From NCBI RefSeq assembly GCF_032118995.1, contig NC_092657.1, positions 7,131,391 to 7,195,390 of the forward strand: DNA of 64,000 nucleotides, given 5' to 3'. How positions within the stretch are numbered: the first letter of the stretch is position 1; each line of letters opens with the position of its first letter. Positions 1-64,000 of the stretch are shown here, one piece after another. Source of the stretch: Asterias amurensis (lineage: Eukaryota; Echinodermata; Asteroidea; Forcipulatida; Asteriidae). A model generated the notes under the pieces. That model had not been told where the DNA came from. It was given only the letters and a program-made list of their open reading frames with translations, and ran no database searches. The position numbers were made by a program, and so were the translations under genes.

Positions 1-1439
1 ACTGAACAATGGTGTGTTTGTATTGCCTTACGTCCAAGAACATTAACAAAAGGGACAATAGGTCCTCACTAGTCGGTTCTTTGTTTTCAGGTGTCCTCAC
101 AGGTCCTTTGTGTACAAAACCAATGGTGATTGCTTCAATACAGGAACAACAGAAAGTACAATACCGGTAGGTGTCCTCTAACGTATAGGTGTGCTGTAGG
201 GGTGATTGTGTAGGTGTGTGTGGCTCCAACGAGTGAAGTCGGCAATACCAGCTTGAGTAGCAAAACGAACGATATACGATGTATTAAATGACACTCAAAA
301 AGCGAAGCACTAAACTTGCGGATTGGTTGTCTGCGTCTGCGCAGAATGTAGTCTACATGTAGTTTGAGTCCGCACTGCTGGTAGCAAGCATCGAGTATCT
401 AATAACAAATTACAAAGTCAGTCTATTGTCTGTTTATCTATGAAGGACTGGTCTTTCAATCAACCGAAGTATTGTTAGCTTTCCAAGGGAATCCAGACTT
501 TAGTTGAATAGATGACATAATTTTCAAAGAAAAGCCACGGTATGATGAAGCTTGAAGGTCAATGTCATATAATCAACTTGTTTTAACAAGTAATTTAAAA
601 ATTACTTACGCTAATACGCTGGTGCTCACTAATGACTTTCTGGTTTATTGGAAATCGATTGATTACTGTAAGCTGGAAGGCCGTAAAATTCCTGTTTGGC
701 CTTAAGAGTCAAGATTCTAAAGAGCAATTGCATTCCAATGCGAAATAAGTAAATTAAATCTTTTGAAACTCGACCATTGATTTCAATGTCACGGCTTTCT
801 TTATTGTTTCCACTAAGGTTTGAATCCCAAGGTGCACACACCCTCCATTAGGGGAAGACTGCACAAATAAAACCATTCATAGGGGAAGACATTTGTTGAT
901 TAACGACCACAGACCGGTGGAACAAACAAACAATGGACTGACCCAGCGACTGGTAAGTAAAGACTTGTATAGACGATGTGACCTGTGACATCACTTGTTT
1001 ACAAAAGAGCCACATAGCCTGGACTTCCTGCAGGCACGATTTGTACACAGCATAATGAACAAAAACATTAAGTTGTATTTTTTATGGAGATCTGCACCGT
1101 TTAATTCCTAACAACTTTTGATATGATCATAGGGGGCACATTTTAAAACTTGTCCAGCTTTTACTTTCATCATAACCCTTGGATTTGTGTGGAAATTATG
1201 ACACAAAATGTCAACTTTCCCATAAGACGGACCTTACTAGTGCTTTGCCGGCCAGAATACTCGAAGAGTGTACAAGGCCACATCTGATTGTAAACAAAGT
1301 TCACGTGGTCTACGTGGAATACCAGAAAATACACAGGGGCGGTAGAGGTAGCGCTACTTGTGCGCCACCGACTTTAAAAATATTCCCATTCGACCCTCGT
1401 GCCCGGCTACTGCACTGGTCGTAAACTGGGCTCCTGTCT
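1..1439. other. Unassigned AT-rich sequence, no gene recognised
   Basis: I see only short open frames without recognisable domains, no RNA gene and no clear terminal repeats. It lies directly upstream of the 44-bp satellite. Confidence 0.4.
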
Positions 1440-3250
1440 TACTTGATATATAGGTATAATTTGACCCATATCACCCCTGGTAATACCCGATATCTAGGTC
1501 TAACTTGACCCATATCACCTCTGGTAGTTCTTTATATCTAGATCTACTTTGACCCATATCACCCCTGGTAGTACTTGATATCTAGGTCTAACTTGACCCA
1601 TATCACCCCTGGTAGTACCCGATATCTAGGTCAAACTTGATCCATATCACCCCTGGTAGTTCTTGATATCTAGGTCTAACTTGACCCATATCACTACTGG
1701 TAGTACCCGATATCTAGGTCAAACTTGATCCATATCGCCCCTGGTAGTTCTTGATATCTAGGTCTAACTTGATCCATATCACCCCTGGTAGTACTTGATA
1801 TCAAAGTCTAACATGACCCATAGCACCCATGGTAGTACTTGATATATAGGTCTTACTTGACCCATGTCACCCCCTGGTAGTACTTGATATCTAGTTCTAA
1901 CTTGACCCATTTCACCCCTGGCAGTTCATGGTAGGACTTGATATCTGGGTCAATAACCCTCTGGAAGTACTTGATACCTAGGTCTAACTTGACCCATATC
2001 ACCCCTGGTCGTACTTGATATCTAGGTCAAACTTGACCCATATCACCTCTGATAATACTTAATGTCTGAGTCTAACTTGACTCATATCACCCCCTGGTGG
2101 TATTTTTTACCAAAGGTCAAACTTGACCAAATCACCCCTGGTCGTACTTAATTTATGGGTCAAATTTGACCCATATTACCTCTGATAGAACTTGATGTCC
2201 GAATCCAACTTGACCCATATCACCCCCTGGTAGTATTTGATATCAAGGTCTAACAAGGTCTTACTTGACCCATATCACCCCTGGTCGTACTTGATTTCTG
2301 TGTCAAACTTGACAAATATCACCTCAGATAGAACTTGATGTCTAAGTCTAACTTGACCCATATCACCCCCTGGTAGTGTCCGATGTCTATGTCAAACTTG
2401 ATCCATACCACCCCGGGTAGTTCTTGATATATGGGTCAATCGACCCGTGGTAGTACTTTATATTTGTGTCAAACTTGACCCATATCACCTCTGATAATAC
2501 TTGAGGTCTTAGTCTAACGTGACCCATATCACCCCTGGTAGTGTTTGATATGTAGGTCTAACTTGACCCATATCACCCCTGGTCATACTTGATACCTGGT
2601 CTAACCTGACCCAGCTTGTGATTACAGGTGTAGGTTTATGGGTACTATGTTATAAGTGAAAGTTACACGAAAATCCATATCACCCCTGGTAGTACTTTGA
2701 TATCTAAGTAAAACTTGATCCATATCAACCCTGGTAGTACTTGATATCTGCGTCAATCACCCCCTGGTAGTTGATATCTAGGTCAAACTTGACCCATATT
2801 ACCCTCCTGTATTACTTGGTATGTGGGTCTGACTTGACATATATATTAAACCCGGTAGAACTTGATATCTGGGTCAATCACCCCCTGGTGGTACTTGGTA
2901 TGTACGTCTAACTTGACAAATATCACCCCATGGTAGAAGTTGATATCTGGGTCAAACTTGACCATAACACCCCTTGGTAGTACTTGATATCTAGGTCAAA
3001 CTTTACCCAAATCACCACTGGTAGTGCTTGATGTAGCTGGGTCTAACTTGACCCATATCACTTCCTGGTAGTAGGTGATATTCGGGCAAAACTTGAGCCA
3101 TATCACTACCTGGTAACTTGATATCTGGGTCAAACATGACCGCCGCAACCCATGGCATTACTTGATTTCTGGGTCAACTTGAGCCATATCACCCCTAGTA
3201 GTTCTTGATATCTTGGTCAAACTTGACCCATTTCACCCCCTGGTAGTACT
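1440..3250. repeat. Degenerate 44-bp satellite (about 40 copies)
   Basis: A head-to-tail array with a modal period of 44 bp. Each unit carries recognisable blocks such as CTTGATATCTAGGTC, AACTTGACCCATATCACC and CCTGGTAGTA. Copies differ by many substitutions and small indels, so the array is old. Many units read GGTCAAACTTGACC, an inverted pair of GGTCA/TGACC half-sites. The array ends about 0.8 kb upstream of the first GPCR gene. Confidence 0.93.
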
Positions 3251-3259
3251 GGGTTTTTA

Positions 3260-4065
3260 AAGTAATGTGACCGGAACTCGCATTCTGGGTCAGTTTGACC
3301 TATCTATGTGTCATTTTGAAATGTATTCCGGGTCAAAATTACCCAGAACTTGACTAGGCCACATTTGGGGGCTCGGACTTCTTCAGAGTCTACACCATTG
3401 ACGATCAGGTTACTGTGTGAGAACTTTGTGAAAGTTACTCAAAAATCAATAAACGAGCAAGCCCGCTGATGCGATATTTGTTCTCCTTTTCTAGTAGAAG
3501 CAATCAATCGTGTTAATTCGGTAACGGTATTCTACTCTGTTTAATGTACCCTTGACAATTATCTGCAAGCAAACAACCTCCCATGCATGTCTTTTAAATT
3601 AATTTTCCAACTTGGGTTCCTTTACAGCAAGATCCGTAATGGAAAGCATTGATTATGTTTTGTGAAAGCCGGGTACTACCATAAACAGACAATGGACTTA
3701 CCTTTGGTTCATAAAGGAGCATTTCAATGCAAGAGGGTACGTCAGCAGCCACGATCAGTGAAATTGTCATTCCTTAATGTTCAACGATTCGTTGATTGGA
3801 TCGGCCTAGTTTGGGAAAATTCTTAAATAGAAAACACAATGTGTACCACCAGCAGTGCGGAGACAGCGCAAGTACGATACCAGCAAACGAGCAGCCACAT
3901 CGTATCTATCCGGTATATCATTCGTTTGATAGCTAAACCTTAAACCATTGTTAGGGTCGTTGCCGTGTGATAAAGGCCCGAGCCGATGATATAGCTTGAA
4001 GATCATCACTTATATCAATTTGACGTGTTTAAGGAATTTATACAATCCTTGCTAATGCCCTGCTA
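3260..4065. other. 5' flank of the first GPCR gene
   Basis: No coding domain is seen. The first part (3260-3360) still has GGTCA/TGACC words like the neighbouring satellite. The rest would hold the promoter and 5' UTR of the GPCR, but no TATA box or splice site can be assigned with confidence. Confidence 0.35.
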
Positions 4066-5148
4066 ATGGAAAACACCTGTAAGAGTTTATCACAATCACG
4101 TACGATGGGATCCGATATAACTGTAGACGATTGCAAGGTACAAGGAGCTATAAATATCACTGAGGAGACTCTTGAGCAGATCTTTAGTCAAGTTGATACC
4201 TTCATAATAACAATTGTGGTACCAATAATCTTAGGTCTAGGTCTTCTCATCAACTTGTTACTTTTGTTCGTCTTTCTCCGCGTTCCCAGACTTAGATCAG
4301 AAACTGATGTGTACTTAGCACACTTGGCATTGTCTGATGTGATCTATTTGATTGTATGTTCTGCTCGCGATATATGGAGGTTTGTTGCTTCACCGTTGTT
4401 ATGGGATGAGCCATTCAGCAGTTCTGCTGGATGTGTTCTTTATAACTTTGCATTCCAAACACCATTTGCCGCATCCATGGCGTTTGTCACTGTGGTATCA
4501 TTTGAAAGATACCTCGCCCTGTGTCATCCAATCCAACATCTTAAGATACGCAGTCGGAGACGAACCTATAAAATGGTTGCAGTCTGCTGGGGCATTGGGG
4601 TTGTGTTTGCCGTTCTAATAACTCTGAATTTCGCCAAGTACGGAGTACAGTGTCTACGGTGGCCTAAAGAGGACATGTATATAGAACTCCCGTCTCATCG
4701 TGCATACTGTACTTATCTATTTGGTTGGACGGAATACATAAGCGAGCCTCTGATAAACATTCCGTGGTGTATTGCAATGATCGGAAACGTCTACATGTAT
4801 GCTCGCATCATCCACATGCTGAACAAACGCAAGGGTGTAAAAGCAGAAGGAAAAACTGTGAAAGCCAACTCAAAAGCGCGGGAGATCCGTAACCAAGTCG
4901 CAAAAATGTTGGTAGTAAACGGTATAGTATTCTTCTTATGCCAGGCTCCTTTCGCTACGTTAAACCTTTCTGCGTGGATCTGTCAAATATTGGGTATTGA
5001 TAGTCCTTTAGATGAGGCATTCGGAGTACATGTTGACTGGATGGTGACTATCCCTTTAAGGATCAACACTATTGTTAATCCACTCATATACTGCAGGTTT
5101 AGTTCACAATACAGAGCGGCGTTTATCCAAGCGTTTGGAAACCGATAA
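4066..5148 (+). CDS. Class A (rhodopsin-like) GPCR, peptide-receptor type
   Basis: An intronless 360-residue seven-transmembrane receptor, expected at the plasma membrane and coupling to G proteins. Visible landmarks are a sequon at N30; N63 of TM1; LALSD with D91 in TM2; C123 at the top of TM3; ERY at 147-149 in place of DRY; W175 in TM4; C196 and C215 in the second extracellular loop; and NPLIY at 338-342 in TM7. The third intracellular loop is short and basic (about 253-275). The overall look is closest to neuropeptide receptors of the TRH/neuromedin-U/ghrelin kind, but the ligand cannot be read from the sequence. Oddities: the TM6 motif is CQAPF (292-296), so glutamine replaces the usual toggle tryptophan, and the tail ends only about 15 residues past NPxxY. 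The start at 4066 is the first in-frame Met; Met14 (4105) is an alternative. The stop codon lies in a 66-bp tandem duplication. Confidence 0.9.
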   Translation: MENTCKSLSQSRTMGSDITVDDCKVQGAINITEETLEQIFSQVDTFIITIVVPIILGLGLLINLLLLFVFLRVPRLRSETDVYLAHLALSDVIYLIVCSARDIWRFVASPLLWDEPFSSSAGCVLYNFAFQTPFAASMAFVTVVSFERYLALCHPIQHLKIRSRRRTYKMVAVCWGIGVVFAVLITLNFAKYGVQCLRWPKEDMYIELPSHRAYCTYLFGWTEYISEPLINIPWCIAMIGNVYMYARIIHMLNKRKGVKAEGKTVKANSKAREIRNQVAKMLVVNGIVFFLCQAPFATLNLSAWICQILGIDSPLDEAFGVHVDWMVTIPLRINTIVNPLIYCRFSSQYRAAFIQAFGNR

Positions 5149-5297
5149 CACTAGACTTTGAAAGAGTGGGGAGTGGTTGTTGCGTTGAAGCGTCTGTTCT
5201 ACGGAAACCGATAACGCTAGACTTTGAAAGAGTGGGGAGTGGTTGTTGCGTTGAAGCGTCTGTTCTACGGAAACCGATAACACTAGACTTTGAAAGA
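5137..5297. repeat. 66-bp tandem duplication across the GPCR stop codon (2.4 copies)
   Basis: The block beginning GGAAACCGATAACACTAGAC occurs at 5137, 5203 and 5269 (the third copy is partial), with one base change (AACGCTAG) in the second. The period is a multiple of three. The first copy contains the TAA of the GPCR (5146-5148). In the frame starting at 5139 the array is open to 5351 and ends in a serine-rich stretch (ERSSSSNSSY...) that looks like a GPCR tail. Confidence 0.93.
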
Positions 5298-5351
5298 TCT
5301 TCTTCTTCTAACTCGAGTTATGCCGCTCTAATTATTCAGGATATCATCTAA

Positions 5352-5924
5352 GAGTGCAATAGACGCGCCTTGTTCTGTAGGGATACACGCATGCCAGTGC
5401 GAGCGGCCCAGATTACTCCAACGTACAATATGTCTATATGGCTATATTTAAACTACGGGATCATTAAAGGTACGTTAAGAGAAAACTATCTCATGACAAC
5501 GGCTTTATAAGCAACAGTCATGACATTTTTTTTCAATGACTTCATACTCTTAAGTATGAATTTATTTGCATATTATGTCAAACTTATGACTTCTAATGAT
5601 CATCATAATATACAAGTATCTGTTTTTGCAGTTTATTGCTGCATAAGAAAGCATTTTTCAAAATAATGTTGGAAAAAAAAAACACAACAACACAAGATTG
5701 TTTGCACATATATGCAGTTTTGGGTGTTTTAAAATGGCGACAGTGGTGACTTCAATGAACGTACTCAACCCGCTATCCAGTCAGTATAATAGAGATCAGT
5801 GGTGATCACCCAGTCAGCCGGTATTAGCATAATATCAATGTGAGACTGTTTTGGGGCACTAGGTGGCAGCAGATTTACAGAGTAGCACCCTGTGTTGCAG
5901 CCTGAACATCTGACGTCACATTGC
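5352..5924. other. 3' flank of the GPCR, no gene recognised
   Basis: AT-rich with a poly-A run near 5672. No domain, RNA or terminal repeat stands out. Confidence 0.35.
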
Positions 5925-6200
5925 GAGTGTGATCGTTCGATTAGCTCTTGCCAGAGGCTCACCCGAGTTGGCACTGCGGGGTCGACCCAGGGAAGCTAAA
6001 CGATCGCACCCAAAGATACGCAGTCAAATTCTATTGCGGATGTGACAGCAGTGTGCATTGTACCCAATGGAATCACTGGAATCAGGGACCTGTCTTCATC
6101 CTCGTGGATAAAGACAGGGGCCCAGTCTCATACAGGGTGTGTTCATTTAGCTTTCTTGAATCGACCCCGCGGTGCTCATTCGGGTGAGCCCGTGCCAAAA
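5925..6200. mobile_element. Decayed fold-back MITE (GTTCGATTAGCT family)
   Basis: Inverted words GTTCGATTAGCT...AGCTAAACGATCGCACC occur at 5934-6008, followed by a second decayed piece with TTTAGCTTTCTTGAATCGAC and CTCATTCGGGTGAGCCC (6145-6190). The same words appear in a better-preserved copy at 33592-33839. Confidence 0.6.
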
Positions 6201-6239
6201 ATCGAAACCTCGCTAGTCTTTCCATTTTCCGGGGACATA

Positions 6240-6412
6240 AGGCCTTTTCGAATCCATGGTTTCGGCTTCAGGCTTCGTCCTCTCTTCTGAAGCCTGTACA
6301 CCTGAAGCACGCGTAATATTGTCAAAACAACCGCGTAATATTGTCAAAACAACCGCCGACCAAGCTAGCCTGAGCCGAATCTAAAACCGAAGCCGTGGTT
6401 TCGAAAAGGTAC
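6240..6412. mobile_element. Fold-back MITE with GGCCTTTTCGAA termini
   Basis: The left arm (AAGGCCTTTTCGAATCCATG, then GTTTCGGCTTC) pairs with the right arm (GAAGCCGTGGTTTCGAAAAG). Between them GCGTAATATTGTCAAAACAA is directly repeated twice near 6311-6352. No coding capacity is seen. Confidence 0.65.
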
Positions 6413-7110
6413 ATAACTCCGGGACAGATTTCACCATTATACTGTACTAGGACTCTCGCACGATTCAAAACGGGATGGTGTTGGCTAAGATGTAAAAGTA
6501 CAACTGAACTCACTTGTTTTCAAATCTCATGGAAAAACTGGTTGAAAGAAGATTATGGACGCTCTCCTCTGGGACTAGATTCTGCATATTTAACGAAATG
6601 GTTATTTTCCAAGTCCATGCACATTAGGACAGTTTGTGTTATTTTTTTTTTACACATATTGACTGGAAATGAGGTTACTAGCAGGGGTAACTATTTGGGG
6701 TTTCAGTACATAAAGTTGCCTTCCTTTAGGTGGTTTACGTAATGGTATATCTTTATGTGTGTATACTGCATATACATGTAGTCACTGATGGTTCAGTCAG
6801 GGTGTGACCGCTGTATGGGCATGCATATTTAGTTTGTATGAGTTGTGTTTTGTTTATGCTTCAAGTCACTGTACTTCTATTATGTGTTAACCACTTTCTT
6901 AACACATTGTTGTAAGCAATAGGATAGTTTTGAAAATGTACCAGTGATCCAGGGGGGAGCTTAAGAAAGCATAAATAGGAAACTTTTTGCCCGAAATAGA
7001 ATGGCCGGACTGGGAAGGGACCCGCAAGGAAAAAGAAACATGACCGAACAGGATTTCACCAGGAGGAACAGTGGACGACTCAAGGAGTGAGGACTGGATT
7101 GGGTCATCGG
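6413..7110. other. Unassigned intergenic sequence
   Basis: Only short open frames without recognisable domains. A T-run near 6640 and AT-rich low-complexity sequence are the only notable content. Confidence 0.3.
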
Positions 7111-7114
7111 ATCC

Positions 7115-7682
7115 TTAAAGACAGTGGACACTATTGGTAATTGTCAAAGACCAGTCTTGTCACTTGGTGTATCTCAACATATGCATAAAATAACAAACCT
7201 GTGAAAATTTGAGCTTGATTGGTCGTCGGAGTTGCGAGATAACTATGAAAGAAAAACACCCTTCACACGAAGTTGTGTGGTTAGATGCTTGATTTCGAGA
7301 CCTCAAATTCTAAATTTGAGGTATCAAAATCAAATTCGTTGAAAATTACTTCTTTCTCGATAACTAATAATGTTTTATACTATTAATCTCTCCCCATTAC
7401 TTGTTACTCAATCGGATAATAATGAAAGAAAAATCACCCTTGTCAAACGAAGTTGTATGTTTTCCAATGCTTGATTTCGAGACCTCAAATTCTAAATCTA
7501 AGGTCTCGAAATCAAATTCGTGGAAAACTACTTCTTTTTCTAATACTACATTACCTCAGAGGGAGCCGTTTCTCACAATGCTTTATACTATCAACCTCTC
7601 CCCATTACTCGTTACCAAGTAAGGTTTTATGCAAACAATTATTTTGAGTACTAATTACCAATAGTGTCCACTGCCGTCAAGG
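7115..7682. mobile_element. MITE family 1 copy A, internally duplicated
   Basis: The ends read TTAAAGACAGTGGACACTAT and its inverted form (ATAGTGTCCACTG). The core of this family is a near palindrome around GATTTCGAGACCTCAAATTC. Here the core and right half occur twice in tandem (about 7240-7400 and 7415-7610), making this copy about 180 bp longer than others in the window. Confidence 0.88.
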
Positions 7683-7867
7683 ACTGTTTAGGGAAAGTGT
7701 TGTAATGCCGATACTTGGTACCTCTGTTTGGGTTAAGAACCAACCCACTACACAGATACCGATATCCCAAGGGTTTGTTCCACTAGGAATCCCCTAAACA
7801 CTGCGCCATCCATTGTCCTCACCTCAACAGCCGTTTATTGTGAATCCTGGTGGGTCATCACCACACT

Positions 7868-8532
7868 TTAGCCCTTTTCACACTACATGCATTTACCGGG
7901 AAAATTCCCGGGAATCGTTTTTTTCGATCTGTTCACACTACAAAAACATTCCCGGGAAATAGCTTATTCCCGGGAAATAGCTTATTCCCGGGAAATAATA
8001 AACCCTGCTCAGTGGTAAGGTAAAAGGAGTTAACCCTGGGGAAAAACGTTTTTTTACCGGGAAAAGCAGCTAGTGAAAACGAAAGCGGGTTTAACTTACC
8101 CAACCTTTTGCTTCCACTGTGTTGAGACGTCATTAATCTCGAAAGGTTACAGACGTCAAAAATAGCGCGCCAAATAATTCGCGCGGTAACAATAGCACTT
8201 TTTTGTTTCCTCCTTCTGAAAGTGTTAACATTTACGTACGAAAATAAAAGTGAATTACATATGTAGTATACAAATAAATATAATTTATGAATTTAAAAAA
8301 TATACCACGTGAATGGAATAGGAATAGAATAAAAAGTTGGCGTGAACAAGCTTCCGTCCACTAACATTGGTAACTTCCACATGGGCTGACCTGTTTACCA
8401 CATTTCCTGGGGTTTGATCGTAAGTGTGAAACGACCGTGCATATTCCTGGGGGAAAAAAATGTTACAAACTCCAGGGATTTTCCCGGAAGTATATTTCCC
8501 GGGAAATAGCTCTGTAGTGTGAAAGGGCTTTA
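7868..8532. mobile_element. Fold-back MITE with TAGCCCTTTTCACACTAC ends
   Basis: The terminal repeats TAGCCCTTTTCACACTAC and GTAGTGTGAAAGGGCTTTA frame about 665 bp. Subterminal CCCGGGAAATAGCTTATT is repeated in tandem near 7952-7997, and ATTTCCCGGGAAATAGCTC recurs at the other end. No transposase is visible. Confidence 0.85.
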
Positions 8533-8812
8533 GTCACACCTAGTACAATTTTACTCAATAAAACAAAATAGTATTGATAATTTTCCCCCTTGATAATGTA
8601 TACCCTGTTGTTGGAAGTTGAATAAATATAATATCTTTGTTTCATGTGAAGAGAAGCTGTCCGAACTTATTCCTTTACCTTCTGTTTCGCATGTCTTTAA
8701 GGAATTACCCCTTTATTTAAAGTATTATTTATTCTAAATTAATCAATACCTCAGACAGTTTCTCTATCCCTATTGGTGGAGAGCGCGTCACGTGGGGTGT
8801 TCGAACGGTTGT

Positions 8813-9204
8813 TAAAGGCGGTGGACACTATTGGTAATTACTCAAAAAAATAATTATTAGCACGAAACCTTACTTGGTAACGAGTAATGGGGAGAGGTTG
8901 ATGGTATAAAACATTGTGAGAAACGGCTCCCTCTGAAGTGCAATAGTTTTCGAGAAAGAAGTAATTTTCCACGAATTTGATTTCGAGACCTCAGATTTAG
9001 AACTTGAGGTCTCGAAATCAAACCATCTAAACACACACAACTTCGTGTGACAAGGGTGTTTTTTGCTTTCATTATTATCTCGCAAGTTCGATGACCGATT
9101 GAGCTCAAATTTTCACAGGTTTGTTATTTTATGCATATGTTGAGATACATCAACTGTGAAGGCTAGTCTTTCACAATTACCAATAGTGTCCAGTGCCTTT
9201 AAAG
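8813..9204. mobile_element. MITE family 1 copy B (inverse orientation)
   Basis: Full-length at about 390 bp, with termini TAAAGGCGGTGGACACTATT and AATAGTGTCCAGTGCCTTTA. It has the central palindrome around GAGACCTCAGATTTAGAACT and the flanking block ATGCATATGTTGAGATACA. Confidence 0.9.
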
Positions 9205-9940
9205 ACCAGCTGGAACTGTTTATAACCGGGTTGTTTTCAGATATATTTAGATGCATAAATAACTACGCGCTAGTTACGGGCGATGCGGACACGATCGGTG
9301 AGTCGCCTTTTAACCAAAACGGCATTGAATTGGAATAAAAGAGTATAGTGACTCGTTCCGTTTTAAATCTCGGCTCGGGCCTTTATCGCAGGGTCACGAC
9401 CCTGTCGGTTTTAAACGGCAGTTTAAGAATTCGTCGCTACCCTTTTATTCCCTTTTTAGTGATAAATCCTGTGTCTTTCCGTCCAACGGATCCGCGTACC
9501 TATCTGCTAGCAGCCGGTCGCTGACAAGGATTTCATGGTGTCAGAAGTTCGAGTAAAATCACCCACTTGTATGGTATCCCTCCTTTCTGCTCGCCGGCGG
9601 GAAGGGGGGTAAACAAAACTGTCACATACACACACAGCTGCACATGGATTCCCATTTTTATTAATAACAACATATTTTTCTTCAACTACGATATTCAGTA
9701 ACAAATGCATCATCTAAACCATACCATGAAATATTGGGAAGTTCTTCAACAGAAGTACGTAACATACCGTTATGTTTAAAGCTATGAGTTAACTGGTGTA
9801 AACGTTGACTTGTTTTTTAAACAAACCAGAAGTGTTTTTGCCCATGACAAGGGTGTTTTTTCTTTCATTGTTATCGCGCAACTTTGACGACCAGTTGAGC
9901 TCAAACTTTCATACTCCTTGTTTGAATCTGTTTTAACCAA
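9205..9940. other. Unassigned sequence with a MITE-1 fragment
   Basis: No gene is seen. About 9845-9915 is a short fragment of MITE family 1 (ACAAGGGTGTTTTTTCTTTC). The left limit of the large inverted duplication is near 9940. Confidence 0.4.
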
Positions 9941-10204
9941 GTGCAACTAATTAGTTGCGTGTAAAAGACGAGAAGTAGTCAATAAATTCAAAAAGGGAAA
10001 TTTAATAAGCTCAGTAATAAGCAAAAAAAATAAATTTAACTTAAAGACTTCACAAAGCAAGCCGAACAATCTCATAACATTATATAATATCGTGATTAAT
10101 AATTTTTCATTTGTTACTCGATTTCACGAGCTGTATACAACCCTAATTTTACATGTTGATTGTCGTTAAAAAAAAGATGGTAAATGTTTGACATAAAGAG
10201 ATCT

Positions 10205-10449
10205 GGGCCCAATTTCATAGAGCTGCTTAAGCAAAAATATTTGCTTAAGCAGAAGCATCCTTGCTTAGTAAAATCAGATTACCTGCCAAGACTCCACTCA
10301 ATTGTTATGCTAAGTAAACAACAGCTAAATACCAGTCACAAGCAAGATATATGGCATGACATTTTGGCCAGTAACATGTGTAAAATAAGCGAGCTATTTT
10401 CGTGCTTAAGCAAATTGTTTGCTTAAGCAGCTCTATGAAATTGGCCCCA
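10205..10449. mobile_element. Fold-back MITE with GGGCCCAATTTCATAGAGCT ends
   Basis: Left end GGGCCCAATTTCATAGAGCT then GCTTAAGCA; right end GCTTAAGCAGCTCTATGAAA then TTGGCCCC. About 245 bp and non-coding. It is absent from the matching place in the right arm, so it inserted after the duplication or was lost there. Confidence 0.85.
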
Positions 10450-10549
10450 GGGCTAATTAAGTTTTAAAAATTTACTTAAACTTTTCAACGGGGAGATTTC
10501 CCCAGAATGCCGTTACCTGTTATGGGTAACTCACCACACTAGGGCTAGC

Positions 10550-10800
10550 TTAAATTCGGCTTCTTATTTTCATCTCGGAAAACTTGAGTGAGCGGTAATT
10601 GTTAAAGCTATTCCACATGAATCCACCCAGACGGCTGTATTCGGCATGGTGGAAATAAAGCCCGTTCAGATTGGACGAAAGACAGAACCTGAACCACCAG
10701 CCCCCTGGATACTCATGTGCGCAGTTGCCTACGGCATTGACGTCGTTGTCTTTGTCTTTGGTCGTGAAACCCATTCTCTGGTGGGATTTTAACCCGTCAG
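10550..10800 (-). CDS. Left fibrinogen gene, exon 5 (C-terminal)
   Basis: The acceptor is TATATTTCAG just before 10800 (minus strand). The first two bases complete a Thr codon, and the frame runs [20 protein letters not shown] to MKIRSRI then TAA at 10552-10550. It is three codons shorter at the end than the right copy, which reads on to KPSS. Confidence 0.93.
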
Positions 10801-13800
10801 CTGAAATATAGAAACACGAGGTCATAGTCATAAAACTACAGGTATGAGATATAGGATACAGAGGGGTAAGTATGAATTGGGCTCTTATTTTGCCTAGGTT
10901 ATAACCACAATGCACAAACTGAGAGGATTCTTTTGTGAGAGATGTGAGATAATTCTAACAATCCGACACAGCTTCAGTTGCAGGGCCTATTTGACAGAAG
11001 AGTATGCCGCCACATGAGTACACCAATCACTCTTACCATGTACGTACATGATGAGTCCAACATTAATAGTGTACGTACATAATAACTTCATGTACGTACA
11101 CGATAGGTTCCAAAACTGATCGTGTACCCTCCGTGATAAGTCTAAACAAATATCGTGGATAATAAATACATGATAACTTACTGTGTAAAGTTTACATAAA
11201 TGATAGATCCAAACGTATCATGTACTTATGCGATAAGTCCCAAACGAACATGATGCACGATATGTTATTGTGTACGTACACGATAAGTTAATAGGGTTTA
11301 ATGCGTAACGCAGTAAACCGATTTAACACCAGGAAATATGCATAATTATAGTCAGGTTGCACAGTCGGGGCTATAAGCGGTTGGGATTGTCAGGGCGCAT
11401 TCAGACGTGGTTCCATTGTTCTTTTCAACCAACCAAAGCAATGCATTTGGGGAAAGGGTGCTTGTCTTTCTGGGAACCGTCATTGAATATTCTGCCACCG
11501 AGGAGTTAAGATAGATTGTATAGTTTCGCAAAATTCGGTACCTTCTTGGCAACTCGCTGGAAGTGGGAACCGCATTGAAGAAATCCAAGTGATACCTGAT
11601 GAGGAGGGCGAAGATGGGCGGCTACAGAGAGTGGTGAAGCCGATGGCTTACTAGCCGGGCCAATCGGGTGAGTCGCTACATTTTCAGACCTAATGCTGGG
11701 GCAAGTACAGCCCCAACAGTAACGCTAGTAGGTAACACGAGTACCGTGAATACGGAAAGGTTTCAAACATCTAGTATGTATAAAGGGCCAATAATTGCGA
11801 ACATCCCACAGATTAATAGTCAGGATATTTCACGGCCTTTACACGTAACTCGGGGTATAACGGGCCAACATTCTCAAAGCATGAGTACAGGTACACAAGG
11901 ACAAGAAAGGGCGGACAATCATAATTTTTCTGGCAGCTTGCCGTTTAATATGAAAGTTAGTCAGAGCTTGTGTCAGTCAGGCCAATCAGGAATAAGTAAG
12001 CCTAGTAGTTTAGTGTACAACTTGGCAAACTCTAGTCAATATTCAGGGTATTCCATACATAACAGGGATGGGGCATGTAGTAGGTTAGGAGGGACATCAT
12101 CTTCAATAGAACTGGGTGGTGCCCAACTTTCAAATGCAGGGTGCAAAATAAGTACAGTAGGGAGCAGTAGCATGTTCGGGTCCATTGATTGCACAGCGGG
12201 CTCTTGAAGCATACCGATGGCGAATAACATGCAGCATATGAATTAACCATCAACTCCCTTTAATCCATTTATATCGGTTTGTAGCGAATTGGGCGAGGGC
12301 CTACCGCTAACCTTAAAATTTTTAAGATTATTCATAGCGAGTTTGTGGATTTTGCTGTGATCTTATAAAGAAGAGTGACCCTATAGTAGTACAAATAGCC
12401 TACCGCTAACCTTAAAATTTTTAAAATTATTCATAGCGAGTTTGTGGATTTCGCTGTGATCTTATAAAGCAGAGTGACCCTATATTAGTACAAATAGCGG
12501 TCAAGACAATAATTCTTGCTGGCTGTAAACGAGGGGGGTTTTATAATATGGAAAGATAATAAACACAGGCGTCCAATTACTTCTACACATTACATGGACC
12601 TCTGCATTTTTTGACTTATGTAGCAGTGTATTTGCGAGCTCATCTCCATAGAACACAGAATTATTGAAATATTGTCAGATCGTACGGGGGGATGAGGGGT
12701 AATAAGGGGGGATGGCGCACTTTTAGAATGAGGCAGCAATTAACACCAGTTAGATCATGGGCATAATTGACGATGAATTATGGGCATTGCACGTCACAGC
12801 ACCATGTGTTAATCAAGCTCTAGAACAAAGTGTACATAAAGAATAGAAGGGCAATACCAAGTTTCATTATGACCTTTCGGAATGATTGATCATTATTAGG
12901 CACTAAATGGCCAGCTTCCATAAATCAAGGGGTAGCCTACTGCATAATATTAAAATTAAAGACCTTTGCATTTTCTTCCATTTGTACATACGTATCTGGT
13001 ATTTCATATGTTTAATGAATAGGGTATAGATGGCCTTAGCTTTCGATCCAAACCGGACCTAGTTCAGAGGCATAAAACAAGTACAAACAAATACATATCC
13101 ATTCCTAGAAAAAGAGAGGGGAAATGGATTAAATGAAGAATGAAGCGGGAAAGAAAGAAGCGGGAAAATAACAGCCAATCAAAGTTTCTATTTCAGAAAC
13201 AATTGGTGGCTATGAACCAATACGAGTAGAGTGGCGAGGACAAAGGAGGTTTCATATGAAAGGATGGATTACTGGACCATAAAAGTGGTAAAGGCATTGT
13301 TCGTTAACAATGCAGGGAAACATGAAAGGGTAGAATTAGAGAACAAGTTGCATCATGACGCAATTAACAATGGTCAATTAATAGAGAAAAGCAAGATCAA
13401 AGGTACGATGGTATTAAAAATAGGTATGAGGGACCTGTGGAAAAAAGAAGGGGGGGTCCTTACATGAGATAGTTATTGTAACAAATATATAGGACAACTT
13501 TAAAAAATTAATTTATACTTGAGTTACAGAATATAAACAACATTATAGTTCTCAAGCAGAAGTGAAGTGGGGGTAACGGGAAGTTATTTAACACCAGTGT
13601 TTATGTTTAGTCCAAAGGACTTGACTGTCTTGAGTTGGTGAATCCAGTGTGATTCTCTATGCTTGCAGTTATATTTCATATGTTCATAAATTGCACAATT
13701 GGGAGGATCCCACGGGTAGTTTCATTGTTTCTAAGATGAAAGAGGATTGTAGACGCTTGGACCCTCGGCAAGATTCAAGATGTTCCATTACATTTCCAGT

Positions 13801-16800
13801 GCTGAGCAGTCTGGTTGGTATTTTACCGCCAGTCTGCAAAATATTGAATTATTCGGTTGGGTCCTGGGGCGAATTAGAATAAATCTGCTTTATACTTGTT
13901 ATGTATAAAGAGTTACACGGTTCAATGGTTTGGCGGGAACATTGAATAGGACTGGGTGCGGTACCCAGGGTAAGGCTTATCTGGCTATGCTATCAATATA
14001 CACGTTAAAGCTTTGTTAATTAATTTGTTTTTCTTAGTCGTAATATAGTTTAAGTGTCATCGGTAACAGTAGCAGCTACCATAGCTTAGCAGGGAGGTCA
14101 GTACTAGCTTGAACCTGAAAGCGTTGATTTGCATAGATCAGGTGTACGTTTCCAATATCGGTTGGTTTTTCGTATCTGGCGGTCAACACAGCACTGATGT
14201 TCCATGGCAATGACACGTTGTGTCGTAAAAATGTCGGTACAAAATGTAACGAACAATGGAGGCGGGCTAAACCGTAAAGCTTACGTATATGAACAACAAA
14301 GGCGCATGATTAAAAATTATCAGTTGATCCGGTTATTCAAGTTACAGGGTGTAATTATTGTCAGTGAAGACGAAAATTCGGTCGTTACAAAAAGTAACAA
14401 ACATTATAATGTGGGACTAAACGTACAGAGTATGTACATGAGATGAGAAGACGCATGATTAAAAATGATTGAGTGATCCGGTTATTCAAGTTACAGGGTG
14501 TAATTATTGGCAGTGAAGATAACAATTCGTAAAGTGGTTACAAAAAGTAACAAACATTATATTGTTGGATTAAAATGTAACAGAGCATACACATGAAATG
14601 ACAACATGCATAATTAAAAATAGGTTCAATTACAGGGTGTAATTTTTACAGTGAAGACAAAAATGTTCGATGCAAACGTAGAAGAGTGTGAAGATGAAAA
14701 GAGAAGATGAATGATTAAAAAGTAATCAGACATCTTCATCCGGTTGCAGCATAGCTTGCAGACATACCATATTTGACTTATATGACCTTTATTAAAGTAG
14801 CATAGTAAATGTTTAAAGTATAATCAGCATATGAAGTTCTGCTGTTAAAAGCAGCATTCTTGGTTGCCCTTTTCGGTTATTCTGAGGGTGAGTGAGTTTA
14901 CAACTCACGATGGCAAATTCCCGGGCGTTGCGTATTGGTGATATTTCCTTTAATCAGGAAGGGAATTTGCAAGTAGTTCTAAGATATTCAAAAACGGATC
15001 AAGTGGGTAAAGTTCAATCATTTCTATTGACAGGAATGCCAATACTTCACTGTTTGTACATTGAGGGGGGACCCTATGTCAGCCAGACAAGTTAATCACA
15101 TCTTAAAGTAGGGATTAAGGCCATCAGGTAAACCCCACACCCTTTTCAGTTCATAGTTGCAGGATATGTTTGGGGTTCGGGAGGAACAAATCAAAAGTAT
15201 GGGGAGATGGAAGTCTGGAGCACTTGAATCCTACATTAGGCCAGACTTAATGTTTTCAATTGTCTAAAAGGGTGTAGCTTGTAGCAAGGTCATAAATAAG
15301 CAGTGTAGACAACCGCTTCTTTAATTGGCATATTGCTGTTTAAAGCCATTGGAACCTTTCGGTACAGAAAAAAAAAAAAAAAAAGTTCACAGATTTACAA
15401 ATAATTTACAGGGTTTACAGAAGGTAATGGTGAAAGACTTCTCTTGAAATATTAGTCCATGAAATGCTTTACTTTTTGAGAAAACGGTAAAACAATATAA
15501 ATTCTCGTTAACGAGAATTACGGATTTGTTATAAACACATGTCATGACACGGCGAAACGCGCGAAAATAGGAGTGGGTTTTCCCGTTATTTTCTCCCGAC
15601 TCCGATGTCCGATTGAGCCTAAATTTCCACAGGATTGTTATTTTATATATAAGTTGTGATACACGAAGTGTGGGACTTGGACAATACTTTTTACCGAAAG
15701 TGTATAATGGCTTTAAGATAAATAATCATTTACAAGATTGGTGAATGTTGAGTTGGTTGTTAACAAATTGTGTACAACATTTTCAACTACATACAAGACT
15801 TTGACAAGATAAAATATTGGTCAGAACAGATTACCCAGGCTGTTTTTCTTTGAATTTGTTTTTATACAGATGTGTATCGGGGACAGTATCATTCGCCACA
15901 GCAGCGGCACAGTGGTGGTACAGTGACATGGAAAGGCGTGTCTGGGGCACGCCTGGACGGCTGGAACTAGGCTCAGGAGATACGGCAAAAGGCGAGGTCC
16001 GACGACAATAGTGTTACATCTAAGGACCAAAGATATCTTGAAGGAAAATTCGGGACAGAGTAGACATAGGGTAAAGAGAGCCTAAAGGTAATTAGGAACA
16101 TCCTACCCAACACACGGTTAATTTGGTCAGACATTTTGTTAAGGGTGAAGTATCAAGGTAAAGTTAAAGGAGGGCAGAAAAACGCTGCACTTGGGATTTA
16201 AATATGTATGCAAAGAAGATACTTCGGGAGATGCAAAACGCACCTGTTATAAAACACCCCCATCTCATTAACCCTTCCCGGAAGGTGCGTACTGGCAAGA
16301 CATGATTCATTTGGTTCCATCAAAATTGATCAGACGGGTTGAGGTTCTCCACTTCACACTCGGAGAAAGTTTTATAAAAAATAAAAAAAAATAAAAAAAA
16401 AAAGGGGGGTGTTTGGGCAAATTTTTATATCAAAATTTGCTTTGGCGGTAAGTTTAGGTTGTTCCTATACACAGCCTGTGAGGAAGTGGTAAATTAATTT
16501 ATGTGAATTGATATGGATAAATATGGTGGTAATAAAATGATGTGATTGTATATAAAGAAGTAGATTAATTTGGTACCTTCTTGGCAACTCGCTGGAAGTG
16601 GGAACCTCATTGACCCGGAGTTTTCTCCAGTCAATGAGTGCATTTATAATTATTATAATTGTAATTAGTCTGGTACCTTCTTTGGCAAATCGCCGAGAAG
16701 TGGGAACCTTTGCGGATTGGAAATTTACCGTTCGCAAAGTGAGGAATTGGGACCCTTTGCGAATTGGTCGCAAAGTGTATTATAATGGGAACTGGTATAC

Positions 16801-19800
16801 TTCTTTATGAGTGTGGATATCACTGGATGGAATTAAATAAAGGGAAATCCCTTATATTATTATGAATTGGCGTTTTACCACGGAATTCAGAGTACGGAAC
16901 AAATTAACTCTTGGCAGAGTTCACAACAACAAATCCTTGTGTCTGTGTATATTTATCAGGTGGTAATGTGTACGTACACGATACGAGAGATATTTTGTGT
17001 ATCTTTCGGGCGACCATACGCTTCAGAATCTTTACTATTCCTATTCAGTATAAATTGCTTAAGGCAAGGCATTCTGTAAGTTACCCCTCCTTGGTTGGCA
17101 TTAGAGAGTTTTCGTTTGACAACGGATGGTTCTGGTGACGGTCAGTAGTTTTCAGCCAAACGTTGTCGTTTTCAGCAAAACGCAGATTCATCCGAAGTAC
17201 TTTCGTAGAAATTTAGGGATGACCGTCCTCAAAGCCGACGCATGCGCAGATTATGCCAAATGTCACCATATCCTCCGTAGAACCATTCGTCGTCAAAAAC
17301 GAAAACTCTCTACAAAGGCGCTTCTGATTAAATGTATCACTGCCTTAAAAAGTGAGTTCGTCTTACTTGCATTTCCTGTGTAACCCTCCACTCGCAGCAT
17401 GTAGTTCTCACTCGCATCAGCGACGGTGAAGGAGTCATACTTGGCATACCCGGTAACCTGATCGAAATCTTGAACATCCACGCGTAGTTGGTACTCGCCC
17501 TGAGCGGTCAGAAGGTGCAAGTTGTCATTACCGAGCCAAAACTCTCCATCTACATTCCCAAAGCCACGGCTGTAGCTGGCATAGTCCAAAGAGAAATCTA
17601 CACTGCCGTCCTGGCGCCGCTGGAACACCTAAAAGTTCACACAATATATTTAGAAGTTGTAAGTTTGTATTGAATTTGCGACGTCATTCATTCACTACAG
17701 CGTGTTATCTTACCGTCCATCCACCACCGTCTGTTTCCATATCACAATACACCTGGAAAGCCTGACTGGAGCGTAGAGGTCGTACCATGTACACACCGCT
17801 CACCGACGCACCGATCGCAAGAATATCAGAACAATCCCCTGGGAACACATCTGTTGAGGTAGGGAAAAAACAAAACATAAACCCTCAATTACATAACTGC
17901 TAAAATTTTAACTGGACTTTAGGTGTTTTGGAAGAAACTAAGGGATTTTCGGTCCTGTATTGCTTTGATTGGACGCTCCGGAGCTTTAAATTGAGCCTGC
18001 CATTGAGATAGAATAGCCCTCATCTGTAACAGGCCCTTTTCGCGGGCCTAGAAACCTGTACCCAAACTTCATTATAATACTGACTTCAAAACTCATTTTA
18101 AACCTGACACTGGAAACGAGTTAATAACTGAAAAGAAAAAGAAAATTTGCTGTTAAGTTCTTGAGATCTGGTCCAACTTTTTGTCGACCCATAAATAAAG
18201 TTCAAACAGGGGACATGGTAAACCCAATTTTAATATTCAATGATCATCGGGTCTATAACTAAAAACTACTTCCGGTTGACCCTCAACTAAAGGTCAACAT
18301 GGGGTGACGGTAACCAGAGTTCAACCGTCATTGCTCAAAGGTTCTGGAACTAAAAAGAAACTGATAATGGCGTATGTGCTTCATGAGATAATTAGGTCCC
18401 ACTTTCGTTTGACCAGAAACACCCGAGTTCAATCTTCAATACTTATGGGTTTTAAAACTGAAAGGAAATTTAACTATTTGGGTGTATAGTGCTTGAAATT
18501 TGTGTTCGACTTCCGGTTAACCCGGAAGTAAAGGTCAATTTAGGGTCATAGTATCCCAAGGCTAATCTTCAATGATCAAGGGGCTCAAAACTGAAAAAAA
18601 AAATTGTACATTTAGTTTATGAGATAACTAATGTTTCTCTCCTGGTTGACCCGGAAGTAAAGGTCAAAGTGGAGTTACGGTAACCAAGTCAACTTTCAAC
18701 GCTCAAAGGGTCAAGAACTGAAAATAAATTGAAGATCGGTTGTGTAGTTTCTCCAGATAATTGTCCCACTTCCGGTTGACCCGTAAGTAAAGGTCAACAT
18801 GGGGTTAGGCGAACCAAAGTTCGATATTCAATGCTCAAAGAATCTATTACTGTAAAGAAATTGAAAATCGGTTGTGCAGCTCTTGAGATATGATCCCATT
18901 TCCGGTTGACTCTGAAGTCACATGGGGTCACGGTTACAAACAAGTTTTAAAATCGGCTGGGTATTTTTTGAAGATATGATGCTACAAAGATTGAGTATTT
19001 TACACATTTAAATGAAGATCTGGTGGTTATTATAATAATAAGCTTTGAATTACAATAATTTGAGACCCAATGACGTCACAGTAACGCCAATGTGTTTGTC
19101 ATACCATCTTCATACAAACCAATCCGTTAATGCTGTAACTTAACCCAATCCTATACGCTTACCTCCTTCAGTCGTGGTCGCAAATTCATCAGTTGCATCA
19201 GAATCGTCAGTTTCGGAGGTATCTACAAAAAAAAGTAAAAGAGGACTTTAAAGTCACCTGTAAGTGGTACTTCGACAAAATAAACCTTTTGTCACCAAGA
19301 TTATATGTTTTTAAGAGTGAAATGTGAATAAACAATTAGCTAAGGTTCTAAAAAATAGCTCTCATTTTATTCACTAATTTAAGATTAGGCCCAGACTCGT
19401 TAGGGCGCCGACCGATGACGATCGAGGGGTGGGACCGAGATGAAATACATCACTATCCAACCGCCATTTTGGACGAATCCAACGCGAAATTCAAATATTC
19501 ATCTTCGCAAAAACATTCGTCACTCTGTAAGAGCAGGAATACGAAGTGCTTCCTAATGCTACTCTCACACTAGGGAGAATGGAAATTTGCTTACGAACGG
19601 AAATATTTAACAATCGTTCAAACTTCGCAACATTCGCCGTGTCCTCGTAAGCGTTGGTAACAAATTCGGTACGTTCACACGTCGTTCTCCACCTCCTTAT
19701 GAAATCGGTCACTTTATGCTGCTCTCACCACACGGCAAATATGCTAGCGAATATGCTAACGAACTCCTTATTTGACAATCGCTCAAACTTTGCAACATTC

Positions 19801-22800
19801 GCCGTATTTTCGTAGGCGTTGGTAACAAATTCTACCTTCACAAATTATTCCCCACCTCCTTACGAAGATCGGTCAATTTAGAAACCGGTTTTTAGTGTCA
19901 GCTAAGTTTCTGCTATCAGAAAAGCAGAAAAGCAAGTTGGACGTTGTTTCCTGAAGCATTTTACCACTTTTCTGCTTTTCTGCCTGCCTCCCTAACAGTG
20001 GATTGAACGTTTTAATTACATCCATTTTCTGCTTTTCTGATTTCAGAAAAGCAAATTTTACCTATTCACCTACACTGGTGGTCTTAAAGTGGACATCTTT
20101 TTTTTTTGGTTTCCTGGACGCAGAAAAGTGGATTGAACGTTTTAGTTCAATGCCCCTTTTTACTCTTCTGCTAGTCGAAAATCAGATTGGACGTGTTGTT
20201 TCACAGTGGCTCAAAAAGGGACATCCATTTATCTGGATTTCCGCAACCCTTTACCGCTCGACAACCCCCTGTAATAAATGGACGCTTCCCAGTCGCGCGG
20301 CTTAATTGCCTTTGATGTTCCTTGTCCCGATTATTTGACCCGTCTAAAAGAAAGAACTAACATCCCTCAACAAATACCCCCCCCCCAAACAATATAGGTA
20401 TTTGTGTGGAAATTTGAATTTCCCCAGTAAACATATAGTTCAGGGGGTGGGGACGCGTGGTCCAGTAGTAGTTGGCATAATGTAGTCACAACCTAGAAAG
20501 TTAAAGGGGATTGGGATAACGGGCATTGGGCCCAATATACCAATAAACGAACCAATATACGAACAATATTATTGTTTGGTAGAATCAAATAAACGGCCAA
20601 GACTCCACTCGATTGTTATTATGTTTCAACTCCAATGCCTAAAACTTGTTCACATGTTGACAATTGTTTTTGCTTACTGCCTCCTCTGTTTATACTAAAC
20701 GCTTAAGTATGGTCTCTGTTTCCTATATACATTTATTTTTTAGATAAATCTTTTTGAGATAAATAATTCATAATATGAATTATTTATCTAAAAATAAATA
20801 CATATTATAATTATTTTATTATAACTATTTTCCTTGGTTTCTTTTATGTCCTTTCCTTTTGTTACATATTTTTAATTGTTTTATAGTATCAATCTTAGTT
20901 TTAATTTTATGTTTTATGTGTATAGTAAAAAAACTGACATTTTATCCTTTTGTTTGATCACCAATTCTAATTGATTTGTGACTGAATGGGCTTACCGCTT
21001 TTAAATGTCAATAGTCCTGTTTTTCGTTTACTGACTTAATGTTTTATTTTGTTTAAGATTATAATTGGTGTGACTTTATGACTTAAAGTCACCTGGAAGT
21101 GGTAGTTTTTTTTTCAAAGTAAAGCTTTTGTCACTAATATATGTGTTTTGATGAGTGGAATGTGAATAAACAGTTAACTAAGGTTTTAAAAAATCAGTTA
21201 TTATGTTATTTACAATATTAAGAGTAGACCCCGACCCTAGAGGGCGCTGTTCGTGACGTCAATCGAGGCAGACTTTGCCTGTAATGCGTAGAGTAAACAC
21301 AATTGCAAAGTACATGTACGGACCAAGTCGTGAGTTTTTACGTTTCAAAAAAAAAAAAAAAAAAGAATTGTTTTTTCCGGCAATGCCGACCAGGTGTATT
21401 GCTGCTGAATGCAGAAAAACACTTTTTGAAATGTACCACGACTTAAACGTACATGTACTTTGCACGTGTGTTTACTATACGCATTGCAGGCAAAGTCTGC
21501 CTCGATTGACGTCACAAAAAGGGGTAGGCGGAGTCAGGCCCCCAAACAACTTTATATATTTTTTAAACATATAAATCGTGACAAACAATTACTCCAAAAA
21601 TTGTTTTATTGTTCGTGAGCATATACTCTTATGTTTGAAAGAAAAAACAATCTATTTCCAGGTGACTTTTAATGTATTGTGTAATTTTGTGATTTTACAT
21701 GATGTTTTATTATATTTATTGAATGAGTGGCCGTGTATAAACAAGTTTAAAAACAGTTACATGAGTTTATAGGCATTAATTTTTCATGCTTCAGCAAATT
21801 CTGTGCTTTTAAGCAGCTCTATGAATTGAAATTTGGCCCGAGGCCCGTTATATCCCCGTCCCCTCTCCGTGACTGTCTAGGTTGTAACAACATTTTCGAC
21901 TACTACTGGGCCCACGCTTGTTTTTCCCCGGTACTTTGTTTATTGGGGAAATTCGAATTTCAATACAAATACCTCCCTCTCTTGTTTGAAGGGCGGGGGG
22001 GGGGGGCATTTGTTGAGGGATGTTGGTTCTTAATTCTTAAACAGCGTCCATCTATTACAGGGGGTGTGGAGCGGTAAAGGGTTCCGGGAAACCCAGAAAA
22101 GCAGATGTCCACTTTTAGGCCACTGTGTGACAAAATGTCTAATCTGCTTTTCGGCTAGTAGAAAAGTAGATTAATTGATTTGCCCCAACGTTCAATCTGC
22201 TTTTCTTGTGGTATGAAACCAGAAACGCAGATGTCCACTTTTCGACCGCCAGTGAATGACAAGATGTCAAACTTACTTTTCAGCTATATAGCAGAAAGGA
22301 GAAAAGTAGAAAACTGCTTTTGCCTTACACGTTCAATCTGCTTTTTGCAAAGCAGAAAAGTAGAAAAGTAGAAAATACACTTAACACAAGACTTTCAATC
22401 TGCTTTTCTGCTGTTTTGAGAGCGGAAAAGCAGATGTCCACTTTTCGACCTCCAAATAGTCAGCGAATCTTGCGAAGACGTTTATTCGCCGTCGATTTTC
22501 GTAAGCATCGGTAACATGGTAAAGCGTGCGTGAAAGTTGGCATCGTTCGTAAAGCCATTGTCAAGCGTTGGTGTAAGCATTCGAAATAAAATAAAACAAT
22601 CGTAAGATATTGGTAAGGGGAGGGCCGACCGAGGACGATCGAGGGGTGAGACCGAGATAAAAATATTCACTATCACACCGCCATTTTGGAGGTATTCAAC
22701 GCGAAGTTCAAATGTTCATCTTCGCAAGAACTCTCGCCACTCTGTTAGAGGGGCAATACGAAGCGCTTCCTAAATTTCAGCGAATGTTGTGAAGACAGTA

Positions 22801-24390
22801 ATTCGCCATCGATTTTCGTAAGCATTGCCCAGCCATGGGTACTGTTGGTAAAGCGTGCGTATTATGCGTTAGATATTGGTTAGGAGAAGCTTAAGGACGA
22901 CCGAGAACATTATTCACTATCAAATCGCAACTTTGGGGCGATTTCATCGCGAATTTCAAATATTCATGTTCGCAAGAATATAGTGTGAGAGTAGCATCAA
23001 GTTACGCTCACACTGGGGAGAATATGCTTAGCGAATGTGATTACGAACGGAAATATTAAACATCACTCAAGCTTCGCAACTATTATGTCGTGTCTTCGTA
23101 AGCGTTGGTAACAAGTTCGGAACGTTCACAAATTATTCCCCACCTCATTACGAAGATCGGTCAATTTAGAAACCGGTTTAATTTGTGAACACGGTTATGA
23201 AGATACGGCGAATGTTGCTAAGTTTAAGCGATTTTCGAGAATTTCGTTCCGTTTGCATAAAATTATTTGACTTGTGAACGTAACATTCGCTAGCATATTC
23301 TCCCCAGTGTGAGAGTAGCATAAACTCAGCACATTATTATGAAGACGGTTTTTCGCCATCGATTTACGTAAGCATTGGTAAGAAATGGTATTGTTGGTAA
23401 ACATGCAGTATTAATGCGTAAGATATTGATAGGTTGAGGGACGACCGAGAACACTATGAACTATCCAATTACAACAATTTCAAATATTCATATTCGCAAG
23501 ATATTCACCACAGCGTGAGAGTAGCATTATAGAGTCTATTCTCTGACTTAAACTATTTCCCTCATAGTTTATGTAACAGTTTCAATGAAAAAGAATTCTA
23601 ACAACTATAGGTAGTCTTATTTCGTATGCGTATGTCAAACGACGGTTTGTCACATTTTAGAACTATTTTACAATATTTTTAAGTATATGGGCATACTTTC
23701 GTGCAACATTATCGAGTACAACCTTAATATATTCCTAGAGTAATCTTTCTCATCTGAAAAATGTTTAAGTAAATTGAAAGATAAAATTTGTCCAGCTATG
23801 TTTTGTTGCCCATGATATCTTTCAGTTTTGAAAGATAGGAATTTGTCAATTGAATTGTTAAAACTGTAGATTGTGTTCGAATCTACACTTTAGTGTAGAT
23901 TCGGAGCGAAGTGTAGATTCGTAAAAATAATCTACACTTTCAACATTAGAGTGACGTCACGGAAATAGTCTACAATTAGGGAGTTGCGACAGAACTTACC
24001 ATTAGTAATGAGTTTCACCAAGGCAGACACTGAGACCTCTAACTCTTCCACTTTGCTTCTTGTTTCTTCCAGCTCAGATGTTATCTTTTCTCGATTATTA
24101 GAAGTGGCCACCTGTAACTCGTCTACTTTACCTCTAGTGGCTTCCAGTTCAGTTGAAACAGCTTCTTGAGTTTCAGTCATTGAATCTTTCAGCTCTCCCA
24201 CTTGTTGTATTATGTTCCTTACTTCACCGTTAACCAGATCTAGGTATTCTATGAGTATGCCCTTTAGCTTGTCTACAATTACGTCTTGATCACACGAACC
24301 CGTTGCCTGATTGCTGGAAGATGCACTTTGTCGTGCAGCTATAGACTTCATGATCATAACGATCAAGAGTGAACGGATCAACAACCCCAT
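10550..24390 (-). CDS. Secreted coiled-coil fibrinogen-domain protein, left copy
   Basis: Five coding exons on the minus strand (24390-24000, 19222-19163, 17850-17714, 17628-17367, 10800-10550) sum to 1101 bp, giving 366 residues plus stop. All introns are GT-AG and the phases agree. The order is: hydrophobic signal segment ([20 protein letters not shown]); a charged, heptad-rich coiled coil to about residue 129; a short acidic Ser/Thr linker; then a full fibrinogen C-terminal domain with RDCSD-type start (here GDCSD), [18 protein letters not shown] (calcium loop), [12 protein letters not shown] and FSEMKIRSR. Such proteins (ficolin/FREP/fibrinogen-like A type) are secreted, trimerise through the coiled coil and bind glycans or acetyl groups. 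The gene is the inverse twin of the one at 28008-32501 and is transcribed away from it. The reading frame looks intact despite a 6.6 kb intron 4. Confidence 0.9.
12299..12496. repeat. 99-bp tandem duplication inside the fossil element
   Basis: The block starting GCCTACCGCTAACC at 12299 is repeated at 12398 with few changes (for example AAGATTATT against AAAATTATT). Non-coding. Confidence 0.9.
14225..14740. repeat. About 150-bp tandem repeat (3-4 decaying copies) in the fossil element
   Basis: GCATGATTAAAAATNAT followed by CCGGTTATTCAAGTTACAGG and TGTAATTATT recurs at about 14303, 14452, 14605 and 14710, with later copies shorter and more diverged. Confidence 0.8.
15340..15716. mobile_element. 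MITE family 2 copy, inserted in the fossil element
   Basis: Left end TTTAAAGCCATTGGAACCTT, right end CCGAAAGTGTATAATGGCTT. Internal blocks GTTCACAGATTTACAAATAA and GAAATGCTTTACTTTTTGAG match copies at 35593, 49433 and 49703. It is nested, so it is younger than its host element. Confidence 0.85.
17367..17628 (-). CDS. Left fibrinogen gene, exon 4
   Basis: The exon begins [20 protein letters not shown] and ends EGYTGNA plus one base. The donor is GTAAGA (complement at 17361-17366). It is 262 bp, the same length and phase as its twin at 31142-31403. Confidence 0.95.
17714..17850 (-). CDS. Left fibrinogen gene, exon 3 (start of fibrinogen domain)
   Basis: 137 bp. It encodes [15 protein letters not shown] through [11 protein letters not shown]. 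The acceptor follows CTACCTCAACAG and the donor is GTAAGA. The twin exon at 30920-31056 reads [15 protein letters not shown]. Confidence 0.94.
18150..18970. repeat. About 130-bp tandem repeats in intron 2 of the left fibrinogen gene
   Basis: CTTCCGGTTGACCCNNAAGT followed by AAAGGTCAACATGGGGT recurs at about 18270, 18398, 18509, 18638, 18768 and 18899. The same array, inverted, fills intron 2 of the twin (29830-30680), so it is older than the duplication. Confidence 0.9.
19163..19222 (-). CDS. Left fibrinogen gene, exon 2 (acidic linker)
   Basis: A 60-bp exon between the coiled coil and the fibrinogen domain. It encodes [19 protein letters not shown], flanked by an AG acceptor and a GTAAGC donor. 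It is too short for ordinary open-frame searches and is supported by phase agreement and by its twin at 29591-29650. Confidence 0.9.
19247..23530. mobile_element. Nested MITE complex in left intron 1
   Basis: A stack of fold-back elements absent from the 1.2 kb twin intron. It includes a MITE-3 fragment (19247-19410); pieces of the CTACTCTCACAC family (MITE 4) at 19553-19870 and 22615-23527; inverted blocks rich in CAGAAAAGCAGAAAAGCAG at 19915-20190 and 22080-22450; a split GGGCCCAAT element around 20525-21840; and a complete MITE 3 at 21083-21672. The outer ends read AATGCTACTCTCACAC and GTGAGAGTAGCATT. No transposase gene is visible. Confidence 0.75.
21083..21672. mobile_element. MITE family 3, full copy 1
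   Basis: The ends TTAAAGTCACCTGGAAGTGG and TTTCCAGGTGACTTTTAA frame about 590 bp. Inside is a second inverted pair (ACGTCAATCGAGGCAGACTT / AAGTCTGCCTCGATTGACGT), with a central segment that can be read [14 protein letters not shown] second copy lies at 42577-43155 and a partial one at 19247. Confidence 0.88.
24000..24390 (-). CDS. Left fibrinogen gene, exon 1 (signal peptide and coiled coil)
   Basis: 391 bp from ATG (24390) to a GTAAGT donor. It encodes the signal segment, a cysteine (SCDQD) that could link chains, and the coiled coil [16 protein letters not shown]...[15 protein letters not shown]. It is two codons longer than the twin ([10 protein letters not shown] against DQEVEKLK). Confidence 0.95.
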
Positions 24391-24495
24391 TGTGCTTAGC
24401 TAACACTTCAACAACAAACCTACACGAGTTCTTGACACTGATCCTCTGCGTACAGATGTTCGCAGTGAAATGAGCAAGAACTTGCCAAACCGTTA

Positions 24496-24502
24496 TTTTA
24501 TA
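24496..24502 (-). promoter_or_regulatory. TATA box of the left fibrinogen gene
   Basis: TATAAAA on the minus strand, about 105 bp upstream of the start codon. It is conserved in position and surroundings with the twin promoter. Farther upstream is a purine run with several GGAA cores (GGAAAAGAAACAGGAAACCG). Confidence 0.7.
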
Positions 24503-24714
24503 TGTTTGAGGTAATGGTTCAAACGATTCAATCGTTGTTATCCTCCCTATATATCTACAAGGCTAAACCGAAAACGGAAAAGAAACAGGAAACCGGAACC
24601 AGAAGGAGCCTCGTCCTCACAGCTCCGGATGCAACTACTAGGACTCAATAAATAGCTTAGCAGAAGAAACCTTGAAGATATGTAAAATCTAGTTCAGTCA
24701 GTTCACTCCACCAC

Positions 24715-24870
24715 AAACAAGCTAAAGCCGTGTCCAATTTGGCATCCACGGCTACAGCTACGGCTACGGCTGTTGTTAAGGGTGTTGCTAAGGACATCCT
24801 ATATCTCAACGCACAATGATGCGGAAATCTAGCTGTAGCCATAGCTGAAGCCAATTCTCACACGGCCTAA
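24715..24870. mobile_element. CTACGGCTACAGC-rich repeat at the inner end of the left arm
   Basis: The block GCTAAAGCCGTGTCCAATTT then GGCTACAGCTACGGCTACGG recurs inverted at 27545-27690. It looks like a dispersed MITE that was already present before the inversion, or that mediated it. Confidence 0.6.
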
Positions 24871-25196
24871 CTGTCTGCATGGATATAAAGATCTTGCAGT
24901 AACTTGTAGTCCATGTCTCCCATCAGCTATCAATGTTGTAAACTACACTTATGTAAATGCTAATAATGCTTATGTTAATAACAAAATAAAACGTGTTTGC
25001 TTTTTCATTAAGTAATTCAAGAGCTGGCAAAAAAAATATCGCCACCCCCTCGATAACCCCCTTATTTTGTGTCATTACAAAGTGTCCACTGCCTTTAAAT
25101 CTTACAATAATATTTTTTAGCAAATACTGGTGACCACAGAGGCCAAGCATAAGTCTGTCTAGGTTTTCATTGAGAATCACACATATTATTGGTGAC
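24871..25196. other. Spacer between the arms, left part
   Basis: No gene is seen. AAGTGTCCACTGCCTTTAAA near 25079 is a terminal scrap of MITE family 1. Confidence 0.4.
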
Positions 25197-25200
25197 CAGT

Positions 25201-25500
25201 GGAGCATCACAAAGAATTACTAAATCAGCCCTTTTAATAGACAGTAACCCCATTGCCCGTGGAGCATCACAAAGAATTACTAAATCAGCCCTTTTAATAG
25301 ACAGTAACCCCATTGCCCGTGGAGCATCACAAAGAATTACTAAATCAGCCCTTTTAATAGACAGTAACCCCATTGCCCGTGGAGCATCACAAAGAATTAC
25401 TAAATCAGCCCTTTTAATAGACAGTAACCCCATTGCCCGTGGAGCATCACAAAGAATTACTAAATCAGCCCTTTTAATAGACAGTAACCCCATTGCCCGT
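25201..25500. repeat. Five identical 60-bp tandem repeats
   Basis: Five copies without a single difference. Each starts GGAGCATCACAAAGAATTAC and ends CCCCATTGCCCGT. The unit length is divisible by three and has no stop in at least one frame on each strand (a GASQRITKSALLIDSNPIAR unit on plus, a GLLSIKRADLVILCDAPRAM unit on minus). No start context or splice site convinces me that it is translated. It sits in the spacer between the two divergent fibrinogen promoters. Confidence 0.97.
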
Positions 25501-26320
25501 GTACAAAAACATTTCCTAGGTGTGGTGCAATAGATGGTGACATTTGCCACTGAAATACTCAACCAATCAGAGAAGGTCTGAACGTACCAGGCGGTACAGT
25601 GACACAATCCCTTCCCTGGATATAATTATTAGCATATAATTGGAACTGCAAAGATTTAAATAATACCAAGGGTTGCAAAGATATAAACTAAACCAAGGTT
25701 TGTAAGAAACCTCCTCAGTACAGTCAACATTAACAATACCCTGGGGGAAACAAAGGGCAGATAATTGAGTGAAGTTAACTGCAATATAAGTGTTTGGGCC
25801 ATGAAAATACCAAGTGTGTAATAAAGTTGTCGCGAGCTGGTATTGTAGTTTTATGAATGACCATGTAAATAAGAAATGAGTTTCTCTGGCCGCCGCCTCT
25901 TTTTGTTTTTACCCCCCCCCCCCCGAAATAAAAACGGAGTAATTCAGGAGTGGGGAATAAGTTCCTTATTGTTTGCCTTAAGAATGTATTCCCTACGACT
26001 CTTTTCACCACACTGCAATACAACAGCCGTTCGTAGTAGTATTCTAAAATTCTACAAAAAGCATGCATCGCATGTGATGAGCCAAGCAGAACATGACGTG
26101 AGTGAGCCTGGCGTCTTTACTATTTTTTCTACCTCCTTAAATCGTGATACAAAATTATGCTCGTGTTACATTTAATATTGCACTTTTTTTCTCGAATTAT
26201 TTCACAATCCAGTCGCTTGCAAATTTGTTGACTTCAGCTTCGTATTGTGTAACACGCTAGCTGAATTTAAAAAAAATATATAAAACGCCTGGAAAGTGCG
26301 CCTAGCTTTCTGTGCATTTT
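25501..26320. other. Spacer between the arms, middle part
   Basis: No gene is seen. It contains a C-run at about 25912-25924 and AT-rich sequence. Confidence 0.35.
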
Positions 26321-26324
26321 GGTT

Positions 26325-26562
26325 TCCCATTGTTTATTTTTTTCGCACCAAATTACGTGGGTCAGCGATATTTAGAATATCGGTCATCTTTGAAAAAAAT
26401 ACCTAAAATTTGGAAAATACTAAAAATACAAGCGCCCTTTCTAGTGTATGGCTTGAACATAGTTACATCGTGTATGCTATAGAAAGTAACGGATAAGTAA
26501 GTATGAGTTGTTATCATCGAAGCCTGTTCACACGTAATTTGGTGCGAACAAAAATAATGGGA
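26325..26562. mobile_element. Small MITE with TTCGCACCAAATTACGTG arms
   Basis: A perfect 18-bp inverted pair TTCGCACCAAATTACGTG (26342-26359) and its complement (26531-26548), with weaker pairing outward (CCCATT...AATGGG). Non-coding. Confidence 0.7.
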
Positions 26563-26564
26563 AA

Positions 26565-27544
26565 AACAAACCCAACTGGTCATGTGTGGAGTTTTTTTTT
26601 TGTGTTGTTTATTCATGCATAACTTTACCTGCGGTTTCATAATACAGATCTGGTTAATAGGTAAGTGATAACGCTGTTGTTTCCAGATCCACAAGCTCTA
26701 TTGGCGTGGAGGATTATTGTTACCCTAAGCATATATATTAACTATTGGAAAGCTCCTAAGGTTGTTCAACAAGGCCCGATAAGCTTCCGTACACTGAAGG
26801 TCGACGGCTCCACAATTTGCTGCTCAGGACGATGCACCCATATCCTTAAATAGTACTCAGTAAATTCCTCTTCCCTGGCTTTTATATTGGCTATGAAACT
26901 TCATAATGCGATTGCAAAGGGGTTAATCGCTCGTTTATTTTACTTGTTCAAGACATGCCCACCTGAAATGACCTATGACATTTTAAAGTGGGGCTAAAGA
27001 ATGCTCTGAAGTATAAAGTTATTACATTTTTCTAGTAGATGGAGTCCATAGGACACAAGAACAAAATATAACGAGTCTCTTCTTAACGTTCAAACATGGT
27101 AAACATGTTTTTTCTCCGAAACACTCCAAGCCAAAATTCTGAAGAACGCAAGGTCATACAAACCAACGCGGCAAATGAATCATGACGTCATCGGCGCTAT
27201 TTGATATGGAATAGTGCGCCCTCAATTGGTCACAGCTGGAGAACTGTGCACAAACCATATGGGAAGTATAGCCATTGACGTCAAGGGGTCAATGCATATC
27301 ATTATCATACGTAACCCATATCCGCCGACCTACGTCAAAATCCGTATCCGGAAACAAATCGCTATACAAACGCCGGGACAAACGGATTTTCCCGTAGAAG
27401 ATTTGTTTGGGTTTTTTTTCTTCATAGTTTAACCCCTTTGGCCGTCTAAAGACCAGAAATGTATCCCACAATCTTTTGCTGCAATACATTCTTTAGTCAC
27501 ACAGGTTTCGCTGAGTTTCATGACGATTTTGATCAACGTTTTGG
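26565..27544. other. Spacer between the arms, right part
   Basis: No gene is recognised. Short open frames only. Confidence 0.35.
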
Positions 27545-27895
27545 CTGAAAAATTACGGCGGCATCAGCTACGGCTAAAGCTAGATTTCCACGTCATTACG
27601 CGTTGAGGTATAGGACGTCCTTAGCAACACCCTCAGCTACAGCCGTAGCCGTAGGTGTAGCAAATTGGACACGGCTTTAGCTTGTTGGTGGTGGAGTGAA
27701 CTGACTGAAATAGATTTTACATATCTTCAAGGTTTCTTCTGCTTATCTTTTTATTGAATCCCGAGCTGTGAGGACGAGGCTCCTTCTGTTTCCTGTTTCA
27801 GTATGTTTTCCGCTTCCGATTCACCAGCAGGTTATCTTTGTAGATCAACGGGGAGATTAACAAAGTTTGAATCGTTTGAACCATTACCTCAAACA

Positions 27896-27902
27896 TATAA
27901 AA
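27896..27902 (+). promoter_or_regulatory. TATA box of the right fibrinogen gene
   Basis: TATAAAA, 106 bp upstream of the ATG at 28008. The surrounding sequence (GAACCATTACCTCAAACATA before it, TTCTTGCTCATTTCACTGCG after it) is nearly identical to the left promoter, which supports function. Confidence 0.72.
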
Positions 27903-28007
27903 TAATGGTTTGGCAAGTTCTTGCTCATTTCACTGCGAACATCTGTACGCAGAGGATCAACGTCAAGAACTCGTGTAGGTTTGTTGTTGAAGTGTTAGCT
28001 AAGCACA

Positions 28008-28392
28008 ATGGGGTTGTTGATCCGTTCACTCTTGATCGTTATGATCGTGAAGTCTATAGCTGCACGACAAAGTGCATCTTCCAGCAGTCAGGCAACGGGT
28101 TCTTGTGACCAAGAAGTAGAAAAACTGAAGGCTATGCTAATAGATTACCTAGAACTGGTTAACGCTGAAGTAAGGTACACACAACTACAAATAGAAAATC
28201 TGAAAGATTCAATGACTGAAACTCAAGAAGCTGTTTCATCTGAACTGGAAGCCACTAGAGGTAAAGTAGACGAGTTACAGGTGGCCACTTCTGATAATCG
28301 AGAAAAGATAACATCTGAGCTGGAAGAAACAAGAAGCAAGATGGAAGAGTTAGAGGTCTCAGTGTCTGCCTTGGTGAAGCTCATTACCAATG
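28008..28392 (+). CDS. Right fibrinogen gene, exon 1
   Basis: Signal peptide and coiled coil. The frame ends ...VKLITN plus one base, then the donor GTAAGT at 28393. Confidence 0.95.
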
Positions 28393-31300
28393 GTAAGTTT
28401 TCTCAAACTCCTTGATGGTTAAGTGTTATTTGTTGGTTGTCCTATATTCAACTATACTTGGAGAGATACAACATGATTAGCTACTTTTGGGCAATCGTAT
28501 TTCTGAACTTTTTCAGAGGCCCCTTTGGACGACTGGTGGTTTCAGTTTCGAAATAACAATAGCTACGATGGCGTTTACGAAGAGGCAATTTGGTAGAGCA
28601 CCGGTATATATGAAGATTGGTAACATAGGGCTAGATAGCTCAGTCGGTAGAGCTCCTTCAGCATGTTAAGAACAAGTCACTTTAGTGACAGCTGTGACCG
28701 ACCAATTGGTTTAAAAAAAAAAACATGACTGGCAGGACCAGTTATTTTAGTTTACCCTGTCATGGTGCATCTGTCAACGCCTCAAAGTTGAATTGCAGAC
28801 ACTGGCACCCAGTTAAGCCTGTGGGTTTGAGAAATACAGCTGGTTTGTCCATCAGTGCCTGAATTGGAGATTGCTGCACCTATACATTTGTTTGATGATA
28901 CAAAAGTGTTTAAAATAATGTTCTCCCAATAATTACTATCGATGTCTCCTTAGGATGCTTATAGTATCCGTAGAAAGTTAGAAAATACATAATGAAAGTA
29001 ATGTTTCCACATTCTGAACTCAATTACGATATGCAAGACCCATAATGACTGCAATCACCAAGCACCGAGTCTATGCGCGCAAAATATAGGTACGCGGGTA
29101 CTTCCACCACTGTGTTTACTACGGAAGCCCATTAGTGCCACGTTGCGTTCCTCTTAAACGTTGTAGTGTTTCTCTTTCACGTGGTAGTGTTTATCTTTCA
29201 CCTGCATGGTCACCGCCACTTATTAACTGGCGGCCGCCACTAAATTAACAGGCGGCCGCCACTAAATTAAAAGGCGGCTGCCACTTAATAACCGGCGGCC
29301 GCCACTTAATAACCGGCGGCCGCCAGTTAATTAAGTGGCAGCCGCCGGTTATTAAGTACTTGTGAATGGGAAACACTACCACGTGAAAGAGAAACACTAC
29401 AACGCTAAAGAGAAACGCAACGTGGCACTTATGGGCTTCCGTGGGTTACAGCTCCTCAGCAAGTAATTATTGGAGCTTTCTATTATGATTAGTTTTGTGC
29501 AAATCTGTGAGGACATTGACTTCATTTTATAAAGGATTAAACAATTGAACAGACCCGAATTACTCGGTATGTTTTGAATTTTGTTTGTAGATACCTCCGA
29601 ACCTGACGATTCTGATGCAACTGATGAATTTGCGACCACGACGGAAGGAGGTAAGCGTATAGGATTGGGTTAAGTTACATCATTAACGGATTGGTTAGTA
29701 TGACCATGGTATGACAAGATTATTGTGACGTCATTGGGTCTCGAGTTATTGTAATTCAAAGCTTATTATTATAATAACCACCAGATCTTCATTTAAATGT
29801 GTAAAACACTCAATCTGTATAGTATCATATCTTAAAAAAATACCCAACCGATTTCAAAACTTGTTTGTAACCGAGACCCCATGTTGACCTTTACTTCAGA
29901 GTCAACCGGAAATGGGATCATATCTCAAGAACTGCACAATCGATTTTCAATGTCTTTGAGCATTGAATATCGAACTTAGGTTCGCCTAACCCCAGGTTGA
30001 CCTTTACTTACGGGTAAACCGGAAGTAGGACCATTATCTCGAGAAACGACACAATCGAATTTCAATTTATTTTCAGTTCTTGACCCTTTGGGCGTTGAAA
30101 GTTGACTTGGTTACCGTAACTCCACATTGACATTTACTTCCGGGTCAACCAGGAGAGAAACATTAGTTATCTCATAAACTACATGTACAATTTTTTTCAG
30201 TTCTGAGCCCCTTGATCGTTGATGATTAGCCTTTGGAAACTATGACCCTAAATTGACCTTTACTTCCGGGTTAACCGGAAGTCGAACCAAAATTGCAAGC
30301 ACTATACACCCAAATAGTTCAATTTCCTTTCAGTTTTAAAACCCATAAGTATTGAAGCTTGAACTCGGGTGTTACCATGGCTCCGTGTTGATCTTATTTC
30401 TGGTCAAACGAAAGTTTGACCTAAATATCTCATGAAGCACATACGCCATTATCAGTTTCTTTTTAGTTCCAGAACCTTTGAGCAATGATGGTTGAACTCT
30501 GGTTACCGTCACCCCATGTTGACCTTTAATGAGGATCAACCGGAAGTAGTTTTTTTTTAGACTCGATGAGCATTGAATATTGAAATTGGGTTTACCATGT
30601 CCCCTGTTTGAACTTTATTTATGGGTCGACAAAAAGTTGGACCAGATCTCAAGAACTTCACAGCAAATTTTCTTTTTCTTTTCAGTTATTAACCCGTTTC
30701 CAGTGTCAGGTTTAAAATGAGTTTTGAAGTCAGTATTATAATGAAGTTTGGGTTCAGGTTTCTAAGCCCGCGAAAAGGGCCTGTTACAGATGAGGGCTAT
30801 TCTATCTCAATGGCAGGCTCAATTTAAAGCTCTGGAGCGTCCAATCAAAGCAATACAGCAGTAATTTTAGCAGTTATGTAATGTAGGGTTTATTTTTTGT
30901 TTTCTCCCTACCTCAACAGATGTGTTCCCACGGGATTGTTCTGATATTCCTGCGATTGGTGCGTCGGTGAGCGGTGTGTACATGGTACGACCTCTACGCT
31001 CCAGTCAGGCTTTCCAGGTGTATTGTGATATGGAAACAGACGGTGGTGGATGGACGGTAAGATAACACGCTGTAGTGAATGAATGACGTCACCAATTCAA
31101 TACAAATTTACAACTTCTAAATATATTGTGTGAACTTTTAGGTGTTCCAGCGGCGCCAAGACGGCAGTGTAGATTTCTCTTTGGACTATGCCAGCTACAG
31201 CCGTGGCTTTGGGAACGTAGATGGAGAGTTTTGGCTCGGTAATGACAACTTGCACCTTCTGACCGCTCAGGGCGAGTACCAACTACGCGTGGATCTTCAA

Positions 31301-32501
31301 GGTTTCGATCAGGTTACCGGGTATGCAAAATATGACTCCTTCACCGTCGCTGATGCGAGTGAGAACTACATGCTGCGAGTGGAGGGTTACACAGGAAATG
31401 CATGTAAGACGAATTCACTTTGTTTAGGCAGGATATAGATTCAATTATCAGCAACCCCTTTATATTGAGTTTTCGGTCTTTACGGCGGATGGTTCTGCCA
31501 AGGAAAATTGGTACATTTGGCGTTATCTGCGCATGCGTCGGCTTTGGGTCTAGTGCCCCTCAATTTCTACGAAAGAACTGCGGATGAATCTGCGTTTTGC
31601 TGAAAACGACAACGTTAGGCTGAAAACTAATCACCGTCACCAGAACCATCCGTCGTCGGAAACGAAAACTCTCAAATGCCAACAAAGGAGGGGCAACTTA
31701 CAAAATGCTTTAAATAAAGCATTTCATAATGCCGCCACATTGGTACACAAAATCTCGTTCTTATCGTAAATGTACACAATAACTTATCGTGCATCATGTT
31801 CGTTTGGGACTTATCGCGTAAGCACATGACAAGTTTGGATTTATCTTTTCTGAACACATTAAGTTATCATGTATTTATTATCCACGCTTTTTGTTTAGAC
31901 TTATCACGGAGGGTACACGATCAGTTTGAAACTTATCGTGTACGTACATGAAGTTATTATGTACGTACACTATTAATGTTGGACTCATCGTGTACGTACA
32001 CGGTAAGAGTGATTGGTGTACTCATGTGGCGGCATACTCTTCTGTGAAATAGGCCCTGCAACTGAAGCTGTGTCGGATTGTGATGTGAGAATTATCTCAC
32101 GTCTCTCACATACAATACCCTCTCAGTGTGTGCATTGTGGTTACCTTGGCAACATAAGAGCCAAATTCAATATTACTCCTTCCCATCCTATATCACGTAC
32201 TTGTACTCATACAACTATGACCTCATGTTTTTATCCTTCAGCCAACGGGTTAAAATCCCACAACTACATGGGCTTCACGACCAAAGACAAAGACAACGAC
32301 GTCAATGCCTTAGGCAACTGCGCACATGAGTATCCAGGGGGCTGGTGGTTCAGGTTCTGTCTCGCATCTAACTTGAACGGGCTTTATTTCCATCATGCCG
32401 ATCTCAGTAGTCGGGGAGTAACGTGGAATGCCTTTGCAAATTATCGCTCACTCAAATTTTCTGAGATGAAAATTAGAAGCCGAGTTAAGCCTAGCTCCTA
32501 G
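28008..32501 (+). CDS. Secreted coiled-coil fibrinogen-domain protein, right copy
   Basis: Five coding exons (28008-28392, 29591-29650, 30920-31056, 31142-31403, 32242-32501) sum to 1104 bp, giving 367 residues plus stop, all GT-AG with consistent phases. Residues 1-20 are a signal segment, 33-128 a heptad coiled coil with SCDQE near its start, 129-149 an acidic Ser/Thr linker, and 150-367 the fibrinogen domain. The domain has C155, [12 protein letters not shown], the calcium-loop motif [22 protein letters not shown] and [11 protein letters not shown] at the end. The family is secreted and binds microbial glycans or acetylated ligands in innate immunity; that role here is inferred. It is transcribed away from the left twin across a 3.6 kb start-to-start gap. 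AATAAA at 32867-32872 is a plausible poly(A) signal. Confidence 0.93.
28626..28672 (+). mobile_element. tRNA-like SINE head fragment
   Basis: TAGCTCAGTCGGTAGAGC is a textbook tRNA A-box arm, but no B box (GGTTCGANTCC) follows. It is therefore a truncated SINE or tRNA relic in intron 1, not a functional tRNA. Confidence 0.55.
29121..29442. mobile_element. Fold-back MITE with GC-rich core in right intron 1
   Basis: The arms ACGGAAGCCCATTAGTGCCA... and ...TGGCACTTATGGGCTTCCGT pair over about 80-100 bp. Within each arm is GTAGTGTTTCTCTTTCACGT. The core has about five tandem blocks of GGCGGCCGCCACTTAATAAC. It is absent from the left twin intron. Confidence 0.88.
29591..29650 (+). CDS. Right fibrinogen gene, exon 2
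   Basis: A 60-bp linker exon encoding [19 protein letters not shown]. Acceptor TTGTTTGTAG, donor GTAAGC. Confidence 0.9.
29830..30680. repeat. About 130-bp tandem repeats in intron 2 of the right fibrinogen gene
   Basis: The inverse counterpart of 18150-18970. The words TTGACCTTTACTTCCGGGT and CCGGAAGT recur at about 130-bp steps. Several copies carry private changes. Confidence 0.9.
30920..31056 (+). CDS. Right fibrinogen gene, exon 3
   Basis: It opens the fibrinogen domain ([20 protein letters not shown]) and ends DGGGWT at a GTAAGA donor. Acceptor CTACCTCAACAG. Confidence 0.95.
31142..31403 (+). CDS. Right fibrinogen gene, exon 4
   Basis: Encodes [20 protein letters not shown] through [10 protein letters not shown] plus one base. 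Donor GTAAGA at 31404. Only 85 bp of intron precede it. Confidence 0.95.
31750..32005. repeat. TGTACGTACACGATAAGT-type repeats in right intron 4
   Basis: The palindromic word GTACGTAC with CGATAAGT or CATGATAAGT neighbours recurs irregularly. It is matched by 11035-11290 in the left intron 4. Confidence 0.75.
32242..32501 (+). CDS. Right fibrinogen gene, exon 5
   Basis: The acceptor is TTATCCTTCAG. The spliced codon gives Ser, then [20 protein letters not shown] to RSRVKPSS and TAG. It holds the calcium loop and the last cysteine pair. Confidence 0.95.
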
Positions 32502-32949
32502 TGTGGTGAATAACTCATAACAGGTTACGGCATTCTGGGAAAATCTCCCAATTGAAAAGTTAAAGCCCCTTTTTAAGGTAATATGCTTATGTAAAAAAAA
32601 TCCTCCTTTTTATACGACAATCAACATGGTAAAATTAGGATTGTATACAGCTCGTAAAATCAAGTAATGAAAAGTGAATGATCACAATTAATGCACAATG
32701 TTACGATATCAGTGTTTGACTTGCTTTGTCCTCAAGTTAAATTAATTTTGTTATGCTAATTATATCTGAGCTAATTGAAGTTCACTTTTTTATTTTTCAA
32801 AAGGCTTGTTGACTACTTATAGTCTTTTACACAAATTATCTAGCTATAAACTGTAAAACATTTTCCAATAAACCAATTGAATCTGAACAAGACTTCAGGT
32901 CTAACGCTATTCACGGGTATCTGAAGGCACACAAGTTTGTGGAACAACG

Positions 32950-33095
32950 GTATCTTTTTCTTTCATTTTTTTTTTTCTTGCAACTTTGATGACCAAATTG
33001 AGCGCAAATTTTCACAGGTTTGTTATGTTTATGTACAGGGATACACCAAGTGTGGTTTTTGATCGTTATACCAAACGTGTCCAGTGACTTGAAGT
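32950..33095. mobile_element. MITE family 1 fragment
   Basis: GATGACCAAATTGAGCGCAA, TTTTCACAGGTTTGTTATGT and ACCAAACGTGTCCAGTGACT match one half of MITE family 1. It marks the outer edge of the right arm. Confidence 0.7.
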
Positions 33096-33591
33096 CAGCT
33101 AGTTATTTAAATCTCACTAATAAATCTTGAGAAAGTACTGTTTGCTCTGCCTTTTCGGGCATTTGAAAGATTGGTTGTGTTCTTGAAACTATAGAGGGAA
33201 ACAGAAATAAAGCTGAAATGAACGGACCGCACGAGAATGAGTTAAGCTTTGACTTATTTCCGTTATCTCTGATAACAAAAATCATTGCCCAAAATCCTAT
33301 CACCTTGACCTTTTTTAAGGTGAGAAAATAGTTTCTTCACACCTACTGAAATATTTTTCAAACAAGTAAATTTTGTTCCTTTTCTTGTTCTGGTTCTGAG
33401 TGTTTGAAACAAGTCAAAGTTTGCATCAGTTAAGTCAATGCTATAAACATAGTATGTTATACGTACTTCTCTAGGAGAACCTCTCAATATTTCATATTAT
33501 GGTTTTAATGATGCATTTGTTACTAAGTATCATAGTTCAAATAAATATGTTGTTATTGATGAAAATGGGAATCCCTGAGCAGCTTTTGATG

Positions 33592-33839
33592 GGTGCGTTC
33601 GATTAGCTTCCCTGGGTCTACCCCGCGGTGCTCACTCGGGTGACCCCTGCCCCTGACAAGAGCTAAACGAACGATCTACCACCGTTCTCATAGTGACGTC
33701 ATGCACCTGCCCCAAGTGACCCACGCCACAAGCAGTGCACTGGGGGCTGACCAGAGTGAGCCCATGGTATGACGTCAAAGCTAATCCAACCCACCGAGGC
33801 AGACCGGGTCTGCCCAGGGAAGCTAAACGAACGCACCCA
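33592..33839. mobile_element. Fold-back MITE with GGTGCGTTCGATTAGCTTCC ends
   Basis: Left GGTGCGTTCGATTAGCTTCC then CTGGGTCTACCC; right GGGTCTGCCCAGGGAAGCTA then AACGAACGCACCC. About 250 bp, with an internal repeat of CACTCGGGTGACCC-like words. Confidence 0.87.
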
Positions 33840-33840
33840 A

Positions 33841-34786
33841 CGTGTATTACGCCTATGTACAAGATTTAGACACGCTTCCACAGCACAGAGCGAGTTCGAG
33901 TGGGCACATTTTAGTCGACCCGTGGTTGACTACTGTTCCCCTCTGCGCTCTACACACGTTCGAGTGGAACATGCTGTTGGGAGCAGTGAAGAAACTATGG
34001 GCTCGAGGCCGGTTCCAAATGGTCAACCAGCCTGGGCTCGGGTGCAAATGGTCAACCTTTAGTTTATATTGTGCACGCTCGAACTTGCTCCTATAGATGT
34101 CTTTGAGCGAAGAACTTGACCGTTATTCCCCCTCCCCAGTGCGCAACCGACAAGTGAGCAGCACAACCCAATGGGCAGTCTAGTCTGGCACCCCGTGTTC
34201 GCCCATGCGTTTTTAGGAACAAAATGGCTTCTAATCGCAAATTGTCGTAACTCTCCCAATATAGTAATTTCTTTTCAAAGCGCGGTTAGGGCCGAGATTT
34301 GCATACATTGCTCCCATTGGCTTGCGGCATCTGTATTATAATATCTCCACAACACCATATCACATAGTTTCTCGCAAGGCAAGTGTTCCCCTATTAAAAC
34401 TATTTGTTTCAGTCTGCATTCCTTGCTCTTTGGTCTCAGATATAATGCTGACCCTGCAAAATGACTTACAGACTGCTGGTACACGTATCATATGCAGGTG
34501 AAAGCTGGTCTTGCTCTGGTTAGGTTTCTATATATCAGGGGTATAATCAAAATAAACTAAAATCAGTGATTCAGTTTGCTGAAAACCAGATGAGAAAAAA
34601 TTGTTCCTCGACAGTGTTGTGGGCCCAATTTCATCATGGCTCTTCTGGATCTGCTCACCGCCAAATTATGCGCTTAGGAGCATCATTCTCCGCTTACGTG
34701 CTAGCGCTGAATTTTTGCACTGGCTTTATAAGCGTAGAATGCCTAGTAACGTAGAGTAGGCATGCGCATCAGCTAACATTCCCCCG
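33841..34786. other. Unassigned intergenic sequence
   Basis: No gene is seen. GGGCCCAATTTCATCATGGC at 34621 looks like one end of a GGGCCCAATTTC-type MITE. Confidence 0.35.
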
Positions 34787-34937
34787 TTAAAGACCATGGA
34801 CATTATTGGTAATTGTCAAAGACCAATCTTCTCACTTGGGTATCTCAACATATGCATGAAATAATAATAATAATAAATAATACTAATTACAACATTTATA
34901 GAGCGCTAAATAATAAACCTGTGAAAACTTGAGCTCA

Positions 34938-35088
34938 ATAGACCTTATCGCAAATACCAATGCGCAAGCGCAGACTGTTGAATGAGGTGCATTGTGGGAT
35001 AGATATGCATCAAATTTTGCTACCAGCTAGACCACAATGCACCTAATTCCAAGCTTTACGCGCGCGCCCCGGTATTTGCGAAATGGTC
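34938..35088. mobile_element. Nested MITE with ATAGACCTTATCGCAAATAC ends
   Basis: Left ATAGACCTTATCGCAAATAC, right GGTATTTGCGAAATGGTCTAT. Inside, TGCATTGTGG and CCACAATGCA pair. Inserted into MITE 1 copy C. Confidence 0.8.
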
Positions 35089-35312
35089 TATGGACCCTTC
35101 CCATGAAATAAATGCTAATTACATTCACGCATGCGTACACCCTGTTGGTTGGCAAACGCCATAGAGTTGTACACTAAGCAGACGCACAATCGCGTCTGCG
35201 TCACGCAACCATTAGCCGTGTACAAAACAGCGCGATGTTCCCTCATTTTGCCATCCAAAACGTTAGTGCGCACGCGCTATGTGCAATTTACATAATTCAT
35301 GGGAAGGGTCTA
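35089..35312. mobile_element. Nested MITE with GGACCCTTCCCATGAA ends
   Basis: GGACCCTTCCCATGAAATAA on the left pairs with TTCATGGGAAGGGTC on the right. It abuts the previous MITE directly. Confidence 0.75.
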
Positions 35313-35592
35313 TTGGTCGTCGAAGTTGCGAGACAATAATGAAAGAAAAGAAAACTACTTGTCACAAGAAGTTGCGTGCTTTTAGAGTCTTGATTTCGAT
35401 ACCTCAAATTCTAAATCTGAGGTCTCGAAATCAAATTCGCAGAAAACTACTTCTTTTCTCGAAAGCTACGTCACTTCAGAGGAAACCGTTTCTCACAATG
35501 TTTTATACTATCAACCTGTCCCCATTACTCGTTTAATACCAAGTAAGGTTTTATGCTAATAATTATTTTGGGTAATTGCTGTCCACTGCCTT

Positions 35593-35962
35593 TAAAGTCA
35601 TTATACACTTTCGGTACAGAAACAAAATAAAGTTCACAGATTTACAAATAATTTACAGGGTTTACAAAAGGTAATGATGAAAGACTTATCTTGAAATATT
35701 ATTCCATGAAATGCTTTACTTTTTGAGAAAACATTAAAACAATGTCAATTCTCGATAGCGAGAAATACGGATTTATTTTAAACACATGTCATGACACGGC
35801 GAAACGTGCGGAAACAAGGATGGGTTTTCCCGTTATTTTCTCCCTGCTCCGATGACCGATTGAGCCTAAATTTGCACAGGTTTGTTAATTATATATAAGT
35901 TGTGGTACACGAAGTGTGGGCCTTGGTCAATATTGTTAACCGAAAGTGTCCAATGGCTTTAA
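35593..35962. mobile_element. MITE family 2 copy
   Basis: Ends TTAAAGTCATTATACACTTT and CGAAAGTGTCCAATGGCTTT. It begins at the TTTAAAG where MITE 1 copy C ends. Confidence 0.88.
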
Positions 35963-37038
35963 CTCGAGAAATAGCCTTAACGTAAGCAAACAATTCCCTT
36001 TCGCAAGCGTCAATTCTTTGCTGACGCCAAGCAGAGCCATACAATTGGGCCCTACTTGCACGACAGGTGTCTTATTTCGGCACTAGCCGTGTAAAGAGCG
36101 TAGAATGCTAAGCACCCCCCAAAACCGGGCTAGAGATAATAGTTTTGTAAAGTTTGGAACCTCCCTAATATCTTCCGTCTTAATCGTGAACGGTCTAGGG
36201 TGCCAAACATCATTTACAGGAGCAGTCAGTATTGCATTTCTTGTTAGTGCATAATACGCATGTAACTTTGATTAAACAAATTTAATTAAAATTGACTGGC
36301 TCCTTTGGTACTTTGAAAATGTGTATACTTTATTTAAGAGGGTTACCTGGTTACAAAAATTTGTTGTGACAGTGATATAAATTCTACTATCAGGGCCTGT
36401 TCACACATACACTAGTGAAAATAGGGCAAAAACGGTAATTTCTAATTTATGCAAATTATTCATATTTCCCGTACTTTTTTTTTTATACGTTTTTTATACT
36501 TTGTTTTGGAGGGCTTCAAGAGACTTTTGCAGCAAAATTTTAGGTACAATCGTAATCAGTTTGACTATTATCAGAGGGCGTATGCATGTGGGGGAAAAAA
36601 GAGGCAAAAACGGCAATTTTTTCAATTAATGTAAGTAAAGCATATTTCCCCTGCTTACTTTTTACGTTTTTGACATGTTGTTTTGGAGGGTTTGGAAAGA
36701 CTGTTGCAAACAAAACCACATCTATTGCTACTTTGTCAAACAATAGATTGGCTAGACTATTGCTCATGCCCACAACTAAGGTTTTGTTTTAATGATAGGA
36801 CCCGCTAAGATAAATAATGTACGTGACGGAGTAGAGATTCCAAACAATGTTTGAATACACGCCAATCGTTGCATACATCCCCATACTTCGGGGCAATTGG
36901 TTGACCATGTATTGTGTCTGGAAAACGCAATTTCACTTGCTGTGATGTTTAATTCAACTTTGAGTGTTTGTTTTTTCAACGGTATAGTATTACTTAGTTA
37001 TAAGCGTACATATGCGTCTCAGTGGCGCTCGAGGCGGC
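35963..37038. other. Intergenic sequence with a decayed duplication
   Basis: 36415-36720 holds two diverged copies, about 178 bp apart, of a block with GGCAAAAACGGTAATTT and TGTTTTGGAGGG. No gene is recognised. Confidence 0.45.
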
Positions 37039-37322
37039 TTAAATGGAAGGTACACGTTTGGTATAAAACATTGTGATAAACGGCTCCCTCTGAAGTAGCA
37101 AAGATTTTAAGAAAGTGGTAATTTATCACTGAAATAATACAAGACTTCTAGCCAGAAGTATTTTTCTTTCAACAAGGGTGTTTTTTCTGTCAACATTTTC
37201 TCGCAACTTCGATGACCAATTAAGCTCATATTTCACAGGTTTGTTATTTTATGCTTATGTTGGGATACACCAAGTGAGAAGACTGGTGTTTTACAATTAC
37301 CAAACGTGTACCTTCTCTTTAA
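37039..37322. mobile_element. MITE family 1 variant (GGTACACGTTTGGT ends), deleted core
   Basis: The termini TTAAATGGAAGGTACACGTT and AACGTGTACCTTCTCTTTAA differ from the GTGGACACTATTGG type, but the internal blocks are shared. The same variant is seen at 46411. Confidence 0.82.
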
Positions 37323-37375
37323 CAAACGTTTTTTTTTTCCTGCAAGGTATGTTTGTTGGACTATGTTTGATGCGA

Positions 37376-37790
37376 GACCTATACTTCTTTTACACAGCAC
37401 AATGTAATAGTTAACAAGGTGCTGCTTCGCAATATGCTGCCAATGAGACATACTCCTTTTACACAGCACAATGTAATCGTTAACAAGGTGCTGCTTCGCA
37501 ATATGTTGCCAATGAGACATACTCCTTTTACATATCACCATGTAATAGTTAACAAGGTGCTGCTTCGCAATATGCTGCCAATGAGACATACTCCTTTTAC
37601 ACAGCACAATGTAATCGTTAACAAGGTGCTGCTTCGCAATATGCTGCCAATGAGACATACTCCTTTTACACAGCACAATGTAATCGTTAACAAGGTACTG
37701 CTTCGCAATATGCTGCCAATGAGACATACTCCTTTTACACAGCACAATGTAATAGTTAACAAGGTGCTGCTTCGCAATATGTTGCCAATC
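37376..37790. repeat. Six 69-bp tandem repeats
   Basis: AACAAGGTGCTGCTTCGCAA starts at 37413, 37482, 37551, 37620, 37689 and 37758, exactly 69 bp apart with only a few base changes. It is open on both strands (a LLRNMLPMRHTPFTQHNVIV unit on plus, a SMSHWQHIAKQHLVNDYIVL unit on minus) because the unit is 3 x 23. There is no evidence of transcription. Confidence 0.95.
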
Positions 37791-37993
37791 AAGCATGACA
37801 GCGTGTTTTCAAATAATGAGGCTTGCCTGAAAGGATCACATTGTCTTGGATCGGAAGAGTTGGTCTATAAAAAAAGCGTTTGAAACCGTTTGTAATGAAA
37901 TGTATATAGTTGGAAAGATGTTTTAAAAGAAGAATAAAATGATCCAAACAAATATCACTCAAAACTGCACGGTTTTTATTTTACGTTGCGAAT

Positions 37994-38055
37994 TAACACG
38001 GTCGGCCATTTATGGGAGTCAACTTTTTGACTCCCATAAATGGCCGACCGTGTTA
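37994..38055. repeat. Perfect 29-bp hairpin with 4-nt loop
   Basis: The arm TAACACGGTCGGCCATTTAT plus GGGAGTCAA (37994-38022) is exactly complementary to 38027-38055, with loop CTTT. A related but unpaired piece (TTTTACGTTGCGA then GTCCGCCATTAAC) occurs near 38633-38662. Confidence 0.95.
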
Positions 38056-38059
38056 GTCG

Positions 38060-40240
38060 ACGAGGTAAAACGAACCCCACGCAATTTTGAGGCATATTTG
38101 TGTAGGTCATTGTATTCTACTTTTACATCTTTCTAACCAATCAATTTTATAACAAATGGTTACAAACGCTTTTCAAAGACCAACTCGACCGATCAAAGGC
38201 AACGTGTTCCTTGAACTTGTGACTATACTTTTTACCATTAGCGTGGAGCACCGGTTGAATGCATCGACAACGTTGAAGTATATGCCTTTCTTTCGTTCCT
38301 ACCATGGAGGAAGGAATATAGAAGGAGCTCGAACGAAGGGACATCAAAAGTCGAACCTGCGGTACCGCGGTCGTTTAACGACACCTCGTAATCACCGACA
38401 TACCTTATACAGACAATGGGCGACCTGGCGTATGTGAGTTTGCGCGTGCGCACTTGGTTCTTCACTCAACCATGGTGTCGTGTGTCATATGGATATAATA
38501 TCCTGGTGTCATGTGTAGGATAACAGGAAAATTGTTCACAATCAAAAACTTTTTTTTTTTTTAAATCATCCATCCAATTTTTTAACATTAACACTTACAC
38601 TTCATCGTGTGTTGACACTTTTCAAGTTTTTGGTTTTACGTTGCGAGAGACAGTCCGCCATTAACAGTGCTTGTGCATGCACGACATTGGAGCAACGTCA
38701 CATGTTTTCACACCTTTCATTGGTTGGTATTTTATTGAATATTCAGAAACTAGTACGGCGTGCAAAAAAAAAAAAATATTATTCAATTACTACTTAACAA
38801 ATTTAATTACGTTTTTGTCCAAAGGCATTTTGGCTACTATAGTAGAATCCAGAGATATCATAAGGCATGAAAGTAAAACACCCCACCCCCCCCCCCCCCT
38901 TGAAACACACACTTCATAACAATCCGTTTTCCACCATTTCAGACCAGTAATGTTTGGTTTCAGGAGATAAGAAACCAATCTATGATATTTTCGCTTTAAT
39001 GTAGACTAAATATTTATTACGCTTATCGGAATTTATTACAGTATTCAGTAAATCAAAAAAAAAGAAATTTGGGTCACTTTCACTTAAAATATTTTAATAT
39101 TTTCCCCATATTGGCACACCATAGAATCCCAAATAGTAGCCACCACACGTGATGGCACGTGATCCATCTAGTGACGAAATGCAGAATGAAACTCAATCTA
39201 GCAGATAGTAATTTTTTTTTTAACATTTGAGGTTGGATGATGTTTCTTTCACTCATTTGAATGTTGGCATAATAATGTACTAGTGATTAGTACCAAAAAT
39301 CAATCATTTTATAAATGTTTGAGCATAACCAACGACAGGAAACGTTTTTCTCAGCATGATTAAGTCTGATGAAAATACAGACCATGAGTAAACTGCATAG
39401 CTTCTGTCACCGGCTGCTTGCACAGTCTCGCGGTAAACGGGAATCAAAGTTTGGGACCGAAAACATATGAGGGTCGATAACGTATGACGCTACGATACAG
39501 AAAAACAACTTTTTTGAGACCTGATAAAAATTGTGTACACTTGTGCTCACCAAATCGAAAAACACAATCGAATACCAATATCCCTCGTGTGCTAATACCC
39601 AACTTTTGAACCACCGCTAGTGACCGAAAAGTTAAAAAGAATGAAAAATATGCCATGATGTTTCAGTGAAACACCACAAATGGTAAATGAAACCGTGTGT
39701 ATTCACAATTCTTGTCTCCAATGATTCAACTTTACACGAAGGCAACGGTGCAGAGCGGCGGTACCACACGTTCTGTACAAAGAAATCTAATCCTGCTCGT
39801 TAATCGGCCGTCCAGCTGGAGGTCTCCTATCTTTTTCCACTGGTTAGACGGGGGCATTTTCAGGGTATTCTTTTGTTACTCGGCGGTTTTGCGGGTCGTT
39901 CGAGCTCCTTCTATTCCTTCCTCCATGTTCCTACCAAAGCTATGTTTATGTATGCGTTCATTAAGCGCTCCTTGCTAGACATGTTGTCATAACCAAAGCA
40001 ACATCTTGAAACAAGAGTTACACAAATGAGGTATATTCATGGTACTAACAAAAGCGCTCCCACCATACAAATTGCCGTAACCTTGGCATTTTAATAATCG
40101 CACCGGTTTTGGGTGTGTGTGTTAGTGCTGTTAATTGCAAATGAACGCAAAACATCAATATCTTAATTTCCCTGGCATGCCCTAATCAAGCGTTTCAAGC
40201 GTCTGGCTCTCGTCGCTTCTGATTGGATGTGTTGTAGTTT
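38060..40240. other. Unassigned region upstream of the lectin genes
   Basis: No gene is recognised. A roughly 35-bp block (GGAGGAAGGAATA, GAAGGAGCTCGAACGA) occurs at about 38308-38340 and, inverted, at about 39896-39932. A C-run lies at 38888-38899 and A/T runs are frequent. Confidence 0.4.
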
Positions 40241-40246
40241 ATGTGT

Positions 40247-40540
40247 ATGTTTATTCATGACTCAATGCTAGTGTTGGCCAATCAAAGTGTGCGCAATTTA
40301 GCAGTTGAAACCAGAGTTACGCTTGCTTGTGAAACAGAAACAGGAGATATCATAACTGCTCTGTGCTGCAACCATTGGGTAGACTTTATCTCTCTGAAAA
40401 GAACATCACTCGCACTATGAGATATATCACAACTCCTTGGGTCGACTTTATCTCTATTTGAAGAAGATAAATTGTACTTATTTATCTCATGTCGTGTAAA
40501 CTGCCACTGTGTGTTCATCCGCGCCAAACTGTTTCGTTTT
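40247..40540 (+). promoter_or_regulatory. Conserved upstream block of lectin 1
   Basis: Shares many words with 63404-63648 upstream of lectin 3: ATGTTTATTCATGA, the CCAAT-box stretch GCCAATCAAAGTGTG (CCAAT at 40278), ATATCATAACTGCTC and CACTGTGTGTTCATC. It lies about 300-580 bp before the ATG, so it may be a distal promoter, or a 5' untranslated exon with its promoter. Confidence 0.6.
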
Positions 40541-40825
40541 AAAGGTATTTGAAAACTGTTCTTCGAACTGTTCTTGTGATGAACTTCTAAAGTGTTCCGC
40601 AAATATCTGCGGCAGTGAGAGGATAGTACAAAAATTGAAGGGAAACATAAAGGTTTTAGCGACTTCAATCTAATAAACTCTGTTTAGAGAAACCTGTTTA
40701 AATGTTTTAAAATATATTATGTACACTGAATTTTGGGTCGGTTTGAAATGACCAAAACATTGATAAATTCGTTAACAACCTAATTTGTGTAAAGAGCCAA
40801 CGCAATTGCATACATTAGCATCAAT

Positions 40826-41347
40826 ATGCTGAGTTGTGTATTCTTGATATTAGCCACTGCATTGTTGGATAGCTGTTTTTTCAAAGTGGTTGCATCTCAA
40901 GAAACGCAGTGCTATACATTTATAAGTCACCACTCCTCCTGTCCGGAGTCTTGGCATCACTGGGGAGACTCTTGCTACAGGATCACCGAGTCCAACGTTC
41001 CCTGGTTCAAGGCTAGAGACGAGTGTGGTAAGCTGGATGGTGTTCTGGCCGCACCCAGCTCAAGTCAAGAAAACAATGTAATATTGGACTTGATTGAAAA
41101 TAATGAAGAAGTATGGATCGACTGTAATGATCTAGAGGTGGAGGGAACATGGGAATGCAGAGAGGGTAACGTGGAAGTCTCCTACAGAAATTGGGGTGAA
41201 GGTGAACCCAATAATTACCTAGAGAAGGAACACTGTGCCCTTATTTCTAAGATGTATGGAAATAGGCGCCAGTGGCTGGATGGGACATGCAATGTAAAGT
41301 ATTCAGCTGTTTGCAAACTGCCACGCAAACCGATCCTTCACGTGTGA
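40826..41347 (+). CDS. Secreted C-type lectin, copy 1
   Basis: An intronless 173-residue protein: signal segment to about residue 24, then one long-form C-type lectin domain. Expected disulfides are C39-C50, C67-C163 and C137-C155, with an extra pair C100-C111 in WIDCNDLEVEGTWEC. EPN (127-129) is the mannose-type calcium/sugar motif, but the usual WND is WLD (150-152), so calcium binding at site 2 may be weakened. Family members are secreted pattern-recognition lectins in echinoderms; specificity here is inferred only. The start is supported by the motif AGCATCAATATG, shared with copies 2 and 3. AATAAA at 41538 is a likely poly(A) signal. Confidence 0.93.
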   Translation: MLSCVFLILATALLDSCFFKVVASQETQCYTFISHHSSCPESWHHWGDSCYRITESNVPWFKARDECGKLDGVLAAPSSSQENNVILDLIENNEEVWIDCNDLEVEGTWECREGNVEVSYRNWGEGEPNNYLEKEHCALISKMYGNRRQWLDGTCNVKYSAVCKLPRKPILHV

Positions 41348-41349
41348 TA

Positions 41350-42148
41350 TGGGCCAAATCAAACTACGCTGGATTAAACTCTAATGATACAATGTTGTGA
41401 GTAAACATCTCATTCATAAAAATGCCACCTAAGTCGAGTACTTCTACCAGTTCAACAGTCGGACGACATTCTAATACCATATTAATGTTCTTTCTGGCCG
41501 AAGCGAACGAGCAGCAGGGACGCCTCAGTCGAAGGGTAATAAATGAATTAAATTCACAGAATGACTACTAAAAAGCAAACTTGGTATCGCCTCATTATGT
41601 TTGAGGAATCGAGATGAATAAGCTTGAAGTTATTATCATTATGAGAGTCTATTACGGTTTTTGATACCTTTTGTCTCTGGCCATGATATGAAACACACCC
41701 ACGTGAATGAGATGTATTTAAATCAGTTTACCTGTAGACGTTTCAGCTTCAATAGTCGTCAAGTTGTTAAGAAGAAGTAAAATGTTTTCAGGAAAGTCGC
41801 GTTAATCTGTTACATGCCAACATAATTTTCTCCCGATTGCGAAGGAAATTGTTTCCGTGATTTTATTTTACTAAGTTCTCAAGAACTACAGAACCTCAGC
41901 AAGCATTTTCAAGGTAAGCACTATAACAGCACTATCTTTCAACATTAAGTAGATTGTAAATCTGTGGACGTTTTGCGTCTTACAAAGAATTTCTAAACCT
42001 TTCAAACCAATCATTATTGTTTCCCCATGCGTTTCCACATAATGTGTATGGAAGGACACATAATATATAAAAAGTCAATGTTTTTCTTCGTGGATCAAAA
42101 GAACAACGAGGTATTGCTTGTGGCTGAAGTTGATTGATCAATACCGTC
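41350..42148. other. 3' flank of lectin 1, no gene recognised
   Basis: Contains the likely 3' UTR of lectin 1 up to about 41560. Nothing else is recognisable. Confidence 0.4.
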
Positions 42149-42524
42149 TTAAGGCACCTTTGGTAGTTAATGTCAAAAACCTGCATTCTCACCTGGTATA
42201 TCCCAACATATTTTGCATAAAATAACAAACCTGTGAATTCAATTGGCCTCAATTGGTCATCAAAGTTGAGTAATATAAAAGAAAAAACACACTTGTTGCA
42301 CAATATGGTTGTGCTTTCAGATGCATAATAAAATGCTTCAGCTGAAGTCTTTGATACTAAATTGAATGAGAAACTACTTCTTTCTCCAAAACTATATACG
42401 CAACTTCAGAGGGAGCCGTTTCTCACAATGTTGTAATCAACAGCTCTCCATTGCCAACTACCAAGTAAGTTCTTTTGCTGAAAATTATTTCGATTAATTA
42501 GCAATAGTGTGCAGTGCCTTTAAC
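42149..42524. mobile_element. MITE family 1 copy E (diverged)
   Basis: Ends TTAAGGCACCTTTGGTAGTT and AATAGTGTGCAGTGCCTTTA. Interior blocks CAGAGGGAGCCGTTTCTCAC and ATTTTGCATAAAATAACAAA. Confidence 0.82.
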
Positions 42525-42576
42525 GAACCTCCATTGTTTCTGGATTGTCATGCTGTTTAGCTGGTATTCATGTTAT

Positions 42577-43155
42577 TTAAAGTCCCCTGGAAGTGGTATT
42601 TTTTCAAAATAAAGCTTTTGTCACTAATATATGTGTTTTGATGAGTGGAATGTGAATAAACAGTTAACTAAGGTTTTAAAAAATCAGTTCTTATGTTATT
42701 TACAAAATTAAGAGTAGACCCAGACCCGAGAGGGCGCTGTTCGTGACGTCAATCGAAGCAGACTTTGCCTGTAATGCGTAGAGTAAACACAATTGCAAAG
42801 TATTTGTGCGGACCAAGTCGTGAGTTTGTACGTTTAAAAAAAAAAATGTTTTTTTTCCGGCAATGCCGACCAGGTGTATTGCTGCTGAATGCAGAAAAAC
42901 ACTTTTTGAAATGTACCAACTCACGACTTGGACGTACATGTACTTTGCACGTGTGTTAACTATACGCATTGCAGGCAAAGTCTGCCTCGATTGACGTCAC
43001 AAAAGGGGTAGGCGGAGTCAGCCCCCCAAACAACTTTATATATTTTTTAAACATATAAATCGTGACAAACAATTACTAAAAAAAATGTTTTATTGTTCGT
43101 AAGCATATACTCTTATGTTTGAAAGAAAACAAATTATATTCCCAGGTGACTTTAA
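42577..43155. mobile_element. MITE family 3, full copy 2
   Basis: Ends TTAAAGTCCCCTGGAAGTGG and CCCAGGTGACTTTAA. Nearly identical in layout to 21083-21672, including the inner inverted pair and the [13 protein letters not shown]-like core. Confidence 0.88.
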
Positions 43156-43315
43156 GATAGATGACATGACACGCTATGGCAATCGTGCTTGTTCGGTCAT
43201 GGCTCCGACACTTTGGAACAAGCTACCCATTAATAAGCAAATTGTTGCTGAAAACCCATCCGTTTTGCCAATCTGGTTATGGTGCTTGAAAAGATACATA
43301 TTTAGCGTTCTATAA
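43156..43315 (+). mobile_element. CR1/Jockey-like LINE 3' end fragment
   Basis: The frame reads DDMTRYGNRACSVMAPTLWN then KLP, matching the conserved LINE tail pattern (R.FS..AP.LWN.LP), and ends CLKRYIFSVL. Only about 50 codons remain, directly after MITE 3. Confidence 0.65.
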
Positions 43316-43339
43316 ATGTTTTGATTGAGATAAGTGTAT

Positions 43340-43505
43340 TGGGTTCAAAGTGTACGGGACCAGCGTGACCAACTTAGTGTACGGGACCAACTGTACGTCT
43401 CAACCAGAGGACGATTCCTTTTACGAGTGTCTTGCTGAGAACTGATGACCGGGACTCGAACTTAATCTTAGAAACCCTGCCCATTGACCAGGTGTTATTA
43501 ACTTA
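43340..43505 (-). mobile_element. tRNA-derived SINE fragment
   Basis: On the minus strand AGTTCGAGTCCCGGTCATCA resembles a B box, followed by CAGAGGACGAT-type body sequence (complement). It matches the piece at 46230-46390. Confidence 0.6.
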
Positions 43506-43550
43506 AAGAAATTTTCTGTGTTCAGAAATATTTTAATTCGCCATAGACGC

Positions 43551-43640
43551 ACTTCGCTGTGTTTTAATTGTATTTATTTATTTATTTATTTGTGTTTTAA
43601 TTGTATTTATTTATTTATTTATTTATTTGTTTATTTATTT
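43551..43640. repeat. (TTTA)n microsatellite
   Basis: Two runs of TTTATTTATTTA-type sequence, separated by a directly repeated GTGTTTTAATTGTATTTATT. Confidence 0.95.
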
Positions 43641-45300
43641 ATATTGTTTATGGGGCGAAATAGACAAGACACAATTCGTGATTTTTTTCGACTGGGGTGG
43701 GGTGGGAATGAACATTATAATGCGCCACCATTTGTCGATGCATGCACAGTGTCCCCCAAAACAAGATAATTATTGTGCATTATAATTTACACTTCGTATC
43801 TTTATAAAGAGCTATTTTTTAATTAAAATTGAGGCCCTCTATTTTAAACCACACTATAAGTTTGCATAACAATTTCCAATAAATCATGTCCTTGGTTGGG
43901 AAGATGCGCCCAGCTCTCCCTACTCTTATCTTGAACATGTTAAAAGTAAGCGCAGCCGGGTCATGGCCAATAATAAGCGGGGCAAAGTCGTAATGGAATC
44001 GCCATTATCGTACATCAAGCAGCGTAGTAGCATCGTGGTAAAATCTCCGTGGTCGTAAAAAACGCAGCACCGTCGGCAACCATTTCGAAGTAGAAAACCG
44101 CTTGGTCGGCAATGGTCTCGGTGTTATCGCCAGTAATCGTAGTGCAGTGGCAGCCAGTCAGAAACACTTTTTACGTAGAAGCAGGAAAGTTGGGCGCAGT
44201 CTTTAATTTGCCAAATATCGCTGGATTTTGACGGCGATCATACCCGACTTGATATTTGTTGAGATCGGGTTGATTGGCATGATCTTCGTAGGGTCGTAGT
44301 GTTGTGTAAACGGGGTATTAGATTGGTTGCATGTTGATGAGAAAGCTTAACCTACAAAATGTAGACATGAAAACACATAGAGAACACAAATGGTCCACAC
44401 AGTGTTGGAAATTGAACCAATATGTGGGTTTTACACACAACCGCACATTGACTGATGAGTGTTGAACAACAATTTCCATAACAAGTGTCAAGAAATTGTT
44501 TTGCAGTTTTTGCAAATGAAGGCGATAATTATTAATATACCTTGTGATGCTTTAATTAGGTGTTTTCTTTATTTTTCAAGTAAGAGGAAATTGCATTGTA
44601 CCGCACACCAAGCAGAAAACAATGTTACCGAATACGAGCTGACAAAGAAAATGGGCCAGGTCTATTGCTCTTTCCTAGTATAACAGACGAACCATACTTT
44701 TTAATTAATTACAGGAAAAATATTTACTATATCAATTCGGGCCCATTGCAAGCCCCGTTTATTGTTGTCTACTTCCGTCCCTCGTTCGCTATGTTTTTGT
44801 TTAGTTTCGGCTTTCAATAAAAATTACCTACGCTCACTTAACACAATTAGCCAAACAATCCAATTAGTTTCAGAATTTTAAACTGGGTGTTAACAATACT
44901 TACACGTGTTAAAGCAATTGAGGCGACGCGCCGTTAACCCAGCCTCCAGGTTCATGCATGACGCATCATTGTTTTGTTGTGCGTAGTTTGCTTTCGTAAG
45001 CTCAAACTCAGAAATATTGGCGAGCCAAGAAGCATTTTATCTCCATTACGACCCGTGACAAGCAATTGGTTCATGAACAGTTATCTGTAGCTGCAGAAAA
45101 AAACGTAGCATTTGACAAAGCCTCCAATGAAAACTGAATAGCATTTTTAATGGAATGCTGACGCTGTCTGTTTAAAACCAAATGACTAACCTACGCGACT
45201 CTTAATGGCAAGCATACTCGTATAATGTTGCCAGGGATAATTTAAAGTCATTGTAGCTGATGATGATTTATTTTCTCACTGCATAACCTGGAGTTACGGC
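43641..45300. other. Intergenic sequence between lectins 1 and 2
   Basis: No gene, RNA or transposon could be assigned. Presumably includes the promoter of lectin 2; the CCAAT block shared by lectins 1 and 3 was not found here. Confidence 0.35.
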
Positions 45301-45338
45301 TGCGAAACTTTATCTTCAAAGTGTTGGTAAGCATTGAT

Positions 45339-45851
45339 ATGTCGTCTCTAGTTTGCTTTATATTCTTGATGGCTTTGCTAGAAAGCTACTGTTTCAAAGT
45401 GGTTGCATCTCAATACCAGCAATGTTCTACTTTTATGAGTGACGACCCATCCTGTCCGGAGTCTTGGCATCAATGGGGAAACTCATGCTACAGGGTCATT
45501 GAGTCCAGAGTAAGCTTGTCGGAAGCTAGAGACAGGTGTAGACAATTGGGTGGTGTTCTGCCTGTACCAAGCTCAAGTCAAGAAGATGCGTTTATCTATA
45601 CTTTGATTCCCAAGGGAGAACTAGTATGGCTGGACTGTAATGATCTTGAGTTAGAGGGGAGATGGAAGTGCAAAGAGGGCAACGTGGAGGTCTCTTACAG
45701 AAACTGGGATACAGGGGAACCAAACAGGCATAACGAGCACTGTGCGGTTTATTCTGGAAAGGCAAGTCATAATGGATGGCATGATGTTGAATGCAACCGT
45801 CAAGAGATGGTGATCTGCAAAATGGCATTCAGACCTGTTCTTCACGTGTAA
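45339..45851 (+). CDS. Secreted C-type lectin, copy 2
   Basis: 170 residues from Met at 45339, which aligns with the starts of copies 1 and 3 (AGCATTGATATG context). An in-frame Met at 45321 would add six residues, and the residue numbers here use that longer form. Signal segment, then a lectin domain with C45-C56, C73-C166, C141-C158 and the extra C106-C117 pair (WLDCNDLELEGRWKC). EPN is at 133-135 and WHD (153-155) stands where WND is usual. It shares KVVASQ, SCPESWH.WG.SCYR and NVEVSYRNW with copy 1 and ends, like it, in LHV. Role inferred: secreted glycan recognition in immunity. Confidence 0.93.
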   Translation: MSSLVCFIFLMALLESYCFKVVASQYQQCSTFMSDDPSCPESWHQWGNSCYRVIESRVSLSEARDRCRQLGGVLPVPSSSQEDAFIYTLIPKGELVWLDCNDLELEGRWKCKEGNVEVSYRNWDTGEPNRHNEHCAVYSGKASHNGWHDVECNRQEMVICKMAFRPVLHV

Positions 45852-46229
45852 CACTAACAGTCACCATGGAGGTTACTCATGAAAAAATGTTGTGTAGACG
45901 CTGAAGTGCCAATCATTTTTTGATCATAAATCGACACTATTGGCTTTGGTGATATAGCTACATGACCTTCTAATCGACATCGTTCGACGAAAGTCCGTTC
46001 GTCTTGAATCAGCCTTAATGACTTTGACAGTGCTCTACTGCTACAACTCTAACTAATGATACACCGTTCTTGGATAGCGCTATCATACCATTGTGACGCT
46101 GCCGGGAGCGTTTCACTGCGCTCTATGCAAGGTATGCGGAGCTACACAAGTTTGTTTCCATTACGCATGGGCTAAAATAAGTGAAGTAGCGCTTGGAAAT
46201 CAACTATACAAGTCAGAACACACTGGAGT

Positions 46230-46390
46230 GAATTCCTTCCCTCAACGATACGTGTTCTGGACACACGGGACCAACCAGAGGACGAATCCTAAGTCAATGC
46301 TCAGAACTTAAGACCGGGACTCGAACCTATACACTCAGATACATCTAACAATGAGTCAAGTGCTCTTGACAGCTCGGCTATGACACACCG
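46230..46390 (-). mobile_element. tRNA-derived SINE (Leu/Ser-like head)
   Basis: On the minus strand TAGCCGAGCTGTCAAGAGC (A-box arm) and GGTTCGAGTCCCGGTC (B box) are tRNA-spaced with a long variable arm. The body has CTCTGGTTGGTCCCG. A related fragment is at 43340-43505. The acceptor stem is not convincing, so it is a SINE and not a tRNA gene. Confidence 0.68.
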
Positions 46391-46410
46391 CGTGTATCTG
46401 TATTAAAGTC

Positions 46411-46796
46411 TTAAAGGGAAGGTACACGTTTGGTAATTGTCAGAGACCAGTCTTCTCACCTGGTGTATTCCAACATAAAGCATCAAATATCAAGCCTGTG
46501 AAAACTTGGGCTCAATCGGTCATCGGAGTTGCGAAAAAAATTATGAAACAAAAAAACACACTTGTTAAACGAATTTGTGTGCTTTTTAGTTGGGAATAAA
46601 AGAATTCTTGCTAGAAGTCTTTTACTATTTTAGTGAGAAAATACCTCTTTCTCAAAAACTACACCACTTCAGATTTCTCACAATGTGGTTTACTATCAAC
46701 TGCTCCCCAATACTCGTTACCAAGTCAGTTGCTATGTTAATATTTGTTTTGAGTAATTACCAATCATGTATATCTTTCCTTTAAGCATCGTTTATT
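46411..46796. mobile_element. MITE family 1 variant (GGTACACGTTTGGT ends)
   Basis: TTAAAGGGAAGGTACACGTT at the left, TCATGTATATCTTTCCTTTA at the right. Otherwise a full-length family 1 layout. Confidence 0.82.
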
Positions 46797-48530
46797 ACAG
46801 CCTCAATTATTGTGAGGTACATTTTGGAAAAGCATTGACATTGGGCGACATTTTGAATGTCATAGAAAAAAAATCATCAAAACGTTTTCATGAGTGAAAC
46901 ATCAGCGTGGGCTGACTGTTAATACCGATAGACGGATGGGACTAGGAAGTGAAGGTATCGTGGAGATGGGCTACAGACCCCAGGTCCTCAAAGGAGTAAC
47001 TACATGAAAGCTCACGATTCGATGGTGAGTGATATTAAATAGACTACAGTAACTGAGAACCCGTTTTAAGCTGCACTACGCTTGAAATGGGACTTTATTA
47101 TCTCCAGGCGACTCAATGTAAAAACAAAACAAATCAAAGACACTGTAATGTCGATTCAGTGCAGCCGTATTGGCTTATATTTAAGACTTGGGGATTAATC
47201 CGACAGCTTGCGCGCAGAGTATGGCTGCAAAACCAATCATTTCAAACCAAATATCTTTAGAGTTACTAACGCCATTGTTAATTCTTTTTGATAAGTCACG
47301 TCGTCATAATCAAGCTAGGGTTGAAACAAAGACCACAAGGAAACAGGAGCAAATCTGATAATCAATTGGTGGTGTATTCACAAACTGTTTATTGATCAAC
47401 CGCAATAATATTAGATCACACTGTTTTACCATATCCGTTCGTGATCAAGAGATGGCATGCAACACAAGTGGGCCACCATTAGAGTATCTATTATTAAACT
47501 TTTGGAGTTATCCTTATCTCTGTGGCATCTGGGTAATTAGACTTGGGCACAAAGCGTAAAATGTCTGTCGACGGATAGTAGCGTTCTGACTCTCTCCACG
47601 ATTCCCGCGAAACTGCTGGCCCCGCGAGACTAAACTGCTCTCGTGGGAGCAGTGTTCGATCGCAGAAACCTGAACCATTACGCCACCACCACGACTCGAC
47701 TATCTCACCGCGATAGACCATTAACGACTTGTCCGCAAGAACTGTAAAATCTTACGTTGAAACACCGAGTTTTGACAAAATAAGAGGGTACCAGACTACT
47801 GCTCTGACGTTCGTTCTCTAAACCGTATTTCAAATGCACATATATATGTTGTTCATACACCGGGTTCGAGGTTGTCAAGCAGCTCCCTTAAATCAATGGT
47901 AGTCAATGTAGTCTGGGTACCAAGGTATCATGCACTAGTACATCGGTTGCTAGGCTGTCGTTGAATAGTCCATTGAGTAGTTACTTTGGTAGGTGACGTG
48001 TACAAGAGTTAAAATACACAACACCATGTGACACGCTATCGGCCAATCAACAGATAGAATCAAAGGAAGGGGTGTTATGTTACATATAGCGATACTGTAG
48101 GTGACGTCAGTCGTATAGATAGTTAAATGAAACAATAACCAATATTTATTAAAATCTCTGTTTTGAGTAATGTTTCAGCATACGGCGGGGTCTCAAAGAT
48201 TGTAAAAGTTGAAATCATGAAATGTAATACATTGGTGAAACTTCGATTAATGACCTTTATTAAACAAACAACGAGCACACCTCTCGTATTTTGAAATGGC
48301 TTTTGTGCTTCTTTTTTTTTAATCAGTGATTGAATCGGTTTGTTTATTTGTCATCTTTGTAAGTAGTTGCTGTAGCTATAAAGAACATTGTGAGTTGGTA
48401 TAAGGTGTTTGAATCAGTTCGTTGTCTAATTTAAAGAGACACCATACAGTTTGATTAACACTTAGAATGTCACTTTGCCGAAACTAGTTATGCACAGCAA
48501 TTGATATAAATATTTAAGTATTAAAGGCAG
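46797..48530. other. Unassigned intergenic sequence
   Basis: The minus strand has a 75-codon open frame at 47721-47494 (ends RFVPKSNYPDATEIRITPKV) that I do not recognise and cannot support as a gene. No other structure is seen. Confidence 0.3.
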
Positions 48531-48908
48531 TGGACACTATTGGTATGTGTCAAAGACTAGCCTTCACAGTTGGTGTATCTCAACATATGCATAAAATAAC
48601 TAACCTGTAAAGATTTAAGCTCAATCGGTCATCAAAGTTGCGAGATAATAATGAAAGAAGAAAACACTCTAGTCACACTGAGTTGTGTGCGTTTAAGATG
48701 GTCGATTTCGAGACCTCAAGTTCTAAACTTGAGGTCTCAAAATCAAATTCGTGGAAAATAACTTTTATCTCGAAAACTACTCCACTTCAGAGGGAGCCGT
48801 TTCCCACAATGTTTTATACTACCAACCTCTCCCCATTACTCTTTACCAAGTGAGGTTTAATGCTAATAATTATTTTGAGTAATTACCAATAGTGTCCACT
48901 GCCTTTAA
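48531..48908. mobile_element. MITE family 1 copy G, well preserved
   Basis: Ends TTAAAGGCAGTGGACACTAT and ATAGTGTCCACTGCCTTTAA. The central palindrome is GAGACCTCAAGTTCTAAACT followed by TGAGGTCTC. About 378 bp and the best-kept copy in the window. Confidence 0.92.
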
Positions 48909-49027
48909 GCATTACCTGTTGAATAAAATAGTTAAACGATTAAGAATGCTGGACGAAAGAAATGTGAAATTCACAGCTCGGCCTTTGTCTAATTCCATGT
49001 ACAAATTGATACTAAGGTTTAAAAAAA

Positions 49028-49261
49028 ACACTCTAAAAACTTCCGGGTCAGAAATTGACCCGGATTTTGGTCCAGGGGGCCAGACCCATTTATGGTGTCA
49101 ATGTGTCCCGGAACATTTCCGCTTTCAACCAAATTTCTGGTCACATTGACACGGATTCCGACCCATATTGACACGGATTTTGGGTAAAACAGACTCAGAA
49201 ATGGGTCTGGACCCCTGGAACACAAATCCGGGTCAATTATGACCCAGGGGTTTTCAGAGTG
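49028..49261. mobile_element. Fold-back MITE with CACTCTRAAAA ends, rich in GGTCA/TGACC
   Basis: Left CACTCTAAAAACTTCCGGGT, right GACCCAGGGGTTTTCAGAGTG. Arms of about 60 bp pair (GGGCCAGACCCATTT with AAATGGGTCTGGACCC). Confidence 0.85.
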
Positions 49262-49432
49262 TAAAATCTTTCAAGAAACCAGACTCGGTCCACACCCTCC
49301 CATTAGTTAACTTATTAAAAACTTATAGTTAGGTCTCAGAAAGAACCTGACTCATTTCTAAACCAAACTGACCCAAAATCGACTGCACTGTGATGAAGTC
49401 TCTGGGAATGGATGTAGAAAGATCAGGCGCTT

Positions 49433-49525
49433 CAAGCCATTATACACTTTCGGAACAGAAAAAAAAGTTCACAGATTTACAAATAACTTACAGGGTTTAC
49501 AGAAGGTAATGGTGAAAGACTTCTA
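49433..49525. mobile_element. MITE family 2 left-end fragment
   Basis: CAAGCCATTATACACTTTCG to GGTGAAAGACTTCT, then an AAT-rich tract. The rest of the element is missing. Confidence 0.8.
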
Positions 49526-49702
49526 ATAATAATAATATGTTAATGCATTTTTCTGGTAGTACATTTTAATTAACCATGCTGTTATTACATTAATACGTGT
49601 GACAGTCTATATAAACCTTGACATGTGGCATGTGTATTATAGTCCGTGATACATAATTATACAGTCTAGCATATTTTTTTTCCAATTAATTGGTTAAATT
49701 TG

Positions 49703-50074
49703 TTAAAGCCATTATACACTTTCGGAACAGAAAAAAGAAAAAAAAAATCACAGATTTACAAATTACTTAGAGGGCTTACAGAAGGAAATGGTGAAAGACT
49801 TCTCTTGAAATATTATTCCATTAAATGCTTTACTTTTCGAGAAAACATTAAAACAATTATCAATTATCGTTGTCGAGAATTACGGATTTATTTTAAACAC
49901 ATGTCATGCAAAACGTGCAGAAACAAGGGTGGGTTTTCCCCGTTGTTTGCTCCCGACTCCGATGATCGATTGAGCCTAAATTTTCACAGGTTTGTTATTT
50001 TTTATATCAGTTGTGATACACGAAGTGTGGGCCTTTGGACAATACTGTTTATTGAAAGTGTCCAGTGGCTTTAA
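49703..50074. mobile_element. MITE family 2 copy
   Basis: TTAAAGCCATTATACACTTT at the left and GAAAGTGTCCAGTGGCTTTA at the right, about 370 bp, non-coding. Confidence 0.88.
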
Positions 50075-50129
50075 TTGATAATTACCTACTACTAAAGGAT
50101 TTCTGAAAAAAAAATGAACAATTAAATAC

Positions 50130-50325
50130 CTTAATGTCACTGGAAACTATGGGTAACTATTCGAAACAAATTGTTAGCATAAAAACTCGAGACCTCAGCT
50201 GAGGTCACGAAGTCAAGCATCTGAAAGCACCTTGTGCGACAAGGGTGTTTTTTCGTCCATTACTCTCTCAAAACCTCGACGACCATTGAGTTCAAATTTC
50301 ACAGGTTTGTCGCGCTATGGAAATC
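50130..50325. mobile_element. MITE family 1 fragment
   Basis: TAATGTCACTGGAAACTATG at the left end and TTCAAATTTCACAGGTTTGT inside. The right end is lost. Confidence 0.65.
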
Positions 50326-50480
50326 CTGCGCCCGATCCTAAGACTGAGGCATAGAGTTATATACTACTCTATGGTCTGAGACCATATTGTTAATATATAT
50401 AGCTTTATGTCTGAGACCTAAAAACGGTGTCTTTTTAATGATCGCGCGTCAAGATTATCGGCCGACTTTAACTCGGCCTT

Positions 50481-51300
50481 TATGCTACTCTCACACTTAG
50501 GAACATGAAAATTTGAAATTCGCGATGAATTCGCCCAAAACTTGCGGTTGGAAAGTAAATATGTTCTCGGTCGTCCCTCAACCTCTCTTTACTAATATCT
50601 TAAGCATGATACGCAAGCTTTACAAACAGTACCATGGCTTACCAATGATACCGAAGGAGATGGAGATTTACAGTCTTCTCAAAATTTGCTAAAACTTAGA
50701 AAGCGCTTCGTATTGCTGCTCCCACAGAGTGGCGCATGTTATTACGAAGATGAATTTTTGAATTTCGCGTTGAATTCCAAAATGGTGGTTGGATGGTGAA
50801 TATTGTCATCTTGATCTCACCCCTCAATCGTCCTCGGTCGGCCCTCTCCTTACCAATATCTTACGAATATATTACGAATACTTACCAACGCTTGCCAATG
50901 CCTTTACGACCGTTGGCAACGCTTACGCACGCTTTACAAATGCTTACGAAAATCGACGGCGAATGACCGTCTTCGAAAGATTCGCTGAAACTTAGAAACC
51001 GGTTTCTAAATATTGACCGATTTTATTTAGGAGGTGGGGAATAGTTTGTGATTGTTCCGTATTTGTTACCAACGCTTACGAAGACACGGCGAATAGTTTT
51101 GCGAAGTTTGAGCGATTGTCAAATATCTCCTTTCGATAGCATAATGCTAGCATATTCGCCGTGAGAGAAGCATATATTGACCTATCTTCGTAAGGAGGTG
51201 GAGATGACTTTTTAACATACCGAATTTGTTACCAACGCTTACGGAAATCCGTTCGTAAGCACATTCGCTAGCATATTCTCCCTCGTGTGAGAGTAGCATA
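50481..51300. mobile_element. MITE family 4 (TATGCTACTCTCACAC ends), complete copy
   Basis: TATGCTACTCTCACACTTAG and TCGTGTGAGAGTAGCATA bound about 820 bp. Subterminal words (TTACCAACGCTTACGAA, GGCGAAT) recur many times in both orientations. Related pieces fill intron 1 of the left fibrinogen gene. Confidence 0.85.
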
Positions 51301-52639
51301 ACACGATCAGCATAAATTATGGTCATCATTAGTATTAAGTATGCGTGTCTTATATGTTCTAGCTTTTGGTATAAACTGCAAGGGTATGGGGTAATGGGGG
51401 CAATACAAGTTACAGTGTCTTTGTGAAATCGTTTATACACTTGTCTGTGTTTTTTCCATTTCTAACTATTTTGTCGATCCAATCCATATTTTTCAGTTTC
51501 GCACGGGTCCCGCTAGAAGTTGTACTTTTCCAGTCCCTTTTGTACCCCATTTCGTTTATTTTATGATCAGTTTATTATTTTCCATGATCCCGTATCGATT
51601 ATGAGTCATTTTAAATTTATTTCCCGAAGGCCTGTTATATCTCTGGCACCGTATTTGTTTTTTGCCGTACCCCGTCCCCTGTCCCACCTTGTGCCCCTGC
51701 CCTCTCCCGTCCCATATCTAATCCGCGCCTCGAGCTCGGTGTTCCTTCGTCCCTGCAAGCCCGTGCGATTGCATTGTTCTTTGCTTCCCGCTGTTTGCCC
51801 ATAACTCATGTTTTCCAATTTAGTGCGGTTTAAAGCACTTAATCTTTGCTTACGGTAAGCAGAGCCTTGAAATTTCGGGGTACCCGTCCGTCTGTAGGAC
51901 CCGCCAGGCGCCCTTTGTGATGATGTCAGAGTCAAAGTGCGAGCGTTTAGTAACTTCGGTGGGGGGGGGGGGGGGGGGTACCCCTGGGTTGTCAAGGGGT
52001 CTTCATTGTTTTATTACCGCCAAACGCCCATTGTGACGTTACAGTCACAGCGCGAGCGGCCAGTAACTTCGCGCGTACAAACAGTATGCAAGCAAAGAAC
52101 AATGCACGGGATCACTACGCCATACGGGGACATACGGGGAACGGCACGGCCGGGGAAAACAAAAAGGGAATAACGATGACAAGGGAGACAAATTATGAAC
52201 TGAAATTGGGAAAGATCCACTAGGGACGACCCGCATAAAGCTGGAAAACATTACTTATTGACAAATAAGGCAAGCAAAGAACAATGCCAAACACATGATC
52301 ACCGCTTGTCTTAGGTGAGTTAGGGGGTAAAAGACGCGGAAACTGCATGAAAGTCGCTAAATTGCGTTACATCAGCAAATTAGGTATTTTGTCAGAACTC
52401 CAGTATTTTACTCTCTGCTTAATTTTGAAAATTTGTCAAGAATGTAGTACATCCTTGTATCATGTAGCCATGTCAGGGAAATTGCATAGATTGTTGAGGA
52501 AGACATTCAATTCCCATAAAAAAAGTGAAAATGAAATAGATTTTCTCTTGTCTTGGTGCACAAAATTAGGCTCAAGTACACCGCAGCAATGGCGCGCCGC
52601 ACCCAGCACTTGCGGATTGGTGTATAGTTTTGAAACCAT
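51301..52639. other. Unassigned intergenic sequence
   Basis: Contains an 18-base G-run at 51961-51978 and two similar GC-richer blocks around it. No gene is recognised. Confidence 0.35.
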
Positions 52640-53640
52640 GGTGCCGCCTCGTCGGGTTTCTCTCGTGGTAGTGTGTCTCTTTCACGGGGAAGTCCTTCTG
52701 ATTACTCACGAGGCGGTGTTTCTCTTTCACTTGGAAGAAGTTTCTCTTTCATGTGGCAGTGTTTCTCTTTGGCGTGGTGGTATTTCTCTTATACATAGTG
52801 GTAGTGTTTTTCTTTCACAGTGGTAGTGTTTCTCTTTCACAGCGGAAGTGTTTTTCTTTCACAGTGGTAGTGTTTCTCTTTTATAGTGGTAGTGTTTCTC
52901 TTTTATAGTGGTAGTGTTTTTCTTTCACAGTGGTAGTGTTTCTCTTTTACAGCGGTAGTGTTTCTCTTTCACAGTGGTAGTGTTTCTCTTTTATAGTGCT
53001 AGTGTTTCTCCTTTATAGTGGTAGTGTTTTTCTTTCACAGTGGTAGTGTTTCTCTTTTACAGCAGTAGTGTTTCTCTTTCACAGTGGTAGTGTTTCTCTT
53101 TCATAGTGGTAGTGTTTCTCTTTCATAGTGGTAGTGTTTTTCTTTCACAGTGGTCGTGTTCCTCTCTTTAACAGTGTTTCTCTTTGACAGTGGTGGTGTT
53201 TCTCTTTCACAGTGGTAGTGTCTCTCTTTCACAGTGGTAGTGTCTCTTTCACAGTGGTCGTGTTTCTCTTTCACAGTGTTTCTCTTTGACAGTGGTGGTG
53301 TTTCTCTTTGACAGTGGTAGTGTCTCTCTTTCACATTGGTAGTGTGTCTCTTTCACAGTGGTGGTGTTTCTTGTTCACAGTGGTGGTGTTTCCCTTTCAC
53401 AGTGGTGGTGTTTCTCTTTCACGGTGGTGGTGTTTTTCTTTCACAGTGGTGGTGTTTCTCTTTCACGGTGGTGGTGTTTTCTTTCACGGTGGTAGTGTTT
53501 CTTTTTCACAGATGTGGTGTTTCTGTTGCACAGTGGTGGTGTTTCTGTTGCACAGTGGTGGTGTTTCTTTTTCACAGTGGGGATGTTTCTGTTGCACAGT
53601 GGCGGTGTTTCTCGTTCACAGTGGTGGTGTTTCTCAATTA
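52640..53640. repeat. 22-bp satellite (GTGGTAGTGTTTCTCTTTCACA unit)
   Basis: About 40 copies of a 22-bp unit, GTAGTGTTTCTCTTTCAC plus four variable bases, more regular after 52790. The unit keeps long frames open on both strands. These are read as repeat artefacts, not genes. Confidence 0.95.
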
Positions 53641-53805
53641 CAATGGTGGTATTTCCCGTTATAACGCGGTGGTGTTTCCCGTTATGACGTGGTGGTATTT
53701 CCCGTTATAACGTGGTGGTATTTCCCGTTATAACGTGGTGGTATTTCCCGTTTTAACGTGGTGGTATTTCCCGTTATAACGTGGTGGTATTTCCCGTTAT
53801 AACTG
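53641..53805. repeat. 23-bp satellite (GGTGGTATTTCCCGTTATAACGT unit)
   Basis: Seven copies at an exact 23-bp step, continuing the 22-bp array. The TTTCTCTTTCACA half of the unit has been replaced by TTTCCCGTTATAACG. Confidence 0.95.
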
Positions 53806-53917
53806 AAACCACATTTTTGATATCAAAACTGAGTCCTACAAACAACATCTGAAGAGATGTGTTGCTGTTGTTTGTAAGGCATAATTTTGTGTTACGATAT
53901 ACGTTTAAGATAAAAAG

Positions 53918-53923
53918 TTTATT
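53918..53923 (-). terminator. Poly(A) signal overlapping the GPCR stop codon
   Basis: The minus strand reads TCCTAATAAACTTTTT. The TAA stop (53924-53922) shares two bases with AATAAA. A second TAA follows in frame. If used, the 3' UTR would be only tens of bases long. Confidence 0.55.
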
Positions 53924-55235
53924 AGGAATTCAAGTATGAACATAGCTTGAATTTACGAATCACCTCTCTGCATTTTTTCCTAAACCGTCTGTTTGCAACT
54001 CCATAGATGAATGGGTTCACTACGTGGTTAATGTAAAAAATCATAAACATTTCATTCAATACTTGAAGGAGTATTGGATTAAAGTTCAGGCCGCTCTGTA
54101 CGGCCAAACTAACAATGATTAAGATCCAATATGGCATCCATGTAACAAAGAAGACAAGACTTGCAATAAAGAGCATCTTCGTTGTCTTACGCTGAAGAAT
54201 TTGACCTAAGTGGGATGATTGTTTAAGGCGTATTCTTTGACCGTTTGCCTCCAACCCTGACTCGGTATGCAGTGAAGATCGTGTTTGTAGATCCGCTGGA
54301 AGAGCTTGCTTTGCCGATGTTGAATATTTGCTGAAGCTTTGATCTTGAACGGTTTTTCCATGAAGTCTAGCAGCTTGAGTTGGTACAGATGTAACCCAGA
54401 CTTCCTTCCGAACCTTAGAGGTGCTTGGTTTTGATCCATCGTTGATTGGGCTAGATTCAAGAACTACATCAGTAGAAGGGCAAATTGTCGAACTCTCGTT
54501 GTTACGCCTGCTCAACGAACTGGCGCCAACTTGTACATGTCGCCTAATTGCTTTGAAAACTAAGCTGTAAAACACGGCGACCATAACGAGCGTAGTTACA
54601 CAGATTAAAGCATGACATGCTAATTTTATTAAGGGCAAGATAGGACTGGATGTTTTCGATAATGCACTAACATAATCAGGCACATTCACTAGAACTGAGA
54701 AGAATAATGATGCCCATGCCGCCATCCTACCCCGCTTGTTTGTGAAGAACCGCCGATGTGGACGGCAGACGCAGTCGTAGCGATCTACTGCAATCACTGC
54801 CGTTATCAAAATGGAAGTGCCAATGGCCGTCGTTTCAAATGCAATCAACAGATTTATAACAACAGGTATTTCATGTCCCATCATGAGTAAAACTCGGTAT
54901 GTGATGTTAACTACCTTGATGAGGCAGACGGCAAGATCAGCCCAGGCCAATGTCATGATGAAAACGTGGGTGCTTGTCTTCAGAGTCTTGGTCCAGTACA
55001 CGCGGAGGATTAGAGAGTTACCAGGAACACCAAGTAATAGAATAAGTGCGTGGAAACTTATCCTGAATATATTTACGCCGAGCTGAACGAAGGCAGGTTC
55101 AAGTTTTGTGTTGTTCCAAAGTTGGGTTGAATTGAATGCTGATGACATGTCTTCCATCATGTTACTGCTGTTGTACATGAACGTTTTAGACTTGAACGAA
55201 AAATGACAACTTTCGTTAGAACCAATGTTCATCAA
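53922..55235 (-). CDS. Class A (rhodopsin-like) GPCR with long third intracellular loop
   Basis: An intronless 437-residue plasma-membrane receptor. Four N-terminal sequons (N7, N22, N35, N41). GN at 72 in TM1; LAWAD with D100 in TM2; DRY 151-153; W174 in TM4; TWMPYW (365-370) in TM6, with Thr for the usual Cys; NPFIY 407-411. The third intracellular loop is about 120 residues (230-350), serine-rich and basic. No cysteine stands at the start of TM3 and none in the short second extracellular loop, so the disulfide typical of the class seems absent. Ligand unknown; an amine- or orphan-type receptor is possible. The stop codon overlaps AATAAA on the coding strand, and a satellite starts about 115 bp downstream. 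Confidence 0.9.
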   Translation of the reverse strand: MMNIGSNESCHFSFKSKTFMYNSSNMMEDMSSAFNSTQLWNNTKLEPAFVQLGVNIFRISFHALILLLGVPGNSLILRVYWTKTLKTSTHVFIMTLAWADLAVCLIKVVNITYRVLLMMGHEIPVVINLLIAFETTAIGTSILITAVIAVDRYDCVCRPHRRFFTNKRGRMAAWASLFFSVLVNVPDYVSALSKTSSPILPLIKLACHALICVTTLVMVAVFYSLVFKAIRRHVQVGASSLSRRNNESSTICPSTDVVLESSPINDGSKPSTSKVRKEVWVTSVPTQAARLHGKTVQDQSFSKYSTSAKQALPADLQTRSSLHTESGLEANGQRIRLKQSSHLGQILQRKTTKMLFIASLVFFVTWMPYWILIIVSLAVQSGLNFNPILLQVLNEMFMIFYINHVVNPFIYGVANRRFRKKCREVIRKFKLCSYLNS

Positions 55236-57312
55236 AAGATATCAAAGCACCCGATGATGTGTTTTTATATCGCTCGGCTATTCCATTAGCAAAATCACTT
55301 GGGGGATGTAAATTGTCGTTATTGGTTCAGGTGAATCAAAACGTGAAAGAGCGAAGGTTGCACCTAAAACCTCATGCCACCCAATATCTGCGTAATTACT
55401 TAATGACCTTAATTCACTATGTAGGTATTTATTGTTTTATGCGACATCGCAAAACTAATTTACTTCTGTCAATGAGAAAATACAAAAACATGATTTAACA
55501 AAAGACCTGACGGTGACCTTAAGTGACACAGAGTCATCGCCATTGCTGGCCTTGCCGTCTAATAAGGTAGAAACCTAATATCGTTATCCCTCGGGAAAAC
55601 AACGAACAAATAATTGGATGCGTATAAGGGTCCATTTTCGCAGCACATCATCTCGAGGTAAAATATGGACAAGCCTATATGTTACATTTCACTAGAAAAG
55701 CCACAACTCACTACTCACTCAAACTATTGTGTAAAAAATACCCGCAATATGGGACCAGCTTAGACTGGTATTCTGCTTTATCAGCATGGATAAAGGCATG
55801 CAGGTTGCTTTTTACAACCAGTGATTGCGTTGGATATAATGATTTCATTGGATAAACGTGCAGTGACGTACTTGCCATATCTGTGTTTTGGTTGGTTGGA
55901 GGTGATGTTGGTGCAGCTGACAAACATCACCTCGGACCAATCAAAACACAGATATGGAAAGCTTACTTTCGGTGGTCTGTATGCAGTGTGCAGATGTGTT
56001 ATGTTAAGTACATGTAGGGGCATACATGTACATGTACTTGCATGTAATGTCGATGCAGAACTTGACTGCGTTGTCTCTACGAGAAGTGAATATAAATGAA
56101 AGGTTACTGACACACTTTCTTCTCCAAAGTGTAAGAAAAAGCTTCCCAGTTTTGACAATCCTTTGGGGAGTTGAAGGGACACACCGGCTCACCGTTTACG
56201 CAGTTTAGGGGTGTAGAATCATAAATAATGATTTATAGATGGTTGCTGTAAAAAAATCAACATAATGTCACGTAATTAGCGAAAAATGATTAAAAAAACC
56301 AAAGCAGTAAAAGGCCAGCGTATACGTGTTTCCAGCCGTTGCAACTGTCAAATCTTCGTGACATTGTCGCACAATGTTGCAAGTAGACTGGTGCTTTGTT
56401 TGAAGCAACGTTTTACTATGACGCAGCATAAGGATCCAGTCTAGCCATGTATGTTGTATTATAAACAACCAGCATAAATATACGGAGCAGGCAAATCCGT
56501 CGACGATAGAGGTAGACTTTCGACGTACATCCAAAGATCGTCACGAAGAACACAAAGAAATTAACCCAGAGTATGATGGGACAATAAACTAGGCCTACTA
56601 CCGCATAGCCGTGATGCAGTTTAAAATGCGATCGAGGCGTTACGTGCCCCGACGTGCCCAATTTCATAATGCCTGTACAGTGGCACAAAAATTTGCTCAG
56701 CACAAAATATTACTGCATAGCAGAAACTAATTACCAGCCAAATTTAAATTAAATTTGAAAACTTGTGGCTGTTGCCCAACTACGGAAACGTAGCTGTGCC
56801 GTATGGAATGTAAGTATAGCTTGACTCTGGGTTGAAAAACGCCCCCAGTCTAGTCTATCCCGAGTTGCGCTGAGAGAGGGAGCTGACGGCGGTAGATTAA
56901 CGTCTTACAAAGAAAACCCGGAATACAAATGGGGTGGGATTTTCAACAGGACTTGTCGTCACACAGGCATATTTTGCAGGTTTTTGTTCTCGTTTAAGAA
57001 AAAAAATTATATGGAATTCTCGTTTAAGAAAAAAAAGTTATGTAGAATATTTTACTAACGATCTTTCTTTTTAAAAATACCGTTTTTTCTCTTAAATATT
57101 TAAACGTCGGCCTACAAGCCGCCTGGAGAATAATCCGCACGAGTTCAAAAAAATGTCAAAATCAACATATAAACCGCGGTTTATAATCCGAAAATTACGG
57201 TAGTCTCTTTTGTCAAATATTCATGAATAATCGTAACCAAAAATTTGAAATTAATTTGGTTTAGTAATTTATTTTTAATTTATTTTTATATGGCTGGAAG
57301 TAAAACTATCTC
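55236..57312. other. Upstream flank of the second GPCR and unassigned sequence
   Basis: No gene is seen. CCCAATTTCATAATGCC near 56658 and the sequence after it resemble a decayed GGGCCCAATTTC-type MITE. AACCGCGGTTTATAATCCGA then AAATTACGGTA at 57171-57201 resembles the ends of a widespread animal MITE. Confidence 0.35.
55875..55957. repeat. Long hairpin (about 35-bp arms)
   Basis: CCATATCTGTGTTTTGGTTG then GTTGGAGGTGATGTT pairs with AACATCACCTCGGACCAATC then AAAACACAGATATGG across a loop of about 13 nt, with a few mismatches. Confidence 0.9.
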
Positions 57313-57372
57313 CGAAGGTCAAATGGGTTATCCGAACCCAAAAAGTGGTTCGGATAACCCGTGTGACCTTCG
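57313..57372. repeat. Hairpin (26-bp arms) followed by a T-run
   Basis: CGAAGGTCAAATGGGTTATC then CGAACC pairs with GGTTCGGATAACCCGTGTGA then CCTTCG, with only the middle triplet mismatched. TTTTTT follows. Confidence 0.9.
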
Positions 57373-57807
57373 TTTTTTCAAAAATGCGTTGAAACGGCCA
57401 ACTTTATGGTTTCTTTTGTAATTGTGACCCTCTCAATACTTAAGAGAGTCGTATAAGGATAGAGGCTAACGGCAAGTTGTTTTCTTTACACTCGATGCAC
57501 CATTTTATTTCCTGAAACAGACGAAGACAAAATACGTGTTGTCAGGTCTTCGCTGGAATCATTATCTTAATTAACTTATAAAACAAATAATCACAGAACA
57601 GTATTTATGTACAAACAGTATTAAATGAAATCGTAAACGGCTTTAAGTAAACAGGTATGTCTCAAGATCATGACGTGTGATTTTCACATCATGCGCCATC
57701 TTGATTATCGATGGAAAACAACAACTTAAATGCAAATAAAACTTGGCCGATGCTCCAGATCGGAAATGTTTTAAAGAATAAATACTTATAAATAGCAACT
57801 CTCACTA

Positions 57808-57969
<162 letters not shown>

Positions 57970-57974
57970 GTATG

Positions 57975-58351
57975 ACAAGCTGGCCAAGGTGATTCACTGG
58001 GATCTGTGTAGGAAGTATGGTGTCAAAGTGCTTGCGAAATGGTACGAACATGTTCCGGAAAAAGTTGTAGAGACCGACCAGGTCAAGATCCTTTGGGACT
58101 TTAACATTCAGACCGATCATGTTATACCACATAGGCGTCCGGATGTTGTGCTATTAGATAAGACGAAGAAGATGTGTCATCTCATTGACATAGCTGTGCC
58201 AGGTGATATAAGGGTAGCTTCGAAGGAGATGGAAAAGATCGAGAAGTACCAGGACCTGGCTAGGGAACTGGCTACGGGACGTAGCCCGACTCGAGGAGTT
58301 ACCGGCACAAAGGAATATGACATCTTTCTTTTGCATGCTGTGATAAAATGA
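57975..58351 (+). mobile_element. LINE 3' fragment with RT-tail/PD-(D/E)xK-like domain
   Basis: The frame reads IHWDLCRKYGVKVLAKWYEH, then VKILWDFNIQTDHVIPHRRP, DVVLLDKTKKMCHLIDIAVP and EKIEKYQDLARELA. This is the conserved C-terminal segment of many animal LINE polyproteins. RPDVV...HLIDIAVPGD has the look of a restriction-like nuclease core. About 120 codons remain, no reverse transcriptase is next to it, and it is bounded by CAA/AAT and AAT microsatellites. Confidence 0.75.

Positions 58352-58383
<32 letters not shown>
58352..58383. repeat. (AAT)n microsatellite at the LINE end
   Basis: About nine AAT units directly after the TGA of the LINE fragment, typical of a LINE 3' tail. Confidence 0.95.
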
Positions 58384-58439
58384 AAATTTATACCGTGCTT
58401 AATACTACGTTTCTAAGCGCATGGTGCTGCAACAGAGAA

Positions 58440-59400
58440 AGCTCTGTCACCGTAGCGTGTTTTCACACGAGGACCAGGCATCAGTTGAAGGTGAGAGGAT
58501 GTGGAAGATCGTAGACCGGTTAAAGGAACTTTTTGTTAATGAGTTCTGAGAGATATGTAGGACACTGACCATTACGAGTTTTGAAAGTGAGCAGAAGAAT
58601 TTTAACCTGAATGCGTTGAATGATAGGAAGCCGAGGAGATGTTTGAAAATAGAGATGTGGACGTGTAACCATGCGTGCAGCAGTGTTTTGGATACGCTGA
58701 AGAGGCATGAGATGAGAGGAAGGCAGGTTAACAAAGAGACTGTTGCAATAATCTAAATGGGAAGTGACAACAAAAGCATGAATGAGACGTTTAGTGGAAG
58801 AATTGTCCAAAAATGTCCATCTTCCCAACTTTGTGAATGCCAAAAGATGCAGCTCTACACACTTTCTGGATATGAGAATGCATGTTTAGAGTAGAGTCCG
58901 ATGTTGATATCTTCGCCACAGCATTGTCTATAACGAAGTCAGGAGGCAAGCTAGATGAATTGCGGATCTGAGATGTTATATGTATTATTTTTGTTTTATC
59001 GCCATTTAGTTTGAGGTAATTATTCAGAGCCCAGTTTTTGACGTCAACTATGCATTCTTCGAGTTCCTTTATGCCAACCGATTGATTACAGGTTTTAACA
59101 ATTACATACAGTGGGGTATCATCAGCGTAAGTAACATGACATATATTACTATGAACATTACTAACATCATTCAGAGGACTGGTATACAAAACTAACTCAA
59201 GAAGCCCCTAAAACAGAGCCTTGAGGCACACCGAATGACAGAGAAAGATGATTAGAAACAACGCCATTAATAACAACTCTCTGTTCTGGCTGTCAAGATA
59301 AAACCATTTCAATGCAGTACCACCAATTCCAAACCTGTGGCAAAAGCGCTTAACTAGAGTGATATGATTAATAAACTGGTCACAAAAGGTAAGGAAACTT
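58440..59400 (-). mobile_element. 5'-truncated CR1/Jockey-like LINE, reverse transcriptase part
   Basis: On the minus strand: GIGGTALKWFYLDSQNR, then VPQGSVLG, then TYADDTPLY (catalytic YADD at 59129-59118), then WALNNYLKLNGDKTKIIHIT, HAFVVTSHLDYCNSLFVNLP, and LQRIQNTAARMVTRPHLYFQ. A stop (GASCVS-like reading, TGA) follows VPQGSVLG, and a frameshift near 58800-58840 separates the last two parts. It is therefore dead. The 5' half is missing. Confidence 0.85.
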
Positions 59401-59559
59401 TTTTCAATCCAGTGTATTTTTTATTATTTATAACTCTCTTTGTATATGGTATGTATCAATGCAAAGCTGAACTGTTCCTCTTTAAAATGATTATACCACA
59501 TTTGCAATGATTACATGTTGCCGAACTTGGCTACAGGAATAACAATATTTATTTTATGT

Positions 59560-60290
59560 CGTCATTAAATAATTATTTATGTTTATTTATTTAGTTAATA
59601 GTAAAAATAATAGTGGGCATGTATATTGCGCGAGTATCCATCTAAATATGCTCATGGCACAGTGACACAATAAACGGGAAAAAGTTATGAAGTCCTCATT
59701 CGATGAGTCTTGAGGGAAGTTTTAAACAAAGCTATTGATGGAGAAAGTTTAACATGATCGATCCGGCAAGTCGTTTCATAGTGAAGGAGCAGCAGAAGTA
59801 ATTGATCTTTCACCCCATGATGTTTTTGCCAGGGGTTTCCTTAAAAGATGTTTGTTATTAGATCGCGTATAGACTGGCGGTTGGAAGTATGGGGTTGGAG
59901 TCCTGAGAGATATGGTGATAAAGTGCCTTTTGATATGAGCGATAGACATACACAATGATCTTGAAGATGATTCTATCCGTAATGGGTAGCCAATGAGGAT
60001 CTTGTAGGATAGGTGTAATGTGACTCTAGTGTTGGACCGGGTTACAATTATGACGGCAATATTTTGAAGGCGAGACAAGCGGTAAATTTATTATATCCAG
60101 TCCATAGAGGAGAGAGTTTCCCATGTCACGTCGGGAGGTTAAGGTGCGAACGAGTTGCTCTGTAGTATTTACTTCATTTACTTTATTTACTTCGATTATT
60201 TACTTCGTTTATTTATTTATTTTATGTTTTTAGTTTAGGGTAACCAACTACATTTTGTACTCTCATTGCATGTTTAAGGCCTGAAGCCCT
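59560..60290 (-). mobile_element. LINE tail, left arm of an inverted repeat
   Basis: The minus-strand frame MSRLQNIAVIIVTRSNTRVT ... SNNKHLLRKPLAKTSWGERS ITSAAPSL is a CR1-like LINE end. It continues outward (TTAAATAATTATTTATGTT) and inward (TTTACTTCGTTTATTTATTT, then GTACTCTCATTGCATGTTT) into sequence also present, inverted, at 60850-61550. Confidence 0.8.
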
Positions 60291-61905
60291 CGTAAATCGG
60301 TCACTTACGTGGCTCTAAGTAAGACGTTAGTAAGACTTTAGTAAGCCTTTACGTGTTATTCACGAAGCATTCGTATCGCTTTACTACCGCGTTATTTACT
60401 AAACCTCTCGTAACGCCCTCTTAAGCGGGAACGCGCTTGAGCTGAACAGTCATGGATTTGTTATGTAATTCACTGGAGCGTGATCTCATTGTCCAGAACG
60501 AGTATTTATACAGTGACTGGACTGGCTACAGTCACCTTGCAAATATGGAGCAGAGCCAGACTAAAGCAAGGAGGAAGACCGTTCAACGCGAGGAGGAGGC
60601 AAGGGGAATCATTGGAAGGCGAAGTTTCTCGCCTGCCGAGATATGTGAAGTTAGTTGACCTTGTTGCATTGAATTGGTTGGTGCTTAACAACAAATTTTC
60701 AGATGTTGTAAGTTTGTAACGCTGAAGAGTAAGGCCGACACCTGGGCAAATCGCGGAGAATCAACTGTGTTGGAAAAGTCCTCAGAACCACCGAAGTGGT
60801 TCATCACAAATTGGATGACATTCAGAGATTTCGCAAGCTTTCACACGACGCAAACATGCAATGAGAGTACAAAATATAGTTCGTTACCCCTAAACTAAAA
60901 ATATAAAATAAATAAACGAAGTAAATAAACAAAGTAAATGAAGCAAATACTACTACAACGCAACTCGTTTGCACCTTTGTAACCTCCCGACTTGACGTGG
61001 GAAACTCTCTCCTCTATGGACTGCATAATAAATTTACCGCTTGTCTCGCCTTCAAAATATTGCCGTCAGAATTGTAACCCGGTCCAACACTATAGAGTCA
61101 CATATCACACCTATCCTACAAGATCTACATTGGCTACCCATTAAGGATATAATCATCTTCAAGATCATTGTGTATGTCTATCGCTCATATCAAAAGGCAC
61201 TTTATCACCATATCTCTCAGAAGGACTCCAATCCCATACTTCTAACCGCCAGTCTATATGCGATCTAACAACAAACATCTTTTAAGGAAACCCCTGGCCA
61301 AAGCATCATGGGGTGAAAGATCAATTACTTCTGCTGCTCCTTCATTATGGAACGTCTTGCCGGATCATGTTAAACTTTCTCCATCAATAGCTTTGTTCAC
61401 AACTTCCCTCAAGCCTTATCTAATGAGGACTTCATAAGGACTTCACTGCGCCATGAGCATATTAAGATGGATACCGGCGCATTATAAATGCCCACTATTA
61501 TTATTACTATTAATAAATAAATAAACATAAATAATTTTTTAATGATGAAATAAAATAACAAAATCACGAAAAATTTACTAAAAAGTGAGAAAAAATAGGT
61601 TAGTAAATTCTCAAACATTTTGAGAAAGTTTGAGAAAATGTCGCAAGGATTGTAGAACATAATAAAAGTTGTTGTTGTTGACCTTAAGCTCAATTCGCCC
61701 GAAAATGTTGGCCAGGAATGTTGAAAAGGGTTTAAGAAAACGCTACGAAGCCGAAAACACCCCACGTAGCACTAGTAAGGACTTACGCACTCGATTGAAG
61801 TTACGAGTGCTTCGTGAATATTACGCAACTCGCTAAGAACGGACTAGTAACACGTAGTGCTTACTAAGGCCTAAGAAGGCTTCATGAATAAGGCCCCTGG
61901 CCTCG
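60285..61905. mobile_element. Putative DNA transposon with TIRs, carrying the other LINE arm
   Basis: The left end GGCCTGAAGCCCTCGTAAAT ... TTATTCACGAAGCATTCGTA is mirrored by ... GAGTGCTTCGTGAATATTAC and GGCTTCATGAATAAGGCCCC at the right (61770-61905). Inside, 60452-60658 (+) is a 68-codon frame (MDLLCNSLERDLIVQNEYLY...) I do not recognise. The termini resemble Harbinger-like elements only vaguely. Confidence 0.5.
60850..61550 (+). mobile_element. LINE tail, right arm of the inverted repeat
   Basis: SRLQNIAVRIVTRSNTIESH, ITPILQDLHWLPIKDIIIFK and, after one stop, RSNNKHLLRKPLAKASWGER and LWNVLPDHVKLSPSIALFTT. The 3' part carries GGCGCATTATAAATG and TTATTATTACTATTAATAAA, a typical LINE 3' end. 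Confidence 0.82.
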
Positions 61906-62160
61906 TTGGGACTAAACCACTAGTTAAAAACTTCTTCACCACACATTGATTCCCTTTTTTACTGTCATCAGGTCACGGCTGGGTATTTTTTTTCCGTTAA
62001 TTAACTGAACGTTTATCCTTCACATTCTAAATTGTTATGGTTTTAAATTAATTGACTTCGATCTCTAGCCATACGGTGATGACGTTCTGACATTGATTCT
62101 CTCATCAACAGGCGAAGGTTGCTTATAATAACAAATATTTCTTGCATTTTGTTTACATTC
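61906..62160. other. Unassigned spacer
   Basis: No recognisable feature. Confidence 0.3.
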
Positions 62161-62166
62161 AACCAA

Positions 62167-62418
62167 AATCTGATGAGAATGTCACACTCATTGTAATCTG
62201 ATGAGAATGTCACACTCATTGTAGTCTGATGAGAATGTCACACTCATTGTAATCTAATGAGAATGTCACACTCATTGTAATCTGATGAGAATGTCACACT
62301 CATTGTAATCTAATGAGAATGTCACACTCATTGTAATCTGATGAGAATGTCACACTCATTGTAATCTAATGAGAATGTCACACTCATTGTAATCTGATGA
62401 GAATGTCACACTCATTGT
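62167..62418. repeat. 28-bp tandem array, nine copies, with higher-order dimers
   Basis: Nine exact 28-bp steps of AATCTRATGAGAATGTCACA plus CTCATTGT. From copy 4 on, the sixth base alternates A, G, A, G, A, G, so the last six units form three 56-bp dimers. Each unit can fold (ATGAG with CTCAT). Confidence 0.97.
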
Positions 62419-63403
62419 AAAAAGTTTTGAGTTTAAACTCATTTGCTGTACCCCTTTTTTGCAAACATGTTAAATTATTAACATGCTTATCATGTTGACA
62501 CCTGCTCACATGGTTTGTAGCATTCAAACACGAACGAGAATCTAAACATGTTTTAGCTTATACATGTGTGCAAAAAAGTGAGTGCAAAACTTATGTTTAG
62601 AATTGTGTTGAAAATGTGATATAGACTCAGAAGGTGTCCTTTTCCTCTGATTGGTTGCTCACAAAATTAAGCCCTTCGTTATTGTATTGCAACTGATGTA
62701 ACTCTGTTGGTATTCCACATGACAATCACATAGAGACCACTCTGGTTAGTTAGAACATGATATTGTACAAAGAAACACCAATCATCAATTAAAACAAACA
62801 CCCAGAACTGATTTGGTTTAGTGGTCCCTTTTAAGTGATAGAGTAATGCGTGAACAACCAGCTTCTATGAACAACACGTTGGGATGTTTAGTAATTCATA
62901 AAACAAAAATCACCGGCCGAGAGTCCAAACAAGGTTCTTGCTTTATGGGTATTGACTCAGCGGTAACAATCAATATGCTGAGATAATAACTTAAAAACAA
63001 AAAGCATGCAGTCAGTGTGTTTCCGTTGTTTTGTGGTATGTCAGAGGATCATGAGCAGTCCCCAATTTGTTCTCTTGGTCAAAATTGTTAATGGACTCAA
63101 ATTAATTTTTCTACAAGGAAAGACAAAAACAGCAAACACAACACCAACAAATCAATGCAAAGGTCAGTTATGATTTTCAACCAATCAATAATTGTTCATG
63201 TGTGTTCTACAGTGTACCAAAGGATTCTGAACAAGGACGCAGTCCAAAATTTGTTCGAGAGGTCAACTTGGTAATTAAGTCAAATTGATTTTACAATCAG
63301 TAAAAAACGGCAAGAAAAACTGAGAGAAACCATGAACCAGGTAGCGTGTGGCATGCCGATACTGACGGTCAGTGTCGTCCATATAAAATCCTCTTGACTG
63401 CTC
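62419..63403. other. Upstream sequence of lectin 3
   Basis: No gene is seen. About 63037-63135 and 63214-63315 are two diverged copies of one block (CAGTCCCCAATTTGTTC / CAGTCCAAAATTTGTTC), about 180 bp apart. Confidence 0.4.
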
Positions 63404-63648
63404 ATGTTTATTCATGAATTATTGTTGGTGTTAGCCAATCAAAGTGTGCTCATTGTAGCAGATAACAGTATATTGCTCTATTGGTGATGCAGAAACAAGA
63501 GGTATCACAACTCCTCTACGAAGCAACCATTTAGGTCAACTTTGTCTTTCTGAGAAAAAAAAGCAAGTTTATTGAGAGGTAATATATATCTCTTGTGTCT
63601 ATAAGCTGTCACTGTGTGTGTTCATCTGTGCCAAATTGTTCCTGTATT
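63404..63648 (+). promoter_or_regulatory. Conserved upstream block of lectin 3
   Basis: Counterpart of 40247-40540: ATGTTTATTCATGA, AGCCAATCAAAGTGTG (CCAAT at 63435), GGTATCACAACTCCTC and CACTGTGTGTGTTCATC. It lies about 275-520 bp before the ATG. Confidence 0.6.
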
Positions 63649-63923
63649 AATGACAAACCATTATCAGTAACAGCTGGACGACTTGACACCAGAGTGTATA
63701 GTTGAGAAAACTCATCACCGAAGAACCACACTATTTTTACTGGAGAAATTTGTGACATAAGTGGTGGTTTTACAAAGGAACGAGTCGCAGGTAGACTACG
63801 GTGCAACGCATAATAAGTATTGACTCTCAACAGCCAATTTTTTCGGGGGAAATTTAGACAATCATTTGATTCGTAAAAGGCAAAACTGTAGATATCTACG
63901 TTAATTTTGTTTGCAAGAGCATC

Positions 63924-64000
63924 ATGTCGTCCTTAATGTTGTTCACATTGATTGCCTTGCTACATAGCCGTTGCTTTGGAGTAGTTTCATCTGGAGGACC
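63924..64000 (+). CDS. C-type lectin copy 3, N-terminal part (runs off the window)
   Basis: ATG in the context AGCATCATG, then MSSLMLFTLIALLHSRCFGV VSSGG to the window end. This matches the signal segments of lectins 1 and 2 (MSSLVCFIFLMALLESYCFK VVASQ). The upstream block shared with lectin 1 strengthens the call. The lectin domain itself would lie beyond 64000. Confidence 0.75.
   Translation, partial: MSSLMLFTLIALLHSRCFGVVSSGG

Follow-up and report, generated by a model that had tools for sequence, protein, structure and literature searches.

An old inverted pair of fibrinogen-domain genes in Asterias amurensis, amplified in tandem and probably patched by gene conversion

The gene pair in the window

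The window, i.e., the whole stretch of 64,000 nucleotides of Asterias amurensis DNA that we analysed, contains two inverted paralogous genes with a ficolin-like fibrinogen domain, named A and B, which lie head-to-head and have five exons each (Table 1). They form the fourth unit of an array described below and are therefore called A4 and B4. All eight introns have GT-AG borders (8/8), and exons 2, 3 and 4 have the same lengths in the two genes (60, 137 and 262 nt), which confirms the original prediction of two complete five-exon genes with equal central exons. The small in-frame differences predicted for the terminal exons were found in exon 1 (391 nt in A4, 385 nt in B4), but the end of exon 5 (251 vs 260 nt) is not simply three codons longer in B4: the nine extra nucleotides result from one codon fewer inside the exon and four more at its end. 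B4 owes its last four residues to the loss of a stop codon still present in the B genes of units 1 and 2. From ATG to stop, A4 spans 13,841 bp and B4 4,494 bp.

The inverted alignment of A with B that had been called for gave five homologous blocks with 74-89% identity, extending outwards from 24852/27560 to 9636/33584. Their E-values range from 0 to 9e-35, and the inverted homology is therefore not due to chance. The cores of intron 1 showed no similarity between A4 and B4 at E 1e-3. No Rfam family was matched in the window at the gathering threshold.

Table 1. Positions of the genes and features discussed, in coordinates of the window.
Feature	Position	Strand	Remarks
Gene A of unit 4 (A4)	10550-24390	-	366 aa; PF00147 E 7.1e-73
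A4 exons	24000-24390, 19163-19222, 17714-17850, 17367-17628, 10550-10800	-	
Gene B of unit 4 (B4)	28008-32501	+	367 aa; PF00147 E 4.5e-74
B4 exons	28008-28392, 29591-29650, 30920-31056, 31142-31403, 32242-32501	+	
Inverted block	24852-23972 / 27560-28419		86.5% identity
Inverted block	19240-17046 / 29573-31731		88.9% identity
Inverted block	11287-10464 / 31760-32576		85.4% identity
Inverted block	10172-9959 / 32607-32832		74.5% identity
Outermost inverted block	9636-9815 / 33407-33584	A side -, B side +	83.0% identity
Upstream region of A	24391-24852	-	homologous to B upstream; TATAAAA ~112 nt before ATG
Upstream region of B	27560-28007	+	TATAAAA ~112 nt before ATG
Spacer between homologous arms	24853-27559		60-bp minisatellite at 25199-25501, 5.1 copies
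Intron 4 insert of gene A	11293-16963		5,671 bp counting one flanking TAAT copy; high-copy dispersed repeat
MITE-like palindromic element just 3' of gene A	10180-10475		in A1, A3, A4; absent from A2 and B
Homogenised B segment (exon 3, intron 3, exon 4)	30920-31403	+	A partner 17367-17850
B segment matching the A2/B3 patch (end of intron 2)	30563-30833	+	
B segment matching the A2 patch (exon 5)	32392-32628	+	A partner in the window 10645-10153

Both proteins have a hydrophobic start, a coiled-coil-looking stretch, an acidic linker encoded by exon 2 and a C-terminal fibrinogen domain (PF00147). By eye, the start looks like a putative signal peptide and the next stretch like a putative coiled coil; matches to Pfam coiled-coil families were below the cut-offs of these families. 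The PF00147 matches are far beyond the curated cut-off, which classes both proteins among those with a FReD domain, and the top PDB matches of the domain are ficolin-1 and FIBCD1 (2d39, 4m7f). As reference residues we used those described in the work on FIBCD1 (PMC3908420), i.e., Asp393 and Asp395 of the calcium site, the Cys401-Cys414 pair, and, for the S1 pocket of acetyl-binding FReD lectins (ficolin, FIBCD1, TL5A), Tyr405, His415, Tyr431, Ala432 and Trp/Tyr443. The calcium-site aspartates and the adjacent disulfide pair align with FIBCD1 and are identical in A and B. Two of the five pocket residues are kept (Tyr405 and the aromatic residue at 443). Position 415 has Leu instead of His; in place of Tyr431 and Ala432, A has Arg-Leu and B gap-Ser, which places the pocket loop among the differences between the two proteins. 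Judging from these aligned residues, neither A nor B retains the classic acetyl pocket, and a classic N-acetyl specificity is doubtful. The translations of A4 and B4 showed neither the collagen-like stem of ficolins (no Gly-X-Y repeat, no Pfam collagen family) nor the IgSF domain of snail-type FREPs (no Ig family in Pfam at E 0.01). We infer that the products may be secreted, ligand-binding lectins that form oligomers and act in innate immunity.

The array and its mosaic divergence

The head-to-head pair is present four times in about 283 kb of contig 10. The genome searched comprises 491,506,623 bases in 23 contigs. A COX1 on contig 23 makes sense under the echinoderm mitochondrial code, in which AAA stands for Asn (GGFGNW), and the tRNAs ahead of COX1 (Tyr-, Ala+, Leu-, Asn-, Gln+, Pro-, detected with bacterial settings that may miss some) have an order that fits a sea star. 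A genome search with protein B, in which 111 of 711 candidate places were scored and the counts are thus lower bounds, gave matches of more than 48% identity at four places, all on contig 10 and all with gene A on the minus strand and gene B on the plus strand. Units 1 to 3 were compared with the pair of the window from partial stretches of one assembly. The exon 1 sequences of successive A genes are 76-95 kb apart. All A copies (A1-A4) have five intact exons, whereas two of the four B copies are broken: B1 lacks exon 1 within the stretch read, and B3, which has one additional base in exon 1 and an exon 3 shorter by 32 nt, is out of frame (B2 and B4 are intact). In many blocks the units share 94-99% identity, and the closest unit-to-unit relationship shifts along the sequence; A1 and A4, for example, are alike in their intron 4 insert and intron 2 type, and exon 1 pairs A3 with A4. 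A GPCR gene (4066-5145 in the window) is also repeated: six copies, 95-100% identical, lie in the interval 6.85-7.14 Mb, and one of them has an internal TGA.

The arms differ in length because of intronic insertions, which include the 5.67-kb high-copy repeat in intron 4 of A4. All 40 places scored among the 1389 candidates for an 801-bp query from this insert had at least 93% identity, and its longest open frame (189 aa) matched no Pfam family at E 0.01. In A1, a piece of the insert is present at 98% identity and intron 4 (6,577 bp) falls in the length class of A4, and A2 and A3 have an empty site. Intron 1 measures 4.6-11.0 kb in the A copies vs 0.9-1.2 kb in the B copies with this intron (three of four). 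The suggestion that one of the two genes collects inserts is thus supported in part: intron 1 is longer in all A copies, and A1 and A4 carry the intron 4 insert, which A2 and A3 lack.

In each of the four units the A type is distinct from the B type, and the split between them therefore predates the amplification. Between A and B copies, exon 1 differs at 24-31 sites, compared with 1-15 within A and 4-8 within B; in exon 5, A1, A3 and A4 differ from the B copies at 35-39 sites and from each other at 1-3. The recent duplication initially proposed is therefore rejected: the inverted duplication predates the four units, and the noncoding stretches outside the converted ones are 22-28% different.

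We aligned eight copies in the blocks of exons 2-5 and seven in that of exon 1. The mean divergence between A and B is low in exons 3 and 4 (1.7-1.8%) and intron 3 (2.5%), intermediate in intron 2 (5.6%), and rises to 22-28% at the start of intron 4 (first 160 columns). It peaks at 40% in 60 upstream columns (27803-27862), which may be misaligned. Within A and within B, divergence lacks this mosaic pattern. Fixed A/B differences number 0/262 in exon 4, 0/85 in intron 3, 1/137 in exon 3 (i.e., one in the 399 sites of exons 3 and 4 together), 1/60 in exon 2, 32/1269 in intron 2 and 48/312 at the start of intron 4. We preferred these per-feature counts to a permutation of the gaps between fixed differences, which is approximate since gapped columns are excluded from the counts and kept in the null. 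Run tests on all A/B pairs, corrected only within each block and with p floors of 0.012 and 0.016, reached p < 0.05 in 1/12 pairs of the upstream-exon 1 block, 8/16 of the exon 2-4 block and 7/16 of the exon 5 block. The likeness of the core promoters of A and B may therefore reflect selection, given the single significant pair in the block that contains them. The topology separating A from B was not rejected in exons 3-4 (AU 0.415) because variable sites are few there.

One exchange lies in exon 5 of A2, where a bounded patch of B type, about 230 nt long, extends from nucleotide ~151 to ~387 from the exon start, beyond the stop codon. Within the patch, 46-48 of 220 sites distinguish A2 from A1, A3 and A4, compared with 4-5 of 217-221 for the four B copies. 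The flanks are of A type: on the left A2 differs from A4 at 3/150 sites and from B2 at 14/150, and in the 200 columns on the right at 3/184 and 46/181, respectively. Tests of the A/B split are uninformative for this tract, since A2 placed beside the B clade also fits the split, and we used trees in which A2 was joined to an A copy instead. Joining A2 to any single A copy was 147-150 log units worse in the tract (AU p ≤6.5e-8). The same joins cost 1.2-12.2 log units in the 5' flank (AU p 0.078-0.255) and 4.8 log units in the 3' flank (AU p 0.013), which weakly suggests that A2 is not sister to one single A copy in the latter. The patch lacks the MITE-like palindromic element of the other A copies. 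The reading frame of A2 remains open and encodes the B form of the loop, such that A2 is a chimera with N-terminal parts of A type and a C-terminal putative ligand-pocket loop of B type. None of the B copies of the array has a reciprocal A-type patch in exon 5. With its bounded donor-type tract, recipient-type flanks and lack of reciprocity, the sequence of A2 identifies this tract as interlocus gene conversion.

Another patch lies at the end of intron 2, where A2 and B3, which belong to different units, have no substitution between them in the 284 sites compared (there is one gap), while 13-15 sites separate each from the six other copies. Separating A from B was 55 log units worse in this segment (AU p 6.6e-9). 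The gene conversion proposed as ongoing in the original prediction is supported by the mosaic divergence and by these two patches.

Origin of the array and rival explanations

We favour a history in which an old inverted A/B pair was later amplified fourfold in tandem and its genes exchanged patches by interlocus gene conversion (probability about 0.8). An old inverted duplication would have given two genes that diverged into A and B, each with its own promoter. The pair, close to a GPCR gene that is likewise repeated, would later have been amplified into four tandem units. Homologous A and B sequences would then have lain near each other in both orientations, and repair, the presumed mechanism, would have copied patches between the genes. 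Such conversion would have kept exons 2-4 nearly alike (chiefly exons 3 and 4 with intron 3) and have produced the A2 chimera, while the greater part of exon 5 and the central part of exon 1 remained distinct. Mobile elements inserted in introns would have given the arms their different lengths. Chimeras such as A2 may be expressed and may differ in binding, with a possible benefit.

A single inverted duplication without any exchange would leave the likeness of exons 2-4 to selection on the protein. The conserved fibrinogen core and the low dN/dS of exon 4 (0.16 between A4 and B4) agree with it, but synonymous divergence drops in the same places (0.12, 0.08, 0.03, 0.09 and 0.37 in exons 1 to 5), and intron 3 has diverged as little as the exons. 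Protein-level selection does not explain such low divergence in an intron, and since the bounded patches in A2 and in A2/B3 also contradict an absence of exchange, we consider this explanation very improbable. The mosaic might instead have arisen by crossing-over among units. The groupings of A1 with A4 and of A3 with A4 do indicate that like copies exchanged sequence too; yet A and B have opposite orientations, and one crossover between them would flip the interval and leave no short B patch within A flanks, nor do the B copies carry the reciprocal exon 5 patch. Crossing-over as the source of the mosaic is thus improbable, and conversion between A and B remains the preferred reading.

Two further possibilities concern the locus as a whole. 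Alleles or haplotypes might have been joined in tandem by the assembly, and the identity of the units in many blocks is within the reach of alleles in outbred marine animals. However, four structurally different units on one chromosome cannot be two haplotypes of one locus, the nearest unit changes along the sequence, and there are six GPCR copies for four pairs. The matching published assembly is moreover HiFi-based with haplotigs purged: its description gives 491.53 Mb in 22 chromosomes, hifiasm and purge_dups, and 1.05% duplicated BUSCOs (PMC10625585). Allelic misassembly is hence an unlikely source of the pair, and a tandem joining of alleles can hardly account for the array. The spacer had also been thought to act as a shared bidirectional control region driving A and B, a role that would suit the divergent layout and the homologous upstream sequences. 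Bidirectional promoter pairs are defined by start sites within about 1 kb. Here the two ATGs are 3,617 bp apart in unit 4, 8,067 bp in unit 3 and 11,573 bp in unit 2, and the spacer is longer and internally duplicated in other units. TATAAAA is found 111-112 nt before the ATG in six of the seven copies with exon 1 (A1 lacks it). Each gene of the window thus has a promoter-like sequence of its own, nothing points to one shared element, and joint control from the spacer seems highly improbable.

The favoured history of amplification and conversion admits an extension in which the head-to-head layout would serve to exchange cassettes in the germline: A and B would be kept as distinct donors, conversion between inverted arms within and between units would repeatedly move the C-terminal pocket segment, and the resulting new lectin-like chimeras, of which A2 would be one, would vary among individuals. 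We regard this as a tentative and rather unlikely proposal.

Relation to known systems

The Sp185/333 (SpTransformer) genes of the purple sea urchin resemble the array in being an echinoderm immune-type multigene cluster: genes in both orientations and segmental duplications are described there, and gene conversion is discussed (PMC5103432). They are unrelated small two-exon genes, and the same study presents their pseudogenes as almost absent, in contrast to the two broken copies among our four B genes (PMC5103432). The FREPs of the snail Biomphalaria glabrata are fibrinogen-domain proteins whose diversity has been ascribed to gene conversion and point mutation (PMC12074976). Unlike A and B, in which no Ig domain was detected, snail FREPs are described in another study as carrying IgSF domains (PMC7588048). 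Ficolins and FIBCD1 share with A and B the aligned calcium-site aspartates and Cys pair and are their best PDB matches, but A and B lack the collagen-like stem and most of the acetyl-pocket residues. In mammalian Y chromosomes, palindromic gene arms are kept alike through gene conversion. A and B are similarly inverted paralogous arms that exchange sequence, but they are old and have for the most part diverged, with short patches between them and tandem amplification of the pair.

Searches of open-licence papers turned up no description of the array or of comparable exchange between fibrinogen-domain genes of sea stars. At this locus, in a compact natural setting, the age of an inverted duplication can be told apart from the sequence exchange between the two arms. 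In A2, exchange has moved a putative ligand-pocket loop between two immune-type proteins with the frame still open. If other animals carry different chimeras, germline shuffling of sea star pattern-recognition proteins would be shown.

Receptor and lectin genes

The array, which holds four units of the head-to-head fibrinogen-domain gene pair, also repeats a rhodopsin-type GPCR gene. Its six copies share 95–100% protein identity, and two of them, separated by 28.6 kb, are identical. Two neighbouring C-type lectin genes or exons in the window are 75% identical at the DNA level.

Coordinates of the features (G000:C10 and G000:C5, contigs 10 and 5 of the assembly behind the window)
Feature	Location	Strand	Remark
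Rhodopsin-type GPCR gene copy	window 4066-5145	+	one of six in array
Rhodopsin-type GPCR gene copy	G000:C10:7106880-7107959	+	one of six in array
Second rhodopsin-type GPCR open frame	window 53925-55223	-	PF00001, E 6.8e-25
C-type lectin gene or exon, first	window 40793-41347	+	
C-type lectin gene or exon, second	window 45267-45851	+	
Palindromic repeat	window 29121-29442		gene B intron 1
Inverted repeat, arms	window 59549-60275, 60852-61558		
Reverse-transcriptase-like fragment	window 58791-59207	-	E 1.4e-5, under Pfam cut-off
Long minisatellite	window 1440-3250		44-bp unit
Long minisatellite	window 37381-37789		69-bp unit
Long minisatellite	window 52665-53803		22-23-bp unit
Long minisatellite	window 62167-62420		28-bp unit
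Full-length COX1 match	G000:C5:658874-660214		nuclear contig
Full-length COX1 match	G000:C5:675294-676634		nuclear contig

Repeats and candidate mobile-element sequences

The palindromic repeat lies within the portion of intron 1 of gene B (the forward-strand gene of the pair) that can be aligned to its copies in units 2 and 3. The inverted repeat, with arms of ~700 bp (88% identity) and a gap of ~580 bp, is perhaps a mobile element.

COX1 matches on a nuclear contig

The two full-length COX1 matches, 16 kb apart, are probably nuclear copies of mitochondrial DNA or a misassembly.
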